From IMG/VR virus record IMGVR_UViG_3300046674_000084, positions 1 to 47,866 of that record: 47,866 nucleotides of DNA. One strand, 5' to 3'. The position numbers and the translations under genes are program-made. Positions 1 to 47,866 of this stretch are shown here, one piece after another (within the stretch, counting starts at the first letter, position 1; the number at the start of each line of letters is the position of its first letter). This DNA comes from a virus. The notes below the pieces were generated by a model. It had not been told where the DNA came from. It was given only the letters and a program-made list of their open reading frames with translations, and did no database searches.

Positions 1-423
1 GATTCCAGAATCGATTGACTCTAAATATCGCCTATCCCCCCCGGTAGTATTCTCCTATCGATAGGCTAGACCTATCTGCTATGTAGAACTATTAGAGATT
101 GCCTATCAACCTCGAGAGTTGCACCACTATTGTGCATATCCTCAACTACACCTAGGCTATAGCTCTACCTATGTAATAGGCTATGTATTACTACTGGATT
201 AATACTATGGATAACTAACTATGACTATCCTATGTATAGACCTATGTATATGGACTATGGTTACTAGCCTATAGACAGAGAGCTACACCTACAGAGGAGG
301 GATTAGGTACTAGGACTACTAGATAGGTAGAGCTAGGTTGTAGCCTAGCCTTACCCAAGGGACAATACTGGATCAATACTAATCAACTCCGGAACAACTC
401 CGGGTCAAATGCAATCTTTCTAC
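1..423. other. Non-coding region, candidate cos/packaging region (with 47641-47866)
   Basis: No credible gene is present. The stretch is AT-richer than the rest and very dense in CTA/TAG words: eight CCTAT copies (at 31, 54, 71, 102, 168, 229, 241, 269) and three ATAGG copies (61, 176, 323). If the molecule is circular, this region and 47641-47866 form about 650 bp of non-coding DNA between the leftward HNH gene and the leftward small terminase. In many siphoviruses cos lies next to terS, often with an HNH gene nearby. The packaging role is inferred from that position; cohesive ends cannot be identified here. Confidence 0.4.
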
Positions 424-723
424 CTACTCTATATTCCAATGATGACTAGGGTTAGTAGGCTGTCCATCCTTCCAGCCAGTACGTTCTACGTAACCTAGGT
501 CTATTACTGTCTTTCTCTTATGGCATGGAATACAGAGCAATTGCATATTAGTATCATCATTAGAACCACCATTCTCTAATGCGATAATGTGGTCTACTTC
601 CCCTTTCTCTACTGGGGTTTTACATTTGAAACAATGGTAGTTATCTCTTTCTCTAATACGTACCAATTGCTTCATTCTGGCAGAACCTAGGAGACGCTTA
701 CCGTAGTTGCCGGAATAGCTCAT
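424..723 (-). CDS. HNH endonuclease, packaging-associated type
   Basis: 99 aa protein with a complete zinc-binding HNH (beta-beta-alpha metal) motif: C31-x2-C34, the VDHI core with D44 and H45, N59, then C64-x2-C67-H68. A TAGGAG ribosome site lies just upstream of the ATG at 721-723. Small HNH proteins encoded beside terminases take part in DNA cleavage during packaging in several cos siphoviruses. This gene points leftward, and across a circular junction it would precede the small terminase, which fits that role. A homing endonuclease is the alternative, but the gene is free-standing and compact. The HNH fold is clear; the packaging role is inferred from position. Confidence 0.85.
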   Translation of the reverse strand: MSYSGNYGKRLLGSARMKQLVRIRERDNYHCFKCKTPVEKGEVDHIIALENGGSNDDTNMQLLCIPCHKRKTVIDLGYVERTGWKDGQPTNPSHHWNIE

Positions 724-848
724 GAAATCTCCTAGGTCAATTAATCAAAAGACATGCCTTCCACACGCCGGGGCTTTTTATCGAGGTTGCTTCTCCTAGT
801 CAGGTCACCGTCCAGTGTAGCGCCTACTTAATAAATGTAACAGGCTAC
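724..848. other. Short intergenic region between HNH and recombinase genes
   Basis: Holds the HNH ribosome binding site and, just past the recombinase stop on the minus strand, an imperfect stem (GTAGC-CT pairing with AG-GC-GCTAC, about 820-847) that could end the recombinase transcript. There is no clear U-tract, so a terminator is only a suggestion. No gene seen. Confidence 0.3.
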
Positions 849-1778
849 CTAGCTCCCTTGCTGGGCGGGCGTATCAGCGCTCCGGGCCTTCCACACGTCC
901 AAGTCAAGCAACCATTGCAGGGAGTCATAGCGGACGTACCCAAGGGCGTCTTTGAGGGCGGACAGGTCCAGCTTATCGGCCATCCGTCGTATTGCAATCT
1001 TTCGGAGGTCGTTAAAATCCGGTCCATTAAGTCCAAGCTTGGTACGGAGGCGAATAAAAGCCGTCTGGACTGTATTCTTGGGAGTATTGGGAAAGAGCGG
1101 GCCGGAATACTCTTTGCATCTACGCTTCAGCACAGAGCACGCACGCGGGGTAAGGGAGATAATCCGCGTATCCGATAGCTTGATAATCCCGGCTTTAAGG
1201 TCTACTTGCTCCGAGGTCAAATCAAGAATCTCTTGCTGGGTTAGTGCCGTGTCAAACGCCAATATAATAACGTCTTGCAAAACGCCATTAGCTAAGCCTT
1301 CCGACAGAGCAATAAGGTTCTCTTCCTCGTATGGCGTAACTGGCCGATACGGAAGGCCCTCACGAGAAGCGCACAAAGCTTTTACTGGGTTCTCTGCGAT
1401 AAGCACACCAAGATAACGCCGTGCGTGCTCTATCACGTCACACAGCGCCATTAGCTCCGGTTCTGACAGAGAGGGGAGAGAGTCCTTATCAATCTCCGAC
1501 AGAGCTACAGAGAGCAACCCAGCACAGCTAGTACGCACTTCCTCTGTCTGTGGTCCCGGATGATAGACGGCGTAGTCCTCTAGGGCCTCTCCTAGTGTGT
1601 ACTCGTGGGCCGGGGTTTCCTTCAGTGCCCGTAGCTCCGCGTCCTTCTCTGCGCGCCATGCCTCCGCCTCTTCCATCGTAGGGAAGGTCTTCTTGACGGG
1701 TCTAGCTGTGTCTACTCTGACTACAGCTTGGTAGCGGACCGTCCCGTCTTTCATATGTTTAACAACGATGTTAGGCAT
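849..1778 (-). CDS. Tyrosine recombinase/integrase-like protein with degenerate active site
   Basis: 309 aa with the outline of a phage integrase: an N-terminal Arm/AP2-like beta segment (about 1-50), a short core-binding region (about 60-130), and a C-terminal catalytic-fold region (about 140-300). Landmarks align with the family but the catalytic residues do not. The box I arginine (usual TGLRRGE) is replaced in TALTQQEILDL. Box II HDLRH reads NDLRK, keeping only the arginine. The usual GH before the nucleophile is GY, and the nucleophilic tyrosine aligns with leucine (SLQWLLDL). It probably cannot recombine DNA by the normal mechanism. A leftward promoter lies at 1823-1852. It may be a relic or a DNA-binding regulator; the plasmid module would make integration dispensable. 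Confidence 0.8.
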   Translation of the reverse strand: MPNIVVKHMKDGTVRYQAVVRVDTARPVKKTFPTMEEAEAWRAEKDAELRALKETPAHEYTLGEALEDYAVYHPGPQTEEVRTSCAGLLSVALSEIDKDSLPSLSEPELMALCDVIEHARRYLGVLIAENPVKALCASREGLPYRPVTPYEEENLIALSEGLANGVLQDVIILAFDTALTQQEILDLTSEQVDLKAGIIKLSDTRIISLTPRACSVLKRRCKEYSGPLFPNTPKNTVQTAFIRLRTKLGLNGPDFNDLRKIAIRRMADKLDLSALKDALGYVRYDSLQWLLDLDVWKARSADTPAQQGS

Positions 1779-1822
1779 GTGTTACCCGTAAGTGTGTTCT
1801 AGTAGTTTTTACTTCAAGTACG

Positions 1823-1852
1823 TTTATAGCATGGGTACAACGATAGCGTCAA
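1823..1852 (-). promoter_or_regulatory. Leftward sigma70-like promoter of the recombinase gene, TGTACCC family
   Basis: Read on the minus strand: TTGACG, 18 bp spacer, TATAAA. TGTACCC occupies spacer positions 8-14 (GGGTACA at 1833-1839 on the plus strand), exactly as in the rightward family members. Transcription would begin about 35-40 nt upstream of the recombinase ATG. Confidence 0.6.
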
Positions 1853-1959
1853 TGTTCGGGCAGACTGTCCACTATGTCTAAGCTAAGCGATAACGGTAAC
1901 TTGTTCCTAACTCCATTCCTTCAGCGAGGGTTAGCCCTAGGTAGACACTTCCCGTACTG

Positions 1960-2009
1960 TTGCGCGGGAAATACACATACAAATTAACGTAACCGTTTGC
2001 GCGAAAATA
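1960..2009. repeat. Direct repeat TTGCGCG(G/A)GAAATA-like
   Basis: TTGCGCGGGAAATA at 1960-1973 recurs as TTGCGCGAAAATA at 1997-2009, a 37 bp period. It could be a paired protein-binding site in the divergent control region. Function unknown. Confidence 0.4.
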
Positions 2010-2214
2010 GGGCCGGGGCGCTTGACTAATCCACACGTACGACACACAGAACACGACCTTACGCGCTCCCAGCCCAGCGAAATGTTTCTCTAAAGGTTCT
2101 TAAACGCCCATTCAAAAAACAATTGCTCTGTAAGTGGATGTAACCAATAATCCGTTTCGTTGTAGGACGAAAGACAGGAAGTACAGAGGTTGTGCGGGGT
2201 AGCAAACAAAGACG

Positions 2215-2243
2215 TTGACAGAGTATGTGTACTCCCGTACATT
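2215..2243 (+). promoter_or_regulatory. Rightward sigma70-like promoter, variant member of TGTACCC family
   Basis: TTGACA (2215-2220), 17 bp spacer, TACATT (2238-2243). The spacer contains TGTACTCCC, the family motif with one extra T, starting at the same spacer position as TGTACCC in the other promoters. Confidence 0.5.
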
Positions 2244-2346
2244 CCGTCTTGCCGGTTGCGGAACAAGCCGACCGGTAGAAGTTGCAGGGGAAGTAACAGC
2301 AAGTTTCACGGGTACAAAGAAAGTGTGTATGTGCGGTAACAAACGC

Positions 2347-2375
2347 TTGACACACGAAATGTACCCGGTTAAAGT
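2347..2375 (+). promoter_or_regulatory. Rightward sigma70-like promoter, TGTACCC family
   Basis: TTGACA (2347-2352), 17 bp spacer with TGTACCC at 2360-2366, and TAAAGT (2370-2375). Transcription would start near 2382, about 300 nt before the first gene. It is the best candidate for the immediate-early promoter of the rightward block. Confidence 0.6.
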
Positions 2376-2414
2376 GGAGTCTCAGTAGCAAACAGCAGCA
2401 AAAACGGTCTACAG

Positions 2415-2437
2415 CCGGGGACCATAAACCCGGTTTT
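2415..2437 (+). terminator. Weak intrinsic terminator or attenuator in the leader
   Basis: CCGGG (2415-2419) pairs with CCCGG (2429-2433) across a 9 nt loop and is followed by TTTT. It lies about 30 nt into the transcript predicted from the 2347 promoter. Confidence 0.4.
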
Positions 2438-2600
2438 CAAAAATGCTACTAAGAAGCCCCGAGGGAAGTTGAGCTAAGGGGAAACAAGGTAGCGGCGCTA
2501 GATTAGTAGATAGTCCTCGCATCAAGAAGACTAGCGCCTTGGCAAGTATCGTATGTAGACACACCGTCTCCCGAGCTACCAAGTAAAGACGAATTCCCAC

Positions 2601-2656
2601 AGGGGCCGCACTGGCCCCTAACACAAGGGCCTTCCAGACCACCGGAGGGCCTTTTT
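2601..2656 (+). terminator. Double hairpin with intrinsic terminator before the early block
   Basis: A 7 bp hairpin (AGGGGCC 2601-2607 with GGCCCCT 2613-2619) is followed by a second stem (2625-2635 with 2644-2653, about 10 pairs with one bulge) leading into TTTTT at 2652-2656. The second is a good Rho-independent terminator only 30 bp before the first rightward gene. Confidence 0.65.
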
Positions 2657-2686
2657 GTTATTGGGTCCAACTCAGGAAACAACCAC

Positions 2687-3085
2687 ATGACACGCACAGA
2701 ACGCCGTAAGCAATACTTCGACCAAGCCAAGCAAGTAGCGGTTGCGACGTTCAACCGGGAACGCAAGGCAATAGCCGCAGATAAAGACGCTGTGTACGCC
2801 ACGAACGTAAGCGAGCTTTCCCGGGCAGCAAACCAGATAGGCGTTATCAGGAATGACCGCCTAGTTATCCCTAAAGGCCCGATTCGAAAGGGCATGCAAG
2901 TAGGGATGACGCAAAGCACAGATTACGAGGGCCGCAGCATGACGCGGAGCGAGCGCGAAGCTAACCGCGTTGAAGCCCTCAAAAACTCCAAGCCGTTTAG
3001 TAGTACTAGCAGACCTCTTAACGCCGTACACGTAGCGGGCCACAGCGGCACGCGCGCCCACATCGACCAACGCACACCCTTTTAA
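2687..3085 (+). CDS. Hypothetical protein, first gene of the early block
   Basis: 132 aa, strongly basic and hydrophilic, with no recognised domain. The N-terminal third (MTRTERRKQYFDQAK...) is likely helical and Arg/Lys-rich, and the C-terminal half is Ser/Arg-rich and probably disordered. An AGGAAAC ribosome site precedes the ATG. It follows directly after a strong terminator, so it is expressed only by read-through or by a promoter I could not define. The immediate-early position suggests a host-takeover or regulatory role, but nothing in the sequence shows which. Confidence 0.75.
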   Translation: MTRTERRKQYFDQAKQVAVATFNRERKAIAADKDAVYATNVSELSRAANQIGVIRNDRLVIPKGPIRKGMQVGMTQSTDYEGRSMTRSEREANRVEALKNSKPFSSTSRPLNAVHVAGHSGTRAHIDQRTPF

Positions 3086-3087
3086 AC

Positions 3088-3336
3088 ATGCCCGCATACA
3101 AAGCGCTTCACATTACTAGCCGCAACGTGTCACAAGAAGTAGCTGCGCGGGCTTGCCTGACTCACTGTGGATTTCGTAGCCACAAAGACTACATGACACA
3201 AGACAACCGGGCCTACACGCTTACCGCGTTCGTGTCCTCCGCCGCTGATATGGCCGAATCCATCGAAGCGCTGCGTGCTTTGCTCCCGCTGGACTGCGTT
3301 GTAGCAGTCTCCAACCAATCTTTTATGAGTAACTAA
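3088..3336 (+). CDS. Hypothetical small protein
   Basis: 82 aa, starting 2 bp after the preceding stop, so probably translationally coupled. It contains beta-alpha alternation (YKALHITSRN..., AYTLTAFVSSAADMAESIEALRALLPLDCVVAVS) suggesting a small ferredoxin-like fold. No family recognised. Confidence 0.7.
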   Translation: MPAYKALHITSRNVSQEVAARACLTHCGFRSHKDYMTQDNRAYTLTAFVSSAADMAESIEALRALLPLDCVVAVSNQSFMSN

Positions 3337-3338
3337 CC

Positions 3339-3524
3339 ATGCGACGAACCCTTACTACCGGCCGACTCTCAACCCCGGGGCCACAGTACCAGACGCTACC
3401 TAAACGCCAATTGTCGCCAGCCGACCGCGAACTACGCGACCGCATCCGGGCCGCCTTCCGCCGCAAGCCTGAATACAGCGGTATCCCCAGCGCTACCAGC
3501 GCTTCAAGTCACAAGTATTTTTAA
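3339..3524 (+). CDS. Hypothetical small basic protein
   Basis: 61 aa, rich in Arg, Pro and Ser, starting 2 bp after the previous stop. A short predicted helix (SPADRELRDRIRAAFRRK) is the only structured part visible. No family recognised. Confidence 0.6.
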   Translation: MRRTLTTGRLSTPGPQYQTLPKRQLSPADRELRDRIRAAFRRKPEYSGIPSATSASSHKYF

Positions 3525-3550
3525 TTAGTACTACACCGGAACATGACAGC

Positions 3551-3712
3551 ATGAAAACGCAACGATTCGACACGGACACCGAGTACGCAACGCTGGATGA
3601 CTCGAAGCACAAACGCCAAGCGCGACAGCAGCGCAAGCGGGTAGAGCGCGAGCAACGCGAGGCCCGGTACGACGAAGACGAGCGCACGAACCGCCGCAAG
3701 TTCAAACACTAA
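3551..3712 (+). CDS. Hypothetical very small charged protein
   Basis: 53 aa starting MKTQRFDTDTEY and composed mostly of Arg, Lys, Glu and Asp in one long predicted helix (KHKRQARQQRKRVEREQREARYDEDE). It sits between two coding genes on the same strand and fills the gap with matching spacing; the upstream CACCGGAACATGAC is a weak ribosome site. Probably real; function unknown. Confidence 0.55.
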   Translation: MKTQRFDTDTEYATLDDSKHKRQARQQRKRVEREQREARYDEDERTNRRKFKH

Positions 3713-3726
3713 CCACGAGGTACAGA

Positions 3727-4107
3727 ATGTTTAAGCCTAACGATATGGTCCGCGTCACACGCAGCAACTACATGCACGGCACGCAACCGGGAGACATTGG
3801 CTATGTGTCCAACCCGGGCGAACGGACTACGCTTGTCAAGATGCACACGGGCACGTTTGCCGGGAAGTTCCGCGTTATCAGCAATAGCCGGTTGGAGTTG
3901 CGCCACTTGGAAGACGCAACGCCCAAGACGCCCAGCGTTCCCGAAGTAGACCCGCAAGACCACGTACGCATTATCTTTGGCGGCACGGTGACGGGCGAAC
4001 TTAAACACGCCTCCGCAACCGCCGCCGCCCGCTGGCTTGTAGACGAAGACCTACACGGTTCATTCGAGCTTGTCCGCTGTACCTCGCTTGGCAAATTCAC
4101 GCTTTAA
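3727..4107 (+). CDS. Hypothetical protein with SH3-like N-terminal half
   Basis: 126 aa. Residues about 1-60 (FKPNDMVRVTRSN..., TTLVKMHTGTF, KFRVISNSRLEL) look like a small beta-barrel of KOW/SH3 type. Residues 80-126 form a second small beta-alpha segment. A possible nucleic-acid or protein-binding early protein; no family assigned. Confidence 0.7.
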   Translation: MFKPNDMVRVTRSNYMHGTQPGDIGYVSNPGERTTLVKMHTGTFAGKFRVISNSRLELRHLEDATPKTPSVPEVDPQDHVRIIFGGTVTGELKHASATAAARWLVDEDLHGSFELVRCTSLGKFTL

Positions 4108-4140
4108 TTTCACTCCACACAACTTAAAGGAAACCACACC

Positions 4141-4518
4141 ATGACGAACGCTACCCAAATCTCCGCCATCGAAAAGCAAGAAGCCGTTGTAGCCGCAGCT
4201 ATCGCCAAGCTGGACAAGCTGCGTAAGCAAGAGTCCGCCGCCGCCCTTATCGCCAACGTGCAAGCCGGGGACGTGATTACGTTCGTCTTCGGTCGCAAGG
4301 CTGGCCGTGCTGAATTCACGGGCGAAGTTCGCAGCGTGACCGACACGGACAAGGGCCGCGTTATCCGCGTGATTAAGGGCGCGGGCTTGGACGAGGAAAT
4401 CGTTTCGATTCGTCCGGGCGATATCGTAGGCAAGGGCGTAGTTAGCCGGGGTGACGTTGCGGAACCGACCGCACAGCCGCAAGCCGCCAACGATGACCCG
4501 CTCGCAGCATTGCAATAA
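4141..4518 (+). CDS. Hypothetical protein with SSB-like acidic C-terminal tail
   Basis: 125 aa. An N-terminal helix (about 5-40, KQEAVVAAAIAKLDKLRKQE) precedes a beta-rich KOW/SH3-like core (about 42-100), a flexible linker, and the terminal residues ANDDPLAALQ. That tail is nearly identical to the end of the probable ssDNA-binding protein at 12169-12993 (ANDDPLSSMG), so both may dock on the same replication partner. The ribosome site AAAGGAAA is good. The nucleic-acid role is inferred from fold impression and tail only. Confidence 0.75.
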   Translation: MTNATQISAIEKQEAVVAAAIAKLDKLRKQESAAALIANVQAGDVITFVFGRKAGRAEFTGEVRSVTDTDKGRVIRVIKGAGLDEEIVSIRPGDIVGKGVVSRGDVAEPTAQPQAANDDPLAALQ

Positions 4519-4562
4519 GTAGCACCGCAGCAAACCACACTAACTGACTTGGAGTACACAGC

Positions 4563-4799
4563 ATGGCAAACGCAACGCAGAAAGAATACGTCGTCAAAGA
4601 GGTAACGCTTGAAATGACGGAAGTTGAAGCTAACTTTCTGGCGGACTTGCTCCGCCTCGTATCAGGTAACCGGGACGCAAGCCGCCGCCGCCATGCGGAC
4701 GCGATGATTGAGGCTATGCGCGTACTGGGTATCGTTGGCTACGGTCCACACGACATAGCTACAGACTACGACGTACGTTTCCTCAGCCCCGACGCCTAA
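4563..4799 (+). CDS. Hypothetical protein, paralogue of the next gene
   Basis: 78 aa with pattern VTLEMTEVEANFLADLLRLVSGN-x3-SRRRHADAMIEAMRVLGI. The following gene (4821-5051) has the same beta-helix-helix layout with TSRRRLTDNVADALYGVGF, so the two arose by tandem duplication. Proteins of this outline are frequent unknowns in phages. Function not known. Confidence 0.75.
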   Translation: MANATQKEYVVKEVTLEMTEVEANFLADLLRLVSGNRDASRRRHADAMIEAMRVLGIVGYGPHDIATDYDVRFLSPDA

Positions 4800-4820
4800 C
4801 AATTAGGAGTACACCGCAAC

Positions 4821-5051
4821 ATGGCTATTGCTACCAGACTGACAACCGCCGTAACTGTCCTCTACCTGAGCAACGAGGAAGCGCAAGTACTTTGCGACAT
4901 TGCCTCACGCGTTGGAGGTTGCCCGGATACGTCCCGCCGCCGCCTGACGGACAACGTAGCGGACGCGCTGTACGGCGTTGGCTTCCGCTTCACGGACTCT
5001 ACAGACCTTGCGGACGGATTGTCCCGCCTGTACTTCGAGGACCGCACGTAA
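4821..5051 (+). CDS. Hypothetical protein, paralogue of the previous gene
   Basis: 76 aa and alignable end to end with the product of 4563-4799 through the E-A-x2-L, SRRR and ADA.x.GxG positions. A TTAGGAG ribosome site precedes the ATG. Its stop overlaps the next start (TAATG), indicating coupling. Confidence 0.75.
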   Translation: MAIATRLTTAVTVLYLSNEEAQVLCDIASRVGGCPDTSRRRLTDNVADALYGVGFRFTDSTDLADGLSRLYFEDRT

Positions 5052-5248
5052 TGGACAACTTCTACATTTGCGACAACCAAGGCAACGCCCGGGGACACCG
5101 TAGCGGGTATCCAACGCGAGAGTCCGCCGTACGCGGGCTGGACACGGACATAGACGCTAACCCAGCGTATCCGTATGAGTTCCCTTTTACCGTGCGCGAC
5201 AGCCAAAACGAGATTGTCCACACGCTTCCCCTTTCAGCTAGGAGCTAA
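5051..5248 (+). CDS. Hypothetical small protein
   Basis: 65 aa beginning MDNFYICDNQGNARG. Its ATG overlaps the preceding TAA, which supports this start over an in-frame upstream ATG. It has several beta-strand-like segments and acidic stretches. No family recognised. Confidence 0.65.
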   Translation: MDNFYICDNQGNARGHRSGYPTRESAVRGLDTDIDANPAYPYEFPFTVRDSQNEIVHTLPLSARS

Positions 5249-5252
5249 CCGC

Positions 5253-5642
5253 ATGTACGCCACTTTCCCGTTTGTGTGTGACTTTGCAATGGCCGGTATC
5301 CGTCAAGCGTTGCGCAACCGCCGCGCCCGGAAGCTGGCCCGCGAAATTGCGGAGGTTAAGGGGCTGGCCGACAGCTACGACAAAGAGCGCGCCGCGCTTC
5401 TGAAAGAGGCCGCCGACCACTACCGGACCCGCGATATGTACCGGGCCGCCGCGCGTGACCTTGTGGCCCGGGACGGCGAGGTCACTTGTTATGCCGTGGA
5501 CGCGTACTACATCGCGGAAGACGCGGGTATCTGGTACGACGCATGCCACGAGCGGGCAGAGGACGCCGCCGACAACCACGCCAACGCAATGTACCTCCTC
5601 GAAGTGCTGGAAGACGAGCTACACGACTTGACTATTGACTAA
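5253..5642 (+). CDS. Hypothetical helical protein
   Basis: 129 aa, mainly alpha-helical with long charged heptad-like segments (RRARKLAREIAEVKGLADSYDKERAALLKEAADHY and the acidic C-terminus). The ATG at 5253 is chosen because TAGGAG lies about 9 nt upstream; an upstream in-frame ATG inside the previous gene lacks one. Probably a coiled-coil protein; function unknown. Confidence 0.7.
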   Translation: MYATFPFVCDFAMAGIRQALRNRRARKLAREIAEVKGLADSYDKERAALLKEAADHYRTRDMYRAAARDLVARDGEVTCYAVDAYYIAEDAGIWYDACHERAEDAADNHANAMYLLEVLEDELHDLTID

Positions 5643-5656
5643 CCCTAGGAGCGCGC

Positions 5657-6472
5657 ATGGAATCACGGGACTGGCTGAAGCATGCGCAAGCGCTCCCGGA
5701 AGGGGTAACCCGCAAGATTGCGCATGATTGCGGCGGCGGGGAACCTCTCCAAATCAACCACAAGAAAGAGGGCTGGGGCGCGTATTGCCATCGTTGCGGA
5801 TACAAAGGCTTCGAACGCCGCCCCGCTGAAAACCTCGCAGAGAAGCTAGCCCGCCTAGCGCGTATGAAGGCCGTAGAAGAGGCCGTAGAGACGGACCCTA
5901 CGCCGCCCCTTCCCGCTGTCTACGAGCCGCAAGGCTGGCCTCTGGACGCGCGGGTATGGCTTTATAAGGCGGGTATCAGCAACGCAGAGATTGAGGCCCT
6001 TGGGTTCTACTGGAATCCGGACCTTCAACGCGTCGTTATGCCGGTCTACAACAGCGCGGGCGTACCCGTGTACTACCAAGCGCGCACGCTGGACAAGACC
6101 AACCCAAAGAAGTACCTGAACCCGTCAGTAGATAAGACGCGCCTGATAGTGCGCTACGGGGACGGACCCGCGACAGTCCTAACGGAAGACATGCTTAGCG
6201 CCTACAAGGTTAGCCGTGTGGGCGTAGCTGGATTGTCGCTACTAGGTACGACACTAAACGACAACACGCTAACGGAGCTAATCCGAGCATGTAAGCCCGT
6301 GTACGTAGCGCTGGACCCGGACCACGCGGGGCGCACTGCCGCCGCAGAGATTATGCGGAAGCTGAGGGCCTATAACGTGACGTGTGTAGACGCTAAGTTC
6401 CCGCGTGACCCTAAGTTACTCAACAGAGAGGAGATAAGCGCTTGTCTGAATCTGAACGCATCAAAGAGCTAG
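5657..6472 (+). CDS. DNA primase, zinc-finger plus TOPRIM
   Basis: 271 aa. The N-terminal zinc-binding domain shows H23-x-C25 and C44-x2-C47, as in the T7 gp4 primase half. The central-to-C-terminal TOPRIM core has the conserved glutamate in VLTEDMLSA (E177) and the metal-binding DPDHAG (D220, D222). It synthesises RNA primers for lagging-strand replication. In T7 primase and helicase are one polypeptide; here they are separate genes with a 44-residue reading frame between them. The primase end overlaps that small frame. Assignment is firm from motifs. Confidence 0.9.
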   Translation: MESRDWLKHAQALPEGVTRKIAHDCGGGEPLQINHKKEGWGAYCHRCGYKGFERRPAENLAEKLARLARMKAVEEAVETDPTPPLPAVYEPQGWPLDARVWLYKAGISNAEIEALGFYWNPDLQRVVMPVYNSAGVPVYYQARTLDKTNPKKYLNPSVDKTRLIVRYGDGPATVLTEDMLSAYKVSRVGVAGLSLLGTTLNDNTLTELIRACKPVYVALDPDHAGRTAAAEIMRKLRAYNVTCVDAKFPRDPKLLNREEISACLNLNASKS

Positions 6473-6576
6473 AGCAACAGGTTAAAGACTTGCGTGCGGA
6501 GCTTAGAAAGTATCAACCCGCCGGGGCGAAGGTCAACGGCGAAATCCTCTACCACAAGCGGAAGGTATCCCAGTGA
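6442..6576 (+). CDS. Small coiled-coil protein between primase and helicase
   Basis: 44 aa starting from TTG at 6442 with a good AGGAG site 8 nt upstream. It overlaps the primase 3' end by 31 bp and ends in TGA overlapping the helicase GTG. The sequence opens with a clear heptad helix (SESERIKELEQQVKDLRAELRKY). Given its place, it could help tie the separate primase and helicase together. That role is inference; the open frame and ribosome site are visible. Confidence 0.55.
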   Translation: MSESERIKELEQQVKDLRAELRKYQPAGAKVNGEILYHKRKVSQ

Positions 6577-7865
6577 GTTTAGACACAACCCTATTGCGTT
6601 TGCTGAAGACCCGCGAACGTTTCGACCGGCTGGCCCGGGCTGTACCTCGTTCCGCTATCGACGTTGGAACCGGGGCCGTGTTGGATTACTTCAAGCGCTA
6701 CCTGACAGAGCATCCGGACGTATCGGTTATCACGTTGGAACCGTTCCTTTTGTGGCACGCCATCGCGTTCCCCAGCTTGGACGATAACGACCGGGGACTT
6801 GTCCGGGCGCGCATGCAAGGCGTACTTGCGGAAGACGCGGACCCAGCGCTAGAGGCGGGCATTATGGAGCGCTTGCTTGCGGCGGAGACGGCCAACCGCG
6901 TAACGGACCTTATCACCAAGTATCAGGAAGGCGCGGAGGTTGACCTTTACAACGGACTGCGCGCGGAACTGGACACATACGAGCAACAGACTACCCGCAA
7001 GGTAGCTTTGCCTTGGGTCCGGGATAGCATTGACGATATCTTGCTTGACGATAAAAACGACCGTGGGCTTAAGTGGCGTCTCGAATGTCTCAACATGGTT
7101 ATGCGTCCCGTGCGCCCCGGGGATTTTATTATCATCGCTGGCCGTCCGGACAAGGGCAAGACCACGTTTGTAGCCTCCGAGGTTACGTACATGGCGGAGC
7201 AATTCGACGAGTATTACGGACTGGGCCACGGGCGTAGCGTGCTCTGGTTTAACAACGAAGGACCGGGCCGCCGCATCGTTAGCCGCGTCTACCAATCCGC
7301 GCTAGGTATCAGCATGGCGGATATGGTGAAGTACTCCAACGATAAATCCCTTGCCTCGCGCTACGCGGACAAAGTAGGGGACTTGGACCGTATCCGCATC
7401 TTGGACATACACGGGCGGAGCACGCACGAAGTAGAAGACATTATGCGCAAGATGAAACCCGGCTTAGTCATCTTTGACATGGTCGATAACATCAATTTTG
7501 GCGGGTCCACTCTCAACGGCGGACAGCGTACGGACCAATTGCTAGAGGCCATGTACCAATGGGCGCGTCTCATGGGCGTTAAGCACGACGTACCCGTTAT
7601 CGCTACCTCGCAGATTAGCGGAGACGGAGACGGGGTGCCGTTCCCAACACTGAGCCAGCTTAAGGACAGCAAGACGGGCAAGCAAGGCGCGGCGGACGTA
7701 ATCGTTACGCTAGGCGCTAGCAACGAGTCACACCTTGAAGGCGTCCGCTGGATTGGCTTGACTAAGAACAAATCACACCGGGCGGGCGCGCCCAAGTCCC
7801 CGCGTGCGGAAGTCATCTTTGACGGAGAGCGCGCGCGGTTGCTCATGCCAGCGGAGGCCGCTTAA
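6573..7865 (+). CDS. Replicative DNA helicase, DnaB/T7 gp4 RecA-fold
   Basis: 430 aa starting from GTG, overlapping the previous stop (GTGA). The C-terminal RecA-like motor has Walker A GRPDKGKTT (190-198) and Walker B LVIFDMVD (D302), followed by an ATSQISG sensor-like segment and an arginine/lysine-rich loop near TKNKSHR. The N-terminal 150 residues are helical, as in replicative helicases. It unwinds DNA ahead of the phage polymerase as a hexameric ring. Neighbouring primase, polymerase and exonuclease support the role. Confidence 0.9.
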   Translation: MSLDTTLLRLLKTRERFDRLARAVPRSAIDVGTGAVLDYFKRYLTEHPDVSVITLEPFLLWHAIAFPSLDDNDRGLVRARMQGVLAEDADPALEAGIMERLLAAETANRVTDLITKYQEGAEVDLYNGLRAELDTYEQQTTRKVALPWVRDSIDDILLDDKNDRGLKWRLECLNMVMRPVRPGDFIIIAGRPDKGKTTFVASEVTYMAEQFDEYYGLGHGRSVLWFNNEGPGRRIVSRVYQSALGISMADMVKYSNDKSLASRYADKVGDLDRIRILDIHGRSTHEVEDIMRKMKPGLVIFDMVDNINFGGSTLNGGQRTDQLLEAMYQWARLMGVKHDVPVIATSQISGDGDGVPFPTLSQLKDSKTGKQGAADVIVTLGASNESHLEGVRWIGLTKNKSHRAGAPKSPRAEVIFDGERARLLMPAEAA

Positions 7866-7960
7866 TGGACGAGCATTACCTAGTACTACTGCGCAACCTG
7901 TACAACGCGTACGCCGACTTTTGGGAAGCGTGCCTAGACCACATCGAGGAGACACTTTGA
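7865..7960 (+). CDS. Possible 31-residue peptide
   Basis: Short frame MDEHYLVLLRNLYNAYADFWEACLDHIEETL exactly bridging the helicase stop (TAATG overlap) and the ligase start (its TGA overlaps the ligase TTG). The tight packing suggests it is translated, if only to couple the flanking genes. An acidic amphipathic helix is likely. Confidence 0.45.
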   Translation: MDEHYLVLLRNLYNAYADFWEACLDHIEETL

Positions 7961-8856
7961 TTCCGACCGGCTTTAAACCGAACCTTGCCGCAACCCTGAC
8001 GAAGCCCGAGCTAATCAAGTTCCCTGTGTGGGCGTCCCCGAAAATTGACGGTATCCGCTGCGTGGTCTTCGGAGGCGTCGCGTACTCGCGTAGCCTTAAA
8101 CCAATCCCTAACGCGTTCGTCCAAGAATGGGCGCATATGAACCGCCACGCGCTAGAAACGCTGGACGGGGAGCTAGTAGTAGGAAGCCCTACGGACCCTA
8201 ACGCCATGCAAAACAGTATGGCCGTAATGCGCAAGACGGGCACGCCACACTTCAGGTTCTATGTCTTCGATGCCTATATGCCGCGCGCGCCGTTCGTAGA
8301 GCGTAAGGGGTTCGTGTCTAACTGTCTCCGGGCGTACAAGCCGCCGCGTGCGTTTGTCGTAACGCAAGCGCACGTACAGACCGCCGCCCGGTTGGACGAG
8401 CGCGAGGCGGAGTACTTGGAACACGGATTCGAAGGAATGATGATTCGTGACCCGGGCCGCCTGTACAAATGTGGCCGCAGCACGGAGCGGGAAGGCGGGC
8501 TTGTGAAGGTCAAGCGCTTTGTAGACGCTGAGGCCATTGTCTACGGGTTCGTTGAGGAAATGCACAACACGAACGAGGCGAAGACGGACGCGCTAGGTAG
8601 CACAGAGCGGAGCACGGCTAAGGCGGGGCTTGTAGGTAAGGGCACGCTAGGCGCGCTTATGTGTATGGACGAGCACGCCCGGGCGTTCAACATCGGTACG
8701 GGCTTCAGTGCCGCACAGCGCGCGGAGATTTGGCGCGACCGGGACAGATACGAGGGGCAGCTAGTCAAGTTTAAGTACTTCGACCACGGTATTAAAGAAG
8801 CGCCCCGCCATCCGGTCTTTATCTCATTCCGACACGAGGACGATACGAGCAAATGA
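7957..8856 (+). CDS. ATP-dependent DNA ligase
   Basis: 299 aa. The nucleotidyltransferase core carries motif I SPKIDGIR with the nucleophilic lysine K29, the FYVFDAY motif, EGMMIRDP (motif IV) and LVKVKRF (motif V). An OB-fold follows, with LGALMCMDEH and a terminal KYFDHGIKEAPRHPVF segment typical of T7-type ligases. Start chosen at TTG 7957 because AGGAG lies 5 nt upstream and it overlaps the preceding TGA; KIDG at 29-32 then sits at the expected distance. It seals nicks between Okazaki fragments. Confidence 0.9.
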   Translation: MIPTGFKPNLAATLTKPELIKFPVWASPKIDGIRCVVFGGVAYSRSLKPIPNAFVQEWAHMNRHALETLDGELVVGSPTDPNAMQNSMAVMRKTGTPHFRFYVFDAYMPRAPFVERKGFVSNCLRAYKPPRAFVVTQAHVQTAARLDEREAEYLEHGFEGMMIRDPGRLYKCGRSTEREGGLVKVKRFVDAEAIVYGFVEEMHNTNEAKTDALGSTERSTAKAGLVGKGTLGALMCMDEHARAFNIGTGFSAAQRAEIWRDRDRYEGQLVKFKYFDHGIKEAPRHPVFISFRHEDDTSK

Positions 8857-9407
8857 TACCTCCGCAAATCTTGACCGCCTCCGGGCGCTACTTCGATTTC
8901 CTTAACCCGTCCCCGGACTCAATCGACATTACCGACATAGCAACCGCGCTTAGCCGTATGCCGCGCTTCACGGGCCATACAAAAGAGTTCTACAGCGTGG
9001 CCCAGCACAGCGTAGCGGTTAGCCGCCTCGTCCCTCCGGAGCACGCCCTAGCCGGGTTGCTTCACGACGCGTCAGAGGCATACATGGGGGACTTGGCAAG
9101 CCCGCTTAAGCAACTCGTCCCGGATTACAAGGCCATCGAAAAGCGGGTAGAGCGCGCCATTTGCCAACGCTTCGGGCTGGCCTTCCCGCTGGACCCGTGC
9201 ATCAAGAAGGCGGACTTAACCATGCTGGTAACGGAGCGGCGCGACCTTATGCCCCGCCCCTTGCCTGAGAACGGCGGGACGGACGCGGTAGCGTGGTCTG
9301 ACTTCCGGGGTATCGCAACGCTGGCGGGGCACGTTAGGCCGATGACTTCCGAACAAGCGTACCGCTGGTTTCTCCGCCGCTTCCACGAACTAACCACACA
9401 AACTTAG
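8853..9407 (+). CDS. HD-domain phosphohydrolase, YfbR/DatZ-like
   Basis: 184 aa with the metal-binding set of HD nucleotidases: H52 (VAQHSV), H71-D72 (LLHDASEAY), E75, and D121 (KKADL). The DLASPLK and TERRDLM segments are also typical. Related enzymes are the 5'-deoxynucleotidase YfbR and the phage dATP triphosphohydrolase DatZ. Its ATG overlaps the ligase stop (ATGA). Next to DNA polymerase it probably tunes the dNTP pool. Which nucleotide it acts on cannot be read from sequence; the family is secure, the DatZ-like activity only possible. Confidence 0.85.
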   Translation: MIPPQILTASGRYFDFLNPSPDSIDITDIATALSRMPRFTGHTKEFYSVAQHSVAVSRLVPPEHALAGLLHDASEAYMGDLASPLKQLVPDYKAIEKRVERAICQRFGLAFPLDPCIKKADLTMLVTERRDLMPRPLPENGGTDAVAWSDFRGIATLAGHVRPMTSEQAYRWFLRRFHELTTQT

Positions 9408-9421
9408 GAGTACAGCTAGAT

Positions 9422-9760
9422 ATGTCAGGTCCGCCGCGTAAGCATTTGTTTGAGAAGTTTTGGAGCAAGGTTGAAGCGCGCGGGCCGGACGATTGTTGGC
9501 CGTGGCGCGGCGGCACGATTAAGCGAGGCTACGGAAAGATAGCAGAGGGCGGACGGGGCGGGCGAACGCTTGGCGCGCACGTCGTAAGCCTAATGCTCGC
9601 TAGTGGCGAGCTACCCCACGGACGGCTAGCGCTTCATTCCTGCGATAACCCGGGCTGTGTCAATGCGAATCACCTTCGCTGGGGCACTAAGTCTGACAAC
9701 GCTAGGGACGCGGTAGCGCGGGGCCAGCACTTCACACCATTTAGAAAGGTACTGATATGA
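9422..9760 (+). CDS. HNH homing-type endonuclease
   Basis: 112 aa free-standing HNH protein of the class common as phage homing endonucleases. Visible landmarks are the conserved AHVVSLMLASGELPHG helix, H72-x-C74-D-N-P-x-C79, NANHL (H84), and the terminal GTKSDNARDAVARG signature. It sits just before DNA polymerase, ending 4 bp into the polymerase gene. Selfish insertion beside polymerase genes is typical. A ribosome site (TTAGGAG) lies upstream of the ATG. Confidence 0.85.
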   Translation: MSGPPRKHLFEKFWSKVEARGPDDCWPWRGGTIKRGYGKIAEGGRGGRTLGAHVVSLMLASGELPHGRLALHSCDNPGCVNANHLRWGTKSDNARDAVARGQHFTPFRKVLI

Positions 9761-12150
9761 CTTATACAGTCTTCGATATTGAAACGACCATTAAGAAACA
9801 CCTGAAGCGTAAGGCGTCTCCGTTCCTTCCGGAAAACTTCGTTGTGGCTATGGGCTACAAACGCCAAGGCGATACGGCGGTAACCGGGGAGTACTACGGG
9901 CGCGGGCTTAAGCCGTTTGACTGGTTTACCAAGCTGCTAAAAGGGACAACGATCCTAGTAGGCGTCAATATCAAGTTTGACTTGCTCTACGCATTGCGGG
10001 AGCCGCAAAACTTGGACGCGTGGCAAGACTGGGTAGCGGCGGGCGGTAATGTCTTTGATTGCCAGCTTGCGGAATACCTCTTGCGCGGCATGGAACCTAC
10101 GGCGCACATGCTCAGCATGGACGAAATGGTACCCGCGTACGGCGGTAGCCTCAAAATTGACGAGGTTAAAGCGTTGTGGGAAGCCGGGGTAGACACTCCG
10201 GATATCGATAAAGATTTGCTTATGCGCTACCTCGTTGGAGACGAGAGCGGACTAGGCGACATTGGCAACACGGAAGCAATCTTTAAAGGACAGCTTGCCA
10301 AGGCCCGGAAGACGGGACAGGTTAAAAGCATCCTTATGAATATGGGCGCGCTGTTGTGTACCGTGGAAATGGAACGCAACGGCATGTACGTAGATACCGC
10401 GCTTGGCTTTGCGCTGGCGGAGGGCTTGCGTACCAAGCTGGACGCTATCACGACGGAGCTACACGGCTACCTTCCGGATAACCTCCCGTTTGAGTTCAAT
10501 TGGACGAACCGCTATCACCTTAGCCCGCTTATCTTTGGCGGCAAGATTAAGTATGAGAAGCGCGTACCGACCGTGGACGAAGACGGTAAGCCCGTCTACT
10601 ACAAGAAGGACGAGGAAGTCCTTTACCTGAAGCACGACAAAGAGCTAGACGCGGACGGCAAGGTTTCGTACAAGCCTATGCTCGTGTCGGAATGGCAAAA
10701 GCTAGCACACCCGCCAGAGCCGGTACGCTTCCTCAGCGGTAAGAACATGGGGGAGGCCAAGACCAAAAAGATTAAGGTCGATGACGTAGAGCGGGGCCAG
10801 AAGTCCGCCATGCGGGACTTTTACTACGAGTTCCCGGGCGTGACCGACCCGGACGCAGCATGGATTAGCGGTACGGAGGGCTTGTACAGCGTAGCGGGCG
10901 AAGTTATCGAAGCGCTAGGCAATCGAGATATCCCTTTCTTGCAAACCCTTGCGGGCGTTGCCAAGCTGACGAAGGACTTAGGGACGTACTACGTATCTAC
11001 GGACCCGAAGACGGGCGAACAAAAGGGAATGCTTACGCTCGTGGACGCGTTGAGTATTATTCACCATGCCATTAACCACACGAGTACGGTAACGGCGCGC
11101 TTCTCGTCCAGCAATCCGAACCTTCAGAATATCCCGAAGGGCGATAAGTCCGACGTTAAGACGGTCTTTATCAGCCGTTGGCGGGAGCGCGGGAAGGTTG
11201 TCCAGTCCGACTTTACGTCTCTGGAAGTCTACGTACAAGCTGTCCTCACTGGCTGTAAGCAACTCATTGAAGACCTTAAAGCGGGTCTTGATATGCACGT
11301 TGTGCGCGTTAGCCAGAAAGAGGGCGTGACGTATGAGGACGCGTTCCTTAAATGCAAGGGCGATAAGTCCCGGGGCATTGCACCGTTGCCGGAATGGGAA
11401 AAGAAGCGTAGCGACGCTAAGAGCTTTTCATTCCAGCGGGCATACGGCGCGGGCGCTAAGGGTATCTCTGACTCTACGGGTATCCCGCTGGCAGACGTAG
11501 AGGCGTTGATTGCGGCGGAAAACCTCCGCTACCCCGAGCTTGCACAGTACAACGCGGACAAGATGGACCGCATTAAGCGGAGCCGCCGCCCTACGCAGAA
11601 TATCCAACAGCATCCCACGATTCCGGGCCTCATGTGCCAGCTTGGGAAGGGCTTCAGCGTGACTCCGGATAACAAGGTCTATAGCTACCGTGAGTCACCG
11701 TCTCCGGAATGGGCCGTCAAGCGCGGCGGCATGCCCCAAGGCTTCAGCCCTACGGAAGTCTCCAACTACGAAATCCAAGGGGCGGGCGGGGAATGGGCCA
11801 AGGCCGCTATGTGGCTGGCTGTCCGGGCGTTCTATGCCCGTAAGAACTTCGGCGGGCGGGCCTTGCTCGTCAACCAAGTACACGACGCGCTGTACGCCGA
11901 TATGCACGACGCCGTTAAGGACGAGGCCGCCGCGCTCTTACACGCCTGTATGGAAGGGGCCAGCGAGTTTATGGAATGGTATTTCGGCTGGGAAATCACC
12001 GTTCCCGTACCGTCCGTGACCGTGTACGGGGCCTCAATGATGGAGGAAAACGACTTTGAAGGGGACTTTACCGAAGTAGCAGCAAGCTTTAGACAACACC
12101 TGAGACAGCAGTATATGAACGGCTATCAAGCCTCTTTTCTTTCGCACTAA
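9757..12150 (+). CDS. DNA polymerase, family A, with 3'-5' exonuclease
   Basis: 797 aa, close in plan to T7 gp5. The N-terminal proofreading domain has Exo I FDIETT (D7, E9) and an NIKFDLLY block. The polymerase domain has motif A VQSDFTSLE (D485), the AKSFSFQRAYGAG O-helix region, NYEIQGAGGEWAK, and motif C NQVHDALYADM (H709, D710). It carries out genome replication, likely with the upstream helicase/primase and downstream ssDNA-binding protein. It overlaps the preceding HNH gene by 4 bp. Aminoadenine-using phages also carry a family A enzyme, but this sequence alone does not indicate that specificity. Confidence 0.95.
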   Translation: MTYTVFDIETTIKKHLKRKASPFLPENFVVAMGYKRQGDTAVTGEYYGRGLKPFDWFTKLLKGTTILVGVNIKFDLLYALREPQNLDAWQDWVAAGGNVFDCQLAEYLLRGMEPTAHMLSMDEMVPAYGGSLKIDEVKALWEAGVDTPDIDKDLLMRYLVGDESGLGDIGNTEAIFKGQLAKARKTGQVKSILMNMGALLCTVEMERNGMYVDTALGFALAEGLRTKLDAITTELHGYLPDNLPFEFNWTNRYHLSPLIFGGKIKYEKRVPTVDEDGKPVYYKKDEEVLYLKHDKELDADGKVSYKPMLVSEWQKLAHPPEPVRFLSGKNMGEAKTKKIKVDDVERGQKSAMRDFYYEFPGVTDPDAAWISGTEGLYSVAGEVIEALGNRDIPFLQTLAGVAKLTKDLGTYYVSTDPKTGEQKGMLTLVDALSIIHHAINHTSTVTARFSSSNPNLQNIPKGDKSDVKTVFISRWRERGKVVQSDFTSLEVYVQAVLTGCKQLIEDLKAGLDMHVVRVSQKEGVTYEDAFLKCKGDKSRGIAPLPEWEKKRSDAKSFSFQRAYGAGAKGISDSTGIPLADVEALIAAENLRYPELAQYNADKMDRIKRSRRPTQNIQQHPTIPGLMCQLGKGFSVTPDNKVYSYRESPSPEWAVKRGGMPQGFSPTEVSNYEIQGAGGEWAKAAMWLAVRAFYARKNFGGRALLVNQVHDALYADMHDAVKDEAAALLHACMEGASEFMEWYFGWEITVPVPSVTVYGASMMEENDFEGDFTEVAASFRQHLRQQYMNGYQASFLSH

Positions 12151-12168
12151 CCATAAGGACTACAAACA

Positions 12169-12993
12169 ATGACTTTCGACTTTAACGCACTGAACGCAGC
12201 AATCGAAGCTGAAGCAAACCAAACGGATATGTCGGTAGCGCAAGACGGCGGAGGCGAGTACACCCCGCCCGCGCTGGGCCTTGCACAAGCCCGCTTTGTT
12301 GGCTACTACGAGACGGGTAAGCATGAGGAAGAGTACGAAGGCCAGAAGCGCGTACGCGACAAGGTAGATATGGTGTTTGAACTGAGCGGACCTAACCACC
12401 CGCCCCGCGTGCTGGCAGACGGTACCCGTATTCCGCTGCGTATTACGGTCAAAGAGACGAAATCACAATCCGCTAAGGCCAACTTCTTTAAGTTGTTTGG
12501 CGCGATGAACTACGACGGCGCGGCGCGCCACATGGCCCAGCTTTTGGGTAAGGCGTACCTCGTGGAAGTGTTCCACAAAGAGAGCAAGGGCAAGATTTTC
12601 GCAAACCTGAAGGGAACGAACGGCTACAACATTAAGGGGCCGTTCTTTCAAGACCCGCTTAGCGGCAAGACGGTAGCTATCGACGTTGCCCCGCCGCAGA
12701 CGGAAATTAAGGGCTTCCTCTTCAACAGCGCGACTAAGGCTATGTGGGATTCGATCTACATTGCTGGCGAGTACGAGGAGCGTAAGGACGAGAAGACGGG
12801 CGCGGTTATCAGCCCCGCGCGCTCTAAGAACACGCTCCAAGAGCGGATTATGAAGGCGCAAAACTGGAAGGACTGCCCGGTCTACGCAATCTTGGCCGCT
12901 GGCGGGGAACCGGACCTTCCGGACGCTACGACGGTCCCGGCAAACGAGGCCGCCGGTACGGCGAATGACGACCCGCTTTCGAGCATGGGCTAA
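12169..12993 (+). CDS. Probable single-stranded DNA-binding protein
   Basis: 274 aa. The fold cannot be proved by eye, but several things point to a gp2.5-like ssDNA-binding protein: position between polymerase and exonuclease, a beta-rich core (about 40-200), a flexible Pro/Ala-rich linker, and an acidic terminal tail (ANDDPLSSMG). The tail matches the end of the product of 4141-4518, and the first residues (MTFDFNAL...EAEA) resemble the start of the exonuclease at 13255. A TAAGGAC ribosome site precedes the ATG. Family known; role inferred from context. Confidence 0.65.
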   Translation: MTFDFNALNAAIEAEANQTDMSVAQDGGGEYTPPALGLAQARFVGYYETGKHEEEYEGQKRVRDKVDMVFELSGPNHPPRVLADGTRIPLRITVKETKSQSAKANFFKLFGAMNYDGAARHMAQLLGKAYLVEVFHKESKGKIFANLKGTNGYNIKGPFFQDPLSGKTVAIDVAPPQTEIKGFLFNSATKAMWDSIYIAGEYEERKDEKTGAVISPARSKNTLQERIMKAQNWKDCPVYAILAAGGEPDLPDATTVPANEAAGTANDDPLSSMG

Positions 12994-12997
12994 GCGT

Positions 12998-13255
12998 ATG
13001 GACCGCGATAACCAACGCGGTACGGGCCGCACAACCCGCCTCGTAGCTAAAGCACTCTTGGCCGCGTACCGCAATGACCGTGTGTTCTTTGTGGTAGCGC
13101 ATCTTGCAATGAAGGGCTACGTATCGTCCCTCTCCCGCGACTTGTGCGAGGGGCCGCCTCCGCCCTCGTTCCATATCGTTACGCGGGAGTACCTAGAGCG
13201 CTCACCGTGGGCGAGAACCCAGCCCGTCTATTACGACCATTATCAAGGGGACTAA
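12998..13255 (+). CDS. Small P-loop-like protein
   Basis: 85 aa with a short glycine-rich loop, RGTGRTTRLVAKALL, followed by a beta strand (RVFFVVAH). This resembles a nucleotide-binding loop, but the usual lysine is an arginine. Start at 12998, five bases after the previous stop; the TAA overlaps the next ATG (TAATG). Similar small GRTTR proteins occur in replication regions of other phages. Function unknown. Confidence 0.6.
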   Translation: MDRDNQRGTGRTTRLVAKALLAAYRNDRVFFVVAHLAMKGYVSSLSRDLCEGPPPPSFHIVTREYLERSPWARTQPVYYDHYQGD

Positions 13256-14193
13256 TGACATTCGACCTTGCCGCACTAATTGAGCAAGAAGCGGAGGCCG
13301 CCCCTCAGTTTGGGGCGGGCGTGTTCCCGCCGGTTGTCCCGGGCCGCTGGCTTCACTTGGACGGGGATTACATGGCGTACTACAGCGCGGGCCGGGACGA
13401 CACAAGCCCCGGGGAAGCCCGCCGTAACGCTCTGGACCGTATCGAACTAACCCGCCTCCGGGCCGGGGCTGAGAAGGTCCGCGTACACCTGTCCGCCTCT
13501 GGCTGTACCAAAGCACACCGGTACCTAATCGCAACCGTCAAGCCGTACCAAGGCCAGCGAGCCGGGGCGCGGAAGCCTAAGAACTGGGGCTATCTGCGCG
13601 AGGTACTAGAGCACTACGAGGGGCCGCTATTCACGCCCAAGGTCTGGACGACGCGCGAGGCGGACGACGGCCTAGCGTATTGCGCCGCCGTGGACACCAT
13701 CGTAGTTAGCACCCGGGATAAGGATATGCAAATGCTCCCGGGCCTACACATTAACTGGATGACGTACCAGCTAACGGACGTGCCGCGCGGAGCTTGGGAA
13801 GTAATCGGGGCCGACGAGAAGACGTACGGGCTTAAGTGGTTCTACTTGCAACTCTTGCAAGGGGACGGGGCCGACAACATACCGGGTATTCCGCGTCTCT
13901 ACGGGGCCAAGTGCGCCGACAAGACGGCCGCCAAGTTCCTAGCGCCGTGCCACGACCGGGACACCGCGTACGACCGCGTACAAGCCGCCTACGAGGACCA
14001 TTACGGGCCGCTATGGGCTGACAGCCTGATAGAGCAAGCGGGCCTTCTGTGGCTTCGTACGGACGCCCAAGCCACTATCCCGAACGTCCTAGAGGCGTTC
14101 CCACAAGACCCGCGCCTAGAGGCCGCCGTAGGGCGTCTGGTAGAGCGCGTAACGAGGAGGCTAAATGAGCTTGCGCAAATTAAAAGCTTCTGA
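13255..14193 (+). CDS. 5'-3' exonuclease, FEN/T7 gp6-like
   Basis: 312 aa with the acidic metal-binding clusters of flap/5' nucleases: LHLDGDYMAYYSAG, TREADDGLAY, VSTRDKDMQML, and the GDGADNIPGIP helix-hairpin-helix. The basic KPYQGQRAGARKPKNW segment fits the helical arch. It removes RNA primers and degrades DNA in replication or recombination. The first residues (MTFDLAAL...EAEA) echo those of the ssDNA-binding protein upstream. Start at 13255 overlaps the preceding stop; a longer frame exists but lacks a ribosome site. Confidence 0.9.
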   Translation: MTFDLAALIEQEAEAAPQFGAGVFPPVVPGRWLHLDGDYMAYYSAGRDDTSPGEARRNALDRIELTRLRAGAEKVRVHLSASGCTKAHRYLIATVKPYQGQRAGARKPKNWGYLREVLEHYEGPLFTPKVWTTREADDGLAYCAAVDTIVVSTRDKDMQMLPGLHINWMTYQLTDVPRGAWEVIGADEKTYGLKWFYLQLLQGDGADNIPGIPRLYGAKCADKTAAKFLAPCHDRDTAYDRVQAAYEDHYGPLWADSLIEQAGLLWLRTDAQATIPNVLEAFPQDPRLEAAVGRLVERVTRRLNELAQIKSF

Positions 14194-14572
14194 GCTTCCC
14201 GCGTACCGCGCGGAGGCATTGCAGAAGCAACACGGCAAATGTGCGTTGACGGGCTGGACGCTCCGCCCGGAGGACGCGGTAGCGGACCATTGCCACAAGA
14301 CGGGCCTACACCGGGCCATCTTGGCGGGCTGGGCTAATAGCACGCTGGGGCGGGTAGAGAACTGGGCGGGCCGCATTGGCGGGAATATGAAGCCCTCCGA
14401 CTTCTTGCGCCGCTGTGCCGCGTACATCGATTACTTCGAGGCCAACCCCACGGAGTACTTGCACCATACGCACAAGACGCCCGATGAAAAGAAGGAAGCC
14501 GCCCGCCTGAAGCGCAACAAAGCCGCCCGGGCGAAGACAGCAGCAAAGCGCGCCATTAAGGAGGCCACTTGA
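14165..14572 (+). CDS. Recombination endonuclease VII-like resolvase
   Basis: 135 aa with the endonuclease VII core C26-A-L-T and VADHCHKTGLHRAILAGWANSTLG (D41, H42, C43, H44), then a basic C-terminal tail (KEAARLKRNKAARAKTAAKRA). T4 endonuclease VII resolves Holliday junctions and branched DNA before packaging. The second zinc cysteine pair usual in the family (CNxCN) is replaced by GWANS, so the zinc site is partial. It overlaps the exonuclease end by 29 bp and has a strong AGGAGG site. Confidence 0.8.
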   Translation: MSLRKLKASELPAYRAEALQKQHGKCALTGWTLRPEDAVADHCHKTGLHRAILAGWANSTLGRVENWAGRIGGNMKPSDFLRRCAAYIDYFEANPTEYLHHTHKTPDEKKEAARLKRNKAARAKTAAKRAIKEAT

Positions 14573-14796
14573 AAGTAGCAGTACTAAAAGCTGGCTGGAC
14601 GACGATTGGCGCGCGTGACCGGTACCGCGTCCTAGTCCAGCTTGGAAGCGCGCGCAAGGGCAACTTCTTACGCTTGGAACGCTGGGTCAACCACGCGGAC
14701 GGGCACGGATACGGCGGCATGCGGGAATTTATCGAGCGCGATCTACACGCCAATCTTGGCCGCGCCGTAATCGAACAACTTATTAAAGGACTCTGA
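14569..14796 (+). CDS. Hypothetical small protein
   Basis: 75 aa from TTG at 14569, overlapping the previous TGA and preceded by AAGGAGG (14558-14564). It has a short beta-rich N-terminus (MKVAVLKAGW, DRYRVLVQLG) and a helical C-terminus. No family recognised. It sits between two nucleases. Confidence 0.6.
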   Translation: MKVAVLKAGWTTIGARDRYRVLVQLGSARKGNFLRLERWVNHADGHGYGGMREFIERDLHANLGRAVIEQLIKGL

Positions 14797-14799
14797 CTT

Positions 14800-15588
14800 A
14801 TGACTACTCCCCGCATCCTCGTATTGGATATCGAAACGTCCCCTATCCTCGCGCACGTTTGGGGTATCTGGCAGCAGAACGTAGGGCTTAACATGATTAA
14901 GGCGGAATGGTGCATCTTGTCCTATTGCGCTAAGTGGCTGGGCGATGACCGCATTATCTACGCCGATAATAGCAAGCAAAAGAATAAGGAAGACGACCGC
15001 CGCCTTTTGGTACACCTGTGGAAGCTGTTGGACAAGGCCGATATGGTCATTGCGCACAACGGCAAGAAGTTTGATATGCGCAAGATTCAAGCGCGCTTCC
15101 TCCTTAACGGTATGCCGCCGCCGTCCCCGGTTAAGGTTATCGACACCTTGCTAGAGGCCCGCCGCCATTTTGCGATGACTAGCCAGAAGTTGGAATTCCT
15201 TACGGACAAGCTTTGTACTAAGCATAAGAAGCTGAAGCACGCCAAGTTTGCCGGGTTTGCGCTGTGGCGCGAATGCCTTGCCGGTAATCAGGAAGCATGG
15301 GCCGAAATGAAGGAATACAACATTGCGGACGTGCTGAGCTTGGAGGAGCTTTACTACATTCTCCGCCCTTGGATGACGGGTCACCCGAACGTGGGCGCGT
15401 ACAACCCGGACGAAACGACGGACGCCGCCAAGTGCCCCGCCTGTGGTTCGTTGGACGTTATCCGCAAGGGCCAGCGCTACACGCAAGTAGGCCAGTACAC
15501 GCGCTATCTGTGCAAGTGCGGGCATTGGTCGCGGGGCCGCCTCATGACGAACACGAAGGAAGCCCGTAAGAATTTGCTTGTCTCGTAA
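14800..15588 (+). CDS. DEDD-type 3'-5' exonuclease with C-terminal zinc ribbon
   Basis: 262 aa. An RNase H-fold exonuclease domain has LVLDIETSP (D10, E12), AHNGKKFDMRKI (D92) and KEYNIADVLSLEEL (later aspartate), the DEDD pattern. The C-terminal about 60 residues contain CPACGS and CKCGHW, a zinc ribbon. Such stand-alone exonucleases occur in phages alongside a proofreading polymerase. The ribbon suggests binding to DNA, RNA or a protein partner. Substrate unknown. Confidence 0.8.
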   Translation: MTTPRILVLDIETSPILAHVWGIWQQNVGLNMIKAEWCILSYCAKWLGDDRIIYADNSKQKNKEDDRRLLVHLWKLLDKADMVIAHNGKKFDMRKIQARFLLNGMPPPSPVKVIDTLLEARRHFAMTSQKLEFLTDKLCTKHKKLKHAKFAGFALWRECLAGNQEAWAEMKEYNIADVLSLEELYYILRPWMTGHPNVGAYNPDETTDAAKCPACGSLDVIRKGQRYTQVGQYTRYLCKCGHWSRGRLMTNTKEARKNLLVS

Positions 15589-15600
15589 TAGTTAGGACTA

Positions 15601-15628
15601 CCCCGCTAGGCGTCTTGCTTGGCGGGCT
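15601..15628 (+). terminator. Hairpin between exonuclease and nucleotide-pool gene
   Basis: A 10-pair stem including G-U pairs (CCCGCTAGGC with GCTTGGCGGG) around GTCTT. There is no U-tract, so it is more likely a transcript-processing or stability element than a full terminator. Confidence 0.35.
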
Positions 15629-15653
15629 ATCAATCACACACTGAGGACACTAA

Positions 15654-16148
15654 ATGAAAACCAACATGAAAGAGAACCTTGAAAAATTCCTGACCCTCAC
15701 GTCCGCGCAACTGGGGCCGGACGCCAAAGACCCGAACCCCAAGGACTCAATCGGTAGCTCAAAGATTCCAATGCATCTTTGGCCGATGGAAGCAACAGTA
15801 CTAGGCGCGCTTGCCCTGTTGGACGGGGCCGGTAAGTACGGGCGTAGTAACTTCCTCGTAGCACCCGTGCGCGCTTCCATCTATTACGACGCCGCTATGA
15901 GGCACCTTGGTAAGTGGTTTGCCGGGGAGGAAGTGGACGAGGACAGCGGAGTCCCGCACTTGGGCCACGTACTAGCATGCTCCGCCATCCTCGTAGCCGC
16001 GCAAGCGAGCGGAACGCTGATAGACGACCGCAACGTTAAGAACGGCGCGTGTGAATTCCTTAAGCGGTACACGCCGCTTGTGACAGCTATCCAAGATAAG
16101 CACCGTGGCAAGACGCCCAGACATTACACGATTGCGGACAGCCAATGA
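15654..16148 (+). CDS. dATP/dGTP diphosphohydrolase-like protein (DUF5664/MazZ type)
   Basis: 164 aa matching the all-alpha phage family annotated as dATP/dGTP diphosphohydrolase: KYGRSNF, YYDAAMRHLGKWFAGEEVDEDSG, then PHLGHVLAC. The E92-E93-x2-E96-D97 cluster with H102 and H105 is the metal-binding signature. It likely hydrolyses purine dNTPs and so shapes the dATP pool, together with the HD enzyme at 8853. In 2-aminoadenine phages comparable enzymes act with PurZ, but no purZ is in this window. The family match is good; exact substrate is inferred. Confidence 0.75.
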   Translation: MKTNMKENLEKFLTLTSAQLGPDAKDPNPKDSIGSSKIPMHLWPMEATVLGALALLDGAGKYGRSNFLVAPVRASIYYDAAMRHLGKWFAGEEVDEDSGVPHLGHVLACSAILVAAQASGTLIDDRNVKNGACEFLKRYTPLVTAIQDKHRGKTPRHYTIADSQ

Positions 16149-16321
16149 AGGCTAAGCCCGTCTACTACAAAGACGTTCGCGTAGCTCCTAACAGCGCGCT
16201 ATACGCAGCGCTAGAGGAAGCGCGGACAGCCAAGACAACACCAGAACGCCGCGCCGCAGAGAAGCGCGCAAAGGCCATCTATGACGAATGCGAAAAGGAG
16301 TACCGGAAATGGAACGTTTGA
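16145..16321 (+). CDS. Hypothetical small basic protein
   Basis: 58 aa starting MKAKPVYYKDVRV; its ATG overlaps the previous stop (ATGA). The second half is a charged helix rich in Glu, Lys, Arg and Ala. It overlaps the next gene by 13 bp. No family recognised. Confidence 0.6.
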   Translation: MKAKPVYYKDVRVAPNSALYAALEEARTAKTTPERRAAEKRAKAIYDECEKEYRKWNV

Positions 16322-16500
16322 CCGCCGCGATTGCTGAAGCCTCATACAACGCCTTTTATAACCTCGTGGCGTGTGCGCTAGAGACAGGGAACAAAGAGCG
16401 GGCCGGGGATTACCTGCTAGCCGCTTACGAGCATTTGCCCGAGTTAGAAGCGGAGCGTATGGAACGCGAACTTACAAAAGACTATTACGAATTCACCTAA
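16309..16500 (+). CDS. Hypothetical small acidic helical protein
   Basis: 63 aa from ATG 16309 with AGGAG 8 nt upstream. The sequence looks like a helical pair (ALETGNKERAGDYLLAAYEHLPELEAERMERE). It directly precedes the RNA polymerase gene. A regulator of that polymerase is conceivable from position alone. Confidence 0.6.
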   Translation: MERLTAAIAEASYNAFYNLVACALETGNKERAGDYLLAAYEHLPELEAERMERELTKDYYEFT

Positions 16501-16508
16501 AGGAAACC

Positions 16509-18836
16509 ATGCAAACCGTAACCGCCTATCAAGCTTCCCGCCGCGAAAAGCGCGCGGTAACCCTTAACCGACCGCCGAAGGAACGCCCGTACGCCATTGG
16601 ACACGTTGAGGGCTTGATTGCGGACGGTAAGCTTGGCCTTGTAACTCGACAGCTTGCACGCGAGGCCGCCAGTAGCCGGAAGGTTACGGAATCGGATATG
16701 CGTTTGGACGCTATCGACGTTGCGCTTAATGATTTTGCTAACTTACTTGCCCCGGTCGTTACACGCTTTCGCAAGGTGGATAACAAGCGCGTAGAGGTTA
16801 CGGAGAAGGTTCTTATCCAGTTTGACGGGCGGGGCACTAACCCTGTTAGCAAGCTGGACGTGCTCCAACTCGTGGAGGCTACGTGGTCCGGGCTGGGCGG
16901 TGCATGGGGCCGTATGATGACGCTGGAAGGCGCTAGCGTACAGAGCGTCGCTAAGCGTATTGGGGCAAAGCTTAAAGAGAAGTGCGGAGGGGCGGACGAA
17001 CATAAGCGGCTGGGCTACGAGCAATCAGCCCTAGTCCTTATCGATTACTTTTGTGAGGCCACGGGCTGGGCCACAGAGGAAACCGGAGAGCGTATGTTTG
17101 CCTCCGTGAAGCAAGAGACTAACAGCCTCGTAGCTACGCCTAAGTTCCTGAAGACGGTACTAGAAGAGGAGCTTACGGACTTTATCGAAGGTAAGCCTAT
17201 GCTCGTTCCGCCCGTGCCGTGGCTGGTAGGTAAGGAGCACGGCGGGTATCTGTACGCGCAAGTCCCGGCAATTCGGGGCCGCCGTAAAGGCATTGAGGGG
17301 CAAGCAATCGTAGACGCTCTGAACGCCCTACAGGCTACCGCATGGCGCGCTAATCGCCGTGTGCTGGACGTGGCGCAAGTTGCGGAGCGGGCGGCGCTGT
17401 CTGTCTACATTGAAGCGCTGGACGCGGTTGTAGAGGAGCGACATTCCGGAGACGTTGCGGAATACCACAGCACCAAAATTCGGGCCGCCCTCACGCTGGA
17501 CACTTTCACCGAGCTACAAGACGAAGAGGCGTTTTACTTCCCGTGGAATCTCGATTGGCGGGGACGCATGTATAGCGCTACCACGATTGTAGGGCCGCAA
17601 GGTAGCGACCTCTGTAAAGGGCTGTTGGAGTTTGCAGAGGGTACCCCGCTGGGCCGGGACGGCGGACGCTGGCTAGCTATCACGCTGTGTAATCTGTACG
17701 GCGCGGACAAGCGGAGAACCGCAACGGGAGGGAAGGAAAACCTAAAGGCGGACGAGCGCGTAGAGTGGACGGAAGACCACGCGGAAATGATTCTGCGCGT
17801 AGCTACGGACCCGCTCGCTAACCGGGACTGGCAAGACGCGGACAAGCCGTACCAATTCCTAGCCGCGTGCTTCGAATGGGCGGGCTACATGGTAGAGGGC
17901 GAAGGCTTCCGTAGCCGCTTGGCGGGCGGGCTGGATGGTTCGTGTTCGGGCGTCCAAATGCTGGCCGGGATGACGCGGGACGAATCCGCCGGGGAAATGG
18001 TCAACCTTACGCCGACAGAGCGCGGGGACGATTATTACGGGCGTATGGCGGACGCGTTGAAGGCTGGACTTGCTAGCCTGTCTATGAACCCTAACGAGCG
18101 CGACAAGGCGCATTTGCCGTACTGGAAGGGCAAGACGATTGACCGGGACTTGCTGAAAGGCCCTAGTATGACGAAGGTGTACAGCGCGGGCGTCTTCACC
18201 TTTGCGGAGCAAGTAGCCGGGAAGGCCGGGGCGGACGAATCACATTCCCTCTGGCTAGCCCGTCAAATCAACGCGTGCTTTGCCTCCGTGGCCCCGGGCA
18301 TGCTGGCCGCTATGGATTACCTACAGCGCGTAGCGGACGTGCTTACGGAAGCGGGATTACCGCTCAACTGGACGACGCCCGCCGGGCTGGTAGTCAAACA
18401 AGAGGCGTTTGGCGAGATTACACACGACCTCGTAACTAAATCGTTTGGGGTTATGCGCAAGCGCGACTTCAAGACCCGTACCAAGAAGCTTAGCAAGCGC
18501 GCCCAAAGAGCGGGAGTAAGTCCAAACTTCGTTCACGGCGTGGACGCGGCGCACATGGTTGCTACGGTCAACGCACTAGCCGCCCGGGGCGTTAAGAACT
18601 TCTGGATGGTTCACGATTCGTTTGGTGCGCCGTACGCCCAGTGCCAAGATGTATTTGATTGCACGCGGGACACGTTCGTTACGCTTATGTCCGGAGACTT
18701 GCTGGACGTGTGGACGAAGCAAGTAACGGCGGGGCTGGAAACGTTCCCCAAGCTGGTAGCCAAGTTGCCGACGTTGCCGACGTACGGGAAGCTGGACTTA
18801 GAAGGCGTCCGGGAATCCGGGTTTGCGTGGTTCTAA
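16509..18836 (+). CDS. Single-subunit (T7-like) DNA-directed RNA polymerase
   Basis: 775 aa, about 100 shorter than T7 RNA polymerase, mostly in the N-terminal promoter-binding region. Catalytic motifs are intact: DWRGRMYS; motif A DGSCSGVQ with D476; motif B KGPSMTKVYS with K550 and Y558 (equivalents of K631 and Y639); and motif C VHDSFG with D703. The C-terminus ends GFAWF, like the FAFA foot of T7. It would transcribe middle and late phage genes from its own promoters, which I could not define. A ribosome site AAAGGAAA lies upstream. It closes the early block, as expected if the host polymerase transcribes 2687-18836 first. Confidence 0.95.
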   Translation: MQTVTAYQASRREKRAVTLNRPPKERPYAIGHVEGLIADGKLGLVTRQLAREAASSRKVTESDMRLDAIDVALNDFANLLAPVVTRFRKVDNKRVEVTEKVLIQFDGRGTNPVSKLDVLQLVEATWSGLGGAWGRMMTLEGASVQSVAKRIGAKLKEKCGGADEHKRLGYEQSALVLIDYFCEATGWATEETGERMFASVKQETNSLVATPKFLKTVLEEELTDFIEGKPMLVPPVPWLVGKEHGGYLYAQVPAIRGRRKGIEGQAIVDALNALQATAWRANRRVLDVAQVAERAALSVYIEALDAVVEERHSGDVAEYHSTKIRAALTLDTFTELQDEEAFYFPWNLDWRGRMYSATTIVGPQGSDLCKGLLEFAEGTPLGRDGGRWLAITLCNLYGADKRRTATGGKENLKADERVEWTEDHAEMILRVATDPLANRDWQDADKPYQFLAACFEWAGYMVEGEGFRSRLAGGLDGSCSGVQMLAGMTRDESAGEMVNLTPTERGDDYYGRMADALKAGLASLSMNPNERDKAHLPYWKGKTIDRDLLKGPSMTKVYSAGVFTFAEQVAGKAGADESHSLWLARQINACFASVAPGMLAAMDYLQRVADVLTEAGLPLNWTTPAGLVVKQEAFGEITHDLVTKSFGVMRKRDFKTRTKKLSKRAQRAGVSPNFVHGVDAAHMVATVNALAARGVKNFWMVHDSFGAPYAQCQDVFDCTRDTFVTLMSGDLLDVWTKQVTAGLETFPKLVAKLPTLPTYGKLDLEGVRESGFAWF

Positions 18837-18900
18837 AGTTTTCCGGGACCGTGCCGATAACAGCAGGGTATCCGGATTGTGCGGAATAGAAATAAAAAGG

Positions 18901-18931
18901 TTGACACAGTAAATGTACCCCGTGTTAGGAT
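18901..18931 (+). promoter_or_regulatory. Sigma70-like promoter of TGTACCC family, accessory cassette 1
   Basis: TTGACA (18901-18906) with TGTACCC at 18914-18920, the same spacer position as other members, then TAGGAT (18926-18931) with a longer 19 bp spacing. A leader containing CTGAGTCAACC leads to GAAACGAAATG at 18960-18968. Confidence 0.55.
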
Positions 18932-18965
18932 ACGTCTACTGAGTCAACCAACAGCGAGAAACGAA

Positions 18966-19163
18966 ATGAACGAGCACACGGACGCGGAAGCAATCGGGCA
19001 AGAATACGGCGGTATGTACGTGGTCTACCGGTACTGGATGAATAAGGGCGTCCAGTATCAAGTAATCGACGCGGACGGTACCGGGCGCGGGTATTTCGAG
19101 AGCTTGCAGGTATGCAAAAAGGCAATCGACACCATTAACAAGATTGGCTTCTACCGCCGCTAA
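18966..19163 (+). CDS. Hypothetical protein of accessory cassette 1
   Basis: 65 aa, small beta-rich protein (MYVVYRYWMNKGVQYQVIDADG). The ATG at 18966 follows the common leader end GAAACGAAATG seen in the other cassettes. No family recognised. Its own host-type promoter suggests expression in the lysogen or very early. Confidence 0.6.
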   Translation: MNEHTDAEAIGQEYGGMYVVYRYWMNKGVQYQVIDADGTGRGYFESLQVCKKAIDTINKIGFYRR

Positions 19164-19167
19164 CCAA

Positions 19168-19185
19168 CCCGCCCGCTACGGCGGG
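19168..19185 (+). terminator. Short GC hairpin between cassette genes
   Basis: CCCGCC (19168-19173) pairs with GGCGGG (19180-19185), loop CGCTAC. No U-tract; may weaken read-through or stabilise the upstream mRNA end. Confidence 0.35.
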
Positions 19186-19203
19186 CCTCCCGGAGAAAGT
19201 ACA

Positions 19204-19422
19204 ATGCTGGTAACTACGCAATTGACGCAGACGACGCGGGTAACGCGTTCGCGCCATACCGGGGAACCGGTCTTGCAGACGCTTAACACGGAGTACGGCT
19301 ACTACTCCGGAGGACGCAAGCTGTCCGAGGAAGAGGCCGCCAAGCTGGCCGCCCAGCCGCCCTACACTGGCGAGAAGCATCCGGCGGAAGTTGAGTACGA
19401 GAAGCACAGCAACAGTTTCTAA
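19204..19422 (+). CDS. Hypothetical small protein
   Basis: 72 aa from ATG 19204 with GGAGA upstream. Threonine-rich N-terminus (MLVTTQLTQTTRVTRSRHTG) and a charged, proline-containing C-terminus. No family recognised. Confidence 0.6.
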   Translation: MLVTTQLTQTTRVTRSRHTGEPVLQTLNTEYGYYSGGRKLSEEEAAKLAAQPPYTGEKHPAEVEYEKHSNSF

Positions 19423-19452
19423 CCACACACATAACCTACGAGGGTCTACACC

Positions 19453-19716
19453 ATGAAAAAATTCGCTATCGTCTTCGCACTGGCCGCCGCTTTCTCCGCT
19501 CCCGCATTCGCGGACGGTAACGGCGCGGGCGCTAATGGCGGTTCCACGGGCCAAGGCAACGGCGGGGAGCTTGTCAGCCTTGGCTACTTCCCCGGCTGGC
19601 AAACGGCTAGCCCCGCCAAGCGTGAAGCGCTGGCCGCTGAGCAAGCCGCCCAAGTGGCAAAGAGCAACCCGCCCGAGGCGTTGAAGTTCCCGGCATGGGT
19701 CCAAGTCTCGAAGTAA
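19453..19716 (+). CDS. Secreted (periplasmic) small protein
   Basis: 87 aa with a textbook Sec signal peptide: MKK, a hydrophobic core to about residue 17, then APAFA cleaved before DGNG. The mature protein is about 67 residues, glycine/asparagine-rich at the start and helical after. No lipobox cysteine, so soluble periplasmic. In a prophage accessory cassette it could be a superinfection-exclusion or envelope-modifying factor; that is inference. Ribosome site ACGAGGG. Confidence 0.7.
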   Translation: MKKFAIVFALAAAFSAPAFADGNGAGANGGSTGQGNGGELVSLGYFPGWQTASPAKREALAAEQAAQVAKSNPPEALKFPAWVQVSK

Positions 19717-19727
19717 GCAACACACGC

Positions 19728-19748
19728 GAGGGGCCAACCGCGCCCCTC
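19728..19748. terminator. Hairpin between convergent genes
   Basis: GAGGGGC (19728-19734) pairs with GCCCCTC (19742-19748). It lies between the rightward secreted-protein gene and the leftward endolysin, where a two-way terminator is expected; no U-tract is visible on either strand. Confidence 0.4.
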
Positions 19749-19761
19749 CGCCCTCCTCGCT

Positions 19762-20262
19762 TCAAATCCCCGCTACACACTGGGCGTACTCCGCCTTTCT
19801 CCGCGTATCGAGTCCCGGAAGGACTACGAGCACGCCCTTTACCTTCCCCTTGTTCCACAGTAGCAACTGAGCACACGCCCCGCGCCTGTCCCCAGCCTTC
19901 AGCTTCCGCAGAAGCGTAGAGCTAGCGAACGCACCGCCGCCGACGTTGAATACGAAGTCCGTGTAGGCCAGCCGTTCCCCGTCCGATAGCGTCCCGCTGT
20001 AGTACTTCGACACGAGGCCCGCCGCCTCTTTCAAGTCCCGGGCGAACATGACGCTACAGTCCTCGTCCGTATAGACCGTACCCGCCTTCAGGGGCGTTCC
20101 GTCCGGGGCGTAGCTGTCGTGGCCTACGCAAACCGCCTTGTGCCCTACAGGGTCCGTGTAGACCGCATTAACAACCCCTTCAAAGCTGGCCGTGAAGCTG
20201 GCCGTAGCTACCAACGCAGCGCCCGCAATGGTCGCAATTATCCGCGTGTTGAGTCTCCCCAT
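19762..20262 (-). CDS. Endolysin, phage lysozyme with SAR-like N-terminus
   Basis: 166 aa of the T4/P21 lysozyme type. Residues about 8-26 are a weakly hydrophobic Ala/Gly/Thr segment, as in signal-anchor-release endolysins. Catalytic positions are E28 (SFEGV) and D37 (YTDPVG); the third usual residue, threonine, is alanine at 43 (HKAVCVGHD). The start at 20262 has GGGAGA 7 nt upstream; a GTG 27 nt further up overlaps a promoter and is less likely. It cleaves peptidoglycan. It is about 3.5 kb from the holin/spanins, with the par/rep module in between. Confidence 0.85.
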   Translation of the reverse strand: MGRLNTRIIATIAGAALVATASFTASFEGVVNAVYTDPVGHKAVCVGHDSYAPDGTPLKAGTVYTDEDCSVMFARDLKEAAGLVSKYYSGTLSDGERLAYTDFVFNVGGGAFASSTLLRKLKAGDRRGACAQLLLWNKGKVKGVLVVLPGLDTRRKAEYAQCVAGI

Positions 20263-20282
20263 AAAATTATCTCCCAAAAGTA

Positions 20283-20311
20283 TTGACACAAAAGATGTAC
20301 CCGATTATTCT
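20283..20311 (+). promoter_or_regulatory. Sigma70-like promoter of TGTACCC family, accessory cassette 2
   Basis: TTGACA (20283-20288), 17 bp spacer with TGTACCC at 20296-20302, TATTCT (20306-20311). The upstream CTCCCAAAAGT is shared with the promoter at 21323. On the opposite strand the same bases offer TAGAAT, a possible -10 for the divergent endolysin gene, so the two may interfere. Confidence 0.65.
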
Positions 20312-20347
20312 AACAACTCACCAACACGAACCAGCCGGGAAACGAAA

Positions 20348-20698
20348 ATGAACGCTCTTACAACCGTGAAACTCATTGACCGCACGACGGGCTATGTCTT
20401 CGACGCCTACTTGGCCGAAGGAGAGGAAGTGGACTTTTCGATTTTTACGAATGACGTTGACTACGCGGACGCCCCGGTTATCACGCTTGAAGCGGAAGGC
20501 GTCGTAGTGCTGGAAGCGGGCGCAACGCTTACGGCGGAAGTCCGCGCCAAGCTGGCAACGCTCCCCGCCGCTACGGCTAACCGCCGCGCCGTCGTGGCCG
20601 CTACCGGTTCCGTGTCGTACGAGGTATGGCGCCGCGTGAAGGATTACGGCGGGCTGGAATTCTCCGGCTGTGGCGTGTACCGCTGGATTGCTCAGTAA
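20348..20698 (+). CDS. Hypothetical protein of accessory cassette 2
   Basis: 116 aa. ATG at 20348 follows the cassette leader GGGAAACGAAAATG. Beta-rich N-terminal half (VKLIDRTTGYVFDAYL, PVITLEAEGVVVLE) and a C-terminal segment with an aromatic finish (VWRRVKDYGGLEFSGCGVYRW). No family recognised. Confidence 0.65.
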   Translation: MNALTTVKLIDRTTGYVFDAYLAEGEEVDFSIFTNDVDYADAPVITLEAEGVVVLEAGATLTAEVRAKLATLPAATANRRAVVAATGSVSYEVWRRVKDYGGLEFSGCGVYRWIAQ

Positions 20699-20709
20699 CT
20701 AAACCGCCG

Positions 20710-20726
20710 CCCGGGCGTATCCCGGG
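20710..20726 (+). terminator. GC hairpin after cassette 2 gene
   Basis: CCCGGG (20710-20715) and CCCGGG (20721-20726) are self-complementary across CGTAT. No U-tract; weak terminator or stability element. Confidence 0.3.
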
Positions 20727-20756
20727 TAACCCCGCAGCTACGTAGGACTACTGAAA

Positions 20757-20942
20757 ATGAAAACCAAGAAGGTGTACAAGCGCCCGGACGGGCTGGTTAA
20801 AGCCGTAGTGAAGCTGGACGAGGAGTACGACGAGTGGCAAGTATGGCTTTACCGGGCCGGGAAGGAGGTTAAGGCCGCCCGCTACCATGCCGCCGACGAG
20901 CAAGACGCACACGCTACCGCGCAACTCATGGTGAAGGGCTGA
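20757..20942 (+). CDS. Hypothetical small protein
   Basis: 61 aa, basic N-terminus with a beta hairpin pattern (AVVKLDEEYDEWQVWLYRAGKEV) and a C-terminal helix. Resembles a small AP2/Arm-type three-strand domain but is too short to assign. TAGGAC upstream. Confidence 0.55.
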   Translation: MKTKKVYKRPDGLVKAVVKLDEEYDEWQVWLYRAGKEVKAARYHAADEQDAHATAQLMVKG

Positions 20943-20944
20943 GC

Positions 20945-21088
20945 GTGATATTCCGGAAGCTACGGGCCGTCTACCGGCTGTGGTCCCGGGAGCGCTCCGC
21001 CCGGTTGCTGGCTAGTGACCCGTGGCTAACGGAGCAACGCGCCAAGCTGGACGAGTTCAAACGGCTACACTCTCACCTGTTTAAGTAA
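20945..21088 (+). CDS. Possible small basic helical protein
   Basis: 47 aa from GTG 20945, two bases after the previous stop: IFRKLRAVYRLWSRERSARLL and on to HSHLFK. No strong ribosome site, but the reading frame fills the gap between two genes and is probably coupled. Confidence 0.4.
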   Translation: MIFRKLRAVYRLWSRERSARLLASDPWLTEQRAKLDEFKRLHSHLFK

Positions 21089-21101
21089 GCGAGAACCCAA
21101 A

Positions 21102-21308
21102 ATGCGAGTGACTATCACGGCGGTAAACGCAGCAATTAAGGCGGCTGGCGGGGACGAGGAGCTAGTTAAGGGTAACGGCTACTTCTACTTTGTCGGCGCG
21201 GAGACGCCGCTATGGGCGCAAGCCAGCGTCTACACAACGCGCCTAGGGGACTTGACCGTAGACGAATGGGTAGACGAGTGGCGCGAACTGAAAGAACGCC
21301 GACAATAA
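21102..21308 (+). CDS. Hypothetical small protein
   Basis: 68 aa. Pattern ITAVNAAIKAAGGDEELVKGNGYFYFVG, then a TRLGDLTVDEWVDEWREL helix. This layout (helix, beta pair, helix) recurs in small phage proteins of unknown role. No function assigned. Confidence 0.6.
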   Translation: MRVTITAVNAAIKAAGGDEELVKGNGYFYFVGAETPLWAQASVYTTRLGDLTVDEWVDEWRELKERRQ

Positions 21309-21322
21309 GACTCCCAAAAGTG

Positions 21323-21351
21323 TTGACACGGTTTATGTACCCGGATATTCT
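21323..21351 (+). promoter_or_regulatory. Sigma70-like promoter of TGTACCC family, accessory cassette 3
   Basis: TTGACA (21323-21328), 17 bp spacer with TGTACCC at 21336-21342, TATTCT (21346-21351). Here GTACCCG (21337-21343) forms a perfect inverted repeat with CGGGTAC (21353-21359), spanning the -10. A dimeric regulator could bind this site. Confidence 0.7.
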
Positions 21352-21393
21352 ACGGGTACTGACTCACCACAACCCCGAACGGAACTAACCGAA

Positions 21394-21648
21394 ATGTCCA
21401 AATCTAACGCCCGCCTTATCGCCGTCAACCTCAAAGCCGGTAACGTCAAGCTGGCCGTACTTATCGCGCTTATGGACAACATCGAATATGGCAACGTAGC
21501 CAACCTCAGCAACGCGTACGGCGCGGTACGCGAGCATGTAACCCCGGTCGAATGGCGTAGCGCGCTGGCCCAGCTTGCGAAGGACGGAAAGTACGCAGCT
21601 TGGGAAAGCGCGGACTTCCGGGGAGACTACGGCTACATTCTGAAGTAA
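21394..21648 (+). CDS. Hypothetical protein, possible small winged-helix
   Basis: 84 aa. Central and C-terminal parts (NVANLSNAYGAVREHVTPVEWRSALAQLAKDGKYAAW) resemble a compact helical domain ending in a wing-like hairpin. It could be a DNA-binding regulator, but this is an impression, not a match. It is the sole gene between the cassette 3 promoter and a strong terminator, an arrangement that suits a lysogeny regulator. Confidence 0.6.
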   Translation: MSKSNARLIAVNLKAGNVKLAVLIALMDNIEYGNVANLSNAYGAVREHVTPVEWRSALAQLAKDGKYAAWESADFRGDYGYILK

Positions 21649-21656
21649 CACCGGAC

Positions 21657-21707
21657 GGCCCCGCAAGGGGCCTACGGGCGGGACTCACCGGGGCTTTCCC
21701 GGTTTTT
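21657..21707 (+). terminator. Tandem intrinsic terminator
   Basis: Hairpin GGCCCC-GCAA-GGGGCC (21657-21672) followed by ACCGGG (21687-21692) pairing with CCCGGT (21698-21703) and a TTTTT tract (21703-21707). A convincing Rho-independent end of the accessory cassettes. Confidence 0.8.
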
Positions 21708-21720
21708 CTCTATTAAATCC

Positions 21721-21949
21721 TTCACTGATAATAACGATTAGCAGACAAAGAGGCTTAGCGCTAGTGCCTGGCCTTTTTAGCTTTCTAAACACTTACAATG
21801 TGATATCACACGATATCAAGTCACTCCGGGCCACGGCATGCCATAGCGCACCGAATGGCCCGCCCTCGCTTGACACGCACTGATAGCGCCCCGTATCGTA
21901 CGGCTGTAGGTCACTCCGTATAAAACGAAATCACATAGGGGCGTATCGT
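21721..21949. promoter_or_regulatory. Control region of the par operon
   Basis: Contains a perfect palindrome TGTGATATCACA (21799-21810) with a further GATATCA at 21812, the pair GTCACTCCG (21820-21828 and 21910-21918, 90 bp apart), and the pair CGTATCGTA (21892-21900 and 21942-21950, 50 bp apart, the second ending on the first base of the parA start codon). A possible promoter is TTGACA (21870-21875) and TATCGT (21894-21899). Par operons are usually autoregulated and carry the centromere upstream, so one repeat set may be an operator and another the centromere. A weak T-tailed hairpin lies at 21751-21778. Confidence 0.55.
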
Positions 21950-22597
21950 ATGACTATACTTTGTCTCGCATCGGGTAAGGGCGGTACGGGTAAGACCACA
22001 ACCGCCGCGCAACTTGCAGAGAGGCGGGCCGCTACTGGGCGGCGGGTTCTGCTAGTGGACACGGACAAGCAAGGGAGCATGGCCTTATGGTCCGCGCAAC
22101 GCATAAAGCGGGGCGTGACTCCTATCCCGTGCGTCTCTTTGTTCGGGGAGGCCGTGTACGAGGAAGTCCAGCAGCACGTACCGCACTATGACGATATCGT
22201 TATAGACACGCGCGGTACTGAGGCGCACAACGTGGAAATGTACGCAGCGCTGCGAGCGGCGGACCTTGTGGTTACGCCTATCCGCACGTCACTTTTCGAC
22301 AGCGCTACAACAATCGAAATGGGTAAAACGCTCCGCCTAGTCCGGCAAATCAACCCGGGCGTCCGGGCCGTCCTCATGCTTAACGACGTGTCACCTAATC
22401 CCCGGTCTACCCGGGACGTGAGCGTACGGAAGCAACTACGAGAGATTCCCGGCTTTGACGGGCTACTAGCCGCACAGGTAACGCACCGTACGGCCTTCGA
22501 GCGCGTAGCGGAAATGGGCCTATCGGTTGCGGAGTTCGGAAACGACAAGAGGGCGGCGGGCGAACTTGCCGCGCTGGCCGCTGAGGTTTGGCAATGA
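21950..22597 (+). CDS. parA: ParA-family partition ATPase
   Basis: 215 aa with the deviant Walker A of ParA/MinD proteins, SGKGGTGKTT (signature lysine K10, P-loop K15), switch I VDTDKQGSM and Walker B IVIDTRG. It lacks the N-terminal DNA-binding domain of type Ia ParA, so it is a small type Ib-like form, usually paired with a small DNA-binding partner. It segregates low-copy plasmids, here the prophage. It overlaps the next gene (ATGA). The same fold is used in other cargo-positioning systems, but the neighbouring rep gene and origin make plasmid partition most likely. Confidence 0.9.
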   Translation: MTILCLASGKGGTGKTTTAAQLAERRAATGRRVLLVDTDKQGSMALWSAQRIKRGVTPIPCVSLFGEAVYEEVQQHVPHYDDIVIDTRGTEAHNVEMYAALRAADLVVTPIRTSLFDSATTIEMGKTLRLVRQINPGVRAVLMLNDVSPNPRSTRDVSVRKQLREIPGFDGLLAAQVTHRTAFERVAEMGLSVAEFGNDKRAAGELAALAAEVWQ

Positions 22598-23010
22598 AAA
22601 GACAAGACGACCTAGGGGACGCGCTAGCCGCGTTGACCGCCCGGGCGCATGAGAACCCGGAACGTCCGCCTATAGGCGTGCCCGAGCCCACGGAGACGCC
22701 CGCCAAGCCGCCGGAAGAGGCCCGGAGGCCCGAAGCCCGCCCGGAAAAGCCGGAAGCCCGTAGCGAGCCTAAAAAGGGCCTCAAAACCGATTCAATGGTA
22801 AACCCTCGTAAAGAGCCGCTTCCGTGGGAAGGGATGGACGAGCGGATACCCGCGCACTTCACGCTTCGGGCCAAGGCCCCGCTACATGCAAAGCTTGTCT
22901 ACGTAGCAGACCGTTCGCTTGGCCGTCCGACACTCCACAGCATAGCCATAGAGATTTTGGAACAAGGTCTTAACGAACGCCTCCGGGCAATGGGGATAGA
23001 GGTCAAATGA
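22594..23010 (+). CDS. Putative ParA partner (centromere-binding protein)
   Basis: 138 aa. A long Pro/Glu/Arg-rich disordered segment (about 20-75) joins a short N-terminal helix to a C-terminal ordered region (HFTLRAKAPLHAKLVYVADRSLG..., SIAIEILEQGLNERL), which looks like a ribbon-helix-helix unit. That fits a type Ib ParB-like adaptor that binds the centromere and stimulates ParA. Start at ATG 22594, overlapping the parA stop; a TTG two codons upstream is possible. Its own stop overlaps the rep start. Function inferred from place and fold impression. Confidence 0.6.
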   Translation: MKRQDDLGDALAALTARAHENPERPPIGVPEPTETPAKPPEEARRPEARPEKPEARSEPKKGLKTDSMVNPRKEPLPWEGMDERIPAHFTLRAKAPLHAKLVYVADRSLGRPTLHSIAIEILEQGLNERLRAMGIEVK

Positions 23011-23591
23011 GACGCGACAAAAAGCCCTCCTTCTTGGATACGTCGTACCAGACCATGCAACGGGACTTATTCGAGTCCGGGATTATTGCGCAGATAGGCG
23101 GGAACGCCTTCACGGTCTGGAATGCGATTAAGTCACACGCCGATGACGCTACGGGCGTTTGCTGGCCCGGAGTCCGCCGCCTCGCTGAAATGACCGGCAA
23201 TAGCGTAGGGTCGATACATCGCTACATCGAGATTTTGGAACGCGCCAAGCTGCTACGAGCAACCCGGAGCGGGAAAGGGAAGGTCAACGAGTACGTAGCC
23301 CGGGAGCGTATGGACGTTCGCCTAGGCGGGCGCGTGCTCTGTACGATCGTTATTGACTTTGTGCCGGACACTATCCGGGAGACGGTCCAAGCGCTGGACA
23401 AGGCTGTCAACGGGAGCAAGACGGACCCTAAGCTGTTCGCCCAGTGCGAGATTATCCCGGGGGAGGGTTTCACTTGGGATGCTGAGGCGGGCGTACTCCG
23501 GGCCTCCATTCCCTCCAAAGAGGTTTCCGGCGGCGGAGGCTTCCTACCTTTTCCACAGGGGCCGGGTTCGTCTCGCGCACGCGATAGTTAA
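23007..23591 (+). CDS. Winged-helix replication initiator-like protein
   Basis: 194 aa. Residues about 25-90 form a helix-turn-helix/winged-helix region (AFTVWNAIKSHADDATGVCWPGVRRLAEMTG and the recognition-like helix SIHRYIEILERAKLL), as in small plasmid Rep and RepA-type initiators. The remainder is beta-rich with a glycine-rich end. It lies immediately before an origin-like region with DnaA boxes and iterons, the usual arrangement of an iteron plasmid. It probably binds the TTGAACACT repeats. A transcription regulator is the alternative. Confidence 0.7.
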   Translation: MRRDKKPSFLDTSYQTMQRDLFESGIIAQIGGNAFTVWNAIKSHADDATGVCWPGVRRLAEMTGNSVGSIHRYIEILERAKLLRATRSGKGKVNEYVARERMDVRLGGRVLCTIVIDFVPDTIRETVQALDKAVNGSKTDPKLFAQCEIIPGEGFTWDAEAGVLRASIPSKEVSGGGGFLPFPQGPGSSRARDS

Positions 23592-23743
23592 CAACTATAG
23601 TTCCGTATACAGTGGGGAGTGTTCAATTTGAACACTTTTCCGAGTTATCCACAGAAAGTTGAACACTTTGGGAGTTATCCACAGCGCCCGAGGCAATCGC
23701 AGATTGAACACTAGGCCGCCCCAAAGTGTTCAATTTCGGAGGG
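23592..23743. other. Plasmid-type replication origin: DnaA boxes and iterons
   Basis: Two perfect DnaA boxes TTATCCACA (23645-23653 and 23675-23683) alternate with a repeat of core TTGAACACT: within the perfect palindrome GTGTTCAA-T-TTGAACAC (23619-23635), TTGAACACTTTG (23659-23670), TTGAACACT (23704-23712), and an inverted exact copy CAAAGTGTTCAA (23722-23733). A further palindrome AACTATAGTT is at 23593-23602. This is the layout of an iteron-controlled theta origin next to its rep gene. Confidence 0.8.
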
Positions 23744-24058
23744 TTACAGCTTCAGACGCCTACCGCCTACCTCCGTCAAATGCTCCACGAGATAGGCCAA
23801 GGGTTCGTCATTGTCTGCGAGGTTGACGCCTACCCGGGCTAGTACCATGTTGGCCGCGTGGACGCACTCATGCACGAGGGTAAGCCAGTTGCTATCGAAG
23901 ACTCCAACTACGTAGTCCACTTCCTGTCCCGGGCCGCACGCCCCGCGCGCCGTATCAGCGCTGACGGGTTCGGTAGCGGAGAGACGATTGAAGGTACGTA
24001 TTGAGTCCGTGAAGGTGAGGGAGAGGCCGTACGGGGCTACCGGAACCGTGACCCTCAT
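23744..24058 (-). CDS. Small zinc metallopeptidase-like protein (HExxH)
   Basis: 104 aa with HECVH (H63-E64-x2-H67) in LVHECVHAANMVLA and a downstream DNDEPLAYLVEHL helix that may give the third zinc ligand (glutamate or histidine). Similar small proteins are common near phage lysis genes; their role is unknown. It is the last gene of the late block before the origin. The start overlaps the o-spanin stop (ATGA). Confidence 0.7.
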   Translation of the reverse strand: MRVTVPVAPYGLSLTFTDSIRTFNRLSATEPVSADTARGACGPGQEVDYVVGVFDSNWLTLVHECVHAANMVLARVGVNLADNDEPLAYLVEHLTEVGGRRLKL

Positions 24059-24369
24059 TTGGTAGCCTGTCCAGCTTCTACGCCCGCCTTCCACGCACGC
24101 AAGGCCGCCTTGTCCGCCCAATCGCACGACTCCGTTACGGCGCGCTCCGCGATGATTCCGAGCATAAGCCCGTTGACCGTCGTATCCGCTGGCCGGGGAG
24201 CGTGCTGGCAATTCGTCAGAAGGGAATCCGGAGGCGTGATAGCCCGCACCGTGTACGAGGTCGTCCCCGCACAGCCAGCCAGCCCCATAGAGAGCATGGC
24301 GAAGACCAACCCCAGCACGCCGCACACGCGATGCACACGGCGGACCACCCGCTTAATTTTTGCTTTCAT
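24055..24369 (-). CDS. o-spanin (Rz1-like outer-membrane lipoprotein)
   Basis: 104 aa with a basic N-terminus, a hydrophobic stretch and a lipobox LAGC with the lipidated cysteine at 33. The mature part is proline-containing and soluble, anchored in the outer membrane. It works with the i-spanin to fuse inner and outer membranes during lysis. The ATG at 24369 has GGGAG about 8 nt upstream. It overlaps the i-spanin end by 17 bp. The lipoprotein signal shows that the host is Gram-negative. Confidence 0.8.
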   Translation of the reverse strand: MKAKIKRVVRRVHRVCGVLGLVFAMLSMGLAGCAGTTSYTVRAITPPDSLLTNCQHAPRPADTTVNGLMLGIIAERAVTESCDWADKAALRAWKAGVEAGQATK

Positions 24370-24721
24370 CGTTAGGACTCCCATATATCGCACGCCAATA
24401 AGACTCCGGGACCGCCGTGGAGGCAACCTCCGGGGCCGCAGCGACCGCCGCAGCGAGGGCAGTAGTTACCCCAGCCGTGCGAGTTGCCGCCGCCGTCGTG
24501 GCCGTGCTCCGGGCGTCCAGTGCCGCGCCCAATGCCTGAGTTGCCGTAAGGGCCGCTTCCGTGTTGCTTTTCTCTTGCGCTACCTTGTCCGTGAGGCTGG
24601 CAATTTGCGCCCGCTGGTTCTGGACGTAGCCGTAGAGGTCGAACATTCCGAACCCGAGGAGCAACGCCGCGATAACCGCGACGAGGCCCGCTATCAATTT
24701 AGATTCAAGCGAGACGAACAT
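24353..24721 (-). CDS. i-spanin (Rz-like)
   Basis: 122 aa with one N-terminal transmembrane helix (about 9-30, LIAGLVAVIAALLLGFGMF) and a periplasmic coiled-coil-prone, Ala/Thr-rich region (NQRAQIASLTDKVAQEKSNTEAAL...). Inner-membrane partner of the following lipoprotein. Its start overlaps the holin stop. Confidence 0.8.
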   Translation of the reverse strand: MFVSLESKLIAGLVAVIAALLLGFGMFDLYGYVQNQRAQIASLTDKVAQEKSNTEAALTATQALGAALDARSTATTAAATRTAGVTTALAAAVAAAPEVASTAVPESYWRAIYGSPNDESKN

Positions 24722-24978
24722 TAATCGGCCTCCTCTTTCATGGGTTGCTCCGCCAGCTTGTTCCAGTCCCGCCAGTTGCCCGAGCGCACGCCCGCGATAA
24801 TGGCCCGCGTAGTCTTCAGGAACCGGGGCATAGCGCCCACGAGGTACACGAAGGACAGCACGATAGAGATAGCCGCCGCAATCTCCGACAGGGGAAAGCT
24901 AGTTAGGCCGTAGACCGCCGTACCGACCGCGCTAGCCGCCGCCCCGCCCGTTGCCGGGACGTTATCCGCAATACTCAT
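24721..24978 (-). CDS. Holin (two-helix)
   Basis: 85 aa with two hydrophobic segments: a weak Ala/Gly-rich first (about 11-28) and a stronger second (about 32-52), then a charged tail (WRDWNKLAEQPMKEEAD). This is a class II topology. A weak first helix together with a SAR-like endolysin resembles the pinholin pair of phage 21. AGGAGG lies upstream. Pinholin versus large-hole holin cannot be decided from sequence. Confidence 0.75.
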   Translation of the reverse strand: MSIADNVPATGGAAASAVGTAVYGLTSFPLSEIAAAISIVLSFVYLVGAMPRFLKTTRAIIAGVRSGNWRDWNKLAEQPMKEEAD

Positions 24979-25148
24979 TTTCTAACCCTCCTATCCGCTT
25001 TCGCTTGTTTAATTTTCTGCCGCGTTGCTTCCGCATTGCTATGCGGGATAGGTGTGGCCCCTTGTAGTGCTTCAATGGCGTTCCAAAGTGCCGCTAGTTG
25101 CTCCGCAACCTCCGGGAAGGTCAACGCCCTATGATGTTGAATTTTCAT
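24975..25148 (-). CDS. Hypothetical small protein upstream of holin
   Basis: 57 aa starting MKIQHHRALTFPEVAEQLAALWNAIEALQGA, a helical N-terminus and a basic tail (RQKIKQAKADRRVRK). Start overlaps the preceding stop (ATGA) and its stop overlaps the holin start. No family recognised; tail-end position between J-side genes and the lysis genes. Confidence 0.6.
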   Translation of the reverse strand: MKIQHHRALTFPEVAEQLAALWNAIEALQGATPIPHSNAEATRQKIKQAKADRRVRK

Positions 25149-25543
25149 ACGCTTACCTCGTAGGTTGCGTCCACGTACGGGAACGCCTTAACCGTTACCG
25201 TGTAGGTACCGGGGTTCGTAAATCCAAGTTCGCACTTGGGGCTTGTGCCCGGGTACTCCGTATCGTCAATGACGACGACGTAGGAGGCCGGAAGGTTCTC
25301 TAAGGTTTGGCCGTTGAGGCTGGCCGGGTTGACGGGGCGGGGCGTGCGTACGCCGTCTAGGACGTACTCCGTATCGGGGTTGCCTTTGCCTTCAAGCAAC
25401 CCGCCGCCCGCTACCACATGCGCAAGCTGGTATTCCGCCATAGACTCCAACATTGCAACGCTGTACGTAAATTTCCCGTCCTCGTCGTAATGCGTATAGG
25501 TCTTAAGTCCGGGCATAGAGGCCGCGAGTTGTTCCAAGTTCAA
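25145..25543 (-). CDS. Hypothetical tail-associated protein following gpJ
   Basis: 132 aa from TTG 25543 with AAGGAG upstream. The C-terminal half (YVVVIDDTEYPGTSPKCELGFTNPGTYTVTVKAFPYVDATYEV) looks like an Ig-like or beta-sandwich segment. Genes in this slot after J often encode tail fibre accessory proteins. Role inferred from place only. Confidence 0.65.
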   Translation of the reverse strand: MNLEQLAASMPGLKTYTHYDEDGKFTYSVAMLESMAEYQLAHVVAGGGLLEGKGNPDTEYVLDGVRTPRPVNPASLNGQTLENLPASYVVVIDDTEYPGTSPKCELGFTNPGTYTVTVKAFPYVDATYEVSV

Positions 25544-25552
25544 AGTAGCTCC

Positions 25553-28500
25553 TTAACGTTTGTATTCCATAATGACTAGCACACCGCCATAGGCTGAGCC
25601 GGATTGTGAAAGGCTTACGCCGATACCGCCAACAGGGGAACCGATTACGATACATTGGGCCGGGTTGACCGGGCCGTATTGCGCCGCGATTTGCATAGTT
25701 GAGCCGTTGACGTTGGCGGAGATAGTCCCCGCCGCGCCGTTAGACAGCCCGCACGTACCGAACAGCATACAAACGAGCGTCCCGCCGCTGGCGTAGTACG
25801 TACCGTTACCGCCAAATGCCGCGATGGTCGAAACGGAGTTGTAGCCAATCTTTAGCGTGTCTACTTGCAAGTTCCCAATCTTGGCGTTGGTAATCTGAGC
25901 GTCCGCAATCTTGGCCGTCGTAATCTGAGCGTCCACAATGTGCGCGTTGATAATCTGCGCGTTTGCAATGTGGGCCGCGTAGATGCTGGCGTTAATGATC
26001 TTGGCCCCGCCAATCTGTGCGTCCCCAATCTTGGCGTACGTAATAGCACCGTCAGCAATCCGGGCGTTGTCGATATAGGCCGTGCCAATAAAGGCTTGGT
26101 TCATAAAGACTTGGCCGCCAGTGATAACGAAGGGAGAGAAGGCCGTAGCCGCGCCCGTCGTGTTGAGGACTGCGAAGGTATCAGCGCGAACGTAAAAGGC
26201 CGATGTAATGTACCCGCTGTTATTGTTGATACCTACACCAAAGCCCGCACCGTAGTAGATGCCGTTGGCCGTTACGCCCAGCTTCACCGTGTACGAGGCC
26301 GACACGTTCCCGCTAAGTGTTGCAATAGCGGTAGCGTTGGTCTGGATGCTGGCGGAGTTTTGCGTAATGGCGTTGCCGTTAGCGTCCGACTTGCTATTGG
26401 CTGAATTGGCCGTAGCCTGTACCGTCGTGATAAGCGAGGCGTTGGCCGCGTCCGCCGTGGTCCGCGCGGTTGTCTCCGTCTGGATCGTAGCGAGCAAATC
26501 AGCCTTGGCCGTGTTGATGCTGGACTGTACCGTATCGATACGGCTAGCTAGTGCCTCGTCCGCCGTTACCCGGGTCGTAGTCTCCGTCTGAATCGTTGCC
26601 ATGATCGTAGAGAGGTCGATTTGGTCTAGTGCCGCTTGGACCGTGTCGATACGATGACTGATAGCCTCTTCCGAGCTAACGCGTGCGTCTTGCTCCGACC
26701 AAATGCCAGCATAGGCGGAGATATTGCCCGCGTACTGGTTATCGTCCCCAGCCTCCGGAGAGAAGTAGCGTTGTACCGTGAGGCTAGAGATTTGCTGAGC
26801 AAAGCCCGCCGCCTCGTCTATCCGGTTCTGAGTCTCGATTGCGATAGCGTTAGCCGTGTCGTCAACCTTGGCCGCAATAGCCGGGATACTCTCAATGGGC
26901 GTACGTAGTTCGATTGCCAGTTGCGTAGCTTCAATCTGGCCCGTGAGGTATTCCAAGATCGCCGTAGCGCTGGCCGATGACATACCGTGTACGCCTTCCG
27001 CTGTGCTGTCCGGGGACCACGGGCCAATGTTGCCGGTCGTGTCCACGAGGCGCGCCCAAAAATACATATCGTAGCCAGCCGTCAACCCTATAAGGTTTGT
27101 GGTCTGTGTCGGATACGAGTAGCGCCCCAGTTGCGTAGCCGTGCTGAAGTCCGGAGTGTGGCTGTAATAAACCTCCGTGTAGGCGGTATCGCCAGCCCCA
27201 GCCGGGAAGGTCCAATCTAGCTCAATCGCAAAGACCTTGTCCGTAGACGCCGTGAAGGTAGCGACCGTGGGCGGAAGCCCTTCTTTACCGTTGAGGGACG
27301 TAAGCGAGGACGTAGCGTAGACCGACGTAATACCCGCCGCGTTCGTAGCACTCACACGAGCAAGGTATTTGCCCGCGTAGATGTTGCTAACATCAACCGC
27401 GGTTTGCCCGGTAACGCCAACATCGCACCAAGCCCCGCTATCCTTTTGGAACTGGACGCGGTAGCTAACCGCGTTAGGCGCGGGTACCCAGCCAATGGTT
27501 AGATTGGTCTTTGCGATGCCTTGGTCGATAACTACGAACTGGGTAAGGGTCACGCCCGTAGGCGGTACCTGAGTTGTGAAGCTGTTGCCCGTGATAGGCC
27601 GTACGTCGATTACTGCCCCGTTGTCGATAGCCGCAAACTTGCCGGGTTCGTACTGGGTTGCCGAAATCTCGAAGGTAAGCCCGTCCTTTTCGGATACCGA
27701 ATTAACGCGGAACAATTGCGCGTTGACTTGCGCGCTCTCGCTAATCCACACAGCGCCCGGGACCGGGACAGCGGGGAGAGGCGGGGCCACGGTAACCACG
27801 TTGCCGTTGATATTGGAAATCGTAGACTTTGCCGGGACAGCGTTTGGCATGATTACCGTAAGCGTATCGCCCACGGCCATAGCCGGGTCAACCTTATCCA
27901 ATGCAAAGCTATTCGTTGTGGTTGCCGCTGGGATACGCCCGCCGCGACGCTGGGCCGCCCGTGCCGGGTCCGCTACCGCGATGATTTGCCCGGGCTGGCA
28001 TATCGTGCCGTCCAAGCCTACGGAGAAGGTAACAAGCCCCGTTTCGTAGCGCGAGGTAAGCATAGCCCATTGGCCGACACGCTGAGCTTGGCCGCGCGAG
28101 GTACAGCCGAACGCCGTAATGCTGGCCTTGGTAATCCCGTAGCGCGCGATTCCGTCCGGGTCTTCCACATACTCTAGGGCTTCCTTATAGCTGTTGTTAG
28201 GATCGAGCCACGAAACAACCGCGCACGTATAGCGGGTCTTCAAGCTGGACCCTACGTACTTAAACTTGCCGTCTACGACGTTGGCCGCCGTGTACAGATA
28301 GGAGGAGTCTTGCGGCATATCCGCCGCAGCAACCACAGCCCCAGCCGCCCAGTACGCCATCCCGCGAAAGATGGACGCCAAGTCTTGCAGAATCTTGTAG
28401 GCGTCTTCCCGGTTTTGGATATACACGTTACACGTAAAGCGGGGTTCCATTCCGCCTTGGCCGTCCGATACGAGCACGTCACAATAGCGTGCAATCTGAT

Positions 28501-29434
28501 ACAGGCTGTACCGGTCTACCATCGTAGCGTCTACGTACTGGCCCATACCGTAGCGGTTATTAAGGACGAGGTCGTAGAAAATCCAAGCCGGGTTATCCGT
28601 CCACGCCTTTACAAAGCCGCCTTGCCATGTGCCCGAGTACGAGCGCGTAACCGGGTCGTAGTTATTCGGGACGTTGACGAGCAAGCCCTTAAGGTCATAG
28701 CTACGGGTAGGAAGGCTAGAGAACTGGACCGCGTCAATCGAGAGGCCGACGAGGGCCGACAGCGGGTAACGTAGCTTTGCATCCACGATAAGCGAGTAGC
28801 TAACAACGCTCGTCTTGTCTTGGATATATTGGTCCGTCGTGTCGTCCGTGAGGCGGACAACCCGGATACCGTAAGCTTGTGTTGCGCCCGTGAGGTTAAC
28901 CCTGTGCGAGCGCGAGTACGCGCTAGACGCCTTGCCGCTGAATGCCGTATCGACAACAGCCGACCACGCCCCGCCGTCAACCTGCAATTGCACCTGATAC
29001 TTAACCTCGTAGCCGTTAATGTCCCCGGTCTTGGAATCCGTCTTGCTGAGCGCTTGTACGCTGAGGGTAACGACAACCGCGTTTTGCGTGAGGTCATTAA
29101 CCACGAGGGACCACGGGCTATTTTTCGTGAGGGCCACGCCTACGCTAGTCTCTTGCGCGCTGCCGTCAAAGCCCGGGATATACGTTTGGTCGATACTGCC
29201 CGGGCGGTAGTCGAAACCATCCACGAGGTAGTTAGTCGTACCGTCCGCGTTCTTAATTGCTACGTCGTTAAGATACGTGTCCCTTTGCATATCCCCGGAC
29301 GGCGGGCCGTAAATCGGACCCTCGCTAACGAGGTCTAGGATTTGCGCGTATGTGACGCTAGACAGACTGTCCGGGGCTTGTACCGGGGTATGCGCGCTGT
29401 CTCCTCCCTTTGCGCCGCTAATTCGCTTATCCAT
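25553..29434 (-). CDS. Tail tip/host specificity protein, lambda gpJ-like
   Basis: 1293 aa. The N-terminal half follows the J family (SLSSVTYAQILDLVSEGPIYG near 25-45, then GWQGGFVKAW-type and NNRYGMG blocks), with a fibronectin III-like stretch (about 640-830). A coiled, helical region with repeated TETTTR...A...I leads to a C-terminal repetitive beta segment (about 1120-1210) with many short A-x2-A-x-I units. The distal end should contact the host receptor. Order I-J and neighbours K and L match lambda. The TAA overlaps the ribosome site of the next gene. Confidence 0.9.
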   Translation of the reverse strand: MDKRISGAKGGDSAHTPVQAPDSLSSVTYAQILDLVSEGPIYGPPSGDMQRDTYLNDVAIKNADGTTNYLVDGFDYRPGSIDQTYIPGFDGSAQETSVGVALTKNSPWSLVVNDLTQNAVVVTLSVQALSKTDSKTGDINGYEVKYQVQLQVDGGAWSAVVDTAFSGKASSAYSRSHRVNLTGATQAYGIRVVRLTDDTTDQYIQDKTSVVSYSLIVDAKLRYPLSALVGLSIDAVQFSSLPTRSYDLKGLLVNVPNNYDPVTRSYSGTWQGGFVKAWTDNPAWIFYDLVLNNRYGMGQYVDATMVDRYSLYQIARYCDVLVSDGQGGMEPRFTCNVYIQNREDAYKILQDLASIFRGMAYWAAGAVVAAADMPQDSSYLYTAANVVDGKFKYVGSSLKTRYTCAVVSWLDPNNSYKEALEYVEDPDGIARYGITKASITAFGCTSRGQAQRVGQWAMLTSRYETGLVTFSVGLDGTICQPGQIIAVADPARAAQRRGGRIPAATTTNSFALDKVDPAMAVGDTLTVIMPNAVPAKSTISNINGNVVTVAPPLPAVPVPGAVWISESAQVNAQLFRVNSVSEKDGLTFEISATQYEPGKFAAIDNGAVIDVRPITGNSFTTQVPPTGVTLTQFVVIDQGIAKTNLTIGWVPAPNAVSYRVQFQKDSGAWCDVGVTGQTAVDVSNIYAGKYLARVSATNAAGITSVYATSSLTSLNGKEGLPPTVATFTASTDKVFAIELDWTFPAGAGDTAYTEVYYSHTPDFSTATQLGRYSYPTQTTNLIGLTAGYDMYFWARLVDTTGNIGPWSPDSTAEGVHGMSSASATAILEYLTGQIEATQLAIELRTPIESIPAIAAKVDDTANAIAIETQNRIDEAAGFAQQISSLTVQRYFSPEAGDDNQYAGNISAYAGIWSEQDARVSSEEAISHRIDTVQAALDQIDLSTIMATIQTETTTRVTADEALASRIDTVQSSINTAKADLLATIQTETTARTTADAANASLITTVQATANSANSKSDANGNAITQNSASIQTNATAIATLSGNVSASYTVKLGVTANGIYYGAGFGVGINNNSGYITSAFYVRADTFAVLNTTGAATAFSPFVITGGQVFMNQAFIGTAYIDNARIADGAITYAKIGDAQIGGAKIINASIYAAHIANAQIINAHIVDAQITTAKIADAQITNAKIGNLQVDTLKIGYNSVSTIAAFGGNGTYYASGGTLVCMLFGTCGLSNGAAGTISANVNGSTMQIAAQYGPVNPAQCIVIGSPVGGIGVSLSQSGSAYGGVLVIMEYKR
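25865..26095 (-). repeat. Tandem short repeats encoding the gpJ C-terminal beta repeats
   Basis: About ten imperfect 15- or 30-nt units coding for variants of NAKI, DAQI and NAHI. The repetition is clear in DNA and protein. It likely forms a beta-helix-like stalk, and repeat number may vary by recombination. Confidence 0.75.
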
Positions 29435-29448
29435 TGAACCTCCTTAAA

Positions 29449-30066
29449 TTAGACTACTTCGTAATGACCGCCTACTAGCTGGGCGGTACCGTCTTTGGCT
29501 AGCAAGCCTTCACTAATCACGGTTGAACCTACCCGCATGCGCCCGTACAGCAGGGGCACGGGGCCGCCTTGGTACGTTGTGTTTTGTGCGCCCGTCAGGC
29601 TGTAGGATTTTTTCGTCTCGCCGTTGCCGCCGGACTGGTTAGCACTATGTGCGCTAATCATTTGCGCTACGCCGCCAAAGGCCATAGCCGCGCCCATCAT
29701 CATCATTTGAACGGCGTACGGGTTACCGAAGTACGCGGACACCGCGCCCGCAACGAAGAGGACCGCGCCCGCGATAGCTTGGAACACACCGCCATTTTTG
29801 CGCCCCGTCGTGACAGGGGCAATGCGAATGTCCATACCGCCGCTGGGGTACGCTAGCTCTTTCTCTCCGAGGTTGCGCTTACCAACGAAGACGGCGTAAC
29901 GGATACCCCGGTCTTCCGAGGTCATTAGCTCCCGCTCGAAGCCGGGGACCATAGCGCACAACGCGCGCGTAGCATCCCGAACCGAACCGACAACGAATGA
30001 ATGTACCCGCCCGAACTTGGCCCCTAGCTTGCCGTAGAGGCGAATAGTACTAACTCTCTCTTCCAT
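29449..30066 (-). CDS. Tail assembly protein, lambda gpI-like
   Basis: 205 aa. Pattern of the family: STIRLYGKLGAKFGR start, a GGMDIRIAPV segment, then a hydrophobic Gly/Ala-rich centre (VFQAIAGAVLFVAGAVSAYFG...MMMMGAAMAFGG) and a C-terminal PVPLLYGRMRVG motif. Needed for tail tip assembly with K and J. It overlaps the K gene end by 17 bp. Confidence 0.85.
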   Translation of the reverse strand: MEERVSTIRLYGKLGAKFGRVHSFVVGSVRDATRALCAMVPGFERELMTSEDRGIRYAVFVGKRNLGEKELAYPSGGMDIRIAPVTTGRKNGGVFQAIAGAVLFVAGAVSAYFGNPYAVQMMMMGAAMAFGGVAQMISAHSANQSGGNGETKKSYSLTGAQNTTYQGGPVPLLYGRMRVGSTVISEGLLAKDGTAQLVGGHYEVV

Positions 30067-30790
30067 AGTGCCTCCTTAGTGTGTGAGTGACGTAGGGCGC
30101 GTAGCGGGCTAGCTCGTCGCGCCGTGAGAGGGCGTTATAGCAATGGTGCAAGATTCGCCCGTCCCCGATGTAGACCGCCGCATGATTAGGGACGTTGTTA
30201 CGCGAGTGGATACGCATAAGAAGCACGTCCCCTACGGCGTACTCCGTACCCTCTGGCATGGCAACAAAGCCAGCCTTGGGGAAGCCTTCCGTGTAAAGGT
30301 CGCTATGCCCGTCTTGCCACCAATCATTAGCCCGGTAGAAGTCCGGAAGGTCTTCCCCGCGTTCCTGCCAGTAGTAGCGGCGGATAAGGCCGTAGCAATC
30401 GTTGGTACCGTGGGAGAACTGACAACCAACGAGCGGGGCGGAGTACCCGCTAGGGCTGAAGGTGTACCAGTCTTCGACAGCGACCGAGCCGTCTAGCTGT
30501 GCCCCTAGGCTAACAATGATCCACTCCGGGACGCCCGCCGCCTCGCATGCCGACAAGTCCGCCTCACTGGGCCGCGCTTGGCCGCCGGGGTGCGAGTGGA
30601 CGATAGCCGTAACCGGGCCGTTGTCTTCCGCGTCCGCGTAGTCCTCCGGGTCAATCTCGAAAGCGTTACGCGGGTCCGGGGATACGTTGCGGCACGGCTT
30701 GTAGAACCCGCCAGCGATTACGCCGCAACACTCTTGCGGGTAGACCGCTAGCGCGTGCATCGCTATCGCGTGTTTGTTAGATTCCGTCAT
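30050..30790 (-). CDS. Tail tip assembly protein, lambda gpK-like (JAMM plus NlpC/P60)
   Basis: 246 aa with two hydrolase domains. The N-terminal JAB/MPN domain has E20, H66-S-H68-P and PSEAD (D78). The C-terminal NlpC/P60 domain has the catalytic cysteine in NDCYGL (C132) and a histidine in NHAAVYIGDG (H203). It processes tail tip proteins and may cut peptidoglycan during entry. Start at 30790 overlaps the L stop (ATGA); a longer upstream frame has no ribosome site. Confidence 0.9.
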   Translation of the reverse strand: MTESNKHAIAMHALAVYPQECCGVIAGGFYKPCRNVSPDPRNAFEIDPEDYADAEDNGPVTAIVHSHPGGQARPSEADLSACEAAGVPEWIIVSLGAQLDGSVAVEDWYTFSPSGYSAPLVGCQFSHGTNDCYGLIRRYYWQERGEDLPDFYRANDWWQDGHSDLYTEGFPKAGFVAMPEGTEYAVGDVLLMRIHSRNNVPNHAAVYIGDGRILHHCYNALSRRDELARYAPYVTHTLRRHYGRES

Positions 30791-31461
30791 AGCGTCCCCG
30801 CCGTTCCCGCTGAGGGGAAGCCGCCGAATGGTAGCGGGTTGCTTGCGCCAAAGCGACACTTGCAGCTAGACAGCCGCTTACCGCAAGAGTCTTGCGTAGG
30901 GTCCGCCTGTTGGACGTTATTCTTATCGAAGTACACCATGCCGCTATAGCCGCACTCAATGCCGCGATACTGCCAGTTACACAGCGAGGCCAGCACTTGA
31001 CGGTTAGGGAGTTGCCGCCCGCTAAAGTCCAGCACGGACGACAGGGAAAACTCTACGCTAAGGTTGTCCTCTCCCGCCTTCTGTTCGATGACCCAAAGTT
31101 CTACCGGCATTTCCGCCGTAGGGTCCGCCGTAGGCTGGCCGTCCAAGTACTGGGCCAACGTGCGCTTGCGCTTGACCTTTGCGCCCACGAGGTCACCAAG
31201 GAGAATACACAGCGCGCTAATGGTCCCGTCCACGTTGGATACCGTGAGCGTAGGCGTAGACTGGGTAGCCCCGCCGCTACTACCGAACCCTTGGCCGATG
31301 ACGGGCCACGGCGAATACTCCACGCCTTGGAAGACGATAGAACCCGCCGTCAAGTGTGGATGGAACCGGAGGAGGTCACCGCCCATAGCCGTACTGTCAA
31401 TCTCGTATAGCTCTACGAGTCCGCCCGGTTCTAGCGCTTGAATGTCTGCGTTAATGGACAA
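30787..31461 (-). CDS. Minor tail protein, lambda gpL-like
   Basis: 224 aa. Family features are the N-terminal IQALEPGGLVELYEID, TPTLTVSNVDG, and C-terminal cysteines (LCNWQYRGIECGY, then SCGKRLSSCKCRFG) that in lambda gpL bind an iron-sulphur cluster. It forms part of the tail tip. Start AGGAGG upstream. Confidence 0.9.
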   Translation of the reverse strand: MSINADIQALEPGGLVELYEIDSTAMGGDLLRFHPHLTAGSIVFQGVEYSPWPVIGQGFGSSGGATQSTPTLTVSNVDGTISALCILLGDLVGAKVKRKRTLAQYLDGQPTADPTAEMPVELWVIEQKAGEDNLSVEFSLSSVLDFSGRQLPNRQVLASLCNWQYRGIECGYSGMVYFDKNNVQQADPTQDSCGKRLSSCKCRFGASNPLPFGGFPSAGTAGTL

Positions 31462-31477
31462 GTGTCCCTCCTATTGG

Positions 31478-31651
31478 TTAGTAGCCGACAATCCCGCCGT
31501 CAGCCAAGAATTCATCAAACTGGGTTTCGAATCGATGACCCGCACCAAGGGGCACGGTCCAAACGGTCCCCGTCTCGTCCGTGAATTGGATAGCGTCCAT
31601 AGAAGGGACACCGTCCATACCAAAGACCAAGTCAAAGCTAATTTCGTCCAT
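31478..31651 (-). CDS. Hypothetical small protein in the fibre region
   Basis: 57 aa from ATG 31651 with TAGGAG upstream: MDEISFDLVFGMDGVPSMDAIQF to FLADGGIVGY. Acidic and beta-rich. It sits between the last fibre-like gene and L. No family recognised. Confidence 0.55.
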   Translation of the reverse strand: MDEISFDLVFGMDGVPSMDAIQFTDETGTVWTVPLGAGHRFETQFDEFLADGGIVGY

Positions 31652-31666
31652 AAGAACTCCTAAAGG

Positions 31667-32674
31667 TTAAAGGCGTGCGTCTAGCGCGATGTCCACCGTT
31701 ACGTAAAGATTGTTTGGTCCGCTTACCGACGCTCCACGATACCGAATGGAAGACGGCGTAGCCATGTCGAGAACCGCGCCCGTAAAATTGGCGGACTCTA
31801 CTAGAGTGGTGACGGAAGCAGCAGGGACGGCGCGCATGGTTACGGCGTAGTTAGAGAACGCGCCGACCGCAGCAGCACCGACGCCTACGGGAATATCGAT
31901 ACCCATACGCAGAGTCTGGTAGAAGCGCTGCGCGCGCGCTAGCTCCGCTTGCGGGCCGCGATACTCGAAGGCCGTAGGCAAGCCTGTAGCCGGGGCGGTA
32001 GCCGGGCACGATTCCAGTTGCCACTGTGTAGTAAGTAGCGTGAAGGCCACGCTAGGCGGGAACCAAAGTCCTACCTGCAAGTTGCTATTCCCGGAACTTC
32101 CAGTAGCCTTTCCCGCCGTTGGCGGAAGGTCTACCCGTACGGAGAAGCGCTTAGGCGTCGTAGTGACAACCCAATTAACCGTAGGGTCTATAACGACTTG
32201 CGCGGCTGGGCTTCCGCCAGTGCCGAAGCCTTGCCGCACGATTGCTGCCGGTATCGTGACGGGGCCGCCGCCCGCGAGCCACAGCCAACACGAGAACGTA
32301 GCAGACCCGCCGCTAAGCGTACGCACGTCCTCTACGTTTTGCCATACACCGGAAGCCGTCGTAGTTGCGGCGCTACCTGTGTGTGGCGTGCTCTGTGTGA
32401 GCTTCAGCCCTTGCCACATAGGTTGAAACATTCCGGCTGGTTGAGTAGCCGGAACATCGGAAGTCCCGAACTGGGCGCTAGCCAACGTACCGCCCGTGCC
32501 GCCCATTACGTAGTACATAACGCACTTAGACCACACCGGAGCTACGCCTGTTGAACTGCCCGCCGCACCGGCGGTTTGCTCGAATTGCGGGTCTACGATA
32601 TGGTTACGGTTAGCAAGAGGTAACGTACCGTCAAAGAGTCCTAAGAGACTCGCTAATTTACTTAATGCACTCAT
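31667..32674 (-). CDS. Tail fibre-like/receptor-binding protein, third of three
   Basis: 335 aa. N-terminus MSALSKLASLLGLFDGTLPLANRNHIVDPQFEQ, a beta-sandwich (carbohydrate-binding-like) centre, ELARAQRFYQTLR and the end LDARL. The same AR(C/A)QR(F/Y)YQ-like element and final DARL appear in the fibre at 33543. Likely a short tail fibre or adhesin. Position between M and L is unusual for a lambda-like tail. Confidence 0.7.
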   Translation of the reverse strand: MSALSKLASLLGLFDGTLPLANRNHIVDPQFEQTAGAAGSSTGVAPVWSKCVMYYVMGGTGGTLASAQFGTSDVPATQPAGMFQPMWQGLKLTQSTPHTGSAATTTASGVWQNVEDVRTLSGGSATFSCWLWLAGGGPVTIPAAIVRQGFGTGGSPAAQVVIDPTVNWVVTTTPKRFSVRVDLPPTAGKATGSSGNSNLQVGLWFPPSVAFTLLTTQWQLESCPATAPATGLPTAFEYRGPQAELARAQRFYQTLRMGIDIPVGVGAAAVGAFSNYAVTMRAVPAASVTTLVESANFTGAVLDMATPSSIRYRGASVSGPNNLYVTVDIALDARL

Positions 32675-32683
32675 TGAGTCTCC

Positions 32684-33523
32684 TTAAAGTTCGCAATCGA
32701 TGACGATGGTTTGGCCAGACGGTGCCGTTTGGTGTGCGATAAGCTGTTGATAGCCGTTCGGGTCGTCATTTACGAACCCCGCCCCGTACCCGCTGATAGC
32801 GCAACCGGACATAGGCAGACGCATAGGCACAGGTAGCGCAATACCTACAGTCGTGTTGGCTGGGAAGTAGACGCGATCCTTATAGAAGACCCGGAGGCAT
32901 TGCCGCGCAACGTCCCCAATATCTTGTCGATCAAAAGCCGTAGCAGTGTTGCCCGCTTCTAGCTTAATATCCGACAGCGCTAGCTGTTGGCCGCTCGTTA
33001 GCGGGCTACCAATCTCTACACACATTCCACGGACAGCCGTAGCCGGTACCGTGAAAGTAACCGCGAAGTAATTCCAGCCAGCTACGATATTTGCCGGGGT
33101 TACGTACGCGCTAGCGCCCGTGGTACGGGAAGTCCAAACGTCCGTAGCGTCCGGAACGAACGCCGTAAGAGTAGGACGCACGCCGCCAACCGTGTGATAG
33201 ACCCAGCCGCTAAGAGTCACCGAACGCCCTACAAGGTCCACGATGTTTAGGGCCTCTATTCGCTGGCCTAGTACGCCGATGGTTGCGCCAGCGTTGGCAA
33301 TCAGGGAGAGGGCATTAGGGCTACCCGCGCCACGGTTGCCGTTGGTACTTACGTTCGCCGTACCGCCGCTTACGTAGCTGTACCATCGGTCTACCCAATA
33401 TTGGATAGCGCCGTTGACGTTGACCCCGCCGCCGCGTTTGTTGTAGCGGAAGTCTCCGTTATGCAAACGGTTACGGCCGCCCGCCCCGTCGGAGAGCCGC
33501 GCCGTGTTTAAAGCTTGTGACAT
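32684..33523 (-). CDS. Tail fibre-like/receptor-binding protein, second of three
   Basis: 279 aa beginning MSQALNTARLSDGAGGRNRLHNGDFRYNKRGGG. Contains a jelly-roll/carbohydrate-binding-like block (WVYHTVGGVRPTLTAF...VEIGSPLTSGQQLALSDIKLEAGNTATAFDRQ) and ARQCLRVFYK. Similar in plan to the flanking fibre genes. Function inferred. Confidence 0.7.
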   Translation of the reverse strand: MSQALNTARLSDGAGGRNRLHNGDFRYNKRGGGVNVNGAIQYWVDRWYSYVSGGTANVSTNGNRGAGSPNALSLIANAGATIGVLGQRIEALNIVDLVGRSVTLSGWVYHTVGGVRPTLTAFVPDATDVWTSRTTGASAYVTPANIVAGWNYFAVTFTVPATAVRGMCVEIGSPLTSGQQLALSDIKLEAGNTATAFDRQDIGDVARQCLRVFYKDRVYFPANTTVGIALPVPMRLPMSGCAISGYGAGFVNDDPNGYQQLIAHQTAPSGQTIVIDCEL

Positions 33524-33542
33524 GGTTTTGTACTCCTAATGG

Positions 33543-36242
33543 TTAAAGGCGGGCGTCTAGTTGCCACACGTAACCGACGAAGTACAGCATGCCGGTTGCG
33601 GTTGCGTTGCCTTGGAACGAGATACGTGTATTGCTGTAAGCGAAGAGAGTAGGCGTAGAGGTGTTACCTAACGATCCCGCAGTCTTCATAGAGCACGCGG
33701 GGTTAGCACGCATAGCAACCGGAAGGGCCAGTGACGCAATAACGTTCTGGGCCATCAACTGGTACCCTTGGTAGTCCGCTACTACCTGTTGGTAATACCG
33801 CTTACATATCGTTTCCTCGTCGAAGGGGTTAGGCGGGACAAACGGCGTAGCCGCTCCGCCAGTCTCTAGCTTCACTTGGGCCAGAAAGAACCCGTCCCCA
33901 GCTACCGCAGTGCCCGTAGGAACGTACTCAAAAATGATACCCATTTGCGAGGCGTTGTTAGGGATATCAAAAGTGAATGAGCGCTGAGTAAAGTTAGCGT
34001 TAAGGGTCTTAGAATCCCAAGCGGAGCTAGTCACGCCAGTAAAGCCCGTAGGGACTGTGCTGTCCGTGCCCGTGCCGAAAATTGCGCGTACTGAAAAGGA
34101 CTGTCCGATTAGCGCGCCGATACCCGCAACGCAGAAAGACAAGGTGTACTTGCGCCCGCGTAGACGTTTCACTTGGACACTCTCGAAGCTGTACGACACG
34201 TCGATAACCGCCGTACTCGTGTCTCCCGCTGTGCGGTTGATTTGGAGGACATTGGTAGACCCGGGGAGAGTCGTTACGCCCGCCACAAGCTGGGCCGTGT
34301 AGCCGCCAGCGTAGGCCGCGCGGAACACTTGCCAGCAATCCGCGATGTACGCGGTAGAGTTAGAGGTAGCGTTAGAGAACGAGGCCCCGTTTTGCCAAAC
34401 GTCAAAATTGCCGTTGACGAGCAAGTTAGGGTTAGACGCCGCCGCACCTTGTACGCGCCCGTCCGGGAACGTGAGGCCGCCCGAGGCAATGACCGGGTTA
34501 GTAGCCGCCAGCGCGTTAGCCACGTTGATAGGGTTAAGCGTCAAGATACCGAACTTTTCCGAACCGTCCGCCGTGAAGCCGACGAGCGTAAAGCCGGTAG
34601 CGTCCTCCGTGTAGTCTTCGCCCGGGGACAGCCACACGCCCCGGAGGGTCAAGTACGCAAAGCCCGGAGTGTGCGGGTACGCAATGTAGCTAGTGCCCGC
34701 CAAGGGCTGGACCCAAGGGAACGAGGGGAGATAGACCGTTGACGGGTTGTACGTGCCCGTAAGCCGTACCTCTATTTCCTCGTTGCCGTTGAGAGGGTCC
34801 ATAAAGTCAATATGGATACCGTCCGCACGAAGCGTAAAGTGGGTCCCGAGGCGGAGCGTAAGCCCGCTTCGATTGACTGACACGAACGGGGCAATAAAGC
34901 CCGGGGTACGAAGTGCGGTATCTCCGCTGGCGAACGTGCCTACCACGTCCGTAGTACCGACGAGGTAAAGCAAGCTGGACGATTGGGTAGACTGCGAGCT
35001 AGCGTTAGCCGCCGCTGCAATGCTGGCCTCTTGGCTGTACATCGTACCGACCGTACCCAATTCGACCTTAAGCCGCTTGAAGCCCGCACCCTTGGCCGTA
35101 GCCGCGACCGTGCCGCTAATGCCCTTGGTAAGCTGGACGTACGCCGTAAGGGCCGGGGTTGTGCCCGTGGCCGATTTGTGCGCCCAGCCCGTACCGTTCG
35201 TGCCCGTGAGGGAACACACCGCGCCAAGGCTGGTACCGTCCGCCTTGTAGGCCGTGAGAGTTGCCGCCAGCACGCCCGAGGTAACGCCCGAGGCCAGCAC
35301 GCTACCCGCAAGGTTCAGAGCGATACCCGGACCTACGTTGATAATGGTCCCGCTGTCCGCCGTAGGGGCCGCCAGAGGGGCCGCGTTGACGAACTGGCTA
35401 CCCAAGGCCGTAACCGGGTCCACGAGGCCGCCAAAGGCCGTACCAGACCACCCAATGTCCCCGAACTCTCCCGAGCCGTTGTACAGCAGATTGGGATTGG
35501 CCCGGGCCGTGAGAGTCCCCGTAACCGCGACCGCGCCCGCCATTGTGACCGCGCCGTCCAAGTTCGTAGCGCCCGTGACGTGCGCCGTATCAGCCGTGAG
35601 GCCGTTGGTTACAGCTTGCCCGCCGTTGGCCGTAGCCAAGCCGGTACTGTTGAGCGTAGCCGCCGTGACCTTGTTAGCCGCAACGTCCCCGTCAAACTGG
35701 GAAGTGCCGGTAACGTGCAACGTGTCCGCCGTGGCCCCGCCGTGTACCGTAGCGCCCGCGTTGGCCGACAACAGACCGCCCACAGAGGCCGCGCCGTCCG
35801 TAGAAAGCGTGCCGTGTACCGTCGTGTCTCCCGTAGCCTGTCCAGCGAGTACCTTCCAGCCCGTGGCCCCGTCCGTGTCCAGCGTGAAAGACGAACCCGG
35901 GGCGATGACCGTAACGCCCAGCGTGTCCGTGGTCCCCAATGCCTTCGCCAGCGTGGCTACAGCCGTGCCGATATTGCGGAGGTAGATTACTTGGTCTTTC
36001 TGGCACGTCACGGCGGAGGGCAAATTGAAAGTGCCCGGGGCGCTGAGGTTGATATTAAGCCGTTGGCCGACGTTGGCGCTAGTGAGTGCGCCCGGGGCCG
36101 TAAGGTCCGCGCCGCTGGCGAATGCCGATTGAGTAGCTACCGCGTCCGTGTTGGCGTTGACCTTAATAAACGCGGCGCGGACGGTATCCCCGTCTACCCC
36201 GCCCGGAGGCGTGCCGATAGCGATTTTTTGTAATGCTCCCAT
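33543..36242 (-). CDS. Long tail fibre-like protein, first of three
   Basis: 899 aa. The N-terminus (IGTPPGGVDGDTVRAAFIKVNANT) is of the type that starts trimeric phage fibres. Residues about 135-260 carry repeated TxGAxxVxGxLxA units suggesting a beta-helix shaft. The C-terminal third (NLLVNGNFDVWQNG..., VKLETGGAATPF, ETICKRYYQQV) is a carbohydrate-binding-like block, ending QLDARL. Its last codon overlaps the M region by 1 bp. Likely a receptor-binding fibre. Confidence 0.8.
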   Translation of the reverse strand: MGALQKIAIGTPPGGVDGDTVRAAFIKVNANTDAVATQSAFASGADLTAPGALTSANVGQRLNINLSAPGTFNLPSAVTCQKDQVIYLRNIGTAVATLAKALGTTDTLGVTVIAPGSSFTLDTDGATGWKVLAGQATGDTTVHGTLSTDGAASVGGLLSANAGATVHGGATADTLHVTGTSQFDGDVAANKVTAATLNSTGLATANGGQAVTNGLTADTAHVTGATNLDGAVTMAGAVAVTGTLTARANPNLLYNGSGEFGDIGWSGTAFGGLVDPVTALGSQFVNAAPLAAPTADSGTIINVGPGIALNLAGSVLASGVTSGVLAATLTAYKADGTSLGAVCSLTGTNGTGWAHKSATGTTPALTAYVQLTKGISGTVAATAKGAGFKRLKVELGTVGTMYSQEASIAAAANASSQSTQSSSLLYLVGTTDVVGTFASGDTALRTPGFIAPFVSVNRSGLTLRLGTHFTLRADGIHIDFMDPLNGNEEIEVRLTGTYNPSTVYLPSFPWVQPLAGTSYIAYPHTPGFAYLTLRGVWLSPGEDYTEDATGFTLVGFTADGSEKFGILTLNPINVANALAATNPVIASGGLTFPDGRVQGAAASNPNLLVNGNFDVWQNGASFSNATSNSTAYIADCWQVFRAAYAGGYTAQLVAGVTTLPGSTNVLQINRTAGDTSTAVIDVSYSFESVQVKRLRGRKYTLSFCVAGIGALIGQSFSVRAIFGTGTDSTVPTGFTGVTSSAWDSKTLNANFTQRSFTFDIPNNASQMGIIFEYVPTGTAVAGDGFFLAQVKLETGGAATPFVPPNPFDEETICKRYYQQVVADYQGYQLMAQNVIASLALPVAMRANPACSMKTAGSLGNTSTPTLFAYSNTRISFQGNATATGMLYFVGYVWQLDARL

Positions 36243-36574
36243 TAGAACGCCTCCGTAAATGTTGCGCTAAGTGTGTAGACGTTGCCGCCCGATGCTTTTA
36301 CGCTGTAGTCCGTACACCTAAATAGCGCTTGCGTGCGAAGGGGCGGAGTCCAGTAAAAGCGCGTTGCGCCTTTCATCGAATCCAAGAATGCTTTGATAGC
36401 GGAAATCGTAGCGCCCGAACCAACGAAGGTAAGGGGCCACGAGTCCGTTTTGTTATTGATGCCGTCCGATACCGCTTGTGAGTAGCCGTCTCCGAACTGG
36501 GCTACCCGCACCAAAAACTTGGTTGTGCCCGTAGGTTCTACGAGAGGTACCCACGTAAAGGTTTGAGTAGCCAT
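36242..36574 (-). CDS. Minor tail protein, lambda gpM-like
   Basis: 110 aa matching the M family: FTWVPLVEPTGTTKFLVRVAQFGDGYSQ, FLDSMKGATRFYWTPP, LFRCTDYSV. Functions in tail tip assembly between tape measure and L. Ends at the first base of the fibre gene. Confidence 0.9.
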   Translation of the reverse strand: MATQTFTWVPLVEPTGTTKFLVRVAQFGDGYSQAVSDGINNKTDSWPLTFVGSGATISAIKAFLDSMKGATRFYWTPPLRTQALFRCTDYSVKASGGNVYTLSATFTEAF

Positions 36575-36583
36575 AGTGCCTCC

Positions 36584-39373
36584 TTAGATGTTGCCGTGTT
36601 TAATCTGATAGGCGTAGCCGCCTTGGCCCCGCATCTTTTGGTCTAAGCGCTTGTCAAAGAACGCTTGGATATAAGCTTGCAGCGCCTTGGAGTCTTCCGG
36701 ATTCATACCGCCGCCGTCCCCGCTCGTAACGTTGACCGTGACATTGGCCCCGCCGCCAGAGGAAGCGGAGGAGGCCGACGAGGTACCGACCGGGCCGCCC
36801 GTGGCAAAGTGCGCCGCCTGTCCGCTGTTGATAGCGTCCAGCAATCCGCGATGCTTAGCCGCCGCGTCCGCCTTAATGACGTACTCCCCGTTGGAGAGCA
36901 TGGCCGGGATGCTATCGCTAGTGCCCGTGCCGGGGCCGCTAATGTGCCCGCCGGAAGCCTTAGCCAAAGGCATAGTAAAGCCGTAGCTGTTACCGCCCGC
37001 CGCTGGGGCACCCGAGCCGCCCGTAAAGAAGGACATAGCCGCTGTAACCGCCTGAACTTCCAGCATCTTAAGAACGATCTTTGCGAGGTCTTCCAAGATA
37101 GAAGCCGCCAAGTCACCAAACGATAGCTTGCCCGTAGTAACGAAGGTTTCCAGCGCGCTACTAATGTCGTTATAGGTAGCGGTAAACGCCTGTCCCATAG
37201 CTTCCGCCGTAGTAATGCCGTCCCCTTGCTGTTGCTTAAAGGCAATCTTGATTTGCGCGCCGTAATCGTTGCGTAGGGCGTCCTCTTTCTTCTTGTAGTT
37301 TTCGTACGCCTTCAACTCTTTGGCGTAGCCGTCTTCAACAATCGCCAGCCGCCGCGCTTGCTCCTCTTTGTTCGCGTCCCCGGGATACGCGTCCTCAATC
37401 TTGCGCTTGTCCTTCTGGTACGTGTCGTACAGCTTCAGCCGTACCGCGTAGTCCGCCGCCTCGCGTTGCGTGAGGACCGGAGTAGCGATAGCGCTGGCGT
37501 ATCCTTCCTCTTGCTCCCTCAGCTTTTCGTTTTGCGTGTCTACGAACTTGGTAAAGGCGTCTTGCCTTTTCTTCCATTCGCGCCCGAGGGAATCGCTAGC
37601 CGTCTGGACCGCCTTAACGTGCTCATGCTCAATCCGTCCTAGCTCTTGCTGGGCCGTCTGTGCCGCCGCTAAGTTGTGCTTTTGCTCCGCAAGGGCTATA
37701 CGCTTACGCTGTAGGTCTTCCTCTTTCTTGTACGCGTCCTCGTCTATTGCAATTTGCTTAGTGTAATAGTCTTGGTACGTGAGCAAGCCTTGTTCAAACT
37801 GGCCCTTAAGAACGTCGAGAGAGTCCTTACGGGCGTCCTCTAGGTTCTTAAGCTGCGTGTTGAGTGCGGCAATCTCGCCGTTGAGGGCGTTTTCGTCGTG
37901 CTTAGGCTTATGCTCTCCGCCCGTGCCCTTCGCAAAGTGGATTTCCTTTGTTCCCTTGGGTTCTTTATGGGCCGCTGCCGCCGCTTGGGCCTCGTCAGAA
38001 TACAACTTCTTTTGAAAGTTAAGGTAGTCTTGCCCCTCTTGTTTCATCTTGTCGTAGCCCGCCTTGGCGTGGCCCGCTATCTTGTCCCAGTTACCGCTAG
38101 TAAGGTCCGCCGCTATGTCGTCCAGCGTGCTAACCGTAGTGATAATCTGGCGTACGCCCGTGACGACCGTAGCCGCCGCCGTAACCACGGCCCGGAACAC
38201 TTCGAGAAGGCCCTTGTAGAAGCCGTCCAGAACCGGACCCATAACCGCGTTATCGGAGAAGGCATCCGTAATAGCGGAGATAGCCGGGAGCAGTTGCGCC
38301 TTGGCGTGCCTACTCATGGCTTCCATAGAGGCGTGGGCGTGCTCCGTCTTCTCTTTCATTTGATCCAGCGCGATAACGGTATTGTCCGCCAGTACGCCGC
38401 CCAGCTTGTTAGCTTCGTCCGTGAGGCTGTTGATACCTTCCCGCCCTTGGTTCAACAGGGGAAGGGCCTTTTCCCATTCCGAGCCAAATAGCTCTTGGGC
38501 TACCGCCGCCTTACCCGCACCGTCCGCCGAAGCGTGGAATGCGTCCGCAACGGCTAAAAGGGCCTCGTGGGAATCCATGCTCTTAAGCTGGCCCATAGAC
38601 AGCCCGAGGGCTTGGAACGCCTTGGCGTTCTCTTTGTTGCCTTCCTTCGCCTTGTTCAATGACTCGCTAAACGCAATGATGGACTTAGCGGAATCCTTCG
38701 AATCCATACCGACCGCGCCGAACGCAAAGGAGATTTCCTGAGCCGCCTTGGTCGTAAGCCCCGTCTGTTGAGACAGGTTCGACATATGGGCCGCGTACTC
38801 TTGTAGCTCCTCTCCCGCCTTGTGGACTAGTTCGCCAGTGACGAACATAGAGCCGCCGATAGCCGCAATACCCAGCGCTACCGGGTTAAACAGCAGAGAC
38901 ATAAGGTTCATACGCGAGGCCATAACCAGCAACGAGGAGGCGAATTGCTTACCGCGCCCTTGCGATAGCTCGTGGAAGAGAACGAGCATTTCCCGCTGTA
39001 CGCCCGCCGTCTTGAAAGTGGCCGCGCTAAACTCATGGTGCGCGCTTGTGGCGTGCTTAATCTGTTCAATCTGTTCTGCGAACGCGTTGCCTACGCCCAG
39101 CACTTGGGCCTTCATTTCCAACAATTCGCCCCGGGTCTTGCCCGCTGTCTTCGCCGTCCGGTCAAGTTCGATGACGTAGCGCGCAATCTTAAGCTGTGCC
39201 GCTTCCGTGTCCGCGCCGCTTGCGCGTAACGCGTCGTCAAACTTTTGGAGGACTTGCTTAGCGTCGTCCGTGCTCTTTGCGTACTTGGCTATGCTGTCTT
39301 TGGCCCGTGCGAACGCTACTACCGCCCCTTCAGAGTCCGCAGTGACGGCAATCTTTAATTCCCTATCTGCCAT
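36584..39373 (-). CDS. Tape measure protein
   Basis: 929 aa, long and helical, with an N-terminal LKIAVTADSEGAV start, hydrophobic segments about residues 150-190 (LLFNPVALGIAAIGGSMFV) and 370-410, and coiled-coil tracts (NGEIAALNTQLKNLEDARKD, EEDLQRKRIALAEQKHNLA). The end carries a GGHISGPGTGTSDSIPAMLSNGEYVI motif typical of the family. Its length sets tail length. Start has AAAGGAGAG upstream. Confidence 0.9.
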   Translation of the reverse strand: MADRELKIAVTADSEGAVVAFARAKDSIAKYAKSTDDAKQVLQKFDDALRASGADTEAAQLKIARYVIELDRTAKTAGKTRGELLEMKAQVLGVGNAFAEQIEQIKHATSAHHEFSAATFKTAGVQREMLVLFHELSQGRGKQFASSLLVMASRMNLMSLLFNPVALGIAAIGGSMFVTGELVHKAGEELQEYAAHMSNLSQQTGLTTKAAQEISFAFGAVGMDSKDSAKSIIAFSESLNKAKEGNKENAKAFQALGLSMGQLKSMDSHEALLAVADAFHASADGAGKAAVAQELFGSEWEKALPLLNQGREGINSLTDEANKLGGVLADNTVIALDQMKEKTEHAHASMEAMSRHAKAQLLPAISAITDAFSDNAVMGPVLDGFYKGLLEVFRAVVTAAATVVTGVRQIITTVSTLDDIAADLTSGNWDKIAGHAKAGYDKMKQEGQDYLNFQKKLYSDEAQAAAAAHKEPKGTKEIHFAKGTGGEHKPKHDENALNGEIAALNTQLKNLEDARKDSLDVLKGQFEQGLLTYQDYYTKQIAIDEDAYKKEEDLQRKRIALAEQKHNLAAAQTAQQELGRIEHEHVKAVQTASDSLGREWKKRQDAFTKFVDTQNEKLREQEEGYASAIATPVLTQREAADYAVRLKLYDTYQKDKRKIEDAYPGDANKEEQARRLAIVEDGYAKELKAYENYKKKEDALRNDYGAQIKIAFKQQQGDGITTAEAMGQAFTATYNDISSALETFVTTGKLSFGDLAASILEDLAKIVLKMLEVQAVTAAMSFFTGGSGAPAAGGNSYGFTMPLAKASGGHISGPGTGTSDSIPAMLSNGEYVIKADAAAKHRGLLDAINSGQAAHFATGGPVGTSSASSASSGGGANVTVNVTSGDGGGMNPEDSKALQAYIQAFFDKRLDQKMRGQGGYAYQIKHGNI

Positions 39374-39803
39374 TGTCGATACTCTCCTTTAGTGAGTTGG
39401 TAACCGCGTCCGCCGCCGCGCTTTTCTTAGCTGCGAATGCGGGCCGAATAAAAGGGCGGGGCCTCATTTTGGACGTGCCGTATTCCAGCCAGCGCCCCAC
39501 GTCCGCCTTGCGCATACCGCGCTTACCGTTCCGTTTGTCCGGGTAGCTGCCAGTAACGAAAACTTCGTATGTAGCGATGACGCCAACGCGTGACCTATCC
39601 GGGGCGTACGCCATACCGATACCTAGCGTTAGCTCCCCGGTATCCTTCGGGGCCTCCGCGCGTACCTCGTTCTTAAGAACCTCCGCGCCCTTGGCCGCAG
39701 CGACGCGGAGCGCTTTATCTCCGGTCACCGTCTCTTTCATTTCGTCCAGCCACGCCAATACGTCGTCACTTCCTGTTACGCTTAATGATGAACGTCCCGC
39801 CAT
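39363..39803 (-). CDS. HK97 gp10-like tail completion/connector protein
   Basis: 146 aa. The family outline is SVTGSDDVLAWLDEM, a helix, RAEAPKDTGELTLGIGM, then VEYGTSKMRPRPFIRPAF near the end. Start ATG 39803. Usually such proteins lie upstream of the tail tube gene; here the gene lies between the T frame and the tape measure, overlapping both. It probably joins head and tail. Confidence 0.75.
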   Translation of the reverse strand: MAGRSSLSVTGSDDVLAWLDEMKETVTGDKALRVAAAKGAEVLKNEVRAEAPKDTGELTLGIGMAYAPDRSRVGVIATYEVFVTGSYPDKRNGKRGMRKADVGRWLEYGTSKMRPRPFIRPAFAAKKSAAADAVTNSLKESIDNGR

Positions 39804-40463
39804 TTTTCTTAGCCTCCGTGAGATTGACACCGAACATAGCCGCCATAGCCTCCGCAGAGGGCTTAGCTTTGACTTCCGGTTCTTGCGCCCACGGGACAAA
39901 GTCCAAAGGCTTGTAGGGCGGGGTATCCGCCCCGCGATTGACGTTAGCGACAGTGGCCGCAACCACGCCCGCGCGTAGGTCTTCCATCCGTTCCCCGAAG
40001 GGTTCAATGCTGTAAAACGCAATCCACTCGCCAAACTCCGCGCTAGACATAGCCGCCTGAAGTTCAGCAACGGTACGGCCCATTTTCAAAGCCAGCCGGA
40101 ACCACATAGCGCGTTCCGGACTGGCCCTTAGTTTTTTGCTGCCGCGTCCTCAGCTTCCGCGCCAATCTTATTAACGGCCATTGCGTGGCGTGCCATTTCA
40201 GCCAGCGCGAGGGCGTTACCGTCTTGCAGCGTAGCCACGTCCTCTTTTGTGAAGAGGGGCGTATCGTCTTCCGCAACCACGACAGCCGCCACAAGCGAGG
40301 CTTCGAAATGCGAGGCCGATTGGTCCCCAGCTTGGACCGATTCGCGGAACGAGTCCCGCGCCTTGCCCGTCAGTACGCGGAAGCGGAGGACCGCTCCAAC
40401 CGCCTTAACTTCGATTTCCTTAACTTCTGCGCGGAGGGCCGCAAAAAGCAATTCCTTATTCAT
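39766..40463 (-). CDS. Tail assembly chaperone GT fusion by -1 frameshift
   Basis: The G frame (40463-40128) ends ...GCA AAA AAC TAA, which contains the heptamer A AAA AAC at 40131-40137. A -1 slip there reads CTA AGG GCC ... straight into the downstream frame, with no stop until 39766, giving a 232 aa G-T protein. The T part (MWFRLALKMGRTVAELQAAMSSAEFGEW...) is of the DUF4035 type seen in lambda-like T regions. G and GT hold the tape measure during assembly. An internal ATG at 40107 could also begin T alone, but the frameshift is the conserved strategy. Confidence 0.8.
40128..40463 (-). CDS. Tail assembly chaperone G
   Basis: 111 aa, acidic, starting MNKELLFAALRAEVKEIEVKAVGAVLRFRVLTGKARDSF. 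The phage tail chaperone family has this N-terminal beta start and helical remainder. ATG 40463 has GGGAG upstream. Its end carries the slippery sequence leading to GT. Confidence 0.8.
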   Translation of the reverse strand: MNKELLFAALRAEVKEIEVKAVGAVLRFRVLTGKARDSFRESVQAGDQSASHFEASLVAAVVVAEDDTPLFTKEDVATLQDGNALALAEMARHAMAVNKIGAEAEDAAAKN

Positions 40464-40491
40464 AAAGACTCCCAAATTAAAGGGTTAGATT

Positions 40492-40512
40492 AAAAAGCGG
40501 GCCGAAGCCCGC
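40492..40512 (-). terminator. Intrinsic terminator after the tail tube gene
   Basis: On the minus strand GCGGGC-TTCG-GCCCGC (40512-40497) is followed by TTTTT (40496-40492). The UUCG tetraloop makes a stable hairpin. It likely lowers expression of G, T and the tape measure relative to the abundant tail tube. Confidence 0.8.
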
Positions 40513-40517
40513 CGTGT

Positions 40518-40946
40518 TTAGACGCCCGGGGTAACCGTGATATCGCCCGTAATGTCAAGTACGATGTTGCCCTTGTACACAGCGTCAACCTTTGCCGCGA
40601 TAGGGAACGTGGACACGAACGCGCTAAACGTGATAGTCGATTCGTCCGAAAGCGTAACCGTGAAGTCCTTAGCCGTGCCAGCCTTCTTAGCCGCCAGAAG
40701 GGCCGCGTGCGACTCTTCCTTAAGGTTAATGTCTACCGCCAGCGTGACGCTACCCCAGTCTTGCAGACCCAAGATACGTTCCTTAGCCGTAGACGAGAGG
40801 TTAGTAACGTCGATTTGCGCCGCCTTGCCGTCAAAGCCGCTAACGTCGGAGACGTTGGTAACCGGGGTGAGGACGGGCGCGCCGCTCGTGCCCGTGTTCA
40901 TTTCAATTTTGGTACCTTGTGCCGAAAGTGCCGTAGAACCGCTCAT
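40518..40946 (-). CDS. Major tail (tube) protein
   Basis: 142 aa with tail tube features: SGSTALSAQGTKIEMNTG start, DGKAAQIDVTNLSSTAKERILGLQDWGSVTLAVD, KDFTVTLSDESTITFSAFV and a beta-rich finish. It assembles the tail tube. Downstream terminator matches a highly expressed gene. Confidence 0.85.
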   Translation of the reverse strand: MSGSTALSAQGTKIEMNTGTSGAPVLTPVTNVSDVSGFDGKAAQIDVTNLSSTAKERILGLQDWGSVTLAVDINLKEESHAALLAAKKAGTAKDFTVTLSDESTITFSAFVSTFPIAAKVDAVYKGNIVLDITGDITVTPGV

Positions 40947-40955
40947 GTGTACTCC

Positions 40956-41297
40956 TTAATATGTGATTGAAAAGTCAAGACGCGAGCCGTACAGCTTCGT
41001 ATCCGCTTCGAATGTGCCAACGGGCGAACCTTGCGGGACGCCCTTAACCGTAGGGTTGATAAGCGCTGTGCGTACGTCTTCCATGAGCGTAGCCGCGTCC
41101 ATCCGGGTAGCCGCCCATACGTCGATTTGCACAATAGCGTTACGCGCGGACGGAAACCCGTCCAAGTAGGCGCTGTCGCTACCGCCGACGACGTTGTAGG
41201 TAATCCACGGGGTAGCCGTGTGGGGCGGCGCTAGGTCCGGAAAGACGTTACCGCCCGCCAGCGCGAGGAGGGCGTTATATACGAGAGCTTCAACCAT
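40956..41297 (-). CDS. Tail terminator/completion protein (DUF3168-like)
   Basis: 113 aa. Typical elements are VEALVYNALLALAGG at the start, PWITYNVVGG, NAIVQIDVWA, and a LMEDVRTAL helix. Caps the tail tube before head joining. The ATG at 41297 has the better-spaced GGAGA site; an ATG at 41306 is too close to it. Confidence 0.8.
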   Translation of the reverse strand: MVEALVYNALLALAGGNVFPDLAPPHTATPWITYNVVGGSDSAYLDGFPSARNAIVQIDVWAATRMDAATLMEDVRTALINPTVKGVPQGSPVGTFEADTKLYGSRLDFSITY

Positions 41298-41649
41298 TGT
41301 TTGCATTCTCCGTACAGACAAGGTCCGTGTACTCGCGCGACATAGCGTTAGGCATTACGGAGTTGACGTTGAACACGAGGCCGCCAGCGCTCAGCGCTAC
41401 AACCCTGTCCGCGTTCGTTACGTCAGTCCGATACCGGATACGGATAGAGGCGGACGCGCTGTCTACCTCCGTGCCGCCCGTAACTCGTTCCATGCCGCGT
41501 ACCTGTACGACGCTGGCCCATACTTGGGCGTACTCCGTCCAGACGTTGAGGGGTTGCCCGAGGGCGTCCCGTCCGCTGGCCTTGCGCTGTAGCGATACCC
41601 GTACGCTTAGATTTCCCGCAGCAAGGCGGGGCTTGTTCGTGGTTGCCAT
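41290..41649 (-). CDS. Head closure/head-tail adaptor protein
   Basis: 119 aa of the HK97/SPP1 gp16-like group: RVSLQRKASGRDALGQPLNVWTEYAQVWASVVQVRGME, then RIRYRTDVTNADRV and a MSREYTDLVC end. It seals the connector after packaging. Overlaps the next gene. Confidence 0.85.
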   Translation of the reverse strand: MATTNKPRLAAGNLSVRVSLQRKASGRDALGQPLNVWTEYAQVWASVVQVRGMERVTGGTEVDSASASIRIRYRTDVTNADRVVALSAGGLVFNVNSVMPNAMSREYTDLVCTENANNG

Positions 41650-41651
41650 GC

Positions 41652-41951
41652 TTACACCAATGCCGGGTCACGGTCGCGGCGCAAGATGGAAACCACAGCG
41701 GGGCTAATCGGGTCTACAGCCCCTTCCCGGTCCCCGTATAGGGTAGCGAGCACGAGCAAGGTAGCCGACACGATATGGACGGGATACGGGGTATCCGTGC
41801 CGTCATACGGTGCGGGCGTCTTCCACTTCAGATACGAGGCCACGATAGCGGAGGCCGCCGGGATGAAAACCCCGGTTAGCTCCGCGTCGCTATACGTGTC
41901 GTCAATGCGCAAATGCCGCTTGGCTTGGTCCAGCGTAATAAGGTCGGTCAT
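41652..41951 (-). CDS. Head-tail connector protein, gp6-like
   Basis: 99 aa, helical: ITLDQAKRHLRIDDTYSDAELTGVFIPAASAIVASYL and VSATLLVLATLYGDREG are hallmarks of the HK97 gp6 family. Forms a ring under the portal. The ATG overlaps the portal stop (ATGA). Confidence 0.9.
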   Translation of the reverse strand: MTDLITLDQAKRHLRIDDTYSDAELTGVFIPAASAIVASYLKWKTPAPYDGTDTPYPVHIVSATLLVLATLYGDREGAVDPISPAVVSILRRDRDPALV

Positions 41952-43306
41952 TCCGCGTTGTCCTCCGTAGTCTGTGCCGCCGGGTCGTCAGAAGCGCCCG
42001 GGGACGCGTCCACAGCCCCGCCAGCGGGTTGCACGGGCTGGGCGAAGGGTTGGTTACTGTCGCGCTCTGCGAGGGCCGCCAGCGCGTAGTTTTGCTGTTG
42101 GAGATACGGCGTATCCCCGCCCTTGACCGGAGCAAGGCCGACGTAAGCGCGGGCCTCGTTAGGCTTCAGGTAGCCCGCTTGGATTGCGGTAGAGTTGGCC
42201 TCATGCTGGGCCGCCTCGTCCATACGCATAAGTTCGCGCGTGTCCAGCCGCAGCGCGGTATCCGTGGGGACCGCCAAGGCGTCGTCTAGGAGTAGTTCGA
42301 TTCCGTCAATGTGCGCTTGCAAGCAATCCGAGTAATACATGCTTTCGTAGATTGCTGAGCTACTAGCCGTCTTTGCGCCCGTATCGAGTCCGATCTTATG
42401 GCCCGGTACGTGGAAGCATCGGGCCACGTCCTCAGCCGTCCATTTCAATTGCTCAATCGTCTGAGCGTCCGCGCCCGTCATAGTCACAGACGAGAATTTC
42501 AAATCATCGCCCACGACCATAAACTTACCGGAGTTGGACCCGTGGTAGCCTTCCTCAACGCCGCGCTTAAGCCGTGCCGCCGTCTCGTCACTGATAGAAC
42601 CCGGGGCCGACAGCACGCCGCTAGGGCGGGCCGCGTTTCCAAAGAACGCCGCGCTATTGGTAGCAATGGCGTTACCCAGCGTGGCCGCCGCAGCGCAAGC
42701 CGCAATTGGCGACATACCTACGAGGGGATGCCAAGAGGTAATCCCCCGGTCGTGGATAATGTCACGGGCCGGGACTACGGTAGATTCAAGCGGGGAGACT
42801 TCCAGCGGGGACATTGAAATCTGATAGAAGACCGCGCCGCTAGGGGAGACGAGAGGGATAACGTACTTAGGGTTAAGGACGTGCATTTCAATAACCGCCT
42901 CTTGCGCGTTACGCACGAGGAGCACGTACGCGTTGCCGTGTGCAAGCTTGGAAGCTACCCAAGCCTTAATGAACTGTGCCCGGGTCTGGTACGGGTTAGG
43001 CTTGCGGAGGAGCTTCGTATAGCGGGGCGTGTTGACTTCCTGCCAAACGCTATCGATAAACTTAACCGCCTTAATCCTAAGCTTCCCAATGTCCGAGCTA
43101 ATCAGGTCGATACACGAGAACACGGCGGAACTGGCTAGCATGCCGTCCCGGGTCGTAAGCGTCTCGTTCTTTTGCCATGCGCCCATAAAGGGTTCACGGA
43201 TATAGCCTTGCGAGCCAAGGGAACCGACAGCAACCGCGCCGACAGCGCCAACCGGAATAGCGCCCTTGGGCTTGAAGCGTTTAGTTAGCGTGTCGAAAAT
43301 TGCCAT
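41948..43306 (-). CDS. Portal protein, HK97 family
   Basis: 452 aa. Conserved parts are SAVFSCIDLISSDIGKLRI, NPYQTRAQFIKAWVASKLAHGNAYVLLVRN, IIHDRGITSWHPLVGMSPI, and KWTAEDVARCFHVPGHKIG. Forms the dodecameric vertex for DNA entry. Acidic/Pro-rich tail. TAATG overlap with the preceding gene. Confidence 0.95.
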   Translation of the reverse strand: MAIFDTLTKRFKPKGAIPVGAVGAVAVGSLGSQGYIREPFMGAWQKNETLTTRDGMLASSAVFSCIDLISSDIGKLRIKAVKFIDSVWQEVNTPRYTKLLRKPNPYQTRAQFIKAWVASKLAHGNAYVLLVRNAQEAVIEMHVLNPKYVIPLVSPSGAVFYQISMSPLEVSPLESTVVPARDIIHDRGITSWHPLVGMSPIAACAAAATLGNAIATNSAAFFGNAARPSGVLSAPGSISDETAARLKRGVEEGYHGSNSGKFMVVGDDLKFSSVTMTGADAQTIEQLKWTAEDVARCFHVPGHKIGLDTGAKTASSSAIYESMYYSDCLQAHIDGIELLLDDALAVPTDTALRLDTRELMRMDEAAQHEANSTAIQAGYLKPNEARAYVGLAPVKGGDTPYLQQQNYALAALAERDSNQPFAQPVQPAGGAVDASPGASDDPAAQTTEDNAE

Positions 43307-43497
43307 TAAGCCTCCTTATTAGCTGCCCGCTTCTTGGCGGGTTCGGTCTTCACCGGTTCAACGTAGGTCTTGACCGCACCAAGGGCATACAGTACGCGGG
43401 CTTCCTCAATAGGCATTTCGCGTACTTCGCCTTCTTTCATGGTACGAAGCAATGGAATATCACGGAGCGCTTGCACCGTGGTTTTAGTCTGTGACAT
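43306..43497 (-). CDS. Hypothetical small protein between capsid and portal
   Basis: 63 aa: TTVQALRDIPLLRTMKEGEVREMPIEEARVLYALGAVK, then a Lys/Ala-rich tail (AKKRAANKEA). Looks like the short beta-helix head proteins often beside capsid genes. Function not known. Confidence 0.65.
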   Translation of the reverse strand: MSQTKTTVQALRDIPLLRTMKEGEVREMPIEEARVLYALGAVKTYVEPVKTEPAKKRAANKEA

Positions 43498-43531
43498 AGT
43501 GTAAGCACTCCTAGATATTGCACTGAGGGAA

Positions 43532-43547
43532 CCGCCCCGAAGGGCGG
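43532..43547 (-). terminator. Hairpin after the major capsid gene
   Basis: On the minus strand CCGCCC-TTCG-GGGCGG, eight bases past the capsid stop. Followed by TTCCC rather than a T-run, so a partial terminator or an mRNA 3' stabiliser. It resembles the hairpin after the tail tube gene. Confidence 0.5.
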
Positions 43548-43554
43548 ACCAAGC

Positions 43555-44865
43555 TTAGGCGTACGCAGCGCCGGTAATCAGGCTTGCGCACAGACCCGGG
43601 CGGCGGGCTTGCCAGTTGATAAATTGGCCGATCTTAACCGCGACCATGCCCGATTGGAACATGCTCACGAGTTGGGCCGTAGCCGCGTCTGCAACCGGAG
43701 TCGTAGACATGAGAATGCTCGCTTCCGTCGAGCTCTCGATTTGCGGGCCTGCGTCTTCCGAGAGGTAGATTTCATCGGGGACGAGGAACACAATCTTATC
43801 GCCCGGAATGTTATTGCTCGTAAGCACCGGGAAGTTTTCCAGAACGCCGCCGTTGACGGTCATATCCGGGAAGTACTTCGCGCCCAGCGCATTACGCATC
43901 GAGCCGATAGCCAGAGCGCGGGCCGGGGACATTGCGAACGTGGCGCGCGAGAGGTCGATATTAGCCGCGATGAACGGACCGACAACCTTTTGCACGTCAG
44001 CGATAAGCGCGAGGGCGTCCGTACCGCCAGCCGCGATACCGGTCACGCCGTTAAGCACGCCAGCCGGGGACACGTCAGCAACAGCCGCCGCCGACGACAG
44101 GAACGAACGGTCAAGACCTTGGGCCGTAGCCTTCAGCAAGTCCGCTTGTACGAGGGCTTCCGCCGCCGGGGAGCTAAACTTGATAAGTTCGTCCGAGAAC
44201 ACGGCCAGCGCTGCAACCTTGTTCCAACCCAGCTTGACCGAATCGAACCCAGCCGCCGTAACCGGGGCGGGCGTAGCTTCGCCAACCCAGCCAACCGACG
44301 TACCGCTAATCTGCGAGCTAACGCGGACGTTAAACGGAATCTTGCGGAGGTTCAAACGGCCAAGGATCGTTTGCGGGTACAGCATTTCGATGAAATCGCC
44401 CGCGTATTGTTCCGGGTAAATCAGGTTACCGGCCCATTGCGCAACGGTCGTAGTACCTGCCGACGCTGCCGCCTTCACGATACCCGTAACGATAGCGTCG
44501 TCCTTAAAGTGGTCTTCAGCCAGCGACTTAGCAATAGCCAAGTTGCCCTTAGCGCGCGCCATAACCATAGCGACGCGGGTAAATGCCGAACCCTTCGGGG
44601 CGTTGGGCTTGACTTCGATCTTGGCCGTGGCCGGGATTTCGAGGCCCTTAGCAACCACGGCGGTAGCTGCCGCTGCTTCCGTAGCTTCTTGTTCCTTCAA
44701 CAGCGTAAGGCGGGCTTCAAGCGACTTGATTTCGCCAGCGAGGGCCGTACCGCGCGCAACTTCCGCGTCCGTCATTTCCATACCCTTAGCCACGATAGCC
44801 GACTTTTCGTCAGCCTTAACCATGAGTTGGGCTTGGGCGAGTTTGATCATTTCCGACAGGTTCAT
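43555..44865 (-). CDS. Major capsid protein, HK97 fold
   Basis: 436 aa. The N-terminal about 75 residues are a coiled-coil scaffolding (delta) domain (DAEVARGTALAGEIKSLEARLTLLKEQEA), expected to be removed by the protease encoded just upstream. The remainder shows the HK97 capsid pattern (YPEQYAGDFIEMLYPQTILGRLNLRKIPF, GWVGEATPAPVTAAGFDSVKLGWNKVAALAVFSDELIKFSSP). ATG has TAGGAGT upstream. Confidence 0.95.
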   Translation of the reverse strand: MNLSEMIKLAQAQLMVKADEKSAIVAKGMEMTDAEVARGTALAGEIKSLEARLTLLKEQEATEAAAATAVVAKGLEIPATAKIEVKPNAPKGSAFTRVAMVMARAKGNLAIAKSLAEDHFKDDAIVTGIVKAAASAGTTTVAQWAGNLIYPEQYAGDFIEMLYPQTILGRLNLRKIPFNVRVSSQISGTSVGWVGEATPAPVTAAGFDSVKLGWNKVAALAVFSDELIKFSSPAAEALVQADLLKATAQGLDRSFLSSAAAVADVSPAGVLNGVTGIAAGGTDALALIADVQKVVGPFIAANIDLSRATFAMSPARALAIGSMRNALGAKYFPDMTVNGGVLENFPVLTSNNIPGDKIVFLVPDEIYLSEDAGPQIESSTEASILMSTTPVADAATAQLVSMFQSGMVAVKIGQFINWQARRPGLCASLITGAAYA

Positions 44866-44888
44866 ATGTACTCCTAATAGAGAGAGAT

Positions 44889-45530
44889 TTAAGAAAGGAG
44901 AAGCAAAACGCGAGCTACCGCCGCCTTGCGGGCGTCGTCACTCACCGGGGCCGCTTCACCTTCCCCGTTTGCTGTGGCTTCGATAGCCGGGGCAATCGCC
45001 GCCCGCGTCTCTACTGCCGTTTCGCCCGGAGCCTTGGCCGCCGCTTGCGCGTCCGCCTCGTCTACCGTGCTCAAAGACTTAAACGCCGTAATCACGGCTT
45101 CCGGATTGCAGGGAATAGCCACAAGGGAAAGTTCGTGTACTTCCGCCTTGGTGAAATCCATACCGCCCGCCTTATTGGGTTCGTACTCTTCCGGCTTGAA
45201 GCCGATAGACACGCCCTTAATGATTCCAGCCTTGACGCTGTGCCAAGCCTCGTCCGTCCGGTCCTTCACCGCGCCCGCTTCCTCTACCCGCGCAATCTTG
45301 GCGCGGAAGGGGAGGCCCTTGGCCGTGGGCGTGCCGAATCGAACATTGCCGACAGGTTGCTTATGGTCGTGATTGAGGAGCAAGGGGACTTCCGCATTGA
45401 AGCGGAGGCCCGTTGACTTGACGCTATCCTTAACCCGGTCCAGCGTTGGCGTAGTCGCTACGCCTTCAATCTCTCGCGCTTCGTCGTTAAACGATTTGAT
45501 GCTGATAGCGGAGAACGCTTTAATGCTCAT
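44889..45530 (-). CDS. Prohead maturation protease, HK97 U35 type
   Basis: 213 aa. Active-site histidine in LLNHDHKQPVG (H54/H56 region) and serine in KGVSIGF (S108). The EIEGVATTPTLDRVKDSV start is typical. It cleaves the capsid N-terminal domain. C-terminal tail is acidic/Ala-rich and likely self-cleaved. AGGAGC upstream. Confidence 0.9.
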   Translation of the reverse strand: MSIKAFSAISIKSFNDEAREIEGVATTPTLDRVKDSVKSTGLRFNAEVPLLLNHDHKQPVGNVRFGTPTAKGLPFRAKIARVEEAGAVKDRTDEAWHSVKAGIIKGVSIGFKPEEYEPNKAGGMDFTKAEVHELSLVAIPCNPEAVITAFKSLSTVDEADAQAAAKAPGETAVETRAAIAPAIEATANGEGEAAPVSDDARKAAVARVLLLLS

Positions 45531-45538
45531 GTGCGCTC

Positions 45539-47164
45539 CTAAATAAAGAAGAGTTGGTAAGTGCGGGGCTTTTCTACTTCGCCCGCTGCTAGGACCGTTG
45601 CGCCAAACGCCATAGTGGCCGCTACGAGGCCGTCAATACGTCCCGTGGCTTTGCTCTTGTCCAGCTTGCGGTTCCCCGCCGGGTCTTTGATGACTACGGC
45701 GTTACCCGCGCACATCGTAAGCACGTCCGTGTTGTCGTGACGGAAGCGTCCGTTTACTAGCTCCGCTTCGAAGAGGTCCATAGCCGGGGAAATGTCCCGG
45801 AACCCTTGCCCGTGCTCCACGAGGAAAAGCTTGCCGCCGTCGCGCTTGGGAATGGTCGTATCGATGCCTAGCCGGGAGAACTCCTTAGCGAGAAGGTCAA
45901 CCCGCCAACGGTCAAACGCGATTGAATGGACGTTCAAGCCGTCGCATATGTCGAGAATGTCCCGGGCTACGTGCTCGTAGTCCACGGTACGCCCCGGAGT
46001 GGTCCGGAGTAGCCCTTGCTTGGCCCATAGGTCGTACGGTACCCGGTCGCGCTTGGCCCGGTCCTCTAGCCCTTGCTCTGGCGTCCAAAAATAAACCTGA
46101 GAGTGCCAGAGGTCGCCAATCTTGCCGATAAGCGCGAATGACGTAAGGTCGGTTGTGCCTGAGAGGTCCAGCCCGCCGAATAGCTGTGTAGTCTTGTCAA
46201 AATCCGTCCACTCGCCAGCGCAATCCTTCCACACAGCCCGCGATATAAACGGGGCCGTGACGGAGACGCGTTGGTTAAGGATAAGGTTACGGAAAGTGTT
46301 CTCTACGGCGGGCATACGGGCCGCTTGCTTGGCTTGCTCTACGAGGTCGTCCAGAGAGCGAAAGATACCAAGGGCCGGGTTAGACATACGCCAACCTTCC
46401 TCGTCCATAATGTCCGCATCCGGAGGGGCCGCGTACAAATGGCAAACAATGCGCGGGTCTTGCGACCGCTCCGCGTCGTCTAGCCACTGGCTGAGCAAGT
46501 CCGCGTCCGTAGCCGCCTGAGTGGACAGCGCGATAAGCATAGGCTGGGCGTGTGCGCCTTGTGACGTAGTGACCGCGTCGATAAAGTCATCTTGCGGGCC
46601 TTTAATCTGTCCAATCTCGTCCAAGATAGCGAGGACCGGGGACAGCCCGTGAGTGGTCTTGGCCTCTGCGGACAGCGCCTTGTACTCAACGTTCATACGA
46701 AGCCCTATCAGCTTCTTACCGGACGGATTAATCTTTACGCGGGACTGCAATAGCTCCGATTGCTGGACCATCTTGGCCGCAAGGGCGAAGACTAGGGCCG
46801 CTTGGTCGCGGGACATAGCCCCGGACACAATCTGAGAGTTAAGGACCGCTTCCGGGCCAGCTAAGTGCAATAGGAGGATGGTTGCAATGGTCGCGCTCTT
46901 GGCGTTCTTTCGAGCGATACTAAAGAGGGCGCGCCTCGTCTTGTGCGGGTTGTCGTAGACCGAGTAAAAGAACGCTTCTTGGAATTCCGCCAGCCTCAGC
47001 TTTTGGCCGACTAGCGCGCCTTCCGGAATAACGCAGACTGTCTCAATCCAACGCATATTCCTCTCAGCCCGGGAGAGGTCCGCCACGGGCAAGCTACGCC
47101 AGTCCCGCAGCACTGGTACCGGGCCGGACTTGAAAGGGCTTCTAAGCCGCTCCTCTGGCGTCAT
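45539..47164 (-). CDS. terL: Terminase large subunit
   Basis: 541 aa. The N-terminal ATPase has a Walker A variant FSIARKNAKSATIA (84-91) and Walker B LAILDE (D182, E183). The C-terminal nuclease has FGGLDLSGTTDL with D333. This is the HK97-like terminase group, typical of cos phages. It packages DNA into the prohead. Overlaps the small subunit stop (ATGA). Confidence 0.95.
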   Translation of the reverse strand: MTPEERLRSPFKSGPVPVLRDWRSLPVADLSRAERNMRWIETVCVIPEGALVGQKLRLAEFQEAFFYSVYDNPHKTRRALFSIARKNAKSATIATILLLHLAGPEAVLNSQIVSGAMSRDQAALVFALAAKMVQQSELLQSRVKINPSGKKLIGLRMNVEYKALSAEAKTTHGLSPVLAILDEIGQIKGPQDDFIDAVTTSQGAHAQPMLIALSTQAATDADLLSQWLDDAERSQDPRIVCHLYAAPPDADIMDEEGWRMSNPALGIFRSLDDLVEQAKQAARMPAVENTFRNLILNQRVSVTAPFISRAVWKDCAGEWTDFDKTTQLFGGLDLSGTTDLTSFALIGKIGDLWHSQVYFWTPEQGLEDRAKRDRVPYDLWAKQGLLRTTPGRTVDYEHVARDILDICDGLNVHSIAFDRWRVDLLAKEFSRLGIDTTIPKRDGGKLFLVEHGQGFRDISPAMDLFEAELVNGRFRHDNTDVLTMCAGNAVVIKDPAGNRKLDKSKATGRIDGLVAATMAFGATVLAAGEVEKPRTYQLFFI

Positions 47165-47640
47165 TGGAGCAACCCGCCTTCCAGCGCTTCGAGGTCGGAG
47201 AGGGCCGAAGTCTTGCGTGCGCCTCTGGCCGCCTTCTCAGCCGCCAACTTACCGCTAGCGTCCGCCGAACGCCCTACGGTTGCCTCTGCGTGGACGTGGA
47301 TACAGCGCGAGAGCGCTACAGCCCGCCGGGAGAGGGTTTCCATGAGCGAATGCTTAGGGTTAGTTACCGGAGTGCCCTTGGCATTAACCAGTACGTCCCC
47401 TTCCTTTTCAATCTCCGAGCTAAGCCGCTCAATGTGCTCTTGGCAACGGGCTAGGTTAGCTGCGTGCTGAAGGTCTACCGGGTTCCACGTATCAGCCGCG
47501 CGGGCCAGTACGATAGCTTCCCAAAAGGGCATAGCCGCTTCTGTAATCCGGATATGGGCCGGAGGTTGCATTACTCCCGAGTACGCCGCTTGTGTCGCTT
47601 CTACCGCATAGGAGGCGGAATCCGCTCGCTTTCTTGTCAT
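47161..47640 (-). CDS. terS: Terminase small subunit (P27-type)
   Basis: 159 aa, helical, with an N-terminal DNA-binding half and WNPVDLQHAANLARCQEHIERLSSEIEKEGDVLVNAKGTPVTNPKHSLMETL, a signature of the P27 family. The ATG at 47640 is preferred because GAGGAG (47650-47655) lies 9 nt upstream; an ATG 33 nt earlier lacks a site. It recognises the packaging site, which should lie upstream in 47641-47866 or 1-423. Confidence 0.85.
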   Translation of the reverse strand: MTRKRADSASYAVEATQAAYSGVMQPPAHIRITEAAMPFWEAIVLARAADTWNPVDLQHAANLARCQEHIERLSSEIEKEGDVLVNAKGTPVTNPKHSLMETLSRRAVALSRCIHVHAEATVGRSADASGKLAAEKAARGARKTSALSDLEALEGGLLQ

Positions 47641-47866
47641 TGTGTGGGACTCCTCTATATATGGGCTACGCATGTAGGCGCGCGCACAACCGGGTTAAGA
47701 TATTGGGTACCTAGGCTTGACGTATGCCCCATAGACGCCATAAGCGCTACGGAACGGTTCTCCTAGGTATTGGGCCGGATTCCTAACGGATTAGGCATAA
47801 GGCCGGACTTATGAGAGCGATACCGCATTCTTGGACGTTTCTTTGCAGTTAGCGATAAGGCGAGGC
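47641..47866. other. Non-coding region upstream of terS, candidate packaging site
   Basis: Contains an inverted repeat TACCTAGG (47708-47715) / CCTAGGTA (47762-47769), duplicated TATTGGG (47701 and 47768), and CCGG-rich short repeats. No gene. Together with 1-423 it is the natural place for cos and the late promoter; neither is proved. Confidence 0.45.

Follow-up and report, generated by a model that had tools for sequence, protein, structure and literature searches.

Which factor reads the short sequence TGTACCC that recurs within the promoters of this soil bacteriophage? The window, meaning the whole stretch of 47,866 bases that was analysed, had been predicted to hold six promoters related by this element and perhaps governed by either one regulator or one unusual core promoter element. 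All five promoters said to share TGTACCC at a fixed place are present as exact TTGAC(A/G)-N7-TGTACCC sites (1833-1852 on the minus strand; 2347, 18901, 20283 and 21323 on the plus strand), with the element at spacer positions 8-14 between the -35 and the -10. The sixth, at 2215, does carry a variant (TTGACA-N7-TGTACTCCC). The predicted enrichment over shuffled DNA also holds: with both strands counted, 5 of the 69 TTGACR sites share TGTACCC at one offset, while simulations reach at most 3, both in 3,000 Markov sets and in 3,000 sets drawn from the real DNA of the window. Eight TTGACR sites are intergenic, five of them with the exact element and one with the variant. By itself, TGTACCC shows no more than a mild enrichment (nine copies against 5.3 expected), and six of the nine copies are intergenic, as compared with 6.5% of the DNA (p = 5e-6). 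It is the placement of TGTACCC, not its bare abundance, that stands out. Mapped features are listed in Table 1.

Table 1. Promoters, element copies and genes of the window referred to in the text.
Feature	Position	Strand	Basis
Candidate repressor (ORF 849-1778), 309 aa, tyrosine-recombinase fold	849..1778	-	Pfam Phage_integrase 1.2e-7, alignments, AF2
Promoter of ORF 849-1778: TTGACG, 18-nt spacer, TATAAA; TGTACCC 1833-1839	1823..1852	-	
Early promoter E1: TTGACA-17-TACATT; putative operator variant GTGTACTC	2215..2243	+	
Inverted extra TGTACCC between E1 and E2, 50 bp upstream of E2 element	2310..2316	-	
Early promoter E2: TTGACA-17-TAAAGT; TGTACCC 2360-2366	2347..2375	+	
T7-like single-subunit RNA polymerase	16371..18836	+	PHROG 414, 5.5e-154
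Cassette promoter M1, directly 3' of RNA polymerase gene; TGTACCC 18914-18920	18901..18931	+	
Cassette promoter M2, divergent from lysozyme: TTGACA-17-TATTCT; TGTACCC 20296-20302	20283..20311	+	
Cassette promoter M3: TTGACA-17-TATTCT; TGTACCC 21336-21342	21323..21351	+	
Inverted GGGTAC directly downstream of M3 -10	21354..21359	-	sequence
Plasmid-type maintenance module (ParA, Rep and a protein that is RHH-like by sequence), taking the place of an integrase	21950..23591	+	

Relatives were collected by searches with the window RNA polymerase (about 28 phages, 47-65% identity). Several KGTACCC/TGTACCT promoters were found in G026, G029 and G030, with no matches to a reversed control pattern. Two phages were checked after the motif had been defined. 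In L163 the element is TGCACCC in the ORF promoter, at the same position as in the window, and TGTACCT in both E1 and E2; the layout between the early promoters is also the same, and here ATGTACCT lies inverted, 44 bp upstream of the E2 element. L157 has TGTACCC. The E1 homologues of G001-G003 show GTGTACTCNCGTACATT, and the counterparts of M2, which follow the lysozyme gene in these phages, read TTGACA-N7-GGTACCC at the same position; no good element was found in their E2 promoters. In the window, the -10 of M1 is poor (GTTAGG at the 17-nt spacer, with TAGGAT only at 19 nt).

Other features near these promoters were also observed. The early leader (window 2376-2686) is long and non-coding, and blocks such as CGCTACTGAGAAACCCAAAGGG and GCAAGGTAGCAAC are kept in the leaders of L157, G030 and G026; it is possibly a structured RNA, and an Rfam search of it gave no convincing match. 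A GTTGCAAGTTGTAAC-like element, which may be a second regulator site, is conserved upstream of the early promoters in G026, G030, L163 and L157. The position after the M promoter is a cassette site: in G001 its gene encodes a ribbon-helix-helix-like protein (about 24,670-24,870, minus strand), and in G002 and G003 it holds other small genes.

Across 28 promoters from eight clade A phages, conservation is confined to spacer positions 8-14 (0.8-1.6 bits each, against about 0.5 or less elsewhere). The clade B element is GTGGGCCAG, which in G013 is repeated 33 bp upstream, before the -35. In clade C, GTGTCCC occurs in the early promoters, and the ORF promoter has GGGACA, which is TGTCCC on the other strand. 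Clade D (G014-G016) showed no clear shared element. Overall, the sequence of the element goes with the phage significantly (0 of 2,000 permutations as high); this test fails when clade A is left out (1286 of 2000 as high), and the differences of clades B and C are therefore observations, not statistics. In those fetched sister phages that have a CI repressor, no exact TTGACR-N7-TGTACCC was found, and a single site matched with one mismatch (TCGACA-N7-TGTACCC in G006).

ORF 849-1778 adjoins the early promoters, and its transcription leads away from these. The original prediction took it for a recombinase under the control of the element. This part has to be revised: to judge from its residues, the protein is no working recombinase, and the leading candidate for the regulator is this very protein. 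The sole domain found was a weak match to Phage_integrase. The sequence has TALTQQE for TGLRxxE, FNDLRK for HxLR and LGY for LGH, corresponding to Arg to Thr, HxxR His to Asn and His/Trp to Tyr, and the nucleophile Tyr is missing. All homologues checked have another residue for the TGLRxxE Arg, and Asn or Gly for the HxxR His; the window clade has additionally lost the last His/Trp and the nucleophile Tyr. True integrases of these related phages, identified by HMM searches and alignment, retain the catalytic Arg in 14 of 14 cases against 0 of 15 in the inactivated group, and the catalytic His in 14 of 14 against none of the 14 readable members of that group. Single-linkage ORF clustering mixed both kinds of protein, but the tree separates them, with the inactivated proteins forming one branch (support 93/88).

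The AlphaFold2 model of the protein, which is confident (pLDDT 84.8), matches XerA, lambda Int, Cre, YopR/MrpR and SroF over its C-terminal half (XerA, 2.7e-6 in Foldseek; VIA, Z 15.8 over residues 143-304). Residues 1-54 are predicted to form three strands and a helix. In the model these 54 N-terminal residues appear to resemble an arm-binding domain, and one member of the inactivated group gave a weak Arm-DNA-bind_4 match.

The distribution of the protein was compared with that of other lysogeny genes. It is carried by 15 fetched phages, none of which has a CI-type S24/HTH repressor, and such a repressor occurs without the inactivated protein in six phages (G004, G005, G006, G008, G010 and G012). 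In the two of these that were examined, G004 and G005, the CI gene fills the matching slot between HNH/terminase and the early genes. A true integrase is present in nine of the 15 carriers and ParA in the other six, with zero overlap, suggesting a switch between integrated and plasmid lysogeny. ParA replaces the integrase in the window, G026, G027, G028, G029 and G031, some of which also have Rep. Since integrase and ParA are mutually exclusive among the carriers, the inactivated protein is not the integration enzyme, and its constancy while the maintenance mode varies fits a repressor. The link between protein and element rests on their co-occurrence in genomes and is thus confounded by phage lineage.

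The window phage probably has a plasmid lifestyle. In addition to the genes of Table 1, it encodes a family A DNA polymerase, a DnaB-like helicase, a Toprim primase, a terminase, capsid genes and a lysozyme. Boxes TTATCCACAG and AAGTGTTCAA are repeated at 23625-23736, adjoining Rep, and are likely a plasmid-type origin. Around the ParA promoter (21870-21960), the repeated CCCGTATCGTACGG / GGGCGTATCGTATG are likely sites of the RHH-like partition protein. Positions 1-423, from the HNH gene to the end of the record, are rich in short CCTAGG/CTATAG-like palindromes, unlike the remaining genome, and are possibly an end or origin region. A tRNA gene was detected in the record of the relative L161 (3875-3959; Rfam, 58.7 bits). 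A genome scan found a relative of the RNA polymerase on one host contig only, from Pararobbsia alpina, and the phage hosts are therefore probably Burkholderiaceae.

We consider it likely that TGTACCC is the operator of a lysogeny repressor, and that the protein of ORF 849-1778, with catalysis lost and DNA binding kept, is its reader. The prediction of a single regulator is well supported and probably right; the element is non-random and behaves like an operator, and the relatives with a CI repressor lack it. That the operator is read by a different regulator, either a host protein or a small phage protein that escaped annotation, with ORF 849-1778 serving in some other role, is rather unlikely. 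Several small early ORFs have no assigned function and could encode such a regulator, and in G001 the sequence of the gene that follows the M promoter suggests a ribbon-helix-helix protein. However, no DNA-binding domain was found among the small window ORFs scanned, and the G002 and G003 genes at that place look unrelated to the G001 protein. As for a host protein, a scan of one related host genome (6.7 Mb) gave 41 one-mismatch matches against 32 for the control, and none exact. Two further candidates within the window were set aside: the ParA/RHH operon has its promoter at 21870, with repeats of another kind and without TGTACCC, and no HTH repressor was found elsewhere among the ORFs scanned, except for the HTH of the Rep protein.

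The other half of the predicted choice, in which TGTACCC would be a core promoter element (of the spacer or Z-element type) acting on promoter strength or sigma contact, is improbable. In its favour, the position is fixed in most promoters, and the -35 is strong and the spacers are 17 nt long. A sigma70 core element is fixed in orientation and position, but inverted and displaced copies are found here; outside the spacers there are 14 copies where 5.7 are expected, a count reached by 2 of 500 shuffles. Moreover, in both G030 and L157 GGGTACCC takes up the -10 position of the ORF promoter, the element diverges between clades, with the G013 copy lying upstream of the -35, and the CI-type relatives do without it. 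From its sequence context, the element behaves like an operator and not like a core promoter element. Recent duplication of a promoter cassette, with no selection on the element, is still less probable as the source of the likeness: M2 and M3 share a 42-nt repeat (81% identical), but the remaining promoters have in common only the -35 and the element, and in many phages the information is limited to positions 8-14 with differing flanks. Finally, the phage encodes a single-subunit RNA polymerase, yet the sigma70 -35 fixed at 17-nt spacing makes it extremely improbable that the sites are promoters of that enzyme. Upstream of the late structural operon, where promoters of the phage polymerase were sought, neither TGTACCC nor a shared element was found.

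Returning to the operator reading, the placement of the promoters fits control of the lysogenic/early programme by the element. The repressor would bind the asymmetric element of about 7-8 bp within the -35/-10 spacer, and host sigma70 polymerase would thereby be excluded. Its targets would be the two early and the three cassette promoters, and its own promoter would be repressed too, giving negative feedback. With the inverted extra copies near E2 and M3, binding may in addition be cooperative. Once repression is lifted, host polymerase would transcribe the early genes, including the gene for the phage RNA polymerase. In this scheme we infer DNA binding, repression, autoregulation and an induction trigger. 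More tentatively, at chances that we put a little below even, such proteins could constitute a separate class of immunity repressors derived from inactivated integrases and common to integrating phages and phage-plasmids. Clade-specific operators would then define immunity groups, and the N-terminal arm-type domain could bridge two kinds of DNA site.

If the reading is correct, the gene annotated as an integrase encodes a repressor, and the annotation would wrongly make the phage look like an integrating one. One genomic slot would be filled either by a classical CI repressor or by an inactivated integrase. The MrpR/SroF idea, known from Bacillus phages, would reach phages and phage-plasmids of probable Burkholderiaceae hosts. 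Through the operator family, immunity groups and, more generally, the evolution of recombinases into transcription factors could be approached directly.

Among known systems, the CI/LexA-type S24 repressor of the sister phages occupies the same slot by the early genes in G004 and G005, but it is an unrelated protein with an HTH and an S24 peptidase, a combination of domains that was not found in ORF 849-1778, and the promoters of those phages lack TGTACCC. The immunity repressor and stoperators of Cluster A mycobacteriophages (PMC9283540) are alike in that one repressor serves many dispersed asymmetric sites. They differ in that no related protein was seen, and the window sites lie in promoter spacers, where a role in stopping elongation is not indicated. 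SroF of phage phi3T (PDB 9RD5, 9RGL), named a repressor in the PDB title, has the same fold (Z 11-12); its host belongs to another phylum, and the sequence profile match has an E-value of only 0.11.

MrpR (YopR), the master repressor of the Bacillus prophage SPbeta, has a tyrosine-recombinase fold without most of the catalytic residues (PMC10516654; PDB 8A0A). Its Arg is V/S and its His is Asn, it does not recombine, and its binding site is a 15-bp element that recurs in ten promoters of the prophage (PMC10516654). The model of ORF 849-1778 aligns with 8A0A at Z 10.2 (rmsd 3.8 over 148 residues). In the profile search for sequence kinship, SroF reached only the E-value given above and MrpR was not among the matches listed, so ORF 849-1778 is not classed as an MrpR homologue. 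The two proteins differ in host (Bacillus against probable Burkholderiaceae), in the Tyr, kept by MrpR and lost in the window clade, in the element, and in the extra N-terminal beta-rich domain of the window protein; the relatives of the window are maintained by an integrase or as plasmids. They have in common the recombinase fold, the loss of the catalytic Arg, the change of His to Asn, and an element repeated at multiple promoters of the same genome, and in SPbeta as well a separate recombinase carries out integration. Going by anatomy, we infer an autoregulated lysogeny repressor that would work like MrpR of SPbeta, with an additional N-terminal domain.
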